Below are positions 1 through 64,000 of a stretch of DNA of 64,000 nt, piece by piece. The position numbers were made by a program, and so were the translations under genes. This stretch comes from Cloeon dipterum (Eukaryota > Arthropoda > Insecta > Ephemeroptera > Baetidae): assembly GCF_949628265.1 (NCBI RefSeq), contig NC_088787.1, positions 15,924,501 through 15,988,500 of the forward strand, read 5' to 3'. The notes below the pieces were generated by a model. The model was not told the DNA's origin, searched no databases, and saw only the letters and a list, made by a program, of their open reading frames with translations. Each line of letters opens with the position of its first letter. Positions within the stretch are counted from its first letter, which is position 1.

Positions 1-3000
1 CGAGCTTTCCGTCAATCAGCTTTGATTTGCCAAATCCACTTTGCCTTTGCATCATTGGGGGCTTAGAGCGTAATCAGACGACAACGGAGCATGAATTGGC
101 TCCAGCGCGACAGTCGTCTCAATGCGATTCTTTGCAGTAGTAGGTCGTGAGTATGTGGACCGATACTGTTTACAACTCAATCAAATAGGGAGAATTTCTA
201 TGGTTGCCCTGCTAACCCAAAATAAACCAATTCTCGGAAGGCAACATTGACGTGTATTGCAGAAATATACAAGCTAGATTTAATTATTGCATAGCCTTGG
301 CAAAATGATTTGAATGAATTATGTAAATGATCCTTCGTCTGTATTGATTGGACTAGTAGTTTTAAAATGCACAATTCATTCTTTTGGGTATTGATATAAA
401 ACGTTTTTTAAATATTTAACTGCAAGTGTTTACAATTTTGCAGTAGCTACATTCTTAGAAATGCCATGTTTTGAGTCAATAAAACAGAGTATTAGACCTC
501 AGCTCATGCGTATTTACATTAATGCATTTAATGTCGCGTCGTGTTTACGTCCGATGCAAAAGGTTTAGCGGAAAAATTCAATGTCAAGCAGTTACTCGGC
601 AGATAGGCCGCCGCTTTTTATAGAGTAAATGTTTGCCTCTCATCTCTAATATACACAGGAAGACACTTCTCGTAAAGATAAGCAAATATTGTAAATGGTT
701 CGTTTTTAAAGCGCCGAAAAGAAAGGCGAGAGAGATGAATATTAACCTTCGCGAGCTGACAACACCCACGCGGAGAAATTCCATTACGATTCCCCCGCAT
801 GGCTGGACTTGGATCACTTCGCCTGTCTTAATTATTTATTCACGTTGCGTAATGAACGCTTAATCTTAAATTTCGAGTGAGTTCCAGCCGGTTAGTATGC
901 AGAACTCGTGCCACTGCGAAGGAGAGTTAATATTTCACAAGCTCTCAACGTGGTTAATTGTTTTAACAAACCTTGTGCTCTGCAAGTATGTAAATACAAT
1001 TGGTTTTTAATCTGCTCGCGAACAATTACAGAATTGGATAAGCGTGTTAGTAAATATGTTCTTTGGTGATTTAATATAAGTACTCTAGACAAGTGACTTG
1101 CAACACGGCAGCAGCTAAGAATACATATCTCCTATATTGATAGGTGTTTGTAAATGGAAATCGTGAGCGTGTTTTAACCGTGTTTTCATAAATCGAGCTA
1201 GTTGCAACAATTAACTTTATTGCTGCCTTCTCGTTCATTTTAACAATCTCGTCAGGCAAATCAGCCTCAGAAGCCAATTAGCGAGGCATGCAGATTTAAA
1301 TAATCTGCCTCCCCAGATCTGCCATTTGAGAGAGCAGCGCGAGGAAAAGGGAGTTTGCGGCCAATTATCACAGAGCTCATTGTGCGTTGTTCTAGAGAAA
1401 TAATACAACAGATGAACAGAGTGGCTTTGGTGACACCTCAAAGCCTGTTTTGCATGGGTGTTATGCAACAATAACCACAAATAATGCCACTCATTACATA
1501 AGTCACTTTGCTTTGATGCGCTTATAGATATATGCTTAGACTTATATAGGCATGAGCTTATGGCGGATGACTATGGTTGTCGGTGTTTTACAGGGATGTG
1601 GGAAAACTGTTGAAACCTTATTTTCTTACATTTGCATATCAATATTATTGAACAATAGCATACTGGGTAGTTGATTTTTCCAATTCCTAATGTGGAATGG
1701 TAGAAACTATCGATAAAAATCATTCAACTATCAATAAATACCTCCTCCTCTTTCTACGTGCCATTAAGAAATTGATAAAAGAAATATCTGAATTTTCCCT
1801 TATTTAATTTGAACAATCAAAATCATAAATATTTCTTTTGCGTTTTCCTCCTTAAATTTGTATCATAAAAAACACTTATTTAGCCCGGAAATAATTTAAA
1901 TGCCTTGATAATTAGCTTGGTCGCCAGTGAGTCGCTTGCATGGTCAGAGCACGAAGACTGGGATTGTTATTTTCGCGAGAAGCTTCAGGGCGAACTAATT
2001 GTCAGTGTCTGTCGCAGCATCAGTGGCTATTTTTACACACCATGACAGTAATTAGGTGCAGTGTTGTATAAGTTCTCGTAAAAATTTACACGGTTTAAAT
2101 CCTCGAGGAGAGTTTTATGGTGTTTTGACGAGTTTAAATTAAAAGCGGCTGTTTTAGTGCAATTTGAAGAGTGCATTGGCACGTCAGCGCGTAATGGGAC
2201 CTTGTTTTTTTCTAAGCTTTACACAATCAGCGTTTTCAGACGAGATCAAGATCACCAAAGCTCAAAGCTTGAGAAAAGAGTCTTGCAAACCGATGTGAAA
2301 TCTCCTCCACGTGTTGGCGAGAGAGAACGCAATATTCTGCATGCGTGCATTACGAGACGACCTGGTTCTTGTGGTCGTTAACTTTTTGGATTTTTAGAGG
2401 CTTAGAATTAAAACTGTAATGCGTGAAAGGTTTTTACTTAGATTTCCAGGATGTCTTCCCTTCGAAATTTTTCAAAATTGAAGCTGACTTGCGAAAGGCT
2501 CATAATGAGCTAAAGGAATTCTTCAGAAATAGAGTTGCAACTAAATTTATCGCTTATGCAGCTAAGTGCATGCGCCCGCCTCTGTGTGTGTGTGTGGATA
2601 TGTATTTATATAAATGCAGTATTCCGGCCGTGTGTTGACAGAAGGGTCTGAGGAAGCTTGCGAGGAATGTTGATGCTCATATTATTTTTTTCTTTGTTCT
2701 GGTGCATATAGTGTGTTTAAAAAGCCGCGGGCCAAAATTAGATTCCCCTTTGCTCATCTGCATTCGCGTTGCCGGTTTTGTAATCCGCGCGCGCGGCAGC
2801 CACGCAGGCAGTGAGAAAAACACAAAGGGATGTTTTGTTCTTTCACAGATGTTAATATATCAAACAACCACTCGGTCCGTCAGCGTCGGTTGTTTTCGCC
2901 GCAGTAACAAACATTATAATGCACACTGGTTTGGTCTGGTTGGGAACCTTATAGCGGAGCGAAATTTCTAGGCGGGGGTTAGGCTGGCCCCCGCCTGATC

Positions 3001-6000
3001 AAGGCTGTCCACGGCACAATCACATGCCACCGGTGACCATGCTGGCCCCCAGTACGAAATTAGCAACACGCGCAAAACCGCTTTTTGGCAGCCGCCTTTG
3101 TTTCCCTCTGTTTCAGCTTTCATTAAGATTAATTCTGGCCTCATTTAATTCAGATTAAGACGGCCGATGAAAGCTTTTAAGCATGTGGTGCTTTTTTGTC
3201 TAATGCTCTGCCCCTATAGCAGTGATTCGAGAGATGATGAAAGAATATGAGCGGTTGAAATATCTGGCGGGCAATCATGTTTCTTCAAGGTCTAAAAAAT
3301 ATTTCTAATTGAATTACCTTTGGAAACCGTTGACAACAGACCGTTAGATTAAAACTTCAAAAAATTGGAGTGAAATAATATTGTGATTGTTTTAATTAAA
3401 GAATCCAAAACATGATGTTGCAATGGACAGCTTCTAAACGTTTAAGAAAAGAAGAAGAATTTTCAATCATCAACACACAACATACACCTCCATTAACTTA
3501 AAAATTAAAATCATAGAAAAAAACAGCATTAGTTCATTGCTCTTCCTTTTCTCAGTGCGCTAATGAAAAAAAGGACAATTGAAAGAGAACTGCTCGAAAA
3601 TTTAAAATTCTTATTTTCTTTCTAGAAGTGCAGTGTCATTTCCCTCTTGAGCATAAGCATCGTTACAGGGTGTGCCATATACAAAATTGCAATGTATAAA
3701 CACGCTTTAAGTCTTCACTGCGCGTGGGCTCGATGAGAAATCCAGATATTTGGCAATAAATTTCGCGCCTGCCTCATAATTGGCAATTAGTTGAATCACT
3801 TTGATGCTCACTCGTGCATGCCATATGCCTGGCTAAGAGCTTGTGTCGCTCATTAGCCAGCGGCAACACGGATCGACGGCGCCTTGGCCTTCACGAGATC
3901 ACTTTTCTCGGCGGCACACACACCACGCTCTTCCCTGGCGAGCTGCACGATTATCAACCAACTCACACCGGTCCTTGTTCATCGTTCGTTCGTTCTCCGA
4001 CACCCAGCGTGTGCATAGAAAGTCGTGTGCTGATGCCAGGATGCAAAAAAAAACAAGACAAAAGACGGCCCGAGTGTTACCCACAGCAGGGTACACTCCA
4101 GGGTGACGTCACGCGCGCGCTGTAACAACTATAATCGTACCATTTGCAGACGTCTTCGCCGCAATATTCCCATTGATTGACTGCAAACGCACGTGCTTCC
4201 TTGATCGCAGTGCGGCTTATAGTGAGAGATGAGCAACAACAAAACGTGAGCGTCGTGCGAGAAACGATTGGCAACTCTTTTTATTTTGTCAAAGTTTTTA
4301 ATGGCTGTTCCGGGAGCAAAGGGTCTTCATTAAATGCAGTTGCCCAATTCTGCCAATTTAACAAATTTGGTTGATTCGTGGAATGGAACTATAAAGAGGT
4401 GCAGAAAACTCTAATCAGCTAATTTTTGAGAAGTATTTTACGGTTTTAAATACCCACTGAACTATTGAGAAACTCCTTTGGGAATTAACTAGCATCTACG
4501 AAAAAGCAGCATTAAAAATATGATCTCGTGAATTGGCTTAAATTTGCCTATAAAAGAAAATTGGTGCTGCATGCGCAAGTTCGACAGCGGATGACGGAAA
4601 AATCTCACTGTTGGATGGAGAAGGGGTGTACTGTTCTTTGCCCTTTTATGTAATAGGAGAGTGGCAAACGAAGCCTCGCAAATTGCAGTCTGGAATTGCT
4701 GCTGCTTTTCGCCGGTTGCTTACGCGCACTGAGCGTTACACAATATTATATGCCTGACGTATTTTTGCAGGATTGAGTGACGCTGCGCTAATGGGATTTT
4801 AAAACGAATCCTGACCCATGATGTTCAGCAATCACATGGCGAAATCCGATACTGCCAATAAATTATTGTTCATCTCGTGATTTGATATACGCCAACGTCT
4901 TCAATTTCGGAGGAAAAACGAAACTCACAGTTACTAATGAGATTCTGGTCTCGGGTGGCTGGTGGCTTAGGCTTAAATATCGTAAAATTAATGTGCGAAT
5001 GAGGCAGTAAATTAGTCATAAATTTTTTTAAGGTTGTGCGTCAAAGCGTGGAGACGATTTTTGCTGAGGAGAAATCTGACAAAAAAAAACAATGTAAATT
5101 ATGCAGTACATTAAATAGAAATGATCAAGCACTCGCGATTTAATTTGATAATGCTCGCGTCGGATTTCACTTTCCGTCTCAACAACTCTTGTTGGCGTGA
5201 GTGATATTGAAATTTGGCTACATCATCTAATCGCAAGGATATAATGCAAATAAAATACGCGCGGGCAAACAAAAGGCTGTGCAACCGACGCACATGGCAC
5301 GTGAAATGCGTCAATCGTCCGAATCGCGGCGGCAGGAAAGGGTTTTATTATTATAGCCAAGCGCCAGGCGACAATCCAAATGAGCCCTGACTCAGCCTGC
5401 GAGAACTACCATAGCGATGGCTACAAATGAATTATGATCGTTTTATTGTCGCGCTTGCTGTATTCACGCTTGAGTTATGGCTCGATAAATTTATTGGCAC
5501 CTGCAACTCGCAAAAGGGTCAAATCTGCGAGCGCGAAATCACTTTTTTCTGGCCATAACCAGTTTCTGCACTTCCTTTTTGGTCTGATGATGGAGTTTTC
5601 TTATTTTGACAAACGGTGAACCCAGAAAGTTCTTCGCAAGGAATATTACACAGATGCTCACATTAGGAAAGTGACTCATGCCAGGCTGTACGAAACAGAC
5701 GACTCGGCGAGTCGGCGCACGTGTTTTAGCAGCTGATTAAACATTTTTATATTTCCAACTTTTTAGTTGACAAATTAATTTTATGTAGAAGCTTAACGAA
5801 TGCTTAAATTAAAAAAATTTGCCTGTCTAAATTAATCCAATTAAAGGCATTTAAAGTTCTAATTGAAATCAATTATGAGACGATGTAGGCAGCTGCAAAA
5901 TAACTTTTATAATAGAGCTTTAAAAATTTCACGTTCAGGGCCCGTGCAACTTATCTGTTATTACGGTAAATTAAATTTGAAATTTCTCCTATAATACGGC

Positions 6001-9000
6001 TTATAATTCACTCTCCTAACCAGTCTGCTGAAAATGAGTAACTCTTTGTTCTTCTGACACGATAATGATCGTGGCAATCATTCATAACTGAATGTCATAT
6101 TTGCGCTCCATTTAGCAGAAAATTACGCGAGAAGTTCAGCATGTGTTGCCATTACAATTGACTCATGGTAACAGGCGGATCAAAGGAGAGAGAAAACAAA
6201 TAGTGTCTGTCAATCGGCAAACGGTAATTCTCTGCGCGATTTGCGTTCTTTCGCGCACAGTGAGCGAGAGGAAACCCTCTCTCGGTAGCACTATTTGCAT
6301 ACTGGATGATCCAAATGAGTGAGAGATGGAGAACAGAGAGTCGAGTGACGTACCGAGTCAAGGCCACCCTGCTGCCGCTCTCAGCAGCCTTCCAGACAAT
6401 GAGTTATTTCCAGCCACTTCAGATTAATTTAATTTGAATAATTCATCGCGGGCTTTTCCACAGGCAATCTTCATGAGGAAGATCTTCTAAGTTTGCGCTC
6501 CGCCTCATAGAAGCTCGCCTGCTAAATCTTTTCGGAAAGGGCTTGCAGCGTTTCAAAACACAACCCGCACGTGTGGAATTTCTAATCGAAACCAGTTGAA
6601 TAAATAGCCTATTTATTTTGAAGCAATTGGGAAATTTTTAAGGTCACATTTCCATTTGCGATGTGACACCTGGTAGCTGTTTTGCATTAAAATCAAATGG
6701 ATTCTTTTCTCTGGAACAAAAATGGAGACATTGACCCTTTTGAGGCGAAACAAGATCCATTTGCCAGGGCAATTTATTTATCATTTTCGCCGGCCGAGAG
6801 AAAGAATTATGGCAAAACAAGCAGCAATAAAGCTTCGGCCTAAGAATAATGTCATGTCGGTTTCTCAAGTGAAGCGTGCGATAAGCACTCAGGCCGACCA
6901 ACACCTTGGTCCTTTGGGAGGTCACCACGAAAGGTCGCTGTCTCTAATCTTTGGAACTACAGCAGCACAGTCACAGTCGTGATTAATCAACGCCTCGGTG
7001 GTCCGGGCACTCTCCATGCAAATGTCAATCCCCAAATTGGATATCAAAGTGGTTCTTGCTAAATTTTCAGTATTATGTATCGCATAATATAAAAATAATA
7101 GAATTGCGAAAAATTAGGTAAAATTACACAAAATTAAGCAAAAAGAATGTTAATATGCTTTATGCAATACCACAAGCTCTTCCCACGGATTGAGAAACTG
7201 CATGCTGAAAAGCATTTAAAGGAGAGAAAATTTATATTTCATTTTGTTTACGATGTAACATTACACGGCAACCGCAGTTTCAAGTTTCAACAACCGATTG
7301 AAACGTGCATCTTCTTATTGATCTTTCTCAATCAACAGCTTATAAAAGAAAGGACATAGCATCGTTTAATCCAATTTTAACATCTGAGCGAGTAAAAGTG
7401 TGAGTGTGCCCACATCTGCTGAGCAGTCATGCGAACCAAACGGACAGCCAAACGTCCACACCCACCGTTAGCTTTTTCTCTCCAAAAATAAAATAATAAA
7501 TCGTGCCACAAGGGAAAGAGGCTGTTCGTTCTGTGGGAAACTATCACTGTTCGTGATCCTCACGGACAAAACGGTCAATGCAGATAATACACAGCAAGCC
7601 TTGACTGGCGGCAGCCGGCAGGAATCGTCGCAAATCAGTTTTTACAAACAGATAATTTAATCAGTGTATAGAAAGCCGCACTAGTGATTACAGGGAAAAC
7701 GATTTCACGATCTCGAGGGCAAAAAAGATTCTGAGAAATTTAAAAGTTGCCACACTGCTGGCAGACCGATCTGATTTGACACGATTACCTTCTCAAACAG
7801 CCTCTTGAGATAAAATCGGCAGCTCATTAACAAGTTTGAAGAGATGTGTATATGCGTTCGATGTTATTATTGCAGTCCACGCACTTGACATTTACACACA
7901 TACACGCGACTGAGGTGAGTCGAGCCATGTGGTTGTCCAGAATCATATTCAATTGGGCCAAACAGGCCATGAACTAATTTTCAGACGTGCACATGAAACG
8001 TAGCAGGCCAAGAGGTATGTACAGCGCCAGTAAAGATTATGCCGAAATAGATTCGCACAAAATTCAAGGAAATCCCAGCAGGGCTGCAGGAAACAGACGA
8101 CACTGAGTCACCAACGGATCTGGAACATCCTCTCTCGTATTTCATCTTGACACTTTCCCCGCACGTGTGGCGCCCATTGAGTGGAAGCATTAGCACGTAT
8201 GATTAGATTTGCTCAAATCGACATTTCAATTTTTAATTCTTTCTCAAGCTTAAATTTTGAAAGGTGCGTTGAGAAATTTTAAAAGTGACTTCTGAGATTT
8301 TGGAAGATAGTTTGACACATTTTTTAACATTAAATAATTCCGCACATAAAAATAAGTTATCTAAAAAAGTATCACAGTCCCAGTGAGGTAGCCGTTTTTA
8401 CTGTCACTGTCTCTTTAGGTGGACCTTTGAGAGGAATCGTGAATACATTGCAAATTACCTCTCAGCTCATTCTCGTTTTCTCCTCAGCGCCTGTGCAATA
8501 ATAACTTGATGCGGGTGAGAAAACGCACTCAACAGTCTATTTTGAGAGTGGCCTTAAATGTCTCTCGCGTCTCCTATATATAATACTGAGTATGAGTGCA
8601 TTATGCGATGAAATTCTCCCAGCAGACTTCGCATCGGCCTAATTCTACCGAAGCCAAAGCAATGTTATATGAACGTCTCCTCTGTGCACAGTATATAAAA
8701 ATGCAGTTTCACACGCTTGGTGCACAGCAACGGATCATTATTTTGGTAAAAAAATGCACGTGGATTGCTCGGCGTGCATGCGTGTAATCTTGAACTAGAC
8801 CCACATCGAGCCGGCGCAGTCGATTTCTCCGGCATCATAAAAATATTCTAATGCCAGTCCCGAGGCATTCTCCGAGGACAATAGAAATGCAATTATTTTG
8901 TAGCAGAGAGTGAATTTTATAAATAATTCAGCTGAGCTAGCGGCCGTGCTTGAGCGGCCTGCGATGCGCTCATCGCAGGTGTTTTCCTTCCTGCTGTGCA

Positions 9001-12000
9001 ATCAGTGAAAGTGTTCTACGAACGGCTGCCTTTATTTCCATCGGCGCGATCTGATACGAAAAGCGAATTTCAATCCGTCTCGCGAACTCGACGAAACTGA
9101 AATCGAACGGCCAGAATGAAAGAGGGAAACCAACACGCAGGCTAGGTGTTATTTTTCTGCACACGTTTCAACGCGAGGGCATAATTTTAGCTGCCGTTCT
9201 GTTTGTTTGTCTCGCCGCAGGTGAGTGTAATTACAGCTTTCTACGCGTTCTAATGCTTTGTAAGTGGTAATCTCAACTGTGGCCAATTAAAATGTCAACC
9301 AGTGCGGTTTTTAATGTTATTTGTTTGCTGAGAAAAGGGATTGGAACCAAGTTCAGGATGATTACCTAATTGGATCGGTCGCATTACAGAAAAAGTCGAT
9401 GACAATGCAAGAGGAAAAACTGTTTTGAGCACCTCATTTTTAAATGATAATCAAAATTTGATTTTTAAATTTTTATCAAAGAGTAAAAAGGATTAAAGGA
9501 CTACGTACCGCACTAATTTTCTCATGAGCTAAAATTGTAGTAAAAACCCAGTTACGAACACCAATACTTCTTGTTCCTATTCTCCAGGCAAAAATGTAGG
9601 ATGTCTATTGCTGTAAATTTAAACAATCTAGTAGCAACAAAAGCAGACCGGTTTTGGAGGAGTTATTTGTTGGTTGTAAGGAGCGGTATAAAAATTTACT
9701 AGAGATGAATGTTCTGTGTAACCAGAAAGTGTGCAACAAGTTATTTACACGAGATATTGCTTAAACTCTACTCAGTTTTCGTAGGAAATATTAATATTTT
9801 ATTCAAATGGGGCCGGCCGATGTGAGTCACTGGAAAGAACAGTCAACTCGCCCCCGTTTCGTTTTTTGGCATAGCAACAGATCTTCAAAGCAAGTCCATT
9901 TCCACACAGCGGCAGTTAATTAATCGGAATGATCCTTTTCGCTGTAATCAGCGTCAATAAAGCAGGGGCCACTCGAGAGATGAGAGGCAATAAATCTGGG
10001 GCGGGAGCGATTTTCACGTCCCTCTCGATTCCTTCGCATCCGAGCACTTTCTTTCCACTCTTGAACACTCTCTTTTCATATTTTCCTGAAAGGACTTCAT
10101 TAAGCCGCGTCTGGCAAAAATTTTTGCATTGTGCGAATATGCCATGTTTTGTGTGCGCGACGAATGAAAAACAGCGTCGCCTAATTTCCATCCTGTGCTA
10201 ATCTTACCCTTGCAAATTTTAATTAGAGCTCACGCGACACATCAGATTCATTAACACGCCGCCATCATTTTCCTCTAGCCTGAGCACGTAGGTTCGTTTA
10301 TTTGTTTTCTCAGTTCGCAATCGAAAAACAATATCGCGTGCTTCAGGAGCAACGTCCATGAAGTGTAATTTGACAAATGCGGCGTGCCATTGAAAAAGGT
10401 CAAAGTGAACTTACAAATAAAAGGATAGAAGATGTTGAAATCCAACGACCAGATTTTTACCTAAAAAGAAAAAGTAAAATAAAATGGAAAAGTGATGTCA
10501 ACCCATTTAGGGGAGTGCTCATTTGACTGGCGTTAATGAGGCAGGTTGATATTGAGTAAACACGGTCAAACCAAGCGGAAAATCTCTCATCATCAGATTT
10601 TTCCGACCAACCCAGGCAGAGAAATATGAACGAAAATTCGACTGTATTTGTTCGAGTGGGTTTTTTGAATTTAATAAAATTCAATTATAATAGGCAAACC
10701 TGTTCCAAACCAAAAAAGTAATTATAGTGCATCATAAATATAATTAATTATGATGGTTCAATAGTTCAACAAGTTTATTCAAGTATTTAATATGGAAATA
10801 GCTAATTAATTAAGAGCCGTAGATAAATTTCCTTCATCAAAGTTCGGGAACAAACCTTGCAAATGATGCTCTATACCAGCAAGTCCTCAGAATTGGAATT
10901 TATCCATAACATTGCTGATGGAGGAGAGTGCCACAGGCTCTCATGCTCAGTTTGCATACAGACACCTACCATTCGGGCCCCCGCATGCATATAATAATTC
11001 ATTAAATTCCCAGTGAGGCGTTTTAATTCGAGCCGCAATGATTAATGACTCCCTGATGGGCGCTCAGCATTCGCGTGCAAGTTTGGAGTAGGAACTGATT
11101 CGCTCGCTGCCGTGTTGATTTTCCTACTGGTGCTTCATTATTCGGCACTAATTGCTTTCTATTAACTAAATCAAAACTCCCAGTCTTCTTTTTTCGCTTT
11201 CTGGATACTCACTGGCTCGGAAAACAAACCGGGACAGCATTGTTCCTTTAATGACTTAATGATTAGTGCGCAGAAAAAAAGCTATAACCTTAACTCGATT
11301 TACTTGTAAGGCATTGCGCGAGTAGGAAATTTCCTTGGAATGAAAAGGCACGGATATAGTAGCGCGAATTGATTCGAATGGGCGTTGCAATAAATTTTGA
11401 GCTTGCCGACTGCCATTGCCATTTTTGCGAGGCATAAATCTTGACCACACTTGATGACGGTTTAATGGGCTTGTAATAACAACGAGCCCATCGCAATTTG
11501 CATGTGGCCTCTACTTTTTAATTAGATATCCGTCAACACCCATCCCTGTGCTGTGCGCGCGGCACACAAAGTTTTAACTCAAATGCTCGACTCATGCTTG
11601 ATCACTCACTAGACGCAAACAGCACATCACCGCGTGACATGCATGTAATTATTTGTTTGATCAATCATAATTCAAGAAGTTAATTCTTGCGTCACATGCA
11701 CGCTTTTTAAGCTCAATTAACTTTCCATGTTGGATAATCGCCACGCCAAACTGGCGAATCACACCATTTCTGATCGCAGTTGAAAAGGAAAATCAGCACT
11801 TCAAGCGCTGTCAGATTATGCAAGTGCGATTGAATAACTATCTGTCGAAGGATTTTGACGCCCACGCGGACGAAAATTGAAATGAACACGCGCAATAAAG
11901 CAGAAGCTCTTTTCAAAAGTAGGTTAACATAATTGGACCGCGGCTGTTCCTAAAAATAAATTTTTGGAATTATGATGGATTTGCAGGCGGAGAGTTTATA

Positions 12001-13700
12001 ATTAGAAGCGCGGCATGATCACGCATCGCGCTGGCCGTAAACACGTATTGACGTCTCCTCCGAGGGCGAAAAGTTCACGATTCCAGTGCAAACATCCAAA
12101 TGATGAAATTCCAGCGGCACTTTTCACCACTTACTTTGTTGGTAATCCAATTGCACAGCTGATGATCGAGTGAGTCCACAGATTAAACAGGCGCGGTGGC
12201 AGGGGGTCATGCGATACGCTGCTGCCTCCATTTGATTATTATAATATATAGGCAGGCAGTCATCTGATCGCCCTTCAATTGGCACACATAGCATTCGCAC
12301 GCTATTTTTAGCCGGGCAGCAGACACAGCCGCTCAACCATAGAGTACTCGTCTCTATTATATATTTATGCACTCACTCATTCAGCTCTCAATGCATTTGT
12401 GCGCATGCGAAATTAGGTATATTTCGATCCGACTGAATCCCATTGACTAAATTACCATAAAAATATCTGGCAGACTTCAAAACAGTGCCTGACTTTGGGC
12501 GCGTGGCTGATTTATGGAGTGTTAAAGCAACACCTCGACCCAATAAACACCCCCGCATAAGTCCTGTTCAAAGCTGCTTGTAATTTTAAAACAGTACACA
12601 GCGTTTCAATTTTCTAATAAAACGCCCGACAGGCTATTGTGAAACCACCCTACATATATGATTAATTAACTGTTAGCGCTGGATTAGTGATAATTAAATT
12701 TCATATTATAAGAGCTCGAGTGCATTATTATTACTTTCCTTTGGGTACCGGGACAGCTTATAGTGTTGACGACTGGGTGCTGCATGCAGGCGTGGTATTG
12801 TCGCAATAAGCGATTAGTATTAACAGAGCCGCCTCAACGCCACTTTTGTTCTGGATTATTAATTTATGCCCCGACGATCGAGGCAGAAAAGCCGTGCACC
12901 AAATCCAACCAGAGATGATAAAATTAGCGTTCAAGGGCTGTTGCTAGTAAGTGCCGATGGCACCGTCCGTCGCTACAGCGCGAGTGGGCTCTTTTGCTGC
13001 CAGATTCCTATCTATTCACACTCGATTTGCATAATTTGCATTCAAATTGTTTTTGCAGCTGGCCGATTTCCGCTCGATCGGCTCACAAAGTGGCGCTTTC
13101 GGAGTAACGCGGCGAAATTAACGCGTATCCGTACAGCTGGAATGCAAATCGCTTGCCTTTTAACTGGCCTTGGTAAACACGGATTTGTCAGCGCATGATT
13201 AATGCTGCCCGCTCAGATGAGTGCCTGCGAATTCTATCAGGCATAAATTCTGCCGAAAAGGGGAAGCCGAGCTTGTAAAGAAAGACACTTGTCCCCATTT
13301 AAGGTGATTTACATTTATGGAAGCTTTTAGTTTCTGAATGCAATATTAGCAAAACAAATTATTAGCTGCGGCACATCGCACTGATATCACGGTTGTGCTT
13401 TTTCTAAACAGGGTTTTTTCTCTCTACAGCACATGAGGTGATATATCCATTTCAAAACAAGGAAATAAGCTCGCTGAAGCTGGAGTATGATTGTGCTGTG
13501 CACCCACTTTTATAGCAGCTTCCCAGATAAGCTCGTGAGAAAAAATCGGGATTTTACTCAGGTACTTGCCGTTATTGATTTATCACGGTCTCTATGGAGT
13601 ACACAAAATGAAATTTAAATTTACCGTTCGAAGGAGTATATTATTCCGAGAACTTGTAAAAACAACACAAATATTTCACCACTATCTTAGGTGGTAGCAG
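1..13700. other. Gene-free stretch, probably intronic or regulatory
   Basis: I find no exon here that I can support. The open frames are short, start with non-ATG codons in many cases, have no domain-like composition and are not bounded by convincing splice sites and poly(A) signals. The DNA is AT-rich with scattered GC-richer patches (for example around 4.0-4.2 kb). Given the likely first exon of a minus-strand gene just above it (14.14 kb) and the isolated plus-strand terminal exon at 19.6 kb, this stretch may be a long intron or the regulatory flank of a developmental gene. Confidence 0.5.
4104..4111. promoter_or_regulatory. Palindromic CRE-like site
   Basis: A perfect TGACGTCA palindrome, the consensus of CREB/ATF factors, followed directly by an alternating CG tract (CGCGCGCGC). 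It lies in a GC-richer patch. The same octamer also occurs at 41759 (upstream of a secreted-peptide gene), at 44620 and inside peptide exons near 54.88 and 55.61 kb, so chance occurrence cannot be excluded. Confidence 0.25.
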
Positions 13701-13768
13701 AAAACTGACTAGAGCAAAATAAAATTAGAAAAAGCATTCACGTGTAAAAACATTATCGTAGCCGGACA

Positions 13769-14040
13769 ATGTGAGCAATAATTATCATCAAAATGATTCA
13801 TGCTCACATCGGCGCGAACAATGACTCTTCTCGCTCTTGGCAAGCTAGACGTGCTAACGGACCATCATGATCTTCTGCAGAAGGACAGTCAAAAATAAAT
13901 TGGCAAATAAATATAACGTGCTCCGTTAGCACCTCGACTACTTATCGATGTGCAAATTACTAGAAAAGCAAATAAATTAAATTGCTCGCCAAAAAAATCG
14001 CTTGGTGCGAAGGAGGTAGCACGAAGCAATTATTTATTTG
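13769..14040. repeat. Three consecutive inverted repeats (hairpins)
   Basis: Three independent inverted repeats lie within 272 bp. The first has arms ATGTGAGCA (13769-13777) and TGCTCACAT (13801-13809), with an inner ATCAT/ATGAT pair giving a compact 41-nt hairpin. The second has perfect 11-bp arms GTGCTAACGGA (13851-13861) and TCCGTTAGCAC (13922-13932). The third pairs 13969-13988 with 14022-14040 (CAAATAAATTAAATTGCTCG against CGAAGCAATTATTTATTTG) with small mismatches. They sit just inside what would be intron 1 of a minus-strand transcript starting near 14.39 kb. I do not recognise a known insect microRNA seed. Confidence 0.45.
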
Positions 14041-14140
14041 ACTGCATATTTATTTATAACTAAAATCGTGGCAAAGAAAAATAAATTAAGGGCGTTGGTC
14101 GGAGTCTGATCGAGCACGAAGTACCAAGGAGTGTACTCAC

Positions 14141-14390
14141 CAGGGAATCCAGATTGGCTGAAGGTATGTAAGTCCGTGCAATTGCTCAAAACACACTCAT
14201 TGTGCGGCTAAGTGGCTGGTCGGAGAGCACTGTCTTGGTGGGAAGGCTGTTGGCTGGCCACTGATCGCAATGAAAGTGCACCGGACTAACTAACAGCTTG
14301 GCAAGATACCCACGCCAGCCCGCCAGCTCTCTCGGTCTCCCCTCCTGAAGCGGCCGCCTTGTGTTATTATGCTTTTCTTTCGCAGCGCTT
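14141..14390 (-). promoter_or_regulatory. Likely promoter and noncoding first exon on minus strand
   Basis: Read on the minus strand, a TATA-like stretch (about 14391-14402, TATATACATAAA) is followed by a GC-rich segment containing an arthropod initiator-like ATCAGTG (near 14260-14266). It ends at 14141 in a near-perfect splice donor, CTG|gtgagtac. No ATG in the segment opens a long frame; one opens only a very short ORF. This is the arrangement of a 5' UTR exon of a gene whose coding exons lie further down the minus strand, probably outside this window. The prediction rests on signals only. Confidence 0.35.
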
Positions 14391-14402
14391 TATGTATATA
14401 GG

Positions 14403-17400
14403 TATGTGAACTGTGCACAAACATCACACGCTGGCCGAGGAAGAATGGAAAATATTGAGGCTCTCGCCAGATGGGATCAAGTTTATGGGAAGTTCCCAGA
14501 ATTCTAATTCAACCTGCTGACGTTTAATTCGATATTTTATGCTGTGAAATTTCCTGCAATAATTACGCTTGCCCCTTTTACAGGCGCCGAGTATGAGTGA
14601 CGAAAATTGCTCGGTGAATTCCTTCTGTATGATTTAAATAAATCAGGACTGTAGAAGAGTATGACAATCACAAACTTTAATTCTCAATCGTTTTGAACAA
14701 TCAGATATAATGGATAACCGGTGTAAAAGGTGTTTTGTAATGTTTTTATTCACTTTTAAGCCAAGAGAAGTTGCCGATAAAGCCATGAGCCTGAATTCCT
14801 ACGAACATTCTGGACTCTAAAACATCATATCCTTAGACAGAATAAGGAATTCTTCAAAACCATCAAACTGAGGAAAATTTTCTCTGCAATCCCCGACAGA
14901 TATTGATAAAGAAAGAGACACCCGAGGTTACCGCGCGGACAGAATGCGGAGGAAATCGGCTTCAGGAATTTTCCCACAAATGATGGAACTATAAGCAGGA
15001 ATCCACATTCTTCTCTAAAGCCCCACAGCAGGTTTCGTCGAGGGGGAGGATTACAACCCTTGTGCTGAAAAGGTAATGACAGCGAGGTCGTGAGAACCAA
15101 GAGCATCTTTTTCAACGCTGGCTGCAACTCAACTTCAAAGAGGCTGCGCCGAAGAAGGAAGAAGAAGGCAAACGAACCTTGCCGCGCCGGTGTCTGCATT
15201 CGCACGTAATTTCAATAGCATAGAAATGTTGCTCTTATTCTCAACGAAGGTATTGATTTTCGCAACGAGCTCGCCGCTGACTGAGCAGAAATCGTTGGAT
15301 TTCGTCATTTCAAAGGCTTTGTTGCTTGTGATGCTCGGTAGGCTCGTTTCTTTCTGTTTAATTAGTAGCGTGGCCAAATAATTGAAAGCTTGCAATAATA
15401 AATAGAGAATTAGCATGGATTTATAATTTCCTGGTGAGTTGAGCTAACCGTACTTGTTGTTGGCAAATAGAGGAGAGAAATGCGAAACAGACACTTAACC
15501 TTATTTTGTTTAATCGACAGCATTGTCTACGTCTACACTATTGCCATGACACATGGACTTGCGTATTTTCCATTCCGTGTGTTTTGTAAAGAGTGCAAAA
15601 AATGCACATAGATACCAGCTGATAATAATTAATAATATGATCGATTGACTTATTAAATCAATGTCGGTGAAGGTCACTAATTTTCAAGGTAGTTTTTTAA
15701 CACTCCTTGATTTTTAACAAGAATAAACAAGTGTATATCTTAAAGATTCCCTTTTTATCTGATCATGTCTGAAGCTGCAAGGTCCGAAACCAAATCGTTT
15801 GCAAACCTCTGCTTCCGATTTTACAAGCAGATTATAATAATATGATTCATATTATTTTTACTCGTGTTTTAAGCCAGAACTCGATTATAAATTTTGCAAT
15901 CTGTGTCCGTGTGGACGCCACCATTGAACACAATTCTTTATTAAATTTAGCGAAACGGTAATGTCTAAAAGGGGAACGGAGACGAGGAGGACTTTCAAGA
16001 GGCCCAACTGAAACGTATTCAGCTGTCAAGCTGTATCTAGAAACTGTTGAGCGTTAAATTTAAAAATAGAAGCAGCCAGCACAAAAATTAGCGACTGCAG
16101 GAAATGTCCAAGCAGCTTTGTTTTGACTCGGCGAGTGATTGATGCAAGCAATGAAAAAGCGTCGCAAAAGTGTTGCTGGCGCGCTTTTCATTTGGGCGTG
16201 TGCTGAAAATGCGGCATCAGTCGTAACGAAATTTTCACGTGAAAATCCGGAAAGCTTGTGCTTGGAACGTGTTTTGTGCGCGAGAGATGAAGAAATTTCA
16301 TGCACCCTCGTGTCACCTCTAATTTTGTTTGTCCTTTGTAAGCTGAACAAAAAGCGAGGCAAATGTGTGACACACTTTGAAAAATAGAAGCGCTCTGCTC
16401 TGTTTGCAATTATCTAGTTGTGAATTATTTTAATGAAGCGTGTTTAAGAATTATTGCCTAGCCCGCGTTGGGACAGCGTGCCAAATGGGAAGAGGCGATT
16501 CACCCAGCATGAAACGTGTACTTTCGGAACAGGTCGAAGTTCGCATTAATATTTCAAGCTGTTTGTTGAATAGTGTGCAAAAAACTTCAAACAGTAGCAT
16601 GTTGCTGGCGAAAAGTTTTAAACCACTGCTGAGGCGGAGGGGCCAAAGAATACTACGCCTTCTCAGAAACCACAGACTTGGCCTCCCGCTTGTTGGTTTT
16701 TGCGAACATTATGTCTCCAGATATTGGACACGCGCCAAAATTCACTTGCGAAAAAAGAATGGCTTTGACTCTTGACATGGAAGTGAATTAATACCCCGCG
16801 AGCCGAACGCGCGGTGCTTCTGTTTTGGCAGACTCGGCGAACAGACGGCGCTCTTTAATCCGTTTAATAATTCACACTTGCTTAATACCATAAGCCGATT
16901 TGAACTTCCTAGTGGAAATCTGCAGCATTCGTAACTTTTGTAATTTACAGCATCAGCAGGGTGTTGGAAAGGTTTTTCGATTAGACGAATGCTAGCTATT
17001 TCCTCAAGCACAAATACACATCCGTATATAACTAACAGCTGGATGGACACATTTCATTAAATTCTTTGTTGATTTATAAAAAAAAAATGAGTTACGCAAT
17101 CAGTCTTCTAATTTACTTCAAGAGAGTGGGTGTGAGGAATGAAGCACGCTAGTTATCACTGTCAACCATTGCATGCTTTAAACAAAACTGTATTGCATTT
17201 GGGAAACACGTATTTGTGTGTTCTAAACTATACGCATCTACTTCTCCATATTTCCGGTTTCAAGTGGTTCATTTTTTCAATAAGGAAACGCTTAAATATG
17301 GTAACGATGACACATCTTCATAGCTTTAATTTTACTAAAATAGGCATACAATTTACAGTTCCATCAAGATTAACTGGAATCTTCTTGGTTTCACTTAAAT

Positions 17401-19600
17401 TCGTTCTAACAAAATATTAGCTTTCGCAAATTTCGTAAGTCAGCGAAAGATTAATAAACAAGATAAATCTGTTATTTATCGATATATCAAATTAAAAATA
17501 TAATGTTAGTTTATTAAGCTCCTATTTATATATTTGAATATTTTATAGCTTGTTTGAATCGCATAAATTTTATATATTTTGATTCAAAGTAACACATTAT
17601 GAAGGTGTATGTATACACTTTGAATCAATAATATTTCCATTGAAAGTACGTAAATGGATAAAATTGCACCCAGTTGGATTGAGATGTCTCTCTAATACCA
17701 TTAAATACGTAAAAGAAGTAATCACTTCCACGCTGCTGTCATTTGCGAGTAGCAGGGTGCAAAAAATCCATCAATTTGAATAAGGAAACGGCAGGAGGCG
17801 AATGCAAATTGATTGTTAATCAACTCAAACGCGCGCGCGGGTATTCAAAGCTGGGCAAAATCGCGAGCTCTTTTACCGCGTTTAATCAATCACTCGGCTA
17901 GAAATGCAGTGTCACGCTGCATCCAACATGTAAACAGATACGAAAGTCCGCTTTTGCATGGGGGCATCTCGGGCGCGCAGTCAGTGATACAGTTTATTTT
18001 ATGCGGGGGCCGCAGCCGCCACTTGTGTTGGCAGCACGCGGCTCTTCCTGAATGCGCTGTGGAGCGGGTGATTAAAATACAAAGGGCTGCTATTGCGAAT
18101 AGGAGAGCAGGCAGCGACAGACTGCAGGCACATGCTGAAAATAGCACCTCTTTCAACCAATTAGTTGCACTTTTTTGCCAGCGACACACGGCAATCGAGG
18201 GAACACGACACTCCTGGAATAATGACCAGGTCTCGCCTCCACTCGTATTATTAATGGTGATGACGTACCGGGCTGGTTCCAAGTCCGCCTATATATTCTT
18301 GTTTATCCCACTTCATGCGAGTTCTCCAGCAGTTCCAATAGGATGCGCTCTGAAAAAGAAAAAGAAATCACATATGCTCGGCAGTGATAATTACAACAAT
18401 TGCTAACAGCCACAATGAATTTTAGTAAGCGTTTTTATTCAAAGTGTTTAATTTTTATAGTTGCAATCTTCCATATAAATGAGGAATTCACTGTGGTAAT
18501 TTCTTTTCTTGAATTACAGCTGCGGGTCAAATATTCAAAAAAGTTATTTCTAAATTAATTAAGAGATAACGATGTAATTAACTTTGACCATGATAACCAA
18601 TTAAAAAAACTGCTCTTGATAAGATGATTGAGTTCCAAGAAAATTGTTAAAGTGATATAACAACAGACTTAATTAAAATACAGTTAAAAACTTCTGTTAT
18701 TTCTTCGGTGGCATCAATGTAAAAATTGCAACTGACACTTCAAACATGGAAACGAGGAAAAAATTTTCAAATTCTGCGGTGCTCTTATTTTTTTAGGGTA
18801 AGGTAATCCAGTTGGCCATAATCGGCCAACTAATAAATTTCCATGCTACACACCACTGCTCTCATGCATTTTAATTATCATTATACCTCTCCTCGCGAAT
18901 AAATATCTCAATCTCAGATCAAAAATGCGTCCCACACGCTCAGAGCTGAATTACCACCAGCGCAAAAGTCATAAAACACCTTCAAATAAAGAGAGCAACT
19001 AGTCTCTGTGAGATTCTTAACGCGACTGCAAAGCGTTAAATACAGTTAAAATGGTGCTCTAAGCACTTCATATATCATGTCATTCGAACAAACGGTAACG
19101 AGAGTGAAAATTAATGTGTGATATATCAAATAATAAGACTTAAATGCTGCAACTTATTATTGTTGTTATGGTCGCGACCACAACAACATATATGCGCCTA
19201 GATTTTATAGACCGATTTGGATTTTCATGATATAATCATTATTATTGTTTCTTCTTCTTCGCTTCTTGTCAAAGTACAAAGGGAACATTTTAAAATTATA
19301 TAAAATTTTATTATGTAAGCAAACAAGCCAGCTGGAGACTATATAACACTAAAAATAAAAAAATCTGTCATATGCGATGTGCTAAATTTGTTATTCGAAT
19401 CATAGTTGCATGCATATATGGAGTCGATCGTTTGTAAAAAAGTGAAAGAATAATATGCTTTACTTTGTATGAGTAAAATAATAATTGTCTTAAGGCATTT
19501 TAACGTTGTAAAATAATCAAATTTCCTCCTAATCTATATTTTCATTAATAAAGACGATATTTTTTTAGTTATTGCTGATAGCGTAATCTCAAAAGCTATT
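14403..19600. other. Gene-free stretch with small hairpins
   Basis: No supported exon. Two short inverted repeats are visible: GATTCAAAGT (17581-17590) with ACTTTGAATC (17617-17626), and AGTTGGCC (18810-18817) with GGCCAACT (18824-18831). The long open frames at 14.8-15.2 and 17.8-18.4 kb lack splice, domain or codon evidence. Confidence 0.45.
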
Positions 19601-19622
19601 GTGTCGTACTAGCTTTTTCAAG

Positions 19623-19816
19623 AAATGTGTGGGGGTGCGATTGACTACAACAACCGAGAGCGCATCATCGAAAGGAGGCAGCTGCGAGGCAACGATATAG
19701 CGACTGGCACCAGCGTCTGCAGCCGCCACCAGTACGCAGCATTTTCCTTCAGGATGAACGACCTGCCCCCTGAACTCAAGGACTGTACCGTGGCCGAATT
19801 CCCCTTTCTGCGTTAG
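19623..19816 (+). CDS. Isolated terminal coding exon, product unknown
   Basis: A pyrimidine-rich acceptor (agctttttcaag) precedes an open frame that reads from ATG at 19625 to TAG at 19814-19816, 63 residues if counted from that Met. Codon use is strongly G/C at third positions, unlike the surrounding AT-rich DNA, and the segment is hydrophilic (for example RERIIERRQLRGND, then a C-terminal DLPPELKDCTVAEFPFLR). An AATAAA signal follows at 19943. I read it as the last exon of a plus-strand gene whose other exons lie upstream beyond a long intron, perhaps outside the window. I do not recognise a family. It could alternatively be a short single-exon gene starting at 19625. Confidence 0.5.
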
Positions 19817-19959
19817 TTTTCAGATTTCAGATTTAAATCGATTGAGATTCCGGCTCAGTGCGAGGTGAGGAATTGCCATGCTATCTCTGTTTGCCATTTC
19901 TTGCAATTATTTTATTTTAGTTTAATGTATTGACCATGCAGGAATAAACAAGTATATGT

Positions 19960-22900
19960 AATCACATTTTAATTTGTTTAATAGAGGAGTGGTGGCTAAT
20001 TGACTTGTCTAGTAAACATATGTGGTCAAGCGTTTACCTCTCCTTGAAGTCGGCGTTCAGTGACGATCGAAGGCGGCGGTCATGGACTTGTGTGTGTGAT
20101 CTCAGCGGAATGTTAAATGTATGAAGTCTCTGTGCCAAGGCTGTGAGCTGCGTAAATTGTACGTTGTATGGCGTTAAATGGGAAAATATTAAACCGATTA
20201 CTTTTTTAATATCCTGATTTCCAACTAAAACCTGATTTGAAGTAATTGCCTTAATTGCAAACAAGGTTATAAGGGATTTTCATTGTAATGTTGATTCTGA
20301 AACAAAGGACATTTTAAAGAGGGGAGATTAAAACTTAATCATTATTTTTTTCTCGGTCTTCTCGTCGTGTTCCTTTATTTCAGAAGCATTAAAGCCTGAA
20401 AGGTTACAGAAATTCCGCTTCGCGCGGATAATGCAGGGTCGCATTGCTTCTCAGCAGCTTAATTAATGAGCCGAGAAGCAACGCCGAGTGAGTCAACAGA
20501 CGGTGAAATGCAGATTTCCCCGAAGTCTTCTCGCAACAAACAGATTTTTCAATATAAAATCGTGCTCTGACTGTCTGTAGTGGACATATAGAGACTTTTC
20601 CAAGCTTAGGTTATTTAATGCTGACGTAAAACAAGCGAAAATTGCTTGAATGGAGGCATACCTGCGTGAATTCAATGTCATTTGTAAGCTCCAGACACAC
20701 TTTTTGCACCGTTCAAAATAGAACGCAATTGTTTATGCAATGCACACGTGTGAACGTTTGAGCGCACACAAATACGCGCGTGCTATTGAGTGCGTTTTAT
20801 CGAGCATTCATACAAACAAATAAAAATAAATGAGTAGAGAATAGAAGAAGTGTAACAAGCCGAACAATGAGACAGATAAATATGCAACCGTATAAATCTT
20901 TTGAACGCATTAATCTCGACGGGCTACACACAAACAAGGCCACGAGAGATTCAACCCTCTCTCGATACATAATTTATGTACTAATTGCTCGTTCTTGCTA
21001 CTACATTGAGCGAGAGAGTGAATGAATGAATGAATATAAAAAGAAGCCAAGCAGCTCAGGTGTGGGCTACCAAGAAAATATTTTCTGCTCTGCTGCCATT
21101 CCGATCTAATATCTAATCTAATAAACAGGTTTTTGGCTTCCATTCAAAATTTCCCCTTAAGTCAGAGCTAATGCGTGTATTGAAAGTTTTTAATGTGAAC
21201 TCTATCGCATCAGAAACACACAATCATGCCCCACATTTGTTTTTCACTCTGATTATTTATCGCTTGCAAGACGCCTACCAGATATTATCGTTTTTCAACG
21301 GAGGTTTCCATCCAATTGCAGCGAGCCAACATAGTTCTTAATAAGGTGTTTGACAACAAAAGACAGTAATTGGGGTTGCGAAACCTAGACGCACATTGAT
21401 TTTTCTATTTATAACTAAACCTACCTACAAGAAAAATGCATTCTATGAACAAAGCAAAAACTTCAACGTAAAATAGAGTCATTTTAATAATCTAAGAAGT
21501 CTTTTTGTTTTTAATGATTTTCAGAAGTAATACACCAGACGTGAGACGGTTCATTACCCTTCATACGCCAACCCACTGACATTAATAATTGTACTATTGC
21601 TTATGTAGCGAAATAGTGAGTGCGAAGGAGAGCACTGGTCGGCCGAAGGTGCGCGGAGAGAGAGAGAGAGAGAGAGAGAGGGGAGGGGCAAAGGCAAAGC
21701 CATTGTAATATTTTAAGATGCTGAATTGATGAGTTAATATTCCAACTTTCGCGCGGGAAGTTATGGAACTTCACCATAACCAATTAGAATGAAAAAGATG
21801 TTAAAATTGAAAAATTCCCAAGATGGAAGGGAACATACCATCAGGAAGCGAAGTATACAATAAAATTGATCTCCTTGCACAATTTGTAGTTTTCGCTTCT
21901 TGACCTTACAAGCTACAAACTAATGGACAATGTCCACATTCAACTTGGGAATTTTGCCACGTCTTCTTCATATTTTTATTTTAAGAACAACATGAAGATT
22001 TAAATAATTGAATAAACATTTTTGCGTTCATGAATCTCGTCATTTTCTTACATAAGCGGAAAATTTAAGTAAAATAAGTTTATTTTTAGCATTTTCAACT
22101 TTATCTTGTAAACCTGTTATTACGACAATACAGACTAAGTTATTTATAATGCTTTAATTAGTGCTCTCAGGAGAACATAATTGAATTGACTCATTATGAC
22201 ACTTTATCGTTTAGATAAAAATTTGATTTTGTATCAAATTCATAGCAGCCAGTTATATAACAGAAATTGGAATTTGAAATTTTTTGCATGGCAAACGTAA
22301 CTCTCGAAATTTCCGGTAACTTGAAGTGGACATTGTGGTGCTTTTGAGAAGTTCGGAAACGCTTAATTTTATGCGTAGCTGCGTGTAGTGCAATACCAAA
22401 ATGAGAAGCAAGGTCTTTCGTGCAAAGTCAATCAAGTCTTGGCCTCTAATGTGCTGTGCTGACAGGCGGGCCGCCCACGCAAAACAATTTATATCGTAAT
22501 GTTAGCCGCTTTATGAGCACTTGGCAAAAGCCAATGCCTCAATTTGCTGCCGAGGCGCCAAAATAGATTACTTGACTGCATCAAGATGTATCGCTTACTC
22601 TGCTAATCCAACTGTGGCTTTAGTTCGATGGAATGAATAATACTATTACAAATGATGAAAATGGAGATTTTTAACATCTCACGAATATATCCATGTGGAA
22701 AAACTCAAATATTTTCGCCAACAAATCAATTTTTATCTAATATTTTCAGTATTTTCATGATATATGCTACCAAAAATTATAATTCAGCCCTATTTAATAT
22801 TTCCATAGATAACACCATCTAAATCTAAAAATTAAGGTAGCGTGTATTATACTTTTCAGAATATGGCAACAACAAAATTAAGATAGCTTAATTTATTTGT

Positions 22901-23290
22901 AACTATTTTTCTCCCTTTGTTATGTCTTAATAATAAATAAAAGATCATCATCATTAATAAATATTTATAAATTACGCTGCAGAGTAAATTAATGCTCAAT
23001 GAGTCGAGTTTGAAGCAATAAAGCAAAATAAATATGTCTTCCTTCTTCTTCTATGTCGAGAAGCAGCTAGTCTCATTGGACAACCAGCTAATGCTAATAA
23101 ATATTGTACAATTCTAATTGACATTCACGCCCATGACATCCATAAATTTAAATTATTATTGTTTTGCTATTAAAAGAGTACAACTCTTTGAATAGTTGCT
23201 ACATCATTTCAACGATTGGATCATCTCTGCAATAAGTCCAATTTCCAAGAGAAACAAAATTAAATTAATCTTATGCATAAAACAAACCGT
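19960..23290. other. Gene-free stretch with microsatellites
   Basis: No exon supported. It contains a GAAT tetranucleotide run (about 21020-21035) and a (GA)n microsatellite (21656-21680). The rest is AT-rich sequence without recognisable genes. Confidence 0.45.
21656..21680. repeat. (GA)n microsatellite
   Basis: An uninterrupted GA dinucleotide run of about 12 units, followed by a short G-rich tract. Confidence 0.85.
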
Positions 23291-23297
23291 TTAATAT

Positions 23298-23489
23298 TCA
23301 AACAAAAACTTTGAAATTTTGGGGCAAAAGGATAAAATAGAGGACTATGAAAATAGCATCTGTGAAAAGTATGCAGATTACCACAATATTGCACATATAA
23401 TCAAAGTCAAGTTTCTGTTGTTGGTTGAGCCGAGGGTCGTAGTAATTTTGCCCCATTAGCAGTGGCGCGAGTGCAGCATCCACTTGCAT
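23298..23489 (-). CDS. Candidate small ORF with a membrane segment
   Basis: An ATG-initiated 63-residue frame on the minus strand. Residues 1-32 are polar (MQVDAALAPLLMGQNYYDPR and a Q-rich stretch). Residues 33-55 form one hydrophobic, probably membrane-spanning segment (CNIVVICILFTDAIFIVLYFI), followed by a short tail. Composition of the first half looks coding, while the hydrophobic half is also what AT-rich noncoding DNA encodes. No poly(A) signal or splice site settles it. A donor-like site could also end the exon early. Unrecognised; low confidence. Confidence 0.3.
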   Translation of the reverse strand: MQVDAALAPLLMGQNYYDPRLNQQQKLDFDYMCNIVVICILFTDAIFIVLYFILLPQNFKVFV

Positions 23490-24699
23490 TTCAACACCAC
23501 TTGAGTTTTACTTGGCTGCTGTGAGGCTGGCTAAAAGGCTTCTTCTTAACGAGTGTTGTGTGCGCAATCTCGCTCTTTGCTCAGTTTACTTTTTAGCGCC
23601 GTGCCTCAATTTTTGCAAGAGGAACACTTGAAGCAAGCACATTTTCTTTTATCTCAAAACAATAATCAAGGTCAGTGTCAATGGTTTTTGAGTGCTGTTT
23701 AAACCTTTCTTCAAACACTCTTGACAGTGATGCGGCAAACGAAGGCATTAATAGTGCACCCGCGTCACATCCTTATATTTATTTTTGTACTCTGCACCCG
23801 TCTGCACCATACTAATTTGTTTAAATTTCCATTTTATCAGTGCTAAAGTATGAAATCTGTGAATTTGACCAATTTTATTTCTTTTTAATTACACAGTATT
23901 TCAACTATATTTTTGGATAAAGATCGCGAAACAAAAATTATCATGCAGTGCATTGAACAAATAGATTAGAATAAGATATACATAGTAAAGTGAGCTTAAC
24001 TTAAAAAAATGAACTCAGTAATTCCAACTGCTCTTTTTATAATAAAATAAAAACTGTATATTTTCTGCAAGTTTATTTAAAATAAAAATAAATAATGGAA
24101 TATTATGATATTCATTAAGGTGTAAATATATTGTTTCAATATATATCAGTACGATATCTTAAAAGCCTAGTAAAAATCGAAATAACCTAGATATTTTGTA
24201 GCTTTAATTTAATTTCATCACGCAAACCTTTCAAACTCATTTGGCTAAAAAGCCGTGGATTCTGCTCTCACCTTGCGATATATATGCGGATAAGCCTAAC
24301 CGCTGCTGCTTCAGGAAATTTAAATATTCGTGTGCATAGTCATCATTCAACTAAAAATTCAATAGTATTTAAAAAGACAACAGTTTATCACAAAATAATA
24401 TGGAACCTTTCATTTCACCTGCCTAAAATGAACATATATCCATAATTATTATAGCAGAAGTTTAGTATCATTATAGCGTAGGGGTCCTGATCCCTTTCAT
24501 CCGGATTTATATAAAATTCATTGAAGATTGAAACACGTCGTATGCGCCATCTTTTCGTAGAAAAGGAAATTAAAACTTGTTGGAACCCGTCAGATGGCAC
24601 TCTACATCAAAACAGAGAGAACTCTCAGAAAAATAAATCTGAGTGAGAAAACATTCCACCAAATAACAGCTGAATTTTCAGCAAACAAGGGCCTGATGG

Positions 24700-25163
24700 C
24701 CTCTCTTATCTTATCATCAGTCAGATGCCATGTCCTAAAGTAACACACTTCAAGTCACCACCGTAACTCATTAACGCCAGCCAAAGTGATTTATTTTGGA
24801 TTAAAATGGTAAGCAAACCTAAACGTGAAATTTTGTTCCCTCCTTATAATAATTTATTATTTACTATCCCTTTTTAGATGCAAAGGTGATTACTAGAAGA
24901 CAGTTCTGAGCGGCAAATGACGAATACTCGACAAAGGGTTCACGAGTCCACCGGGATATTCTGAAGCAACCACTACCTTCAGGAATGCCGCCAGTGATCC
25001 TGCAGAACTGGAGCACGTCCAGCACCCCAACTTTCGTCAAGTGTGCCTGACAAGAGTCGGGGACAAAGGCACCGCTTTTTAGTTCTGCAGTTACTTTTGC
25101 ACCATCCTAATTCAAGATAAATCTTAAATCCAGATACAAATCTGTTTTTTGTTTTTAATAAAA
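24700..25163 (+). ncRNA. Possible spliced, poly(A)-signalled noncoding transcript
   Basis: A consensus donor (AAAATG|gtaagc at 24807/24808) is followed about 70 bp later by a strong acceptor (ccctttttag, ending at 24877) and a GC-richer exon (about 24878-25082). An AATAAA follows at about 25158. No frame runs through both exons from an ATG; the second exon has one internal frame that reads openly (GFTSPPGYSEATTTFRN, vaguely like a CUB-domain start) but lacks a start codon. It may be a noncoding RNA or a decayed coding gene. Confidence 0.25.
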
Positions 25164-26197
25164 AAATGTCATGGCAGTCATTTTCCAAAAAAAATGTAAT
25201 AATTTTGGCTCAGTTTCAATTAACATTATTATTGGTTTATAAACTGGTTATATAACGTAATACACCAGAAAAACAGGGAAATATAGTTCCAATGTAATAT
25301 TAACATCCACAAATGTCAATAAACACAACTGCAACTGAATCTTACAATTTTCCATTACTCTAATAGTGATGAAAATACCCACTTCACCTAAGAAATGTAC
25401 ACAATCAGCTTTGTTACTTCAACTTAAAGCGTCCATGATGCAATGGATCACCTTAATCTATTGAAAGGTATTCAAATAAGGATGGTTGGTATTATTTATT
25501 GATTGCTTTTACCAATTAATTTCCTAACATGAATAATATAAGGATACCTTCACCACATTGATAAATAAATAAATTCATAAAAGTACGAAGCTGGTTATAT
25601 GCTGTATTCGTGCCATTATTAATATTAATTACTTTTTGCAGTTATTAATCAAAATAAGTAGATTTAGGTAGTGATTTTGATCCACGTAATCCGTTACTAT
25701 TAATATATATCCATGATATATTTTTGCAATATAGAGATGTGAAGAAAGAAAAATAACGTGTTTCTTATTGCCATCAAGCTATATAATCAATTCTGAAATA
25801 CGAGTATCTGAAGTATAATTTGGTTATTTTTTCTGCCGCGCACTCTGCGTCAAGTTGGGAAAGTTAGAGGCGCAGCAAAGAACTAATAATGGGTGTTGCA
25901 GTGTAATTTCCGAAGCATCGCAATTTCGGCGGACGTGACAGCGATTCACTCTGCAGCAAAAAGCTTTGCCGCAAGACAGTGGCGTGTTTGGCTCAATATT
26001 ATTTTTTCAAAACAAATGAAAAAACGTCAAAGTGTTTGTGTGTAAAGCATCAGCGTGAGGTGGTCCAATAAGGAATATTGTTTTAAAAAATATTTGAAAA
26101 CGAAGCAATTATTTAAATTACAAGAGCATTAGGAGTTTTTAAGAAACTCATGAGAGTAATTAGCTTTTCCTCATCTTTTTTATAAGAAATATTTAAC

Positions 26198-26317
26198 TGT
26201 CGTGACACTACTCGACCTGAACTGCCCCAACGCGCGGTTCTTGGGTAGCGGCCGGCGGCCGCGCCTTGTATCTGCAGTCGCGTGTTGCGGCAGTCCAGGC
26301 CAAGTAGTGTCACGACA
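26198..26317. mobile_element. MITE, 120 bp, with perfect 15-bp terminal inverted repeats
   Basis: The ends TGTCGTGACACTACT (26198-26212) and AGTAGTGTCACGACA (26303-26317) are exact inverted repeats. They are flanked on both sides by TTAAC (26193-26197 and 26318-26322), a 5-bp target-site duplication (or TTAA plus a shared base). The interior is GC-rich, including a GGTAGCGGCCGGCGGCCGCG core, and encodes nothing. It is a non-autonomous DNA transposon. A diverged relative lies at 46917-47045 in the opposite orientation. Confidence 0.85.
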
Positions 26318-26462
26318 TTAACATGTAAATTAAATTATTAAGTATACCATGTTATTCATTTAGTGGATGCAAACTGATGCTTCAGCACCTCTAGCTGCTC
26401 TAAATGATTTCCAAAATAATTCTGACTTAACGAGAAAATTTATCAGTGCGATGTGTGCACGA

Positions 26463-26482
26463 CATATATATATATATATATT
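26463..26482. repeat. (TA)n microsatellite
   Basis: A short (TA)n run about 175 bp upstream of the C-type lectin start codon. Confidence 0.8.
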
Positions 26483-26654
26483 ATGTCTAATAAGTATGAG
26501 ATTTTTGGTTCTTTGCGCGCCCCTGCTGGAAACCGCATAATATTATATTTGAAGGTGAAGATGCATCAGTTCCTCAATATCATCATGTCCATCAGAGCGG
26601 GCTGTGCGCAGATTTGTGCTAGTCGTTATGTTTAGCAGTTCATTTCTTTCCAGG

Positions 26655-28162
26655 ATGCAGAACTGTGCGGCTCTCGTGTTTGTGCTATTTTCCTTCTTGT
26701 TAGCAACAGTGTCTGCTCAAACAGATTCTCCGTTTGTAAGTATTAATTTACTCTCGTTTGTTTTGCACCCTCTGATATTAGGTGTAATCTTCTACACTTT
26801 ATCAATTCCAACAATTAAAACCGCATTATTTGTGGTTCGAGAATTCTTACGTTTTTTTCTCCACTTCACTCTCTGGATTATCATTTTAAATTAAAATTCT
26901 TTTCTGATTTAACCAGGCGTGAGTATTTTGTAAATTTTCTTGAAATAAATGTGGTTATTTCGTCGGCTCTTGAATTTTTTATTTGAAAATTGACTTTTAG
27001 CGATGCGATGAGTTGAGTGCAAAGTTGGACTCCTGCTTGAATAACAATGAGCTGATCTTGAAAGTTTTCAACGAGACGGCCAAGCAACTTGAAAAGCAGT
27101 GCGACGAAAACAAGGAGGCTGCAAAAAAAGAAGTGGAAAAGAAGGAAATGGAAAAGAAAGAAATGCAGATGGAGTTAAATAAGTTGCGCGTTGAGAATGA
27201 AATCACGAAGGCGCAAAATATGCAGTGTGAAAAGGTGAAAACAAAAAGTGCTATCATTTTTGTTCCTTTTCTTAATATCTCTTGGCTTTATTACTAAATT
27301 TACGTTCATGCAAACGCAGGCAAAACAAAATGAGCAAGCGCTGCGAGAGCAGTGTGAAAAAGAAAAACTGGATTGTCAGCTTATGAAAGCGCAGCCAGTT
27401 CTGATACCGTCTTCACCAGAGGTTTTTTGTACATTTCAGCGTTATTTACCCTTCGTTTATACGTTCATTTAATTTTTAGGACTTCTCTGATGTTGTCCAG
27501 GAGCTTAAAAAGTGTGAAAAGAAAGTTGCAGATTTATTGACAGAACGGGTATGCGCTTGTTTAACATCTTTAATTAAAGCGAAAAAAATACATTTTAACG
27601 GTGTTTTAGGTGAAATTGAACACTACCCTTTCCCCGTTAAATGCGTTGCAGCTGATGAATTTGACAACAGGCACCTACTATTACGACAAGAAAAACGTGA
27701 GGAAATTTTTTAAAGAAATTTTGAAAATGATATCTTTAATTGAACAATACAAAATTGCAGCGTTATTCATGGAGAGAGGCTCAGGAACTTTGCAAATCTT
27801 TGGGTTTGCAACTCGCCTCGTTCGAAACGCCCAAAAAACTTTCCACTTTTTGGAATTCCGCTTCGTCGTATGGTTAGTGAGGCAATTTTAAGCTATAAAA
27901 GCATTCATTAATTTTTTTATTGAATGATCATTCAGTTTGGGGCCCATGGACCTCAGGAAGCTACTTTGGGCACCAGCCGGGAGAGTTTCACTGGGGAAAC
28001 GGTCAGAGAATCAGTACAGATATGTGGAGGCTTGGACAGCCCGACGAGTTTGGTGTCGGCAAAGAAAGCTGTGTCTATGTGTATGATGGAGCTCTATACG
28101 ACGAGCCATGTACCGATAAGAACAATGTGATTTGCGAGCAACCCATGTATCAATTTGGTTGA
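26655..28162 (+). CDS. Secreted C-type lectin with coiled-coil stalk, seven exons
   Basis: Exons 26655-26735, 27001-27234, 27320-27421, 27480-27548, 27610-27696, 27761-27872 and 27936-28162 join in phase to 303 codons. Residues 1-22 are a signal peptide (LVFVLFSFLLATVSA). Residues 28 to about 165 are Glu/Lys-rich heptad-like sequence with scattered Cys, a likely coiled coil that would oligomerise the protein. From about 183 to the end is a C-type lectin-like domain: YYYDKKN-RYSWREAQELC at the start, WGNGQRI, a WRLGQPD segment, and the four Cys (LC, SC, PC, IC) of the canonical two disulfides. The QPD tripeptide is the galactose-type variant of the calcium/sugar site; the usual WND is replaced by DKN, so calcium binding is uncertain. 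In insects such lectins act in pathogen recognition or haemolymph aggregation. AATAAA lies at 28392. The start is the first ATG followed by a signal peptide; introns are 58-265 bp. Confidence 0.88.
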
Positions 28163-28977
28163 ATATCAATTCGTTAAAGAAAAAGCAGGTCGATGGTCGA
28201 TGTTAAATATAGGTAGCGGTGACTATTAATTGCTATTTTTAATTCAACTTGAAATTTTTGTAGAGTAAGGGTACATCTAGCATGAATCGGATCTTTCAGG
28301 GAATTTTTTACTGTTTGAAATGATTTATTAATTAGCTTTATTTAAAATGTTATGGATCACAAAATTCCATGCCTATATGCTGACGAGTTCAAATAAACCA
28401 AAATACTAAACTATCATAACCAGTGACTTCAAAGTTTTGTTTAAAACCATTCCCATATTAAAAATATGTATTTTTATAAAATCAAAATTTTTCTCTCATT
28501 ATTCCTCATATCATAAGACGCATGAGTTTAATAGACCAAAAAATAATTGTGAACTACGTGCTATTTTAACGACTCAGGACGAAGCTCTATATTAGTAAGC
28601 GATTTGTTTTATCGTCAGTTTACAAAACAAGCAAAAATTTAATTGCAAATACTGAAAGAAATGAGTAACCTAATCAATTTTTAATTATCAAACAAAATTT
28701 GCAGACATTTTTCCTTTCCTTTTCATAGTTTTTCTCTTATTCTTTTCTCTTCTCGCTGCTCTTTTTGATCTGTTGATGGTTGATATACCCTGAAATTTAA
28801 ATATCTCACAGAATTTTACCCATACCGAGAGAAACACTTTTAAACATGCACCTGTCAAACAGCACAAATGGATCGAAATAACTAAGCCGCCAAGCGTTCT
28901 TCTCATTTTTCTAATCAACGTAAGTTTGCTGTTACCGTACGATTCATACTCTAGTTTCAATATCCGGTAGAGGGACA
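28163..28977. other. Intergenic spacer
   Basis: This spacer contains the lectin 3' UTR with its AATAAA at 28392-28397, then AT-rich sequence without exons up to the ankyrin gene. The minus-strand open frames over 28.7-29.2 kb are shadows of the ankyrin first exon. Confidence 0.5.
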
Positions 28978-31185
28978 ATGACCAACACTGATTGTGAGGC
29001 GAACTATGTGCGTGAACTGCACTTGGCCGCTGCCAAAGGTGATGGCTCCCGCGTGGACAGCCTGCTGAAAGAGCGGCCACACCTGCTCGATGCGGCCAAC
29101 GAGTGGGGCTGGACGCCGCTGATGCAGGCGGCTGCAAGCGGCCACCTCAACCTCGCAGCCACTTTCATCAGTCACGGCGCCGACTTGAATGCCAGCAACA
29201 AACTAGGTTTATTAATAGCAATTTGCAACTAAATTATCAGAGTGCAAAAGACTTTCAAATTTAACAGTATTTTTAACTGTAGAATTTTACAGCTTTCGAA
29301 AAATTACAGCGTTTGAATTACTTACATATCGCAGCATTTTATTTCGCAAAGGAGATTTAAATTTGTGATTCTGTCTTAGGAATGACAATTTTGTGCGTGG
29401 CGGTATCGTCTGGAAAAGAACGCTTGGTTCGTCTTTTATTGGAGCACGGCGCAAACAGCGAGACCTCTGTTATTTCCGCTGTGGTCCACGGACATTCGCA
29501 TCTCCTGGATGAAAACCTCTTCACTAACCAAAACAATGGCACCTTAAAATTATCTGGTCATTTACTAAATTTAAAAATTTCGTACCTAGCCTTAATCTTA
29601 TGATTCATTAGGTTCGTCTAGTTTGCACATGGCAGTGATCGTGCAGTCGCCGGAAATTCTGCACACTTTGATTGTCAGGGGGACTGATCCTAACGTTCGA
29701 GATGAAGCAGGACTAAGTGCTCTTGACTTAGCCGAGAGGATGGCTCAGGCTGGCTTGTTTGGATGTGTTGAAATGGTCACAACGTTAAGACAAATATCAG
29801 GTTAGGTTCAAATCTGCTATAACAACATTTGAATTAAAAATACTCTTCGAAAACTATTTAAAAGTTGATTTTGCTTTGCTCGATCGCCTTGTATTAAACA
29901 TGTAATAATTTATTTGACAAAATGGGAAATATTATCGGCAATTTTTTATAGAAGAACAAACAATAATATTAAATAAATTTCTAGAATGCAAGCTCTCTGT
30001 AGAGTGGTGCGATGGCGTGTTGGAAAGTAGTCGGGATGGTGACTTGAATCGTTTATTGCTTCTGTTGGCCGAGATGAGGAGCAAATGCAGGCAGCAATTT
30101 AATCATTCTCACGCTCAAATCCTATCACAGGCCCTGCTTGCGGCCGCAGAAAATGGACAAGACTTGGTATAAATGTTTTCTACTGTTATCAATTTTATCT
30201 TTAACCATGTTTTCAAGGTAATCGATGTGTTGCTCAAGCATAAACTTAACTTGGATGTTTATGGAGACCAAGGGATGACACCTCTCATGCTCGCAGCTAC
30301 AAATGGGTAAAATAATTTTATTATTCTCTTTTCTGCAACCAACATCTATCTGCTTCATCAACATTAAAAATAATATTATTTATTGAACTCAACTATTGCA
30401 AATTTAAATCAATATAAAGCTTATATTTTCCACCAGAAAATATAAAAAATTATAAGAATTGAATTATATCTTAAAGCTCCTATTCAAAAATTTGATGGCA
30501 AAATTATCATTACAGACATCTGAATGCTGTCGAGCGACTTTTGGCGGCAGGGGCCAACTCTCACTTGAAAAGCTCTGTCTCTGGACACAATTCGTTTGAA
30601 TTGGCCTCGCTGTCAGAAAATGCTCCACCTGAGTTGACACGCCTGCTGGCCAAGCACACCATCAAGAATGCAGATGCACTTACTCCAATGGTCGACCGTC
30701 GACGCATCCAGTGGCCTCTATCACCACAACCTACCACACATCGCCTACTGAAACTACCAAAAAGTGTAAAAAAAATCAAACCATTATCTCGTGGTATCGG
30801 ATTTGTTAAAATTTTATGCCAGCATTTTTCTTTATTAGTGTCTATCTTTCAAGTTATTAAAAATAAATTTCATTTATTTCTTTTTTTAATCGTTTCAGCC
30901 GCACAGAGCGTCTTCCCTGCCAGGTTCGCCCACCTATCAGCGGTCGATTTCAAGTACTACAGGTATGAAATCTCTAAAGCTATATTTCAAATTGATATCA
31001 TACATATCTCGCTATGGATTCTAAATTTCTTCTGAAGAATTTTGGAAGCTAAAATTTAAGTTCATATTATACAGAATTATATTTTAATAGCTCTCTCTCC
31101 ATTTAATATTATTTCAGAAGACGACGGATCGCGCACACCTAAAAAGATCAAGCGATTCTTGTCTTGCATGACAAATATGAAGTGA
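28978..31185 (+). CDS. Ankyrin-repeat protein, eight exons
   Basis: Exons 28978-29206, 29380-29556, 29612-29800, 29985-30166, 30218-30306, 30516-30765, 30899-30962 and 31118-31185 join in phase to 415 residues. Early residues hold ankyrin repeats with canonical signatures (ELHLAAAKGD, GWTPLMQAAASGHLNLAATF, LLLEHGAN, SLHMAV, DPNVRDEAGLSALDLA). A charged non-ankyrin insert follows (about residues 200-255), then a second block (GMTPLMLAATNGHLNAVERL). The tail is basic and Ser/Pro-rich (RRRIQWPLSPQP, PKKIKRFLSC) and could be regulatory or nuclear. There is no signal peptide or membrane segment, so it is an intracellular scaffold. Boundaries are clean except the donor of exon 2 (gtcatt), which is weak but the only one that keeps the frame. 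I cannot assign an orthologue; proteins of the ANKS/ANKRD type are possible. Confidence 0.82.
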
Positions 31186-31741
31186 AGGTGTTGTGACGTA
31201 ACATTACGAAAGTACAGTTTATGTTCCATAATTATATGATAAGCGTTGAAATTCAGTTTTAAAATTTATTTTATCATTCTACTCTTTAATATAAATATGA
31301 TTGCAGAGTTTAGCATTACAATATCGGTTTTAACTGACAATATTTGAGCAAGCAAGAGAGTTGTGCGTGTATATTTCTACATTGGTGCAAGCATTGTTTA
31401 ATTTATTAAATTAATTCTAACAATTCTAATTTTGTCTTTTTAAGAATTGTGTTAGTTCTATATAAGCCTGAGCTCCAATTTTTCAATAACAGTTACACCA
31501 TAAATTTCGAAATGTTTTAATTAATCTGTGAAACGTTTTTATGAAGCGAGAAAAATACAGAAAAAATATAGAAATCAACTCTTTATCTCAATTTTTAATT
31601 AATTATGGTGAATTTTTGGAACATCCTATGTTTTTAATCATTCATAAAAATACCCCTGTACACGGATTCTCAATAGGAGATGAAAATAACAATAAATAAA
31701 AAATCTAATTGTGTATAGCGCCGAAAGGGTGAAGCGCGTTG

Positions 31742-31757
31742 TACCGCCACCTGTGCG
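31742..31757 (-). promoter_or_regulatory. CTCF-like motif near left edge of peptide array
   Basis: On the minus strand the sequence reads CGCACAGGTGGCGGTA, containing the AGGTGGCG core typical of insect and vertebrate CTCF sites. A second AGGTGGCAG lies at 56901-56915. One short motif cannot establish binding; listed because it falls between the ankyrin gene and the tandem peptide array. Confidence 0.2.
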
Positions 31758-31929
31758 ATTCACTCGAACTTCTTGAGGAAGGAAATATTTGGTTTGTGTG
31801 TGGATGCGGCCTTGAGGACACAAGCAATGAGTAGTGATATAGAAAACACCAAAATAACAAACAAGTGGAACTTTTTATTTTATTTTTTTATTTTAAGTGA
31901 CAAAGTTTCTTAACAAGGGCAAGAAACAA

Positions 31930-33181
31930 TGTTACTGCACCCAGAGACCGAAAAGTGTAATCGAAGCGAGGAACCATATTGTCAATACTACGCAGTGAAT
32001 ATCAAAGGGATGAAAAGCCAGAGCCAACATGGTAACATTTTAATGCGAAAAAAGATATTTAAATTATTTGATCGCTAATTTTTTCATCAAGTAATTTTAA
32101 AAAAAACTTTTAAAATAATTTTGATTTAAATTTAAATTTAAAACAAAACAGCGCTGGAGTTGTTATCACATATATTATAGTATTTATTTCATAAGAGATT
32201 TTGCAATATCTAAATTATTATTATTAAAAATTGTTCAAGCAATAGATTTCTCATTTTTATGTCATTTCAGATGTGTGTGCTGTGCCGTAACTGCGTGGAG
32301 GAAGATCACAGTTTTCGAGTTATTTCCTTTGATAAAAAAAAACTACAATAAGGGCCTCGCTAAATACAGGAAGACATTTGGCTCTGTCTGCGAGTACCGT
32401 CTGCTGCTTGGGTTGCATCTAGAGCGCACAGTTGTTAGCTGAGGGATCAAATGACGATATTTAAGACTGGGGTGGTCAAGCCTGGACAGCCTGAAAACCC
32501 ATTTAGACCAATATGAGCCGAATTCAAAAGATGATCCTACCAATCTGGATATTCCTCTCTTAATGATGACGATGACACTATATGTACTGCTATTAGCTTA
32601 AAAGAAAACGATTCCGATAGCAGCTCTGAAATAGATGACGAAAGTTAAGAAGGTCCAATCGTTTGGCAGGATGAAGATAAATTAATTTTACATCAAGAGC
32701 AAGCCTGCCTGAAATTAAGTCATGCTCAGTCAGTCCTATAAATTTTGCCTGAGAATGGATCAGGCTTGAACTAGAAAGAACAAAGTGTGTCACAGCATCA
32801 TTGGAAAGATGAGCATTTGGCCAAAAGCAGATGCCTCCTATCCAGTTTAATTGCAAAATCTGCAAGTATGACCAATTTACAAATTTAATTAGACGCATGA
32901 AGCTTAATCCATTTTAAATCGCAGCAACATAATATGTTTTAATTTCAGAGATCTTTGCGACGGCGCCTGAAAAAGTGCATCAAGACAAACCCTGTATGCA
33001 AATACAGCTTGAAGAGCTTGTTTGGAACCATGAAGAACTACTAGATATTCACTGCAACTATTATTACCACTTTGATGAATTACAGGTTGCTAAAATGAAA
33101 TTGACCTGTAATATCTTCACTTGGCTTCAAGCCATGCGAATTAATATAAGATTTGGTATATGCTCAAAAAGTGCAAATTAA
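31930..33181 (+). pseudogene. Decayed coding region, family unknown
   Basis: Several short segments look once-coding but are broken. 31930-32029 opens with ATG and ends at a donor-like site. A segment after the acceptor at 32270 has a Cys-rich start (MCVLCRNCVEEDHSFRVIS). From about 32390 to 32890 two frames alternate, with a frame change near 32558: SLKTHLDQYEPNSKDD in one frame continues as SLNDDDDTICTAISLKENDS, then DSSSEIDDES, in another, with in-frame stops. An exon-like stretch follows at 32950-33080. The acidic, Ser/Asp-rich composition and clustered stops suggest a pseudogene or degraded transposon ORF. The intact alternative, many tiny exons, is less likely. Confidence 0.35.
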
Positions 33182-33552
33182 AGTTTCCTACAATATTCAA
33201 GTTTAATGCGCTCACATGCGCTTGATAATTATATATTCTTGATCTCAAATTGAGTATGTACTGCACAGAAGTGAATCGCAGCATGTTCCTTTATATAAGC
33301 TTAGCTTTGTAAGGCAAATAATGACATTCGCAATGCTAAGAAATATCGAGATTTGCAATTTTAAGTGTAAATTTAAACTCGGGAATAAAAATGAATTAAA
33401 AGACGAAATTTTATCCAGGATACTTGAATATCATTTATTTCATTCAGCAGTTTGAAATAGAAGTACAATTTTTTGTAAAGCCCAGCAATTTTTTACAGGT
33501 GTCACCGAAATCGTCGGCCAATGATTTAAATCTGTGTGTTGGTCCAAATCAT

Positions 33553-33765
33553 TTAATGTGTGGGTCTGCAAATTCCAGATCTACGATCAAAAACATGCCC
33601 AATTTTGCAAGCAGACCTGAATCGTCCGTCAGCCATCTTTCCTCCATATCTTTTGATCTGCCGCATCCATGACGGTGTGGTCTCTTTGGGCTGATTGTGA
33701 GCACTTCCAGCACATATGACGATTATCACAATCAGCAGTACCAAAAGAAATGGCTTCACGTTCAT
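33553..33765 (-). CDS. Secreted one-loop secapin-like peptide, 70 aa
   Basis: Single coding exon. Residues 1-22 form a signal peptide (FLLVLLIVIIVICAGSA). The mature part is basic and polar (KRYGGKMADGRFR) and ends in one disulfide-loop module, CKIGHVFDRRSGIC, followed by RPTH. The C-x-x-G-x-V-F-D-x-R spacing matches the other members of the array. The start is the first ATG directly before the signal peptide. AATAAA on this strand lies at 33434-33439. This is the leftmost member of the minus-strand array. Confidence 0.8.
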   Translation of the reverse strand: MNVKPFLLVLLIVIIVICAGSAHNQPKETTPSWMRQIKRYGGKMADGRFRSACKIGHVFDRRSGICRPTH

Positions 33766-34178
33766 GTTTGTTTAGTCACGTCTCAATATGTGTTTCATTA
33801 GTTACGAACTGTAAGTTTAAATTTGCGTGGATGTGGCTTTGTAAATGGTTTCATTTAACTCAGGATGTTTGGTTAATTTAATCGGTACTCACTTCCTCTA
33901 AATGTTTCTCCTTTCTCCTTTATGTGTTCCCCACACGAGAATTGTAAATTTTGAATTTTTAACAAGAGTCGCCTTAGAAACAATTTAAAATTTTCAGTTT
34001 TGGAACAAAATTCATGCTTTTACAGTCCACAAACTAAATAAATTTAACAGTGACCAAGTAGAAAATGAATAAATTTCAGTACATTTTAAGTCCATTTTAT
34101 TTAAAAGTAACAAATAACAGTCCAAGATTCTAAACCATTATATTGGCTTAAGAACGTTCAATAATATTTAAAATTACG

Positions 34179-34811
34179 CTAGTATTTTGAGTCTTCAATG
34201 ATCAGGTTGAATGATGTTTTATTCCACCTGTTCTTCACAGTCCTAATTACCAACGAGTTGAGGTCAATTGCCTCCTTCCGCAAGTTTTGCTCTGTAATTA
34301 AAAGGTTTGATAAATACTTTATTCTTTTGCCTCAAAGAGAATGTTCTCTGAGGATGTTCTAATGATGAAATAGTATGTATTGAAAATTTTAAAAATAAAA
34401 TTATATACAGTACCATCCGTATTTTTAAAACAATTTGTCTCGTGCTTAACTGGTCACTGAAATTTTTAAAATTTAAAACACATACTGTGCTATAAGAACA
34501 AAATAGCTGAAAGGTTCAATAGTAAATTATTTACAAACAAATTATTGTGAGTTACCCAAATTGGGAAGCTGGCATGTTCCTGCGATCTCCACCAACGGCT
34601 TGCGGCAAATGATCCTTACGTCTGGGCGCTGTGCCGCTCTCCTCAGTCCTTTCTCTACCCTCACTGGAGCCACCCCTGCAGCATCCCCCTCCTTTACGAA
34701 GGGCTGCTGTCTGCAGTTGAGGAAAAGGCAGGCTGAGTTGAGGAGAGCGGCCGCGGCGAGCACCAGGCCCACCAGCAGCAGGCACACCTGCGCTTGAGTT
34801 GCCTGGCCCAT
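34179..34811 (-). CDS. Secreted or membrane-anchored peptide with single Cys loop, two exons
   Basis: Exon 1 is 34811-34556 and exon 2 is 34291-34179, joined by a phase-1 intron, giving 122 residues. Residues 10-31 are hydrophobic (VCLLLVGLVLAAAALLNSA), a signal peptide or anchor. The middle is basic and includes a short loop, ICRKPLVEIAGTC, with the x-G-x-C ending seen in some array members but without the Pro-x-Gly. Exon 2 encodes a Lys/Asn-rich tail ending DSKY. Exon 1 is markedly GC-richer than its neighbours. The donor (gtaact) is non-optimal, but the second exon has a good acceptor, an open frame in the right phase and an AATAAA at 34096. A read-through form would stop at 34542. A divergent member of the array or an unrelated neighbour. 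Confidence 0.6.
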
Positions 34812-35462
34812 CTGTGCGGGCAGACTGGCGCTGAACCCTGAAGCGGCAGACTGCTCTTCATCTTCGGCAGAACTGGTTTAATGACCTTCACTTGGCTGCC
34901 GGAACTAGATAATTATACGCTTATCCCCAATCCTTTCCTTAACACAAACATAGAGATGAAATTTACACAATATATTTTTCCAAATGTAAAACTGTATATT
35001 TAGGAATTTTAGTAGGAACAAATGCAAAAATGTTCGAGAAAATGATGGATTTCGTTTCATTATATTTAACAATTTATTTTGATAAAATCGCATACAAGAT
35101 TCAATTATTAAAATAGCTGGCATACCTCACAGTTAGTTTAATTTATGCGAATCCTTAATTTAATGAATGAATGAATTATCCTCACTCATAAATTTAATAA
35201 AGTTTCTTATTTTTCCTACACAATTAATTTTCTAATTATGAAAAGGTAAAGGGAAGAAATAGCAAAACTCCCTATTTGTGTCTAGATTTATTAAGCATCA
35301 TATTTTTATTTTCAAACTGGAGCAAAAAATTGAAGTTATCAACAAATACCAAAACAAGAATAATGCATTTTTACAATTCTCGTTATGGAAAAAACTAGAT
35401 AGATAAAACCATGATCGTATTTATCTAAATTTTCTTCTTTCTCCTAGAAATACAATTTTATT
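34812..35462. other. Intergenic spacer
   Basis: AT-rich; no exon seen. The poly(A) signal of the next minus-strand gene lies at 35457-35462. Confidence 0.5.
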
Positions 35463-35466
35463 CGGC

Positions 35467-36255
35467 CTATAGCTCGTCACCTGAAATCAAGTAAGATACA
35501 TTTATAAACATTTTTAACACATTTATTAATAAAAAAATCTCTGTACCTTGGGATCCTACAACAGGTCTACAAGTGTTCAAATGTGGGATCAATACCTGCC
35601 CCTCGGGACAATCTCTGATTGGAATATCACCTATCGACTCAGGAGAAACCTCTATTACATCCATTCCTAAAATTTAAAAATCTTGTTTAAAGTACAACAC
35701 AAATCATGTAACTCTACGCCATATTGTGAACTTTTGAATTAGAAAATTTACGAATGTTTTTGTTACAGTTATCTAGACTGTCACACAGATTTTTGTAGAT
35801 TAATTTCATGTCTTATGAAAAGTAAAATCACTGAATTTTTGAAATACATGAAAAGCTTTTCATGGAAAAATCAGCATAAGGTTGAATAATTACATGTACC
35901 TAGTCTGCTTGCTATTTGTTGCACGCATCCGTTTGACTCCTCATTAAAAATTTGTCCTTCTGGACAATTTTGTGTGACCTCTGCATGTTTAATATTGCTT
36001 GATGAGCTTTCTCCTTCAAATGTAAATAACACGGGTAAAAATTGGAAATGATAAATTCAAAATTATCAGCTTACCGTCGTCTTCAGTTATAACTCGACAT
36101 GTTTTTGACCTGGGGTCAAATACTTGGCCAGTAGGGCATGCTGGCGGATCTGAAACACTAAGAGGAACGTTTTCTGCGTTGGGAGCGCCTGGTATCAATA
36201 ACTGCCCTAAAACGGTGGCGAGAAAAAGGAAAAAGGAAGCAGTGGACGAACACAT
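35467..36255 (-). CDS. Secreted three-loop secapin-like protein, four exons
   Basis: Exons 36255-36075, 36013-35900, 35666-35547 and 35480-35467, all joined in phase 1, give 142 residues. Exon 1 encodes a signal peptide (STASFFLFLATVLG) and loop 1, CPTGQVFDPRSKTC. Exon 2 carries loop 2, CPEGQIFNEESNGC. Exon 3 carries loop 3, CPEGQVLIPHLNTC. The last exon supplies only 14 coding bases, ending the protein ...SQGDEL. The start is the ATG at 36255; upstream in-frame residues derive from a non-ATG extension. AATAAA (35457-35462) lies only 5 bp past the stop. Each loop is on its own exon, so loop number could change by exon duplication. The final DEL is reminiscent of ER-retention tetrapeptides, though GDEL is not the standard form. 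Confidence 0.82.
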
Positions 36256-36735
36256 TGCTTTCAATAAACTGGGACAGAGAAGTTTGAGAAAGGAAGCTCT
36301 TTTAACCAAAATGGTTTACAAAGAAGGGAAAGGATGTGTTTATCAAACCATGTTAAATATTTTTAACTTTTATTACCACATCATATGTTTCAATGGGAGA
36401 AACCAATTTTTACTTTATTTTTTCCTCCTCACCTAAAGAAAATTATTATTTTTTATCAGTTTAACACGTGATATTAATAAAAGTAGATATTTTTATTGCC
36501 ATTAAAGTTTTTCAATAATCTAGGCTATTCTTTTTAAGTTTATGCAATTTTTCGCGAGAGAAAGTATTTTAAAATCGCATTTTTATTTAAAAATATAAAT
36601 TTTTCACTTTTATAATAAATGTTTATTTGGGGCTGTGAGAGCAATTAAATCAAACAAATCCTCTCCGAGAAAGCAGAATGGTATTTTATTTGCTCTAATG
36701 ACATGTCCCAGGTGCGGTGTGCTCAAATAAATAGC

Positions 36736-37011
36736 TTATTTACTAATTTTGTACCGGATGCCCTGAAAAAGAAAAAAATGGAGTATTTTATGCAGGCTGT
36801 TTGTTGTCTTCTTACAATCCAAGATTTTGCGACACTTGCCAAGCATGTCGATTCGATAGCCGCGGTCCTCACACTCCATCCGATAATGAGCCTTTTCAAA
36901 ATCTCTGTAGGTACCCCATCCAAATCTGAAAACTGGTGCGAAAATTGGTTCCCCTTGGCATTGCAGCAGCAAGAGCGAAAACAAAACAAGATAAGGAGTA
37001 ACCGTGGCCAT
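36736..37011 (-). CDS. Secreted small Cys-containing peptide, 91 aa
   Basis: An ATG-initiated frame with a clear signal peptide (PYLVLFSLLLLQCQG). The mature part has an aromatic segment (FRFGWGTYRDFEKAHYRM) followed by CEDRGYRIDMLGKCRKILDC: one C-x12-C loop with Gly and an aromatic at family-like positions, plus a third Cys. A tract resembling a splice acceptor (ttttttctttttcag) lies inside the frame near residue 80, so the C-terminal tail could come from a different exon arrangement, but I see no matching donor. A divergent member of the array. Confidence 0.6.
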   Translation of the reverse strand: MATVTPYLVLFSLLLLQCQGEPIFAPVFRFGWGTYRDFEKAHYRMECEDRGYRIDMLGKCRKILDCKKTTNSLHKILHFFLFQGIRYKISK

Positions 37012-37550
37012 TATAACAGCAACACTGTCTTCTCTCTAAAATTGAAGTGAAAACAAAGTGAATCACAAGCAGGAAGGGCGCTGGCTGTATAATAAGCTAT
37101 AGCTTTTTAAAGCTCTTGAATTCCAGTGTATAAGAGTTTTCTTATGATTTGTCTTTGATAATTTCTTATTATTGCTTATTGAGTGTCTATCAAGTCATAA
37201 AATGATAGTGATATGAAAATTTATCAATAAAATTGATATTACTTTGTTAATTATATATTCGCAATTTTAAGCATCAATTTTCTCGGTCAGCATCTTAAAA
37301 AAATACTATAATACATTTATGTTTAAACTAAATAATATCCTCATTATGTTACACAAAAAGGAAATCCTGACCGACGTTGAAAGGGAGAAGAGGAAGGGAT
37401 ATGTGTTAATTGAAAAGGGCTAACTTGACTAATATGCTCAATTTATTTCATCGTTTAAAAAAGTAACATGCTGAATACCACCACTCTTGCTTTGTGCTAA
37501 AAACGACTGTCGGTTATAGTTCGCTGCGCTCTGGAAAAATAAAATAAATG
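37012..37550. other. Intergenic spacer
   Basis: No exon. It carries AATAAA on the minus strand (37442-37447), serving the next gene. Confidence 0.5.
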
Positions 37551-37863
37551 TTACTTAACACCAAATGTAAATATCTTTGTTCCTATACTTTTCTTTGTTT
37601 GATGGATTTTGCGGCATTTTTTCGACCTCTTGTCATAGTATTCGTTTTTACCGCACAGGGACCGGTCAGGTGCAGTTCCAACTAACAAAATCGTTTTGAC
37701 CAGCGTTTGTTTATAACTTTAAATGTCGAAAGTTACCTGGGTCGACTTCGAATTTCAAATTTCCATCGTCCTCTTCACTGGATGAGTAAGGTTGGCCCAA
37801 GGAAAGAACTGCCATAGTGCCAATGAAAATGAATAAGTATATGAAAAAATGCTTGAAAATCAT
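37551..37863 (-). CDS. Secreted one-loop secapin-like peptide, two exons
   Basis: Exon 1 (37863-37737) encodes a signal peptide (FFIYLFIFIGTMAVLSLG) and an acidic linker (SSSEEDDGNLKFEVDP). Exon 2 (37681-37551), joined in phase 1 across a 55-bp intron, encodes loop CGKNEYYDKRSKKC and a long basic tail (RKIHQTKKSIGTKIF). The product is 85 residues. The loop has Asn where most members have Gly, with an aromatic pair and D-K-R-S in family positions. The acidic linker plus basic loop domain suggests a propeptide and a cationic mature peptide. AATAAA is at 37442-37447. Confidence 0.75.
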
Positions 37864-38133
37864 TTTTGTGTTTGAACAATAACGTCCTCGAGAATGATGG
37901 TAAATAATCTGCAAGTATAAAAATTACGTTTTTCAATTGTTTTCCAGGAAATAAGTTTAACCACGATGTTATTTATCTTGCAAAGCTCTCGATGAGAGCT
38001 TTTTATATAAAAAATGAGGTCACAACCACTGGCGATATGTGTTACAGACTGTACTTGCACTTTGGCCTGAAAATGGCGATAATATCATCACCTCAATAAC
38101 ATTTTGACTTTTAAAAATTTCTTTGTACCTGAT

Positions 38134-38361
38134 TTAAGGAATTGGTTTCACGCAGATTTTTTTCCTCCGATGGTAAACGTATCCTGACGGGCAGGCCCTC
38201 TGAGGAAATTGCGAAAACAGTTCTCGATCAACAAATGGGTTCGAAGAGTACGATCCGATGTAAACTATTGGGAATACAGCTACAGCTTCTGTTCTCGCGC
38301 CGCTCGGAAAATATGATGGGATGCTCAGCGCAAAGTAAAACAGCAGCAACAGAAGACGCAT
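38134..38361 (-). CDS. Secreted one-loop secapin-like peptide, 75 aa
   Basis: Single coding exon. The signal peptide is residues 1-23 (MRLLLLLFYFALSIPSYFPS). A hydrophobic/aromatic linker follows (FPIVYIGSYSSNPFVDREL), then a C-terminal ACPSGYVYHRRKKIC-VKPIP. The short basic loop followed by a few residues and the end of the protein is the arrangement that most closely resembles secapin in this window. A donor-like CAG|gtac follows the stop codon, so the 3' UTR may be spliced. Confidence 0.8.
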   Translation of the reverse strand: MRLLLLLFYFALSIPSYFPSGARTEAVAVFPIVYIGSYSSNPFVDRELFSQFPQRACPSGYVYHRRKKICVKPIP

Positions 38362-39403
38362 GCTCCAGCTCTAACTCGGTGAACACGACAAATGGAAATG
38401 CCCTTGAAGGATCTCTGCGTTGTTTTTTAATGGAATGCCTTAAGAGCAAAACTTGTTTGGGCCTAGAAGCATAGTATACACGAATCCGGATTTCCATGAT
38501 GCTCTATAATTTAGGTTTCACAAAAAGCACAATGCTATGGTAATTGTTAATTTTAATTATCTGCAAATGATAATAAATAGTTTCAAAAACTCCAGATTCT
38601 CTTCGGTTTGATCAATAATTTAAGTGAAGCGTCTAATTTTTTCAGTTTATAATCCACTCTGTGATGGGTGACCCCCTGATTTCTAGCAACTCGTAAAAAC
38701 TCACGTACTAATCAAAATGTATTGTGAACGAATACGTTGAAACTCGAACCTTTGTCAGGGGGAGAAGCCCACCCCAGAAAATAACCATTGTCTGCGCTCC
38801 ACAGTTGTTTTTCTCTATTTGAAATAATTGTTTGATGAATTCGCTACTAACTGTTGCGGCAGACAGTAATTGTTTGCAGCAATTTTCTCAAGAAAAATAA
38901 AATAAAGGAATGTTAGCTTCCGCTTATTTTTTACTTTTTTTGACTATCATGAATGTGTTTGACCCAGTGAGATAAATTATTATTTAATTAACTAAATATT
39001 GTGTGGGCTAAAAAAATGAAACAATTTAGCAGTTCACGTGTAAGCAATTTTATTGATTTTTGGACACATTTATTTCAGAGAACGATTGATGCAGCATGAA
39101 ACGACATAGTATATAATACGAAATATTTCTAAATTAGATATCAGGTCAACTTTAATCGTTATGCAGCGATTTTACAGCAAAAATTTATGTCGCGTATATT
39201 AATTAAGATAATCTTTTCGACTTAGACCTGACGAGTTTTGTGTCGATGCGCGTGCAACACTCTTTCTATCCTCCATGCAGAGTGAGCCATATATAGGTCT
39301 GCTGCGCCGCAATCGTTCACTCATTTCCCTGAAACAGAGAAAACCCTTTTTTGAAGTCGGTTGATTCTTACGGGGTGTACAAAACAGCACGTTACCAGAT
39401 TTT
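38362..39403. other. Spacer including 3' UTR of next gene
   Basis: No independent gene. After the stop of the 39404 gene there is a donor (TCTG|gtaacg) and an acceptor (ctgtttcag near 39330), so about 39050-39330 is probably a spliced 3' UTR exon ending at AATAAA (39048-39053). The open frame in it (39199-39390) has no coding character. Confidence 0.4.
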
Positions 39404-39610
39404 CTAATTAGTATAAATTTTCACGCAACGACCTCGAACATTTTTTTGCCCATGTGGACATAAGTCTCCTCTTAGTTGGAAGTCAACCATGTTTAGAGGG
39501 GTTGGAGAAGATTCCACGCCGTTTTCATCTCTGTTGGCATGAGACTCAACCAGAAAAATATTCGCAAGAAGCAGGAGAGCGAACACTAATACAAAGTGAC
39601 CGCTCGCCAT
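39404..39610 (-). CDS. Secreted one-loop secapin-like peptide, 68 aa
   Basis: Single coding exon with a strong signal peptide (GHFVLVFALLLLANIFLVES), an acidic/polar linker (NRDENGVESSPTPLN) and a C-terminal loop CPHGQKNVRGRC followed by VKIYTN. The loop is two residues shorter than in most array members and ends G-x-C, like the plus-strand gene at 40719. AATAAA lies at 39048-39053, probably reached through a 3' UTR intron. Confidence 0.8.
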   Translation of the reverse strand: MASGHFVLVFALLLLANIFLVESHANRDENGVESSPTPLNMVDFQLRGDLCPHGQKNVRGRCVKIYTN

Positions 39611-40718
39611 CGCTCCAGAGCAACTAATGGTTATGATTTATCTACACTTCACAATGCCATTCTTTATTTCCCACTTGCGCTGTGCGGGCATGCCTGCGCA
39701 GCAAACTGCAAGTAATGTCTGCAGAATGGCACATAGTTACTATATAAATGGCCAATTTCACTCACTTAATAATTCGCATACATAATTATGTACGCAAACC
39801 TTGATGTGCGGCGATAAAGCAACGTTGCTACCGCACACTCCCGATATATCAGGTAGAATGCTAATTTCACACTGCAGACCATGCGTTCGGGTCACCAGGA
39901 GAAAAGGGAGCACCACCCTGTGGCGGCCACCATAATTCGATAAAAGGGGCTCTCAATTTCAGGCTCTCATGAAACAATATCTAATTTTCTATTGAGTTTA
40001 CTACTGTTAGGGATTACATTAGATAAAAAATGAAAAACAAATATTCAGTTATTAATACTTTTAACTCATTTTCTCGCTGTGTGTACAGTATAGCATTTAA
40101 AGGACGCGGGGAGAGGGGAGAAAAATATATTGACACTATAATAAGAACTCAATTTAATTCAGGAAATGCAGTTGAAATAGACCAACGTGATACAAGTGCC
40201 AAGAAAGATACTGGTGGGGTAATTGTGTGATGCCTCTAACATTATTTAATAATATAGAGATAGATTTATTCATTCAACACCAACGGTGTACAGCAAGATA
40301 TTTTTTCAATTTTTTTTAGATGGTTTAGCATTTATTTTTCGATTTCACTTATTTCACCATTTACATGCTTCCTAAGAGTTTTATAAGCCTGCACTTGTTT
40401 GTAATTTATTTTACCAGAGAAGACCCCGAACAATAAAAGCATGTTGGGAAGCAAAAGCTGTTGTTTTTTCCGTCTCGATCAGCGCAACTGATAATCAAAC
40501 ACAATTCGGAACTAACAGTTCAGCAGCGACGAATTAGATTAACTACGGTGAGGCGCGTGGCCAGGACACCGCTCTCGCGGAGCAAGGTCGCCATCAGGAA
40601 GAGGAATTGAACAGCTCCGTGCAAGGTTAATTTGCATGCCAGGGGAAGCCAAGTGTAACTAGAATGAGCTTTGCCTGACTGAAAATCAGTCGCGTTTGCT
40701 CCTTGGACCACTGCAGTC
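39611..40718. other. Intergenic spacer between divergent genes
   Basis: Separates the minus-strand 39404 gene from the only plus-strand member. A TATATAAA lies at 39741-39748. No exon is supported; the plus frame at 40030-40230 has no signal peptide, loop or splice support. Confidence 0.4.
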
Positions 40719-40913
40719 ATGAGATTTTATCATCTCATCCTTTTCCTCGTCTGCGCCGCGGCTGTCACAACAGTGCTCGGACAAGGCGAAGATAACCACG
40801 TGGACACCCTGCAGCTGATCATGAGGAATATGAGGATGAGGATCTACGATCCCCGTTGTCCGAGAGGCCAGTACATTGTCCAAGGAACGTGCAAGTACCC
40901 TCTTATCGGATAA
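40719..40913 (+). CDS. Secreted one-loop secapin-like peptide, the only plus-strand member
   Basis: A single coding exon for 64 residues: signal peptide (FYHLILFLVCAAAVTTVLG), linker (QGEDNHVDTLQLIMRNMRMR), then CPRGQYIVQGTC-KYPLIG. The loop closely matches that of the minus-strand 39404 gene in length and in its G-x-C end, suggesting the pair arose by an inverted duplication. A donor (gtgagt near 40921) and an acceptor (tttccag near 40998) point to a spliced 3' UTR, with AATAAA at 41093-41098. Confidence 0.82.
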   Translation: MRFYHLILFLVCAAAVTTVLGQGEDNHVDTLQLIMRNMRMRIYDPRCPRGQYIVQGTCKYPLIG

Positions 40914-41215
40914 GCAGCTGTGTGAGTAAAAAGAGAAATTTATAAAACAAAGTGCAAACTTTTCCTATGGGATTTAAAAATGGTCACTTTGTTTCCAGGT
41001 AACATGAAGACCACACAGAAGACTCTATTAAATCGCAAACCGTGGTAAATGGCACTTGTATGGCATGCAGTTAGTTCCTATAAAATATGATAAATAAACT
41101 ATATTTTTACACAACCGCTTGTTTTAGTGCTAAACAAACATTTTACAAAAAAAAAATGCAATTTGAGTAAGTATTCAATGAATATAAAATGACAATTTTA
41201 AGACCATTGGGTCTT

Positions 41216-41678
41216 TTAATTTGATGCATAATTTAATCCTCCTCTTTCTGCAGTAAAACCACGAAAATATAGAAATATCGGATTAACTTTTGGATCTTGG
41301 ATCGATTCAATTTTTGCTTGTCTATTTTTAGACTAGAAAATGCTAAAGATCGTGGATTTTTCTGTAAAATTTTCACTAACTCCGATCAAGATAAAACACA
41401 AAAACACACAGTCAAGGAAATGAAATAATTATCAGTCTTTTTAAAATTTAAAAATTATTCGATAAAATATATTTTGTTATCTTACCAACAATTTGTCTGC
41501 ATTTGCAAGTTCTGAATTCAAAAATGTTGTTTTCTGGGCACCTCCTCGAAACACCTGGACATCTTTCATCTCTATCGGGGGCGTTGATTACGTTAAAAGG
41601 GTCTGTCTGCGATTCCGTCGCATTTTCAGCGACACAGAGGGAGCCAATTAGGAGACTTATGAGCACAATCACATACAT
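41216..41678 (-). CDS. Secreted four-Cys variant peptide, two exons
   Basis: Exon 1 (41678-41486) and exon 2 (41247-41216) join in phase 1 to 74 residues. After the signal peptide (VIVLISLLIGSLCVA) and a polar linker (ENATESQTDPFNVINAPD) comes CPGVSRRCPENNIFEFRTCKC, in which a C-P-x6-C loop is fused to a C-P-x9-C-x-C segment. This would allow two disulfides instead of one. Exon 2 adds ERGGLNYASN and a stop after a strong acceptor (ttttactgcag). A TATA-like ATATATAAC lies about 120 bp upstream of the start, and a TCAGTC initiator-like sequence near 41725. Confidence 0.72.
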
Positions 41679-42058
41679 CTGCGCTGCTTCCTCTCAACAC
41701 GCCTTGTTAGCCACAACGACTGACTGCACGACACTTGCCGGGCTATCAACCTTGGCTCTGACGTCACTCTTTTTTCATTATTTGACGACGGTTGTTATAT
41801 ATTTACGAATGAGAAAAAATATGATATTATCTCATTTCAATTTCTTGATACATTCGACTTGTCATTTAAACTAAAAATTGTTATGGAGAGGCGTTCAAAT
41901 TGTATAATATAATAGAAAACTTAATATTGATTTTTTTATCTTTATTCATGAGCTAAAAATATCAACAAATAGGGCTCAAACAAAACTCATTATTATGTAT
42001 ACCTGTCAAAAACAGACATTAATCAGAATGAGCATAACTTAAGAATTAACAAATTATT

Positions 42059-42352
42059 TTACTGATGAATTAGTCGACAAATTTTAGCTCTAGAATCCCA
42101 GGTGTGCGTAGTTGGACACATAAATCTTGCCTTGCTGCCTGATATACTCCAAGGAGCGCCGGGGAATCGGGCATCTGTGGTGTTGACGGTGATTGCACTC
42201 TTGATAACGGAGGGTGGCTGATCAATTTGACCTCTCTCTTGAAGTGCCTTGGGCTTGCTGTCAATAACAGGAGCCAGCAGCAACAACGCAATAAGGAGCA
42301 CGATTGCAACGTTAGGATGACTTCGCATCATGCTGAGCTCACATGGATACAT
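42059..42352 (-). CDS. Secreted one-loop secapin-like peptide, up to 97 aa
   Basis: A single exon. The first ATG is at 42352, but the ATG pair seven codons in (42331 or 42328) places the Met directly before the hydrophobic stretch (VAIVLLIALLLLAPVIDS). A linker with one N-glycosylation sequon (NTT) leads to CPTTHTWDSRAKIC-RLIHQ. W-D-S-R in the loop is shared with the Q-rich trio and the 59.9-kb gene. AATAAA at 41941-41946. A truncated copy of this gene lies at 45082-45260. Confidence 0.78.
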   Translation of the reverse strand: MYPCELSMMRSHPNVAIVLLIALLLLAPVIDSKPKALQERGQIDQPPSVIKSAITVNTTDARFPGAPWSISGSKARFMCPTTHTWDSRAKICRLIHQ

Positions 42353-43675
42353 TACAAGTATAAATGAGAGAAATGTTTTTGGCGTCGCCTTTTTGAGGTC
42401 GCTTTGCGGTCTTTATTGCCGAGATTTTGTAAAGCAGGAAGCTAATAGCAAACTGCTGCAGTTTTTGTTTTAAAAATAATCATAATAGAAGTTATTAAAG
42501 ATAAAATGCAACTGCTTGGATTAATTTTTATCTTTTTAAAATCTACTGACCAAGAAGCAGAGACAATTTTTGCTTTCCCATAACAAACTACAACAAAAAG
42601 AGATATATTTAGCAGTCAAGAGAGCTTATAGAATGAGAAGTTTTAATTAACTAGAATAGAATCTGAAACTATTTTCACAATTAGAATTATCGTTTTGATT
42701 CAAACTTCAATTGAGCTCTTGAAAATTTAATTATAAAATAATGGACTAATACAAATATCAAAATACAGAAAAAATTGAATATTAATCCTTTCAGCTTATT
42801 AGTGGTTTCTTTGTCTAAATAATTTGTTGCAAAGCTGTCCCCTTTACGGATGACATTGTCCCAACTAGTGAGTTCTTGAGTGATTTTAATATTGCGATTG
42901 TTGCCTTAAAGGAATATATAAATATAGAAAAGTGACGAAATTTAGAAATTTTAGGGCGTGACAGATATACAAAGAGAAAAATTGAGTTAGAAGCATAAAT
43001 TTGAATTTGTGTCTGAATTCTCATATTTGGGTGCTGTGTTCCAAACCTCGGGTACGTTCTTTGCAATTCATGAAGAGTAAAGAGTGCGCGCGAGCAGCTT
43101 AAATGACAACTTATATATATGTATTAAAAATTTGAATAGGCTTGCTATATTGACACTGCGTTTAAACTCTTTGACCTATATCTCACCAACAGCCTCGCAT
43201 GGAATTGAAATCATCTGGCCACATCTAACAAATACTGACTTAGAAAACCTAGAAAGAGCTAAAATTCGCTATTTTAAGAAAGGTGCTTGGAATTTCTAAG
43301 CATGATAGATCTCGTTACGTTTATAAAATGACTCCAATTTGTATGTAACTGACTTAAAAACCTTGCCAGCACTGCTTGCCAATTCTGTCCAAAAACGTTT
43401 TGTGATTTTATATCCAATTATTTTATGTATTTATGACAAGGCAGAATAAACAAGAATAATAAAAAAATAGATTTAACTCACCAGGGACTGATGTGTATAA
43501 AATTTTATGAATCAAAGAAAAAAAAATAAACTATTAATTTGTGCTGAATTCTTCGAGACTGAAACTATGATTAATGATAACTGGCGTGGCACAGAATTTC
43601 TTGATACAGAAATAATTTTACAAGATTTGCTTGCCATAGCAATCATACTACGTTTTCTGTGGTAATACAACGTCC
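42353..43675. other. Spacer, partly duplicated
   Basis: The part near 42360-42640 is repeated at about 45180-45430 and 46780-46900 (shared tracts such as AACTGCTTGAATTAATTTTG and GCAAAGAGATATATTTA). No exon is supported between 42640 and 43675. Confidence 0.5.
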
Positions 43676-43800
43676 AAAAAGATTTTGATTCGAAAAAATT
43701 GGGCAGAAACAAATGAATCAAGGACTTATCTATTTAAGTTGAAACCAAAGGTCTACATATGTTACCGCCCTTCAGTCATTTAACTGGATATACATAAAAC
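43676..43800. repeat. Partial copy of the Q-rich gene 3' end
   Basis: Shares GAAAAAATTGGGCAGAAACA and AAATGAATCAAGGAC with the 3' end of the adjacent Q-rich gene (43826-43905) and of its two paralogues. It corresponds to the last codons and 3' UTR of a fourth copy but holds no loop module. Confidence 0.6.
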
Positions 43801-43879
43801 AGCTATTAGTCCCAGGCAGAAAATTTAGATCCGAAAAAATTGAGCAGAAACAAATGAATTAAGGACTAATCAATTTAAA

Positions 43880-44341
43880 TTAAGACCTATTTCTACATGT
43901 TTCCGTCCTGGGGTCCCAGACTTCACCTTCATCGCACCTTCTTTCAGGTGGATCGACAATTGATGGGATTCCGCGAATAGGATTGCTTGGTTGTGAGTTT
44001 GGTTGGCTGGGTCGTACTTGCTGTTGCGTTCTACTTTGCTGCCACGAAGGTCCCTGATTGAATTGCTGCAACAGTTTGATTGGTTATACTGGGGACAAAA
44101 GCGCAGGATAGTTTGGGACACTTACTTGCTGTTGATAAGGTGGAACGCCTGGTTGACCTTGGTTGACTCTTTGTTTGTTCGGCTGGGGTTGAAAGGGCTG
44201 CTGGCGTTGGTTAAAAGAATTCTGTGGTTGTCGTTGTAAAGGGTTGTTTAAATTCGCTCCCTGTCCAAAGTTCTGAGCACCACAGATGCAAATTATCGCG
44301 ATAAAGAATACGAGAAGACTGACTATTTTCACGTGCCACAT
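43880..44341 (-). CDS. Q/N/P-rich secreted one-loop peptide, copy 1
   Basis: Exon 1 (44341-44126) and exon 2 (44065-43880), joined in phase 0 across a 60-bp intron, give 133 residues. The signal peptide is HVKIVSLLVFFIAIICICGA. A 90-residue Gln/Asn/Pro-rich linker follows (NQRQQPFQPQPNKQR and similar), then the loop CDEGEVWDPRTETC-RNRS at the C terminus. The Pro of the usual C-P-x-G is replaced, but G-x-V-W-D-P-R is kept. The linker could be a propeptide, a mucin- or cuticle-like matrix segment or a transglutaminase substrate. The start is the Met directly before the signal peptide. A TATA-like GCATAAAAC lies about 70 bp upstream of the start. Confidence 0.85.
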
Positions 44342-44410
44342 ATTCAGGCTGTGACTTGCAAACAAGGAAAAATGTCCCAAGCTACTGGCTCACAGGGAGT
44401 GGCGACTTTG

Positions 44411-44420
44411 GTTTTATGCT
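44411..44420 (-). promoter_or_regulatory. TATA-like element of Q-rich copy 1
   Basis: AGCATAAAAC on the minus strand, about 70 bp before the ATG. The same position holds CATAAAACC in copy 2 (46417-46426) and a canonical TATAAAAT in copy 3 (48068-48077), inside a block of promoter sequence conserved among the three copies. Confidence 0.5.
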
Positions 44421-44478
44421 TTGCGCCGCATCGTTTTTTAGTGGGAATAGACCAGAGAAGCGGATGTGTTCGCAAAGC

Positions 44479-45081
44479 GTCCATCGGGATTATTATTGTC
44501 CTGAGTATGCCTTTTCCCAAAAATGATTTCCCAGATTGGATCCGGTCCCGGGAAATTGTTCTATTTTTTCTGGAAAACCCGAATTGTAAAAATAACTTCC
44601 CGGGATATCCTGGCTCGCTTGACGTCATTCCATATAAATTTGCAAATGTCTCGAAAATTTTTAATTTGGAGTAAATGGTGACAAATTATAATTTTAAAAT
44701 TTAAAACAATCATCTTTTTCTTGTTTCCCTTTCCTGATGCACCTTATCAAATTTTACCATCGGAGCAGTTTCATGCGAATTTGGACATTTGGAGGATTCA
44801 CAGAATTAGATTTTCAGAGATTTTTGAGGTAACGAAAAAATTGGGAATCTAATCACAAGTAATTTAAGCAAATAATATAAGTGTCACCAACAAATTCATC
44901 GCCAAAATATCCCGTCCAATCAACCTCCAAAATTTGGAGGTCGAATTTGCCTAGAACGGCTCATTGGGATGCCTGTCCCGAAAAAATACCCGATTCAGGC
45001 CCGATTCTCATATAACCGCTTCTACTTCTGCTCGGGATCCGGGTATTCCCGGGTACCCGAAAATTTCCCGGCTCGATGGAC
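44479..45081. mobile_element. Putative 0.6-kb inserted element with 8-bp inverted termini
   Basis: The ends GTCCATCG (44479-44486) and CGATGGAC (45074-45081) are perfect inverted repeats. Similarity between Q-rich copy 1 and copy 3 upstream sequence stops exactly at the left end, and the truncated 42.1-kb-like gene stops exactly at the right end. The interior contains repeated CCCGGG-rich tracts near both ends and no ORF of note. No clear target-site duplication is visible, so it could also be a rearrangement junction. Confidence 0.45.
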
Positions 45082-45260
45082 CTTCTCTAGCATCAATGCA
45101 TTAAGGAGCACGATTGCAACGTTAGGGTGACTTCGTATCATGGTGATCTCACAGGAATACATTAAATAACAAGTAAAAATGAGAGCGGAAAGCTTTTGAC
45201 CTTCGCATTTTTGAGGTCGCTTTGCGGTCTTCAATGCCGAGAATTTGAAAAGCAGAAAGC
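45082..45260 (-). pseudogene. Truncated copy of the 42.1-kb secreted-peptide gene
   Basis: From 45141 downward the sequence matches the first ~60 bp of the 42059-42352 gene (shared CCTAACGTTGCAATCGTGCT and the signal-peptide codons). It is cut off at 45081, where the inserted element begins, so the linker and Cys loop are missing. Upstream sequence to about 45430 is also duplicated. Confidence 0.75.
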
Positions 45261-45942
45261 CAATAGCATACATACTGCTGCAGTTTTTTTAATTAATCTG
45301 AATATAAAAGAGTATTATAGATAAAATGCAACTGCCTGAATTAATTTTGATCATAGAATCTACTGACCAAGTAGCAGAGACATTTGCACAACAAACTACA
45401 GCAAAGAGATATATTTAACAGTCAAGAGGGCTTATCGAATTAAAATTAATGAAAATTATAATTAAACCAGCAGTATCTGAAACTATTTCCACAAGTAGAA
45501 TTATATCGTTTTTATTTACATTATTGAGGTCTTGGAAATTTAACTATAAAATTCATTAACCATACAAAAATACAGAAAATCTTTCAACATGTTAATGCTT
45601 TATTTTACATAATAATTTGTTACATTGGTAAAATATTCGAATAAGCAAAATTTTAGTTTCGGAATACGTGTTAATTATATGCCTTAATAAATCGAAAAAT
45701 TAAACATTGCGAGAAGCTCATAATTTTCAAGAAGTTATTTTTACAAGGTGTTTCAACATTGCATTGTAAATAAGTACATTTTTAAGAGTCGAAATATCAA
45801 TATAATTTTGGAATTAAAAGGCAAAAATAGGTATTTATGTGGATAAAATAAAACAACTAGAAGTCCCAGAAAACTTAGATCCGAAAAAATTGGGCAGAAA
45901 CAAATGAATGAATCGAATGAATGAAGGACTAATCAATTTAAG

Positions 45943-46347
45943 TTAAAACCTAGATCTACATGTTTCCGTCCTGGAGTCCCAAAATTGATCTGCATCGCAC
46001 TCTCTTTCAGGTATATTGAGAAATGATTCCAGATTGCCGCCTACGTTTGATTGGCTGGGTCGTCCTTGCTGTTGAGTTCTACTTTGCTTCCAGTAAGGTC
46101 CCTGAGTATATTGCTGCAGCAGTTTGATTGGTTATACTGGGGACAAAAGCGCAGGATAGTTTGGTACACTTACTCTTTGTCTGTTCGGCTGAGGTTGAAA
46201 CAGCTGCTGGCGTTGGTTGAACGAATCCTGTGGTTGTCGTTGGTCAGGGTTGTTTAAATTCGCCCCCTGTCCAAAGTTCTGAGCACCACAGACGCAAATT
46301 ATCGCGATAAAGAATACGAGAAGGCCGACTATTTTCACGTGCCACAT
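45943..46347 (-). CDS. Q/N/P-rich secreted one-loop peptide, copy 2
   Basis: Exon 1 (46347-46174) and exon 2 (46113-45943) give 114 residues. The signal peptide is almost identical to copy 1 (KIVGLLVFFIAIICVCGA). The Gln-rich linker is shorter: exon 1 ends 14 codons earlier, at the donor AGA|gtaagt. The loop is CDADQFWDSRTETC-RSRF. It lacks the Gly of the loop and differs in most linker positions, so it has diverged more than copies 1 and 3 from each other. AATAAA lies at about 45599-45604. Confidence 0.83.
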
Positions 46348-46916
46348 ATTCAGGCTGTGACTTGCAAACAAGGAACAATATTCCAAGCTACTGGCTCACT
46401 GGGAGTTGGCGACTTTGGTTTTATGCTTTGCGCCGCATCGTTTTTTAGTGGGAATAGACCAGAGAAGCGGATATATATGCTAGCAAACCAGTTGAATTTT
46501 GTGAACACGTATGTGGCTACTGAGTCTGGATGTGATGGTATATCATTCGTTTTGGTGAAGATTTATAGATCGTAGAGAAGATGAATATGGTTTATTGAGA
46601 CGCCAATTTATATAAAAAAATATTGGGGTTAATTGAGATGAGCTTTACGTTGGGCAATAAATGTGTCATTTAGATGTGTATTTTAAAATTTTGCAAAATA
46701 GGAGCAAAGATTAACCAGATATTAAATTAAAAAATATTTTAAACAATTTTCCTAATTTTCAACCATAAATATATCATATAGAGATATAACTGCTTGAATT
46801 AATTTTGATATTTTTAAAATCTACTGATCAAGTAGCTGAGACATTTGCTTTCCCACAACAGACTATAGCAAAGAGATAATTATATTTAGAACTCAAGATG
46901 GGAGCTTATAGAAATA
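46348..46916. other. Duplicated spacer
   Basis: The first 100 bp is the promoter block shared with copies 1 and 3. The part after 46780 repeats sequence found at 42500-42640 and 45310-45430. No exon. Confidence 0.5.
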
Positions 46917-47045
46917 TGTCGTGCCGGTCTGATTTGCCCAAACGCGCACCCGTAGACCCAAGACGCAGCGCGCGGCTGCCGGCCGCTACCCAAGAACCAC
47001 CATGTATAAAATTGGCTTTTCAGATAAGGCCGTGAAGTGTCACGA
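46917..47045. mobile_element. Diverged copy of the 26.2-kb MITE
   Basis: In reverse orientation it shares the core GGTTCTTGGGTAGCGGCCGG and a following GCCGCGC with the 26198-26317 element. It begins TGTCGTG and ends GTGTCACGA, degenerate forms of the same termini. It lies in the spacer between Q-rich copies 2 and 3, inside the segmental duplication. Confidence 0.7.
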
Positions 47046-47533
47046 AAAATTAAGATCCATGAGAAGTTTAAATTAATCAATAGAGTCTGAAACTATATTC
47101 ACGATTATAATTATCGTTTTTATTTACATTATTTAGCTCTTGAAAATATAACTAAAAAAATGCACTATATTTATATAAAAATACAGAAATTCTTTCAACT
47201 ATGAATACTTTATTTTTCTTAATAATTTGTTACATTTGGTACAAAGATTCGAATGAGCAAAATTTTAACTACGGAATTTGTGTTAATTATACGCCTTAAT
47301 AAATCGAAAATTAAAACATTGCGAAGCTCACAATTTTTAATGGTTTTTTACAAGGTTTTTCAACACTGCACTCTATAAATAGGTATATTTTACGAGTCCA
47401 AATATCAATATAACATTGTTATGTGACAAAAAGAGCCATTTATATTGTTAATATAAAACAGATAAAATCTCAGAAAATTTAGATCCTAAATAATCGGGCA
47501 GAAACAAATTAATCAAGGACTAATCAATTTCAA

Positions 47534-47995
47534 TTAAGACCTATTTCTACATGTTTCCGTCCTGGGGTCCCAGACTTCACCTTCATCGCACCTTCTTTCA
47601 GGTGGATCGAAAATTGTTGTGACTGGTTGTGGTTGATTATTTGGTTTAGAGTTTGGGTTGGTGGGTCGTATTTGCTGTTGCGGTCTACTTTGCTGCCAGG
47701 ATGGTCCCTGATTGAATTGCTGCAACAGTTTGATTGGTTATACTGGGTACAAAAGCGCAGGATAGTTTGGGACACTTACTTGCTGTTGATAAGGTGGAAC
47801 GCCTGGTCGACCTTGGTTGACCCTTTGTTTGTTTTGCTGTGGTTGTAACGGCTGCTGGCGTTGGTTGAAAGAATTCTGTGGTTGTCGTTGTAAAGGGTTG
47901 TTTAAATTCGCCCCTTGTCCAAAGTTCTGAGCTCCACTGATGCAAATCATCGTAATAAAGAATACGAGAAGGCCGACTATTTTCACGTGCCACAT
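47534..47995 (-). CDS. Q/N/P-rich secreted one-loop peptide, copy 3
   Basis: Exon 1 (47995-47780) and exon 2 (47719-47534) give 133 residues, the same structure as copy 1. The signal peptide is KIVGLLVFFITMICISGA, the linker is Gln-rich, and the loop region (PPERRCDEGEVWDPRTETC-RNRS) is identical to copy 1, while the linker between Gln tracts differs (KPNNQPQPVTTIF). Loop identity with linker divergence suggests selection on the loop or recent gene conversion. A canonical TATAAAAT lies about 75 bp upstream. AATAAA near 47205. Confidence 0.85.
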
Positions 47996-48229
47996 ATTTA
48001 GGCTGTGGCTACTTGCAAACAGGAAAAGATGTCCCCAGCTACTGACTCACAGGGAGTGGCGACTGCGATTTTATACTTTGCGCCGCACCGTTTTTTTGTG
48101 GGAAAAGGTCAGAGAAGTGGATGTGTTCGCAAACCAGTTTGAAAATAAATTATTGAACACAGTGTGGCTACTGACGAGTCTGGATGTGATTGTATTTCAT
48201 TCGTTTTGGTGAAGATTTATAGATCGTAG

Positions 48230-48870
48230 AGGTGAATAAAGTTTATTGAGACGCCTCTTACAAAAAATATTGAGCTTAATTTAGATGAGCTTAATTACGT
48301 TCAACCAAATGTGTCCTTTTGAAGTATAATTTAAAATTTTGGGAAATAAGAGTTAAAACAAGTACCAGATATACTTAATTAAAAAAATATTTAAAGCAAA
48401 TTTGAATCTTAAATTAAACATATACTATAAGGAAAATCAACCAGCGACTGATTTTTTTATCTTTGCTGAAATTTCAACAAGCTTTGCGTTAAAAAGAGAG
48501 AAACAATTAATATCACCCGTAGAGGGTGAGTTAGTTTTGTTTGCATTTTTAATATATATCCCAGTTTGGTAATTTTAACTTTGGTAATTTAAAACTGCTA
48601 AAAGTATTAAATTTTCCTGGAACCTGATGCAGTCTTTTTTAATTATGCACCCCTTTTTTGCGACTGTTTTACACCACGCATAGTAAGTCAGATTGATGGG
48701 TATGTAAAAACAGTAAATTGAAACTTCTGTGATAATTTGAAAATGTATATTTTAGGCTTAAACTTCAAAATTAAAGAAAACAGCATTTTACATTATGTGT
48801 TAACAAGGAAGGACTTAAAATCTTCATCCTGCATAATTTACACTTATATATCGCTTACATACAACGTTAT
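48230..48870. other. Intergenic spacer
   Basis: AT-rich; the right edge of the segmental duplication falls near 48.23 kb. No exon seen. Confidence 0.5.
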
Positions 48871-49149
48871 TTAATACGGAGATGGATTTCTAGCTATTAG
48901 GGTGTGCACCTTACAGCGATTTAATATCTTGACAAAAACTGATCCTGGCGGACAATGATGTCTTGTTGGCGAACCGGCCACACCGGTCGGCCCTTCTGGA
49001 GGTCTCGCGGGGCCTCCAATTTGTCCTCCAGCGGGACCAGCGGGACCGCTTGGACCAGGAAATCCACTGGGGATACGTTGATATTGTCCGAACGCTACCA
49101 ATATTGCTGACGAGAGCAGAAAAAGTAACAAACCAATGTGACGTGCCAT
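48871..49149 (-). CDS. Secreted secapin-like peptide with collagen-like Gly/Pro linker, 92 aa
   Basis: A single exon. The signal peptide is residues 1-21 (IGLLLFLLSSAILVAFG). Residues 25-62 are Gly/Pro-rich with several G-x-P/G-P-x triplets (GFPGPSGPAGPAGG). Then HHCPPGSVFVKILNRC-KV, the loop in this window most like secapin: C-P-P-G-S start, alternating hydrophobic and basic residues, and N-R-C end. A TATA-like TTTAAATA is at about 49187-49194. The Gly/Pro tract is too short and irregular for a stable collagen helix on its own. Confidence 0.85.
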   Translation of the reverse strand: MARHIGLLLFLLSSAILVAFGQYQRIPSGFPGPSGPAGPAGGQIGGPARPPEGPTGVAGSPTRHHCPPGSVFVKILNRCKVHTLIARNPSPY

Positions 49150-50085
49150 TTTTTATGATCTGATAGTGATGTACTTACATTGCAAGTATTTAAAAGCTGA
49201 GGGCACGGAAACAAAGGACGGAAGAGGACGCACAAAGTGGCCTTGTCCAATGATTGGTTAACCAAAAAAAATCTCTGCGGTCAAATAATGAGGATGAGGT
49301 GCCACGGCAAAAACAGCGGCTCGGCGTATGGTGCCTCTATAATGCGCAGCACTTTCTGTAACTACATATTTGCCTTTACTGATGCGTAAGGCTAAAGTAC
49401 TACGCATGTGTATTTAATTTACATATTTAAACTTTCGGCGTTTAATTAAAGCTTTATTAATATCATTTTATTTGGTCGCTCGAAGGTTAAGCACTGTTGA
49501 TGAGTGTCCCTTTGAAAATAAATTTTTTAATTGGAATTTCATATCTCTATTGAGATTAAAAAGCAATGTAAAAATAATCATTAGTTCCATTCATTCGTCT
49601 TTATCTTTGACTGGTCCTGGTTGTCGTCCTCATAAATGTGTAGCCGTGGTGTCATCGAGGAGCAGTTGAGAGTCGAGTTGGAAGGGCATTCAAATGAAAT
49701 CTAGTTAATCTCTTATGGACGGGATGCGCGAGAGAGGAATAGAGAGAGGGCGAGGTGAGGACGCCGAAAAGCGGGTGGAGTGCTTTAGGGTGTAAAACAC
49801 TTAAAATATTAAAATCTTCAGTCAAGGAAACCAGAGCAGTAAATATAAATTAAAATTTCAATATCGTATATGTCAATTCGCAGGTTTGAAAAGCTAACAG
49901 TACACCATAAAGCGCAATATAGGGTTAAAAAGCGATTTATAATTTTACAGCATTACACTGAGGTGGGTTGTTTCAATTCTTTTAAGAGAACAGCATTATC
50001 AATAAAGAGTACAACATATTATATTGTTTTGTGTAAAACCAACTATTTTTTAAACACATAAAAATTAAAATTGATTATGAAAAGC
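49150..50085. other. Intergenic spacer
   Basis: Contains the promoter of the 48.9-kb gene and otherwise no exon I can support. No poly(A) signal for the next gene is obvious close to its stop; the nearest AATAAA on that strand is at about 49452. Confidence 0.4.
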
Positions 50086-51939
50086 TCAGACGTGGTGCAG
50101 CAGTGAATAGTCAACGTACGGTTGGCATTTTCCTCGGTAAACCTGATAGCCTGGGGGGCATATGGATAGACCGTGATATCTGTATGGGAACAAACTGCCA
50201 TAATTCAGATACCCCTGAAAATAAATCATTATAAGACCAGGCAAATAAAGTGTTTAATGAATCACTCACCCAAAATCTGTTGGCATACGGCAACGAATTA
50301 ATGCCTTTGCTCAATGAAAGGGCGTTATACAAAAATGGCAAGTATGCAAAATATGGGTGATTAAGTCCGTGCGTAAATTGATTAAGTGAGTTGCCGGCGT
50401 AAAGGGGGTTCAGTCGATAAAACCACTAAAATGTTGATAAAATCATTAATTTTACTGTTTGAAGTAAAATACCAGGTCACTAAACCTACCTGAAGAGGAT
50501 GGAGATAAGAAGCCTTGCAAACTCCCTGCTTATTCTGCTTGTAGCCTGGCAGACACTTGTCTTTGTTTAAGAGATGAATAGCACCTGATTGTAGAAGTGG
50601 CCTCGCAGATGTGACAAGTAATGGTGATGACAGAAATGCTGGTGCTTGTTGGTTATCATTTGTCTACGAACGAAATACACTTTTCTTAGTACAGCTTAAT
50701 TACAGATTTCCCGTCTGCGCCGAGAAATGTTAACAAGGTAATTAGGAAATCGCACACATATTTTGCACACCAAGTGATCTTATCTAGTATACAATTAAAA
50801 CCTCTTATTACTAAGCTGCGACAGAGATAATTACGCGTTTTAAAGAGTAATTGTTCCTGTAATAGAAGACGTCATTTTTGCATGATGATTAAAAGATGTG
50901 ATCGTCCTCTTTTAATGCTATAGAGATGGCAGAGCATTCTTCGAAATCCCGTCCTGACTATTTTAATTAGTAAATATTTCATTTAAATGACCTAAATTGC
51001 TCGGCTCTGCACGGATTTGTATATGATGGATATCAAGGTATTTATTAAAATTTTTAGAGGAAATAATTGAATACCATGCTTTCGTACTGCACAGCGGCTT
51101 TCTGGCCCCATGGGCCTCATCAGCAGTATTTTTACTCCAAAATAAAATTACCCCAGTATCAGCTACAGAGAATTCCGAATCAGCAATCGTTGGAAACGTC
51201 CGACTTAACTCATAGCTGAGTAAAAATCGAAAAGAAGAAACGAAAGACAAAATCTCGTCCTCCCTTTGATTTAACTGTTGTCCATTCCTTTTCTTATTAT
51301 ATAAATTTTTTAACTTTTTTAGTTTTCATTTAAAAGTAAATGCTAGTTTTACGGCAACATCCTGATTAAATTGATGACTAGAAGAGTTTGAGCTCGAGAT
51401 GATTGAGATATATAGTCTCACCAATTCACCTTCTGCCACAATTCAAATACAAATGCACCCTCGATTAGCTTGCACACCCAATTATATAAATTTTAAGGAC
51501 AGTATTGTAAAATTCCTAAATTGTATAGTTCAGTAATGTGAATTAAATTTTATAATTTTTGGTTTTTCTCATTTTTCATAAAATGTTTACACCACTAATT
51601 ATCAAAGCAAGAGAAACCCATTTGCAGGAACACAAGATCGGCTTGTGCAATCGGAACGTTAACTTAATTGTGTCCAGCAGCGGTACAAATTTTCAGATTA
51701 AATTGAAAAATGTGTGAGAATAAAGACAGAGTCAAAGATTAATCATTTGAAAGTGTAAATATGGAAATTCATCTCGCAAAACTTACCCCGAACCTAACCC
51801 TGACGGAAGACTTGCACCTGCCCTCGCTCCAGTGTAACCCTGGTGGGCAGTCATCGTAATCGTGGGGTGGCTCTTGCGCCCGTGCCCGACATCCATGCAA
51901 AACAAGGAAAAAGACAAGTAACGAGACAAGCTGCTTCAT
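50086..51939 (-). CDS. Secreted three-loop secapin-like protein, four exons, phase-0 introns
   Basis: Exons 51939-51787, 50663-50490, 50425-50270 and 50214-50086 join in phase 0 throughout to 203 residues. Exon 1 encodes the signal peptide (KQLVSLLVFFLVLHGCRARA), an acidic linker and loop 1, CPPGLHWSEGRC. Exon 2 carries a hydrophobic linker and loop 2, CLPGYKQNKQGVC. Exon 3 has no Cys but is rich in Tyr, Asn and Leu (WFYRLNPLYAGNSLNQFT). Exon 4 carries loop 3, CPPGYQVYRGKC, and a short tail. The continuous phase, good donors (gtaagt, gtaggt, gtgagt) and the final stop support the model. Intron 1 is 1.1 kb and could hide another exon. It is the largest array product and the only multi-loop one without phase-1 introns. 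Confidence 0.8.
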
Positions 51940-52524
51940 ATTTTGGTGTGAACTCGTGAAAACCACCCATGCCTCTTAAGTACTTACTGTCACGCATTCA
52001 TAGAGGGCTTAATTGAGGCGGCCCCCACAGCTATACACGAAACTTATTATTAAGATCCGCTCATTAACATCGCTCATTGTTTTATTCTACACCAATCTCA
52101 TAAAGAATGATCACGCTAAAATGACTTAATAAAAAGCATAAAGTAGCAATAAAGTACATTTTATGTAAAATGGTAATGAGTTTATTTATAATTACACTTT
52201 ACATCGCAATTCATATATAATACAAATAAATGCCTAGTAGGAATATTTTAGTTATAATTGTAATAGTACAAAAATGTACCTTTTAAATTAAAAGCTGTAT
52301 TTTTTCATAGATACTCACTATTGTCAGTTTGAATTAAACATATTTGTTAAAAGTAACTATTTTAGCGGGAGATAGGATTGAGGATTGCGCTTTTTTATTG
52401 TTCAAGCTAAACTAAAAACTAAAAAAGTGAATTCGCGTAGCGCACATTCTACTCGGTAAATAGAGTAGCATTATATTCGGTCTCTGTTGAACACGTTTTT
52501 AACTAAAAATCTTCGTCATACTGC
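51940..52524. other. Intergenic spacer
   Basis: No exon. AATAAA on the minus strand at 52394-52399 serves the next gene. Confidence 0.5.
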
Positions 52525-53540
52525 TTATTTCTTAGTGCGTCTTCCTTTAAAACACATTTTTCGGTTTCGGTCCATAATGTCACCTTCCATGCATATTATT
52601 CTTCGTTTTGGAACGGCTATTATCGAAAATTGCACAATGTCACTCTCGACTTCAGGATCTTCAGTTACGGTGGAATCTTTCTTTGTGTCTGTCGTGTCTG
52701 CAATCAAATTAAAACAAAATCAGAATCTCATAAATTTTCTTACTGCCCTAATTGTTATCGGATGAATATTATCTAATATTTTAAAAAGCAGGATCAACAT
52801 CTATTTGTTTCATTATTTGCCTCGATCGAGATATGAACATGACCCATCACCTCAGATAAAATCGAGACAAAACTTGACTATTCCATACAAACGTTCCGAT
52901 TGATTATTCATCACAAAAACGATTTGCTGCATTCGTCATGACCTGATTTAACAACTGGAATATTATTCTCTGAATGGCTTATTGTGTAACATAATAGTAC
53001 TACTTAATTTACGCCATCAAAGAATAGAGTGATCACAAAAATTGAAAACTGAAAATTGAGCTTCTAGAAATATAATTAATCTCAAAACATCAGAAACACG
53101 CACGAGTTTCGTGTGAGTAATAAGCATTTTCGGCTATAGAAGCCTCGTCAGCAGCCCACTGATGAAGATATCATTTGATCACGTATACGTTTGATACCTG
53201 ATGCGTGCAGGCATCCTCTATTTTCATCTATTTTATGTTGCAGTCCAAATCAAATCTTATAATTTTCAAAACAAATATCGCAGGCTTTAAAATATCACTC
53301 TATCCAGAGACAAAGGGTTTGAAAACAAATTTTGTGTGTTTAAAACATTTCAATATTTAAACTAATGCCAAACTTACTTGTTGGAACACACATATCCTTG
53401 GCAGCGTCATAAAGATAGTTTTCTGGACAGTATTCATCCTCGTGCATTTTGGCAGGCGCGCAAAATGCAGGTAGGGAAAAGGCTGCAACCACCACCACCA
53501 CCGCCGCCGCCACAAAAAAGCTATGCGGCGCGTTGGCCAT
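52525..53540 (-). CDS. Secreted two-loop secapin-like protein, two exons
   Basis: Exon 1 (53540-53378) and exon 2 (52697-52525) join in phase 1 to 111 residues. The signal peptide contains a homopolymeric AAAVVVVVAA stretch encoded by a GCC/GTG-type trinucleotide repeat. Loop 1, CPENYLYDAAKDMC, ends exon 1. Exon 2 has an acidic linker (DSTVTEDPEVESD), a basic site (PKRR), loop 2 CMEGDIMDRNRKMC, and a basic tail (FKGRRTKK). The PKRR immediately before loop 2 could be a convertase-type cleavage site releasing a cationic C-terminal peptide. First of three neighbouring paralogues with identical architecture. Confidence 0.8.
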
Positions 53541-54043
53541 TCTTGTTCAACTGATTGCTGGGAGCCAACATGAGAGCTGCTCCAATGACGCGAAATACAT
53601 AATACACGGTGAAACCCAGTCTCCGCTGCTTGTTTGCCACAGAACCAGTTTCTCGCACTGCCGCGAGCAATTTGATATTTGGCCAGTCTATTTTATGTTG
53701 CAGCTACACGTTTTGAATTTCAGATTTTTTTTGTATTCACGTTAAAATATTTTGAAACAATTACATAGTACTTGGTCTAGTCAATGGATATCTAGAAAAT
53801 AACGCGGCCTCAGAATTCAGTTTTAGCTGTTAAACTTGTGCGTCACGGAAATAATTGCAGTGTGGCATTTGTGCCTCCAAGCTCCAAGAGGTCCCTGATG
53901 GGAACTCTCGCAAATTAAGCCTTGCTCTTTCTTTAAATCAGAAAGATCAATAAATATAAATTTTCAAATCTTCGAACAACAAACTACAAGATAACAAAAA
54001 ATAAGCAATGAAGGAAGAAACAAAAACACGGAACCATCAGATT

Positions 54044-54993
54044 TTATATCAAAAATATAAATTTATTCTTATTACTTTTGACAGATTTTTTATAGCAAAT
54101 TTTCCTTTCTTCTTGATACTCATAGCCATTTTTGCATCTTCTAGAGGGGAGAGCTCCCAATATGCTTAAAGGTGTAAAGCGAAGCTGCTTTGGTGATTCA
54201 TCATTCACGCCATAGCCTGCAAATTTATACAAAAATCACCATTCCAAGCAATATTTATTTATTTTAATTATTATTATTCTTGCTCAAAATGAAATACAAT
54301 TAAATATAAAATTAAAGGGTTATACAAAGCAAGAAAGGGTGAACAGCGCTAGTGAAAAAATGCTAAAACGATCCATCACTGACAATGAGTAATATCACGC
54401 CGCACTGAGCCGCAATAGATTAATATTTTAAAGTTAATATAATCTTTATTATGATAGGTCAGATTTCTGTAAAAAGCTTAAGTAAAAACTTAGGCAGTAC
54501 TCCACAGTATTTTTTGTTAATACTGAACTGCATGATTTGTGTCAGTTTACAGCTGCCTTTAACTATTGTGAACGCAATCGGTCATTTTTAATAATTTATT
54601 TGCGTGTAAAAAAAGTTAAATACTGTTGATAGAAGCTAGTGAAGGCAGGAGCACTCGAGGTTGTCAGAAATTTTCAGGGGAAATTAAATGCAGCTTTTTC
54701 AGTTTATAAAGAGCTGCTTTTTCCGTATTTCTACAGAAAAAATATTCATCAGAAATTCCCAGAGGAATTAAATTCCATTTCCAGTGAAAAATAAAAAAAT
54801 ACTTGTATCAAAATAAAATTTGCGCATCAAATTTAGTCGAAATTCTACCTGTTTCGATGCAACTGTCAAGGTTGACGTCATAGTATGTACTATCTGGGCA
54901 GTATTCGTCTTCCGCAGTTTGGGAAAAGGTAAAATCTGCTAAAATAACAACGCTGACGCTGAGAAAAAAAATGAACCTCAACGCTTTTGCCAT
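54044..54993 (-). CDS. Secreted two-loop secapin-like protein, two exons
   Basis: Exon 1 (54993-54849) and exon 2 (54216-54044) join in phase 1 to 105 residues. The signal peptide is FIFFLSVSVVILADFTFS, followed by EDEYCPDSTYYDVNLDSC (loop 1, acidic), closely similar to loop 1 of the 53.5-kb gene (DEYCPENYLYD). Exon 2 has a linker, the basic PSRR, loop 2 CKNGYEYQEERKIC, and a Lys-rich tail (YKKSVKSNKNK). Acidic loop 1 and basic loop 2 recur in the trio. An AATAAA occurs in the last codons (about 54060). Confidence 0.82.
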
Positions 54994-55492
54994 TCTGGAT
55001 AACTGAGCTCGCTCAAGTTTTTCTCTCTCCTGAGTGGCACCGATGACTTTAGCCTTGAAAATATGCCGTCAAATATATTTACACAGCCATTTCATCGAAT
55101 AAACGCAGGACTTTTCTCAATTTTTTAAGTTTTGCTTGGGAGTGTAATGATTATAGCAAATAAGTGAAAATATACGTTTATAATCAATTGTCAGTGTAAA
55201 AATGGAACGCCTCTCCAGTTGCTCAAACTCAAGTTGATACAGATATTATTATTTAATTTTTTACACGCGATAATTATGTTTTTGAGATGAGTTCATTACT
55301 TTTTAAATATTGCAAAAAGAGCGTTTAATTCTCATTAAATATGGTAGTGTGCAAGAAATATCTCAAAGGTATTCAAAAACGAAAATAAAAAACCTATATA
55401 TATGCATAAAATTAAGGTGTTTATTGCTATTTTTGTGTGTTTTACAGGTTATTTTGTATGTAATTTTTAATAATAATATTTGACACTTAAGA
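54994..55492. other. Intergenic spacer
   Basis: No exon. AATAAA on the minus strand at 55420-55425 serves the next gene. Confidence 0.5.
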
Positions 55493-56246
55493 TTATTCTC
55501 TTTTTGATTTTATTATCCGGTTTTCGTTTATACAAAAGTTTCGTCTTTTTTCGTAACGGAAACCAGATCTACAGCGTCTGATGGGTATATTAGTCCCTGT
55601 GATGCTGAAACCTGTGACGTCAAGTTCATCATCATTGGCTGAAAATAAACGTAAAAGAAAATTAAAAGCTATAAATTCGTTAGTATACTTGTTTATTCTT
55701 GCAGTCTATAGTTAATATCAATAAAAGTACTGAACGATGGAAATAAGTCTTGTTAAAATAAATTTTTTATTTCTTTCTTCAATATCAGTCTGGTTAAATT
55801 CAGAAAATATCAGGCAAACACATAATTAGATGCAATCAATGCAAATTTTTACATTTAATGCACTTTTTGCCAATTGTCAGAAAAAAATGATTTCCAAGCC
55901 TGGGAATTATTTTTCTTTTAAAATTATATTTCAAATTATCTACCTCCTAGACAGAAAAGTCACAAGTAGTCAAACACATAAATGCTTCTTGATGGGGCCG
56001 AACTTACAAGTATAATGAGACAGGGCGACACAATTAACAAACAAGTTTGAAAAGACCTTGTCCAGGAGGACGAAGCCCGAGTGAAACCAGAGAAAAATAA
56101 ATCATACCTAAATCGATGCACTTGTCTAATTTCTGATCGAAGTATGCGTTTTGTGGACACTCAAAAAGCTCTCCTTGTGACGTGGTTAAACTCGTAGATA
56201 TAGCACAGACAATAAGCGGGATAAATAAAAATGTAACTTTTGCCAT
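55493..56246 (-). CDS. Secreted two-loop secapin-like protein, two exons
   Basis: Exon 1 (56246-56108) and exon 2 (55638-55493) join in phase 1 to 94 residues. The signal peptide is VTFLFIPLIVCAISTSL. Loop 1 is CPQNAYFDQKLDKC. Exon 2 has an acidic start (NDDELDVTG), a linker with IPIRR, loop 2 CRSGFRYEKRRNFC, and a basic tail. The Met was chosen because the residues upstream in the same frame lack an ATG before a signal peptide. AATAAA at 55420-55425. Third member of the 52.5-56.2 kb trio. Confidence 0.82.
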
Positions 56247-59195
56247 CTTCGAGCCAACCGAACCAAATCTTCCTTCTTGCTTAAGTGTCACGTTGATAGA
56301 GGTTTCTGCGTTGAAAAGCACTCCGGGCCTTTCCTGGTCCGCGATGGAACCTGTTTGCGAGGAGGCTTGGCCTTTGCGGGCTATCCTTCGTTGCAGTGCT
56401 GCCTATTTAATTAGTAATTTAGTATTCAGTGTGTGAAAATAAACAAATACACAACTAACTCTGAGAACTTGAAAAAAGAATTAAATATCATGTATCCTTC
56501 AAAGTTATTAATTAATTTATCATTTCAATTATAAAACTTGATTTTCTAAGTTGATGATGTTGTGGAAATCGAGGAGCCGTGACAAAAATGCGTCTTTTAT
56601 TTCGGACTCGTGGATTGAAGTATCAGTAAAGTTAAGATCAAGATCACGACTGTGAAATTACACAAATAATTAAAATCTCAGTATTACAGTAAATAATTTT
56701 AACATGAAAATATCAATTTCGAACATTTACAATTATTAGTTAAATAAATTTTCATCCCGTAGTGCGGGTCCAATAAGAAATAGCTTCTAGAATATTCTCG
56801 CACGAAATCTTCTCTTAGCCGGAGAGAGAAAATTTGTTTCGACTGCTGTCGTGCGAGGTTAAAGGTGCAGTAAGAGTGCAACGCTTATCGCACACCGTAA
56901 CACTGCCACCTGTCGATGTGTCGATGTGAGTTTAATGCAACAGTAGTGGCGAGAAGGCGCCACAATGTTTATCAATTTTATTGTGGTTCAAGTACATATG
57001 ATACATAGATATAGGCATTTAAAAATATCTTCAAATAATAGGATATTTTAATATAAATATTGACCAGTCCGTTGACTCGCGTTGTTAACTCATTCTCAGG
57101 AGTGTCAAAGCAATGAGAGATATTTGAGTAGTTCGGGGATCTAATACTGGCTGCCCAATGTTAGAGATGGCAAAAGGTGGTTAGTTAATGAACTCATAAT
57201 GCTCTAATAGCCCAACGGGGTGGGAGGCGCACCGGCGCCGACTCGCCACTTGCTGGTTTTCGCACCTTTCCAACGGCTTTAGGGACAAATAATGTTCAAT
57301 GAAAGACCTTGGTATGCGGAGAGGCGAAAAGATAGCCACATCCTCTGCGGCCAATCCATCCTCACCTTTCTGCTCGGCGGTGTTATTGGGGGTAGAGCCA
57401 TAGAGCCCACGGGAAGTGCTGATGCTGATCAGAGGTTCTTATAATAATAACAAATTATCTTAAACAAACTATCTGGAAAAAAACTATTATATCTGTGTGG
57501 TGATATTGCTTAAGTAATATTTTAATTAAAAAAAATGAACTTATGTATTATACCTATGATGCTATTTTAGAAAGTATAAAATAAATTTTCCTATAAATAT
57601 AAATAGTGCAATAAAATAGCTAATTAAATCGAAGGAAACCCAATAATAAATGAACTCAATACTTGTGCAATGATAAATTATCCTTGGGTGACCAGCGATA
57701 TAAAAACACCAGCTTTGACAGCTAAAAGAAATTAATTTATTTTCTGGCTCGTTTCACTTTAAATGAAAAGAGGACCAAAAGGAGATGTTTTGGCTGGCCC
57801 AGCAGTGTTTTTCATATCTCTGGTTGCCAAGCAAAATTGATCATTACACAAGTATTGAGTTAAGTTTATTATTAGTTTTCCTTCGATTTAATTACCTATT
57901 TGATTGAACTATTTATAGCGAAATTATTTTATACTTGCTAAAATAGCATAGGTACATTACACTTTTTAAATAATTTTTATTAGGGACCCAATAAAAGGCG
58001 ATATTGTATTTTGTTGTTCAACTGTCACTCGATGTTTCTTGGTTTTAAATACTGTTAAATAAATGTGTATCAAATGGAGAACAAATAAATAAGTTATGGA
58101 TTGGTGAAAAATACACTGCTAGGTTTGATTTTAGGAGGTCAGTGCAACATTTGTGCCCTAATTGAATTCCCGACCAAAAATATATAAAATCATTGCAAAC
58201 AGCTGTGGTCTAGCCTATAAAACTATTATTAATTTTATAACTTCATTTTGATAATGTAGAATTGTATTGAAATGGTGACGCTGATTTTATTTTATTTTGA
58301 AGGAAGAAGATAAATAAAAGGCAAGTAATTCAATGTGATTGAATTTATTTTTAATGCTGTGATTATAACGTTAAATGGCGATACATCATATTAAATTCCC
58401 TGCAGCTATATAATGTAATATGACATTAGAAATCTATCTACCCTTATTTTATTCTTCAATATTCTGCGAATTTTTTATCCAGACATAACCATTTATAGGG
58501 TCGTCAAACCTTCTTGAAGAAAACGTAGGTAAAGAACTAGCTCTATATCATTTTCCTTTCATAATATCTTGCTGTGCAGAAGCGTAAAAAATTATTGTAG
58601 CAAAATGAAATCGTTCTTAAGCATTGGGCCCAGTATAACGTGTGATTTTGCAACCAATATATTGAAGCTTTCATGTTACTCAGCGCTGCTTTTAGGCACT
58701 TGACTGCACATCTATCGTGAACAGGCTTTCAATTATCAACTACACGATGTCTCTTTGCGGCATTCAACTGGTTTCCAAACCATTGGGCTGGGCTGCTTAT
58801 GCTTCTTTTTATTATTCTAGAAGAATTTTATTATCCGCATAGTACTACCTTGAGAGTTTTTAGTCAGGATAATTGTTCTAAAAATCAGGGCAAAAAGATC
58901 TCCTTACTTGAAAATTAATTTTTCGAGTTATAATTTAAGTTTATTTGAAACGAGGATTGTAAATAATAAAATACTCTAGCTGGAATGCTCCATTTTAAAA
59001 TAAATCCTTTATTTCAGTTTGGTTACTATCAAAAGGAACATAAAGAAAAAAACTTTACTTTTCAAAATAAATGAAGATTGTAGGAAAAGGTTTTTGCCAC
59101 ACATTGCATCATGTAGGCAGTTAAGAAAGTTTGATTATGACTGAAAATATACCGTCTTTCTTCAAATTCAAAATAATAGTCGCAAATAATTCTGC
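56247..59195. other. Long spacer containing a repeat
   Basis: No gene supported over nearly 3 kb. It contains the repeat at 57144-57442 and a CTCF-like AGGTGGCAG (minus strand, 56901-56915). The frames at 56.2-56.9 kb have no signal peptide or loop. Confidence 0.45.
57144..57442. repeat. Dispersed repeat, left copy
   Basis: About 300 bp similar to 61376-61662, sharing CTGGTTTTCGCACCTTTCCA, GATGGCAAA/AATGGCAAAGGTGG, a C-G-rich GCGCC/GCGTCGACTCG tract and ATAGAGCCCACGGGA/ATAGCCACGGGATGTGCTGA. It is GC-richer than its surroundings and has no ORF. It could be a SINE-like element or a duplicated regulatory segment; together the two copies bracket the 59.2-61.1 kb trio. Confidence 0.65.
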
Positions 59196-59543
59196 TCATC
59201 CGACTGTCGCAATGCACCTCTTCAATAATGTGGACCATATCTCACCGCCTGTGCACTTTCTATAGGGAGGCTTGACAATCGTTAAAGTGGTGCTGTTCAC
59301 ATTCTCTTCTTGTTCCTCTGTTGGAAAAAGGTGAACATGCATGAATGTTATTTAAAATAGTTGCGTCAATTTACCGAATTTTTCCACACAACGTTTTAAA
59401 TTAATGCTGTAAATTTCCCCAGTAGAGCACTGTTTGACATTTGAAGCTGCCAGTGAAATACTTTCTAACTCATCTGCTTTGATTTTTAACAGCAAGGCGC
59501 ACAGCAGTAAAAGTAGGCTTAAAGAAAACACTACCTTCTCCAT
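59196..59543 (-). CDS. Secreted two-loop secapin-like protein, two exons
   Basis: Exon 1 (59543-59375) and exon 2 (59317-59196) join in phase 1 across a 57-bp intron to 96 residues. The signal peptide is VVFSLSLLLLLCALLLKIKA. Loop 1 is CSTGEIYSINLKRC-VEKF, loop 2 CTGGEIWSTLLKRC-IATVG. The two loops are strikingly alike (G-E-I-[YW]-S-x3-L-K-R-C), so this protein probably arose by duplication of its own loop. K/R residues precede each loop (KPPYRK before loop 2). AATAAA at 59008-59013. First of the MEKV/MEAV trio. Confidence 0.87.
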
Positions 59544-59857
59544 CTCGCGCTGGCGCTCAACTGACACTCTGTTTACTAAAGGCTTAGTACCGTTTCTAGC
59601 CAACTCCACCTGCCTCTCTTAAATCAATTTAAATTAGTGCTTGTGAAAAAACACGATTAATTTGGCTATAAAATATCTTAAACTTTATTGACGATTGAAC
59701 AGCTACAACTTTCTTGAGCAAAAATTTGTTGCAGATTGGCTGTCAATATCAATTAAAAACTTAAGTTAATGAACTGCTATTAGATGAAAAAATAAACACT
59801 TTCTTAAACAGACCATGAAGTTAGATTGATCATAAGATTGTTAACTTTTATGATATA

Positions 59858-60188
59858 TCATTTAATTGTTGTGATGCATCTTTTCAGACGACTGTCCCAA
59901 GTTTTTCCGTTGCTGCATTTTCTGTCTGGTGCGTTTCCTAAATTCAAAACTGCGCTGCTGTCCTGATCTTCAAAGTCCTCTGTTAAATAAGCAATGAATT
60001 TGATTTAAATTTTGGTCGACGAATTGATTACCAAATTTTTCTTCGCAACGTCTGAATTTTGCAATGTAGATTTGACCACTGGGACATCGTTTGGCATTTA
60101 GCAACGATAGGGCAACACCGTCGGACTCATTTGCGTGGGACAAGCTACCCAGTAAAATCAGGCACGAGAGCAGCACAACCGCCTCCAT
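59858..60188 (-). CDS. Secreted two-loop secapin-like protein, two exons
   Basis: Exon 1 (60188-60032) and exon 2 (59979-59858) join in phase 1 across a 52-bp intron to 92 residues. The signal peptide is EAVVLLSCLILLGSLSHA. Loop 1 CPSGQIYIAKFRRC-EEKF, loop 2 CSNGKTWDSRLKRC-ITTIK. An acidic linker (EDFEDQDSS) and the basic PDRK come before loop 2. The intron position and exon lengths match the two flanking genes. AATAAA at 59684-59689. Confidence 0.87.
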
Positions 60189-60763
60189 CTCAATCCAACT
60201 CTTCACTGGAACCTTCTCACTCGCGGGAGCCCCACACAAGCTTATAAACTGTAAGCTCTTTCTTAGTCATCTGGCATGTGCAAAAATATCAAAGTTTTTC
60301 AACGTGCTTTCAAAGTGCTCAACCCCGCTCGTCATATAAGTATTTTTATTTAGTAGTAAAAAAATACTGATGTACAGTCGTGAATAAATTATATTATAAC
60401 GCTGCGTATTTCTTTCTTTTTCATATTCGTGGCTCTTTATAAAATGCAAAATAGCTGAATCTCTGAAAAAAATATAGTTATGTGTGATTTTAAATACCTT
60501 ACTTAAATTAAAATCATCTAAATTTGAATATAGAAATTACTCTGTTTTCAGTTAGCGATATATTGTTGGAACATTAATAAACCATGCGAAAAGGGCGTTT
60601 GTTAAAAACATATAAAAAGCGAAATAATTGAATAAAAATGTATTGATGACCATTTTTATTTTACAAAAGCCTGGGATGAGAAAACAATTGACATAATATA
60701 GATACTTCTAATTAAATTAACAATTATCACGAAAGTAGAAATTTGCAGATGCATATGAAACAA

Positions 60764-61118
60764 TTAAAACACTGTGACGCATCTATTAAGACGGCTGTTC
60801 CACACTTGACCATTTCTGCACTTGTTTCGTTTTGGTGCTCCAGCTATATTCAGTACTGTGCTCTCCGTTGATTCTTGGTGCTCATCTAGTAAAATGTTGG
60901 AAAATAATCAGACTGTAATAAAATGCGAAAATAAAATCTGTACCAAAACTTTCCACGCAACGTTTGAAGAAAGTGCTGAAGGCCTCTCCAGGGGGGCAAC
61001 GTTTTGATTGGAATGCAGCAAGCACAACTCCTTCTGTTTTTGTATCGTCTGTCCTGGCTTCCAGCATTTTCAGTTCGCACAACAACAGCAGGCTGCAGAG
61101 AAACGCCACCTTCTCCAT
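60764..61118 (-). CDS. Secreted two-loop secapin-like protein, two exons
   Basis: Exon 1 (61118-60944) and exon 2 (60885-60764) join in phase 1 across a 58-bp intron to 98 residues. The signal peptide is VAFLCSLLLLCELKMLEA. Loop 1 CPPGEAFSTFFKRC-VESF, loop 2 CRNGQVWNSRLNRC-VTVF. The linker is acidic (DEHQESTES), then GAPKRNK before loop 2. Closest in architecture to the 59.9-kb gene. AATAAA at 60655-60660. Confidence 0.87.
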
Positions 61119-62642
61119 CTCGCTTCAACTCACAACTGCGCTCATTGATGGTGAGGTTGTGTTTTCATTTTACAAACAACACTTCTTGATCAGTAAAATT
61201 TTAACCGAATATGACTATTTCTAGTGATGATTTAATTGAAAAGAACAAAATCGCAATGAACATTTTAAATGTTTGTAAATGTATCACATGTGCAAACACA
61301 AAATGACATGCGGTTTTCAAACATTGCTTCGTCTGTGTGGGTGGCAAACTTGCTAATCAGGTATGTAAGCACTTTATACTGGCTGCTCACTGCCAGAGAA
61401 ATGGCAAAGGTGGAAAGTTGAGTGTTTTGAAATGCTAAATTAACTCATTGTCAGCAGGCTGGGAGTCGCACTGGCGTCGACTCGGCACTTTAGCTGGTTT
61501 TCGCACCTTTCCAGTGGCTTAAGGGGAAATGTTTGGCGTTTAAATCAAAGATCTCGCGGTGCGCGGAGGTGAAAAGATTGCCAAATTAAGACACTCGGGA
61601 GGTTTTATTCGGATCTGGTGAGCTCATAGCCACGGGATGTGCTGAGCAGACGAGGTTTAAAAAAAACTATAACCCTAATTAATGTTTTCCAAATTTGTGG
61701 CACACAATACACAATAATGTCCAATTCATTTTTTTTAATTTAGCTTGATAATTTACAAGTCCCTTTGGAGTATTTGCTTTTTAAATAAGTGAAATAAAAG
61801 CTATAGCGGCTTTGGCGTACTACTACACATCAATCAACTTTCATATCTTAATTTTTAATTTAAGCATAACTAATTTAAATATAAAAGTTGAAGCATTATT
61901 ATTAACTTAGGCAACAGAGTGTTGTGCGTTTCAAATGAGAATAATAAACTCTATCCAATTAATTGCCACAATAATGATGTACACAGTTCTCTTGTATAAG
62001 CTCAATTTCTTGTATGTCTCATGTTGGCTTGAAGCAGTTAGCAGGAACTCAAATTTTGACTCAACCTGAAATAATGTTACCCATTGTTAACATCCATATT
62101 ATGCTTCCCGTACATACAAACAACTGTGGGTATATACTTTAATGGAACACTAGCAAGCATTTTAAAGGGATTTTGCCGATTTTACTTGCTTCCAATTTGT
62201 GAAAAGCAGAAAAATTCTATGGAAGCTTACTTTAACAAAATCTCATGTTTCAGCTGACCTTTTCATTGCAATGGAAAATATTTTAGATTTGATACTCACT
62301 TATACGTACTTAAATTTTATCGCACTTAAATATTCTTACCACCGACCACTTTGGTGCATCTTTTTAATCTGGGATGGAATATTTCATCATTTTGGCATTT
62401 CCTTGCTGGCGCGTTTGAAATTTGTAAGGTCGTTTGACTGCTGCTTGTATTAAAGGTTGCCGTGTCAACTAAAAATCAAGGTCACTGGTTTTATAATAAA
62501 TATGTTTTTCTTAAACGATTTGCTGAAGCAAACATTACGATGATTGAACTTTAAGAAACGGACTTAAATTAAGCTCTTTAAAGCTTGATATTTAAGGTGA
62601 TTTTTCGAATATTGCTTTTCATCCAATTATAAGATTATATAC
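61119..62642. other. Spacer containing the right repeat copy
   Basis: Holds the repeat at 61376-61662. I searched the minus strand for a second-loop exon to follow the 62.7-kb exon and found none with a usable acceptor in the right phase and a C-x-x-G-x(n)-C pattern. Confidence 0.45.
61376..61662. repeat. Dispersed repeat, right copy
   Basis: Counterpart of 57144-57442, with the same shared tracts and small insertions and deletions. Lies just beyond the third gene of the trio. Confidence 0.65.
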
Positions 62643-62791
62643 CTGTCGAGGAAGAGATGCATTTACTCTTCGCGTTATCAAAAACCTTTCCTGGAGGACA
62701 AACTTGATATCCGTGAGTGCGCTGGGAAGCACTTTTAAACACCAGATTGCACACCAAGAGAAGAGCAAAAGGCAACGCAACCTTCACCATC
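62643..62791 (-). pseudogene. Secapin-like first exon with a frameshift
   Basis: Read on the minus strand, an ATG at 62791 begins a signal-peptide-like frame (MVKVALPFAL) that is thrown out of frame near 62761 by one extra base and then meets a stop. The rest of the exon is intact in the next frame and contains the loop CPPGKVFDNAKSKC and a donor (ACAG|gtatat at 62643). I found no matching second exon. It is either a recently inactivated member of the array or carries a single-base assembly error. Confidence 0.65.
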
Positions 62792-63720
62792 TTACATCGG
62801 AAACTCGACTGGTGCTATAATAACGCGCAGATGGAAAGCTCAGAGGAGGCTTAACTCCTGCCTGCAATCTCGAAAAGTCCTGCTAATCTTTATTTAAACA
62901 GAAAGTTGAAATGTTAGGGCTACTCCTCGATGATATTTCAAAATATTATGCCACATTTTTGGTACAAGCATAATTATACATGATCACACTAGGTTTACTT
63001 TAATGATCCCAAAAATGGCTCTTGCTAATAATATCCTTTTATAGTCTTAGTAGGAAAGATGCCTAACCATTTTTACCCATGGCAAAATAGCTACTTTAAC
63101 AAAGCTACTTTTGTTACAATAGTTAAAACCGTAAAAATTTGTACGGCTATTTCAAGAATTATTTAAAAAAGGATACAATCTTAATTTGAGGGTTTTTGGA
63201 AAAATTGCATTATCTGGAGTAATTGTAAATCTGGCCTCAGCGAAATAATCTTTAAACTATTTTTTCCATAATTATGCTAGGAGATTGACAACCTGATATA
63301 AATGATAATTTGAAAATTTATGTGTGAAAATTATTTCTGCTGAATCGTTTTCTAATTGAGATTGCTCACAAATCGATCCGATTTGATCTACCAAAATAAA
63401 ACTTGACCATTTTAAAACAAAGAAGGAGTTTAGTTTTTTCTAACAACTCATATTAAATTTATTCGAAATAAAAATCGATGATTGGTTTCAAATGTGAAAG
63501 CTATATGTGTATTTCAAATAAAGAGACAATTTTGGCCCTTCATAGCTAATTGAACAGTACACGAAACTTGGTGCCGAGTGATCAGTGCCAGCCACCGCTT
63601 TGGCCTGAACTACTTTGGACGAGCGTTAATCGATGCTGAACTAATTTAGCGTGCTGAATTCCAGTAGTTACTGACGCTGACACTAGATTATTACATTTAA
63701 CAAACACAAAGGTCCACCGT
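62792..63720. other. Intergenic spacer
   Basis: No exon seen, apart from the 3' UTR of the exon at 63808-63881. Confidence 0.45.
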
Positions 63721-63807
63721 AAAAATTTTATTGCTCTCATGATAAAGATATTACAGGCAAGATTATTAAAACAAATAAACAAACAAAATTTTAAAAAATG
63801 ACATCCA

Positions 63808-63881
63808 TTAACTGCTTGAACGCGAGGGGCAGCTGGAGGTGGGGATGGGTCGCGCCGTCTGATTGCAGGGCTGGCACCAAT
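63808..63881 (-). CDS. Terminal exon of a minus-strand gene running off the window
   Basis: A good acceptor (ttctgtgttctag) precedes a GC-rich segment, and AATAAA follows at 63727-63732. In phase 1 it reads WCQPCNQTARPIPTSSCPSRS and stops at 63808. The other two phases are also open for at least this length, so the reading frame depends on the upstream exon, which is outside the window. Family unknown; the Cys pattern of the phase-1 reading (C-x2-C-x11-C) would not be a typical member of the array. Confidence 0.4.
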
Positions 63882-64000
63882 CTAGAACACAGAAAAATTT
63901 GTTGATCAAATCTTTTTATATATTTTTTGGCTGATTATTAACAAATATCAATTTAATAAGAAATCTTGGAATTCGCTTAAGTATTTCCATTCTGCTGGAA

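Follow-up and report, generated by a model that had tools for sequence, protein, structure and literature searches.

A mayfly tandem array of secreted-type proteins with one to three short cysteine loops, most of which resemble the C-terminal hairpin of the CBM14 chitin-binding domain

The closest described counterpart of most of the loops presented here is the C-terminal hairpin of the six-cysteine peritrophin-A chitin-binding domain (CBM14; Pfam PF01607). The second disulfide of the CHIT1 domain is Cys450-Cys463, and two residues past the hairpin lies an exposed Trp465 (PMC4844120), while in Avr4 the ligand is contacted by Tyr103 and the chitin chain spans the whole domain, with the residues of the hairpin tip facing away from it (PMC6128652). 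Two groups of small insect peptides also bear comparison. Secapin-like peptides (PF17521) are reported from Hymenoptera, Lepidoptera, Coleoptera, Diptera and Hemiptera and a role in normal physiology has been suggested for them; that account leaves their origin open, asking about a growth-factor-receptor segment or convergence (PMC11335235). GBP peptides of the GBP/ENF family (PF02425) have one disulfide, a short beta-hairpin turn and the consensus C-x(2)-G-x(4,6)-G-x(1,2)-C-[KR] (PMC6439351).

The window, by which we mean the whole 64,000-nucleotide stretch of mayfly DNA that was analysed, contains a tandem array that gene modelling from the sequence resolves into 22 genes with 33 Cys loops between positions 33553 and 62790 (Table 1). 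The array is real as an observation, its proteins have the hydrophobic N-termini of secreted-type products, and on both counts the initial annotation, which had described about 21 genes for secreted Cys-loop peptides, is borne out. R15 is the sole gene on the plus strand. The array continues beyond the right end of the window with three more genes within 6 kb, past which no other member was recognised in 100 kb on each side using two pattern lists judged by eye. There are 13 matches to CP-x-G-x(7,9)-C in 31.6 kb, where 60 order-2 Markov resamplings gave 0.2 on average and 2 at most, and the two flanks of 133 and 99 kb contain 0 and 1; for C-x2-G-x2-[YFWV]-x6-C the array has 17 (order-2 Markov resampling mean 0.23, maximum 2), the 133-kb flank 5 and the 99-kb flank 0. 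The loose pattern C-x2-G-x(7,9)-C, at 27 occurrences versus a resampling mean of 4.2 (maximum 12), is enriched about six-fold, and the weak members R14, R19 and R21 are therefore tentative.

Table 1. Genes and gene remnants of the array (window coordinates; the last three rows lie past the right end of the window)
Feature	Position	Strand	Structure	Profile match or other basis
R1	62326..62790 (exons 62790-62643, 62468-62326)	-	two loops; GT-AG phase-1 intron	CBM_14 27.7 bits, over cut-off 22.1
R2	60764..61118 (exons 61118-60944, 60885-60764)	-	two loops	CBM_14 26.2 bits, over cut-off; ortholog P0001
R3	59858..60188 (exons 60188-60032, 59979-59858)	-	two loops	CBM_14 21.5 bits, just below cut-off; ortholog P0002
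R4	59196..59543 (exons 59543-59375, 59317-59196)	-	two loops	CBM_14 18.9 bits, below cut-off
R5	55493..56246 (exons 56246-56108, 55638-55493)	-	two loops	CBM_14 20.3 bits, below cut-off
R6	54044..54993 (exons 54993-54849, 54216-54044)	-	two loops	CBM_14 22.2 bits, 0.1 above cut-off
R7	52525..53540 (exons 53540-53378, 52697-52525)	-	two loops	CBM_14 14.3 bits, below cut-off
R8	50086..51939	-	probably three loops (12, 13, 12 residues)	first exon alone: no Pfam match
R9	48871..49149	-	one loop; Gly/Pro-rich linker	Secapin E 0.0067, CBM_14 E 0.024, both below cut-off
R10	47534..47995	-	one loop; Gln/Asn-rich linker; 60-bp phase-0 intron	gene model
R11	45943..46347	-	one loop; paralog of R10/R12	neither CBM_14 nor Secapin match
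R13 duplicate, degenerate	45022..45273	-	signal-peptide part retained, loop absent	DNA repeat and reading frame
R12	43880..44341	-	one loop; paralog of R10/R11	CBM_14 14.5 bits, below cut-off (scanned form kept a few intron residues)
R13	42059..42328	-	one loop	no Pfam match
R14	41448..41678	-	one exon; atypical loop and extra Cys	no Pfam match
R15	40719..40913	+	one 12-residue loop	GBP consensus fits; no Pfam match
R16	39404..39610	-	one 12-residue loop	no Pfam match
R17	38134..38361	-	one loop	CBM_14 14.2 bits, below cut-off
R18	37551..37863 (exons 37863-37737, 37681-37551)	-	one loop	neither CBM_14 nor Secapin match
R19	36736..37011	-	divergent; one loop; three cysteines after residue 22	no Pfam match
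R20	35467..36255 (exons 36255-36075, 36013-35900, 35666-35547, 35480-35467)	-	three loops	CBM_14 38.9 bits, E 9.7e-10; ortholog P0004
R21	34542..34811	-	weakest member; 12-residue Cys loop, Gly absent	gene model
R22	33553..33765	-	one loop; left end of array	no Pfam match
Past window	loops at 64742 and 64387		two loops	pattern search of flank
Past window	66378		12-residue loop
Past window	68560		12-residue loop

Of the 33 loops, 26 have 14 residues, the length of the CBM14 hairpin and a spacing identical to that of Cys450-Cys463 in CHIT1, while five have 12 or 13 residues and two (R14, R21) are atypical. Exactly two cysteines per loop follow residue 22 in 16 of 20 models, the exceptions being R7, R14, R19 and R21. 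The single loop per gene that had been proposed does not describe the eight genes that carry two or three loops separated by phase-1 introns (two each in R1-R7; three in R20, whose three introns are all phase 1). The R8 exons probably form one three-loop gene, or may be two genes. At the DNA level, R12 is 90% identical to the R10 region, and a repeat relates the R13 region (42279-42772) to its degenerate duplicate (45089-45579) at 77% identity.

Nineteen array models were scanned against Pfam, with curated cut-offs of 22.1 bits for CBM_14 and 25.9 bits for Secapin. CBM_14 matched 11 of the 19, four of them over the cut-off (R1, R2, R6 and R20) and seven below, and the other eight had no CBM_14 match; no family besides CBM_14 passed its own cut-off in these models. 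The best stretches always lay inside positions 23-49 of the 53-position profile, which is its hairpin part, and R1, R2, R3, R6 and R20 had two stretches apiece. None of ten shuffles (R1-R5 and R20, with cysteines and N-terminus fixed) matched CBM_14 or Secapin. A genome-wide, exon-by-exon CBM_14 search recovered one array site, the second loop of R20, below the cut-off at 18.1 bits.

Canonical CBM14 domains of the same genome provide a direct comparison, for which 20 of 149 genome-wide matches, mostly top-ranking, were taken. The hairpin has exactly 14 residues in 19 of these 20, and in those 19 glycine occupies position 4 in 15, an aromatic residue position 7 in all 19, and D/N position 8 in 16; the 26 array loops of this length have the same features in 18, 23 and 15 cases, versus 15, 40 and 26 of 280 background C-x12-C segments. 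The fuller motif given in the initial annotation, C-x-x-G-x-V-[WFY]-D-x-R-x(2-3)-C-R, fits a minority; a basic residue follows the loop in 10 of the 26. A matrix built from the 19 canonical hairpins scores at least 4 for 16 of the 26 array loops versus 1 of the 280 background segments; the array mean is 7.0, the best of 200 inner shuffles reaches -9.1, and five of the 26 loops score below 0. With hhalign the array loops align to CBM14 at 93% (E 3.8e-7, for one comparison) and the 12-residue loops poorly, at 11%. A profile search of the PDB gave as its best match 8in3, a 25 kDa polyphenol-binding protein with Cys loops of like spacing (E 0.0081), and also listed the chitin binding beak protein 7bwe (E 0.19) and scarabaecin 1iyc (E 0.21). 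Since 8in3 and the chitin-binding entries are separated in the ranking by numerous unrelated matches to WD-repeat and von Willebrand factor proteins, convergence of the 14-residue motif is possible; we infer common ancestry with the CBM14 hairpin instead.

The array nevertheless departs from CBM14 as canonically known. The full six-cysteine domain is absent from the models: cysteines one to three and six are missing, and solely the hairpin is kept, in one to three copies on variable linkers. An aromatic residue two positions past the hairpin is found in 0 of 26 array loops versus 13 of 19 canonical domains, and as this is the exposed Trp465 of CHIT1, and Tyr103 contacts the ligand in Avr4, chitin binding of the ordinary CBM14 kind is doubtful. 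At position 13, a polar residue occurs in 18 of the 26 array loops versus 3 of 19 canonical hairpins. AlphaFold2 returned a low-confidence model for a two-loop protein (pLDDT 52.6).

The reading we prefer, and would give an even chance of being right, is that an expansion in the mayfly lineage produced this array of small secreted proteins with one to three isolated CBM14-type C-terminal hairpins that perhaps contact glycans. Each hairpin would be closed by its own disulfide, the rest of the CBM14 domain having been lost; modules would have multiplied inside genes, as the phase-1 introns between loops suggest, and genes in tandem. The hairpins would then most likely serve as short glycan-contacting modules for chitin or chitin-like surfaces, candidate targets being the fungal wall and the animal's own cuticle, gill or gut matrix. 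Single hairpins would bind weakly and two- or three-loop members would gain avidity, for use in surface defence or matrix assembly.

Two more specific roles, both rather unlikely in our estimation, lie close to this. Scarabaecin resembles chitin-binding hairpins, and an immune sub-case of the preferred reading would have scarabaecin-like antifungals whose hairpin binds fungal chitin while basic residues add membrane activity. The small peptide 1iyc was reached by a second loop profile as well (E 1.1), and beyond residue 22, 16 of 20 models carry a positive net charge, reaching +8; neither match, however, attains significance, each is surrounded by unrelated entries, and R20, at -12, does not suit a basic antifungal. 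The other role is structural, in cuticle, peritrophic or eggshell proteins whose linkers are of low complexity. The Gln/Asn-rich linkers of R10-R12, the Gly/Pro-rich linker of R9 and the CBM14-type hairpin itself would suit this role; the small size, rapid turnover and recent tandem duplicates argue against it.

The initial annotation had instead proposed secapin-like effectors, that is, single-disulfide protease inhibitors or antimicrobials. It had also named a profile search of the loops as a refuting test, and by that search the 14-residue loops fall largely to CBM14, not secapin. Secapin matched 2 of the 19 scanned array models, best in R9 (16.8 bits, E 0.0067), and its cut-off was reached by none of them, by none of five proteins of other clusters and by none of its four genome-wide matches, whereas CBM_14 passed its own in four array models. 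What remains of the proposal concerns the 12- and 13-residue loops (R8, R15, R16, the two genes with such loops beyond the window, and clusters on contig C1), which are nearer to secapin than the 14-residue loops are. Loops of the CPPGxxxxRGxCR type begin like secapin and sit close to the C-terminal end of a secreted-type precursor; R8 and most C1 genes combine CPPG with a 12-residue loop, R15 and R16 have CP-x-G, and most array genes lack such a loop. The gene at C1:41.05 Mb scores 20.3 bits with the Secapin profile, and for P0003, a 12-residue relative, AlphaFold2 predicts the loop as a beta-hairpin (block 51-60 pLDDT 83; whole model 69.6, pTM 0.25), as in secapin but equally in keeping with the preferred hairpin reading. 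Such loops, which cluster elsewhere in the genome, are a minority in the array, 5 of 33 in the window, or 7 of 37 once the three genes beyond its right end are counted, and the consulted part of the literature on secapin-like peptides does not describe multi-loop genes for secapin. For the array as a whole, the secapin reading is unlikely.

The same short loops bear on a still less probable reading, in which the array would encode GBP/ENF-like cytokines whose loop is the ligand of a Methuselah-like receptor and steers haemocytes and stress responses. The short Cys loop with a Gly four from the first Cys is shared with that family, and its consensus fits 3 of the 33 window loops versus 0.03 expected, as well as both 12-residue genes past the window, five of six C1-cluster loops and P0003; the insect 'chemokine' 2rps was also listed in a PDB profile search (E 0.78). 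However, the consensus is unmet by the other 30 window loops, GBP_PSP (PF02425) has no array match and six sub-threshold genome matches elsewhere (best E 0.1), and two or three loops per precursor in many diverse copies are unlike the ligand of one conserved receptor.

Protein searches with the array models recovered four proteins. All belong to Cloeon dipterum and three are array orthologs, so that the family is apparently lineage-restricted, in keeping with the expansion first proposed; distant relatives may escape such a search because it needs shared exact words. The three orthologs match spliced models over their full length at 92, 92 and 67% identity and agree across introns: R2 with P0001 at 90 of 98 positions, the splice junction being spanned, R3 with P0002 at 85 of 92, and R20 with P0004 at 67%. 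These matches place the host mayfly in Cloeon or near it. In these pairs 85 of 98 loop positions are identical versus 129 of 171 in the remainder after residue 22, which upholds the faster change outside the loop noted initially. P0001 and P0004 carry PF01607 and P0004 is named 'Chitin-binding type-2 domain-containing'; the UniRef name of P0001 and P0002 is 'Sushi domain-containing', and no Pfam match to Sushi was found in either at E 10. With three array orthologs recovered from C. dipterum, protein databases may under-count such loci.

The profile of the 12- and 13-residue loops aligns with that of the 14-residue loops at 85% in hhalign. It is conceivable, if improbable, that a CBM14 hairpin was freed early in winged insects and shortened from 14 to 12 residues, giving rise to secapin-like and perhaps GBP-like peptides that elsewhere became venom or immune effectors. 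This idea is a testable origin for secapin-like peptides, and if it is true the mayfly family links chitin-binding domains to them. Repeated, self-contained CBM14 hairpins would show a carbohydrate-binding domain yielding small effector-like peptides.

Six-frame reading of the window reveals a dense run of Cys-loops, almost all on the minus strand, that extends from 33.5 kb to the right window edge and resolves, after intron placement, into 22 gene models carrying 33 loops (R1–R22, numbered from right to left). Twenty of these are full models (R1–R7, R9–R14 and R16–R22), R15 was taken directly from the sequence, and R8 is probably a three-exon gene, its exon joins being predicted. Past the window lie a further two-loop gene, R0, and two genes with 12-residue loops; once these are counted, loops of 12–13 residues make up 7 of 37. 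All 23 models from R0 to R22 have a strongly hydrophobic stretch within their first 32 residues, as judged by a hydropathy test rather than a signal-peptide predictor. Introns are short (52–66 bp) in R2, R3, R4, R10–R12 and R18 and in two of the three introns of R20, while the remaining introns of modelled array genes span 174–680 bp; the phase is 1 in R1–R7, R18 and R20, and 0 in R10–R12. Stop-codon read-through in R10–R12 was considered and rejected, as a three-way alignment places the in-frame stop inside a 60-bp GT-AG intron.

Strict loop patterns are enriched more than 60-fold in the array over resampled DNA and are rare across 232 kb of flank; the loosest pattern reaches only about 6-fold. 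Scans with Rfam (gathering thresholds) and for tRNAs gave no matches. The array also contains a DNA repeat and an imperfect palindrome that is perhaps a hairpin-type mobile element. Beside it stands a C-type lectin gene, possibly immune-related; a signal-like stretch and a coiled coil can be made out upstream by eye. The left flank holds a TIL-like cysteine-rich frame, a possible protease inhibitor.

Table. Positions of the array, its neighbours and related loci (window coordinates unless a contig is named; C1, C2 and C4 are contigs of the same genome)
Feature	Position	Strand	Remarks
Array genes R1–R22	33553–62790	minus, except R15	
R0 loops	64742; 64387		past right window edge
Genes with 12-residue loops	66378; 68560		past right window edge
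Imperfect palindrome	57544–57961		418 bp; 76% to own reverse complement
DNA repeat	57144–57341 vs 61376–61586		71%
C-type lectin exons	26604–28162	plus	Lectin_C 26.2 bits on 27899–28159, above cut-off
Ankyrin-repeat gene	28978–29232, perhaps reaching ~30780	plus	Ank_4 39.9 bits, first reading frame
Second ankyrin-like frame	30496		by eye
TIL-like frame	-33655		~position 6346 of flank L022; named by eye
12-residue loop clusters	C1, near 41.05 and 41.32–41.34 Mb		loci L029, L031, L049, L050
14-residue loops	C4, near 27.795–27.797 Mb		at least 3
Relative of R10–R12	C2, near 10.515 Mb		

The initial annotation had taken the loops for a secapin-like effector family, secapin being a single-disulfide peptide of bee venom. 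Pfam scans covered 19 complete array models (R1–R7, R9, R11–R20 and R22, with R12 in a form holding a few intron residues) and, of R8, the first exon. The Secapin profile matched R9 and, very weakly, R20, both under the cut-off, while the peritrophin-A chitin-binding domain (CBM_14, PF01607) matched 11 of the 19 models and exceeded its cut-off of 22.1 bits in four: R20 (38.9 bits, E 9.7e-10), R1 (27.7), R2 (26.2) and R6 (22.2). Matches under the cut-off were found in R3, R4, R5, R7, R9, R12 and R17, and none in R11, R13–R16, R18, R19 or R22. Secapin membership is therefore rejected on these scores, and secapin-like inhibition survives as a rival account of what the proteins do. Ten shuffles gave neither a CBM_14 nor a Secapin match, and TIL, EGF and other Cys-rich families did not rise above cut-off in the 19 models.

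The CBM_14 matches are confined to the hairpin end of the domain, its C-terminal Cys-closed loop. A genome-wide exon-by-exon CBM_14 search found only one place in the array, under the cut-off: one loop alone gives too little length to reach it, and whole models pass because the scores of two or three loops add up. For comparison, 20 of the 149 CBM_14 matches in the genome were fetched, chiefly high-ranking ones; the hairpin is 14 residues long in 19 of them, and the twentieth (L066), whose hairpin is longer, was excluded from the counts. The array loops share with these hairpins Gly 4, an aromatic residue at 7 and Asp/Asn at 8, but differ from them at position 13, which is mostly hydrophobic in the canonical set. 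In a matrix built from the 19 canonical hairpins, a score of 4 was reached by 16 of 26 array loops versus 1 of 280 background C-x12-C segments (Mann–Whitney p 1e-16, a value that is too small, as the array copies are related). With hhalign, the 14-residue loops gave 93% against CBM14 and 85% against the 12-residue loops, which themselves gave 11% against CBM14; the secapin-like loops thus connect to CBM14 solely via the 14-residue loops.

No array loop (0 of 26) has an aromatic residue after the hairpin, where 13 of 19 canonical domains carry one, and the other cysteines of CBM14 are likewise absent from the array proteins. In CHIT1, the corresponding disulfide, Cys450–Cys463, is followed by an exposed Trp465 (PMC4844120), and in Avr4, chitin is contacted by Asp102 and Tyr103, after Cys101, with the chitin chain spanning the entire domain (PMC6128652). 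The array therefore appears to retain a self-closing hairpin without two features of usual chitin binding. Trp occupies position 7 in 7 of 26 array loops versus 1 of 19 canonical hairpins, and we infer that it is perhaps a replacement contact. AlphaFold2 modelled a two-loop protein with low confidence; PDB searches with single proteins gave no useful match, and one with a loop profile also gave unrelated proteins, matched via the signal peptide.

Searches of 5.8 billion proteins returned four, all from Cloeon dipterum. P0001 is identical to R2 at 90 of 98 residues and P0002 to R3 at 85 of 92, both across splice junctions, and P0004 shows 67% identity to the four-exon R20 from end to end. All three carry one value for the longest contig (248,875), suggestive of a syntenic array. 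Since C. dipterum gene models were made by Augustus with RNA-seq splice hints (PMC7250882), the genes of these three are likely transcribed. The degree of divergence suggests that the window comes from a different species or lineage of Cloeon, or from a close relative. The fourth, P0003, resembles the genes on C1. Across the genome (190 Mb, 10 contigs), related loops occur elsewhere on three contigs, in numbers that are lower bounds, as only the best candidates were scored. The C1 clusters consist of separate one-loop genes, mostly CPPGxxxxRGxCR. These are the most secapin-like of the genome, and the GBP consensus fits five of their six loops; GBP/ENF membership of the array was rejected on profile and consensus tests, and GBP-like cytokine activity stays a rival for the 12–13-residue loops. 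Their share is lifted slightly by the two genes past the window, which leaves the standing of the readings unchanged.

None of the ingredients is new by itself: CBM14 domains, secapins and tandem arrays of secreted peptides have all been described. Among the literature matches listed (secapin/peritrophin, truncated chitin-binding domains, mayfly peptides), there was no paper on this array, nor any tandem gene family with one to three stand-alone CBM14-type hairpins per member, a weak negative given that most matches were unlisted. An antifungal sub-case and a structural role in cuticle are further rivals, and chitin itself is a possible ligand, though less likely than not. Our preferred reading, which has even odds when structure and broad role are taken jointly, is glycan contact through secreted hairpins: they would touch glycans at a surface, in defence or matrix, and members with several loops would gain avidity.
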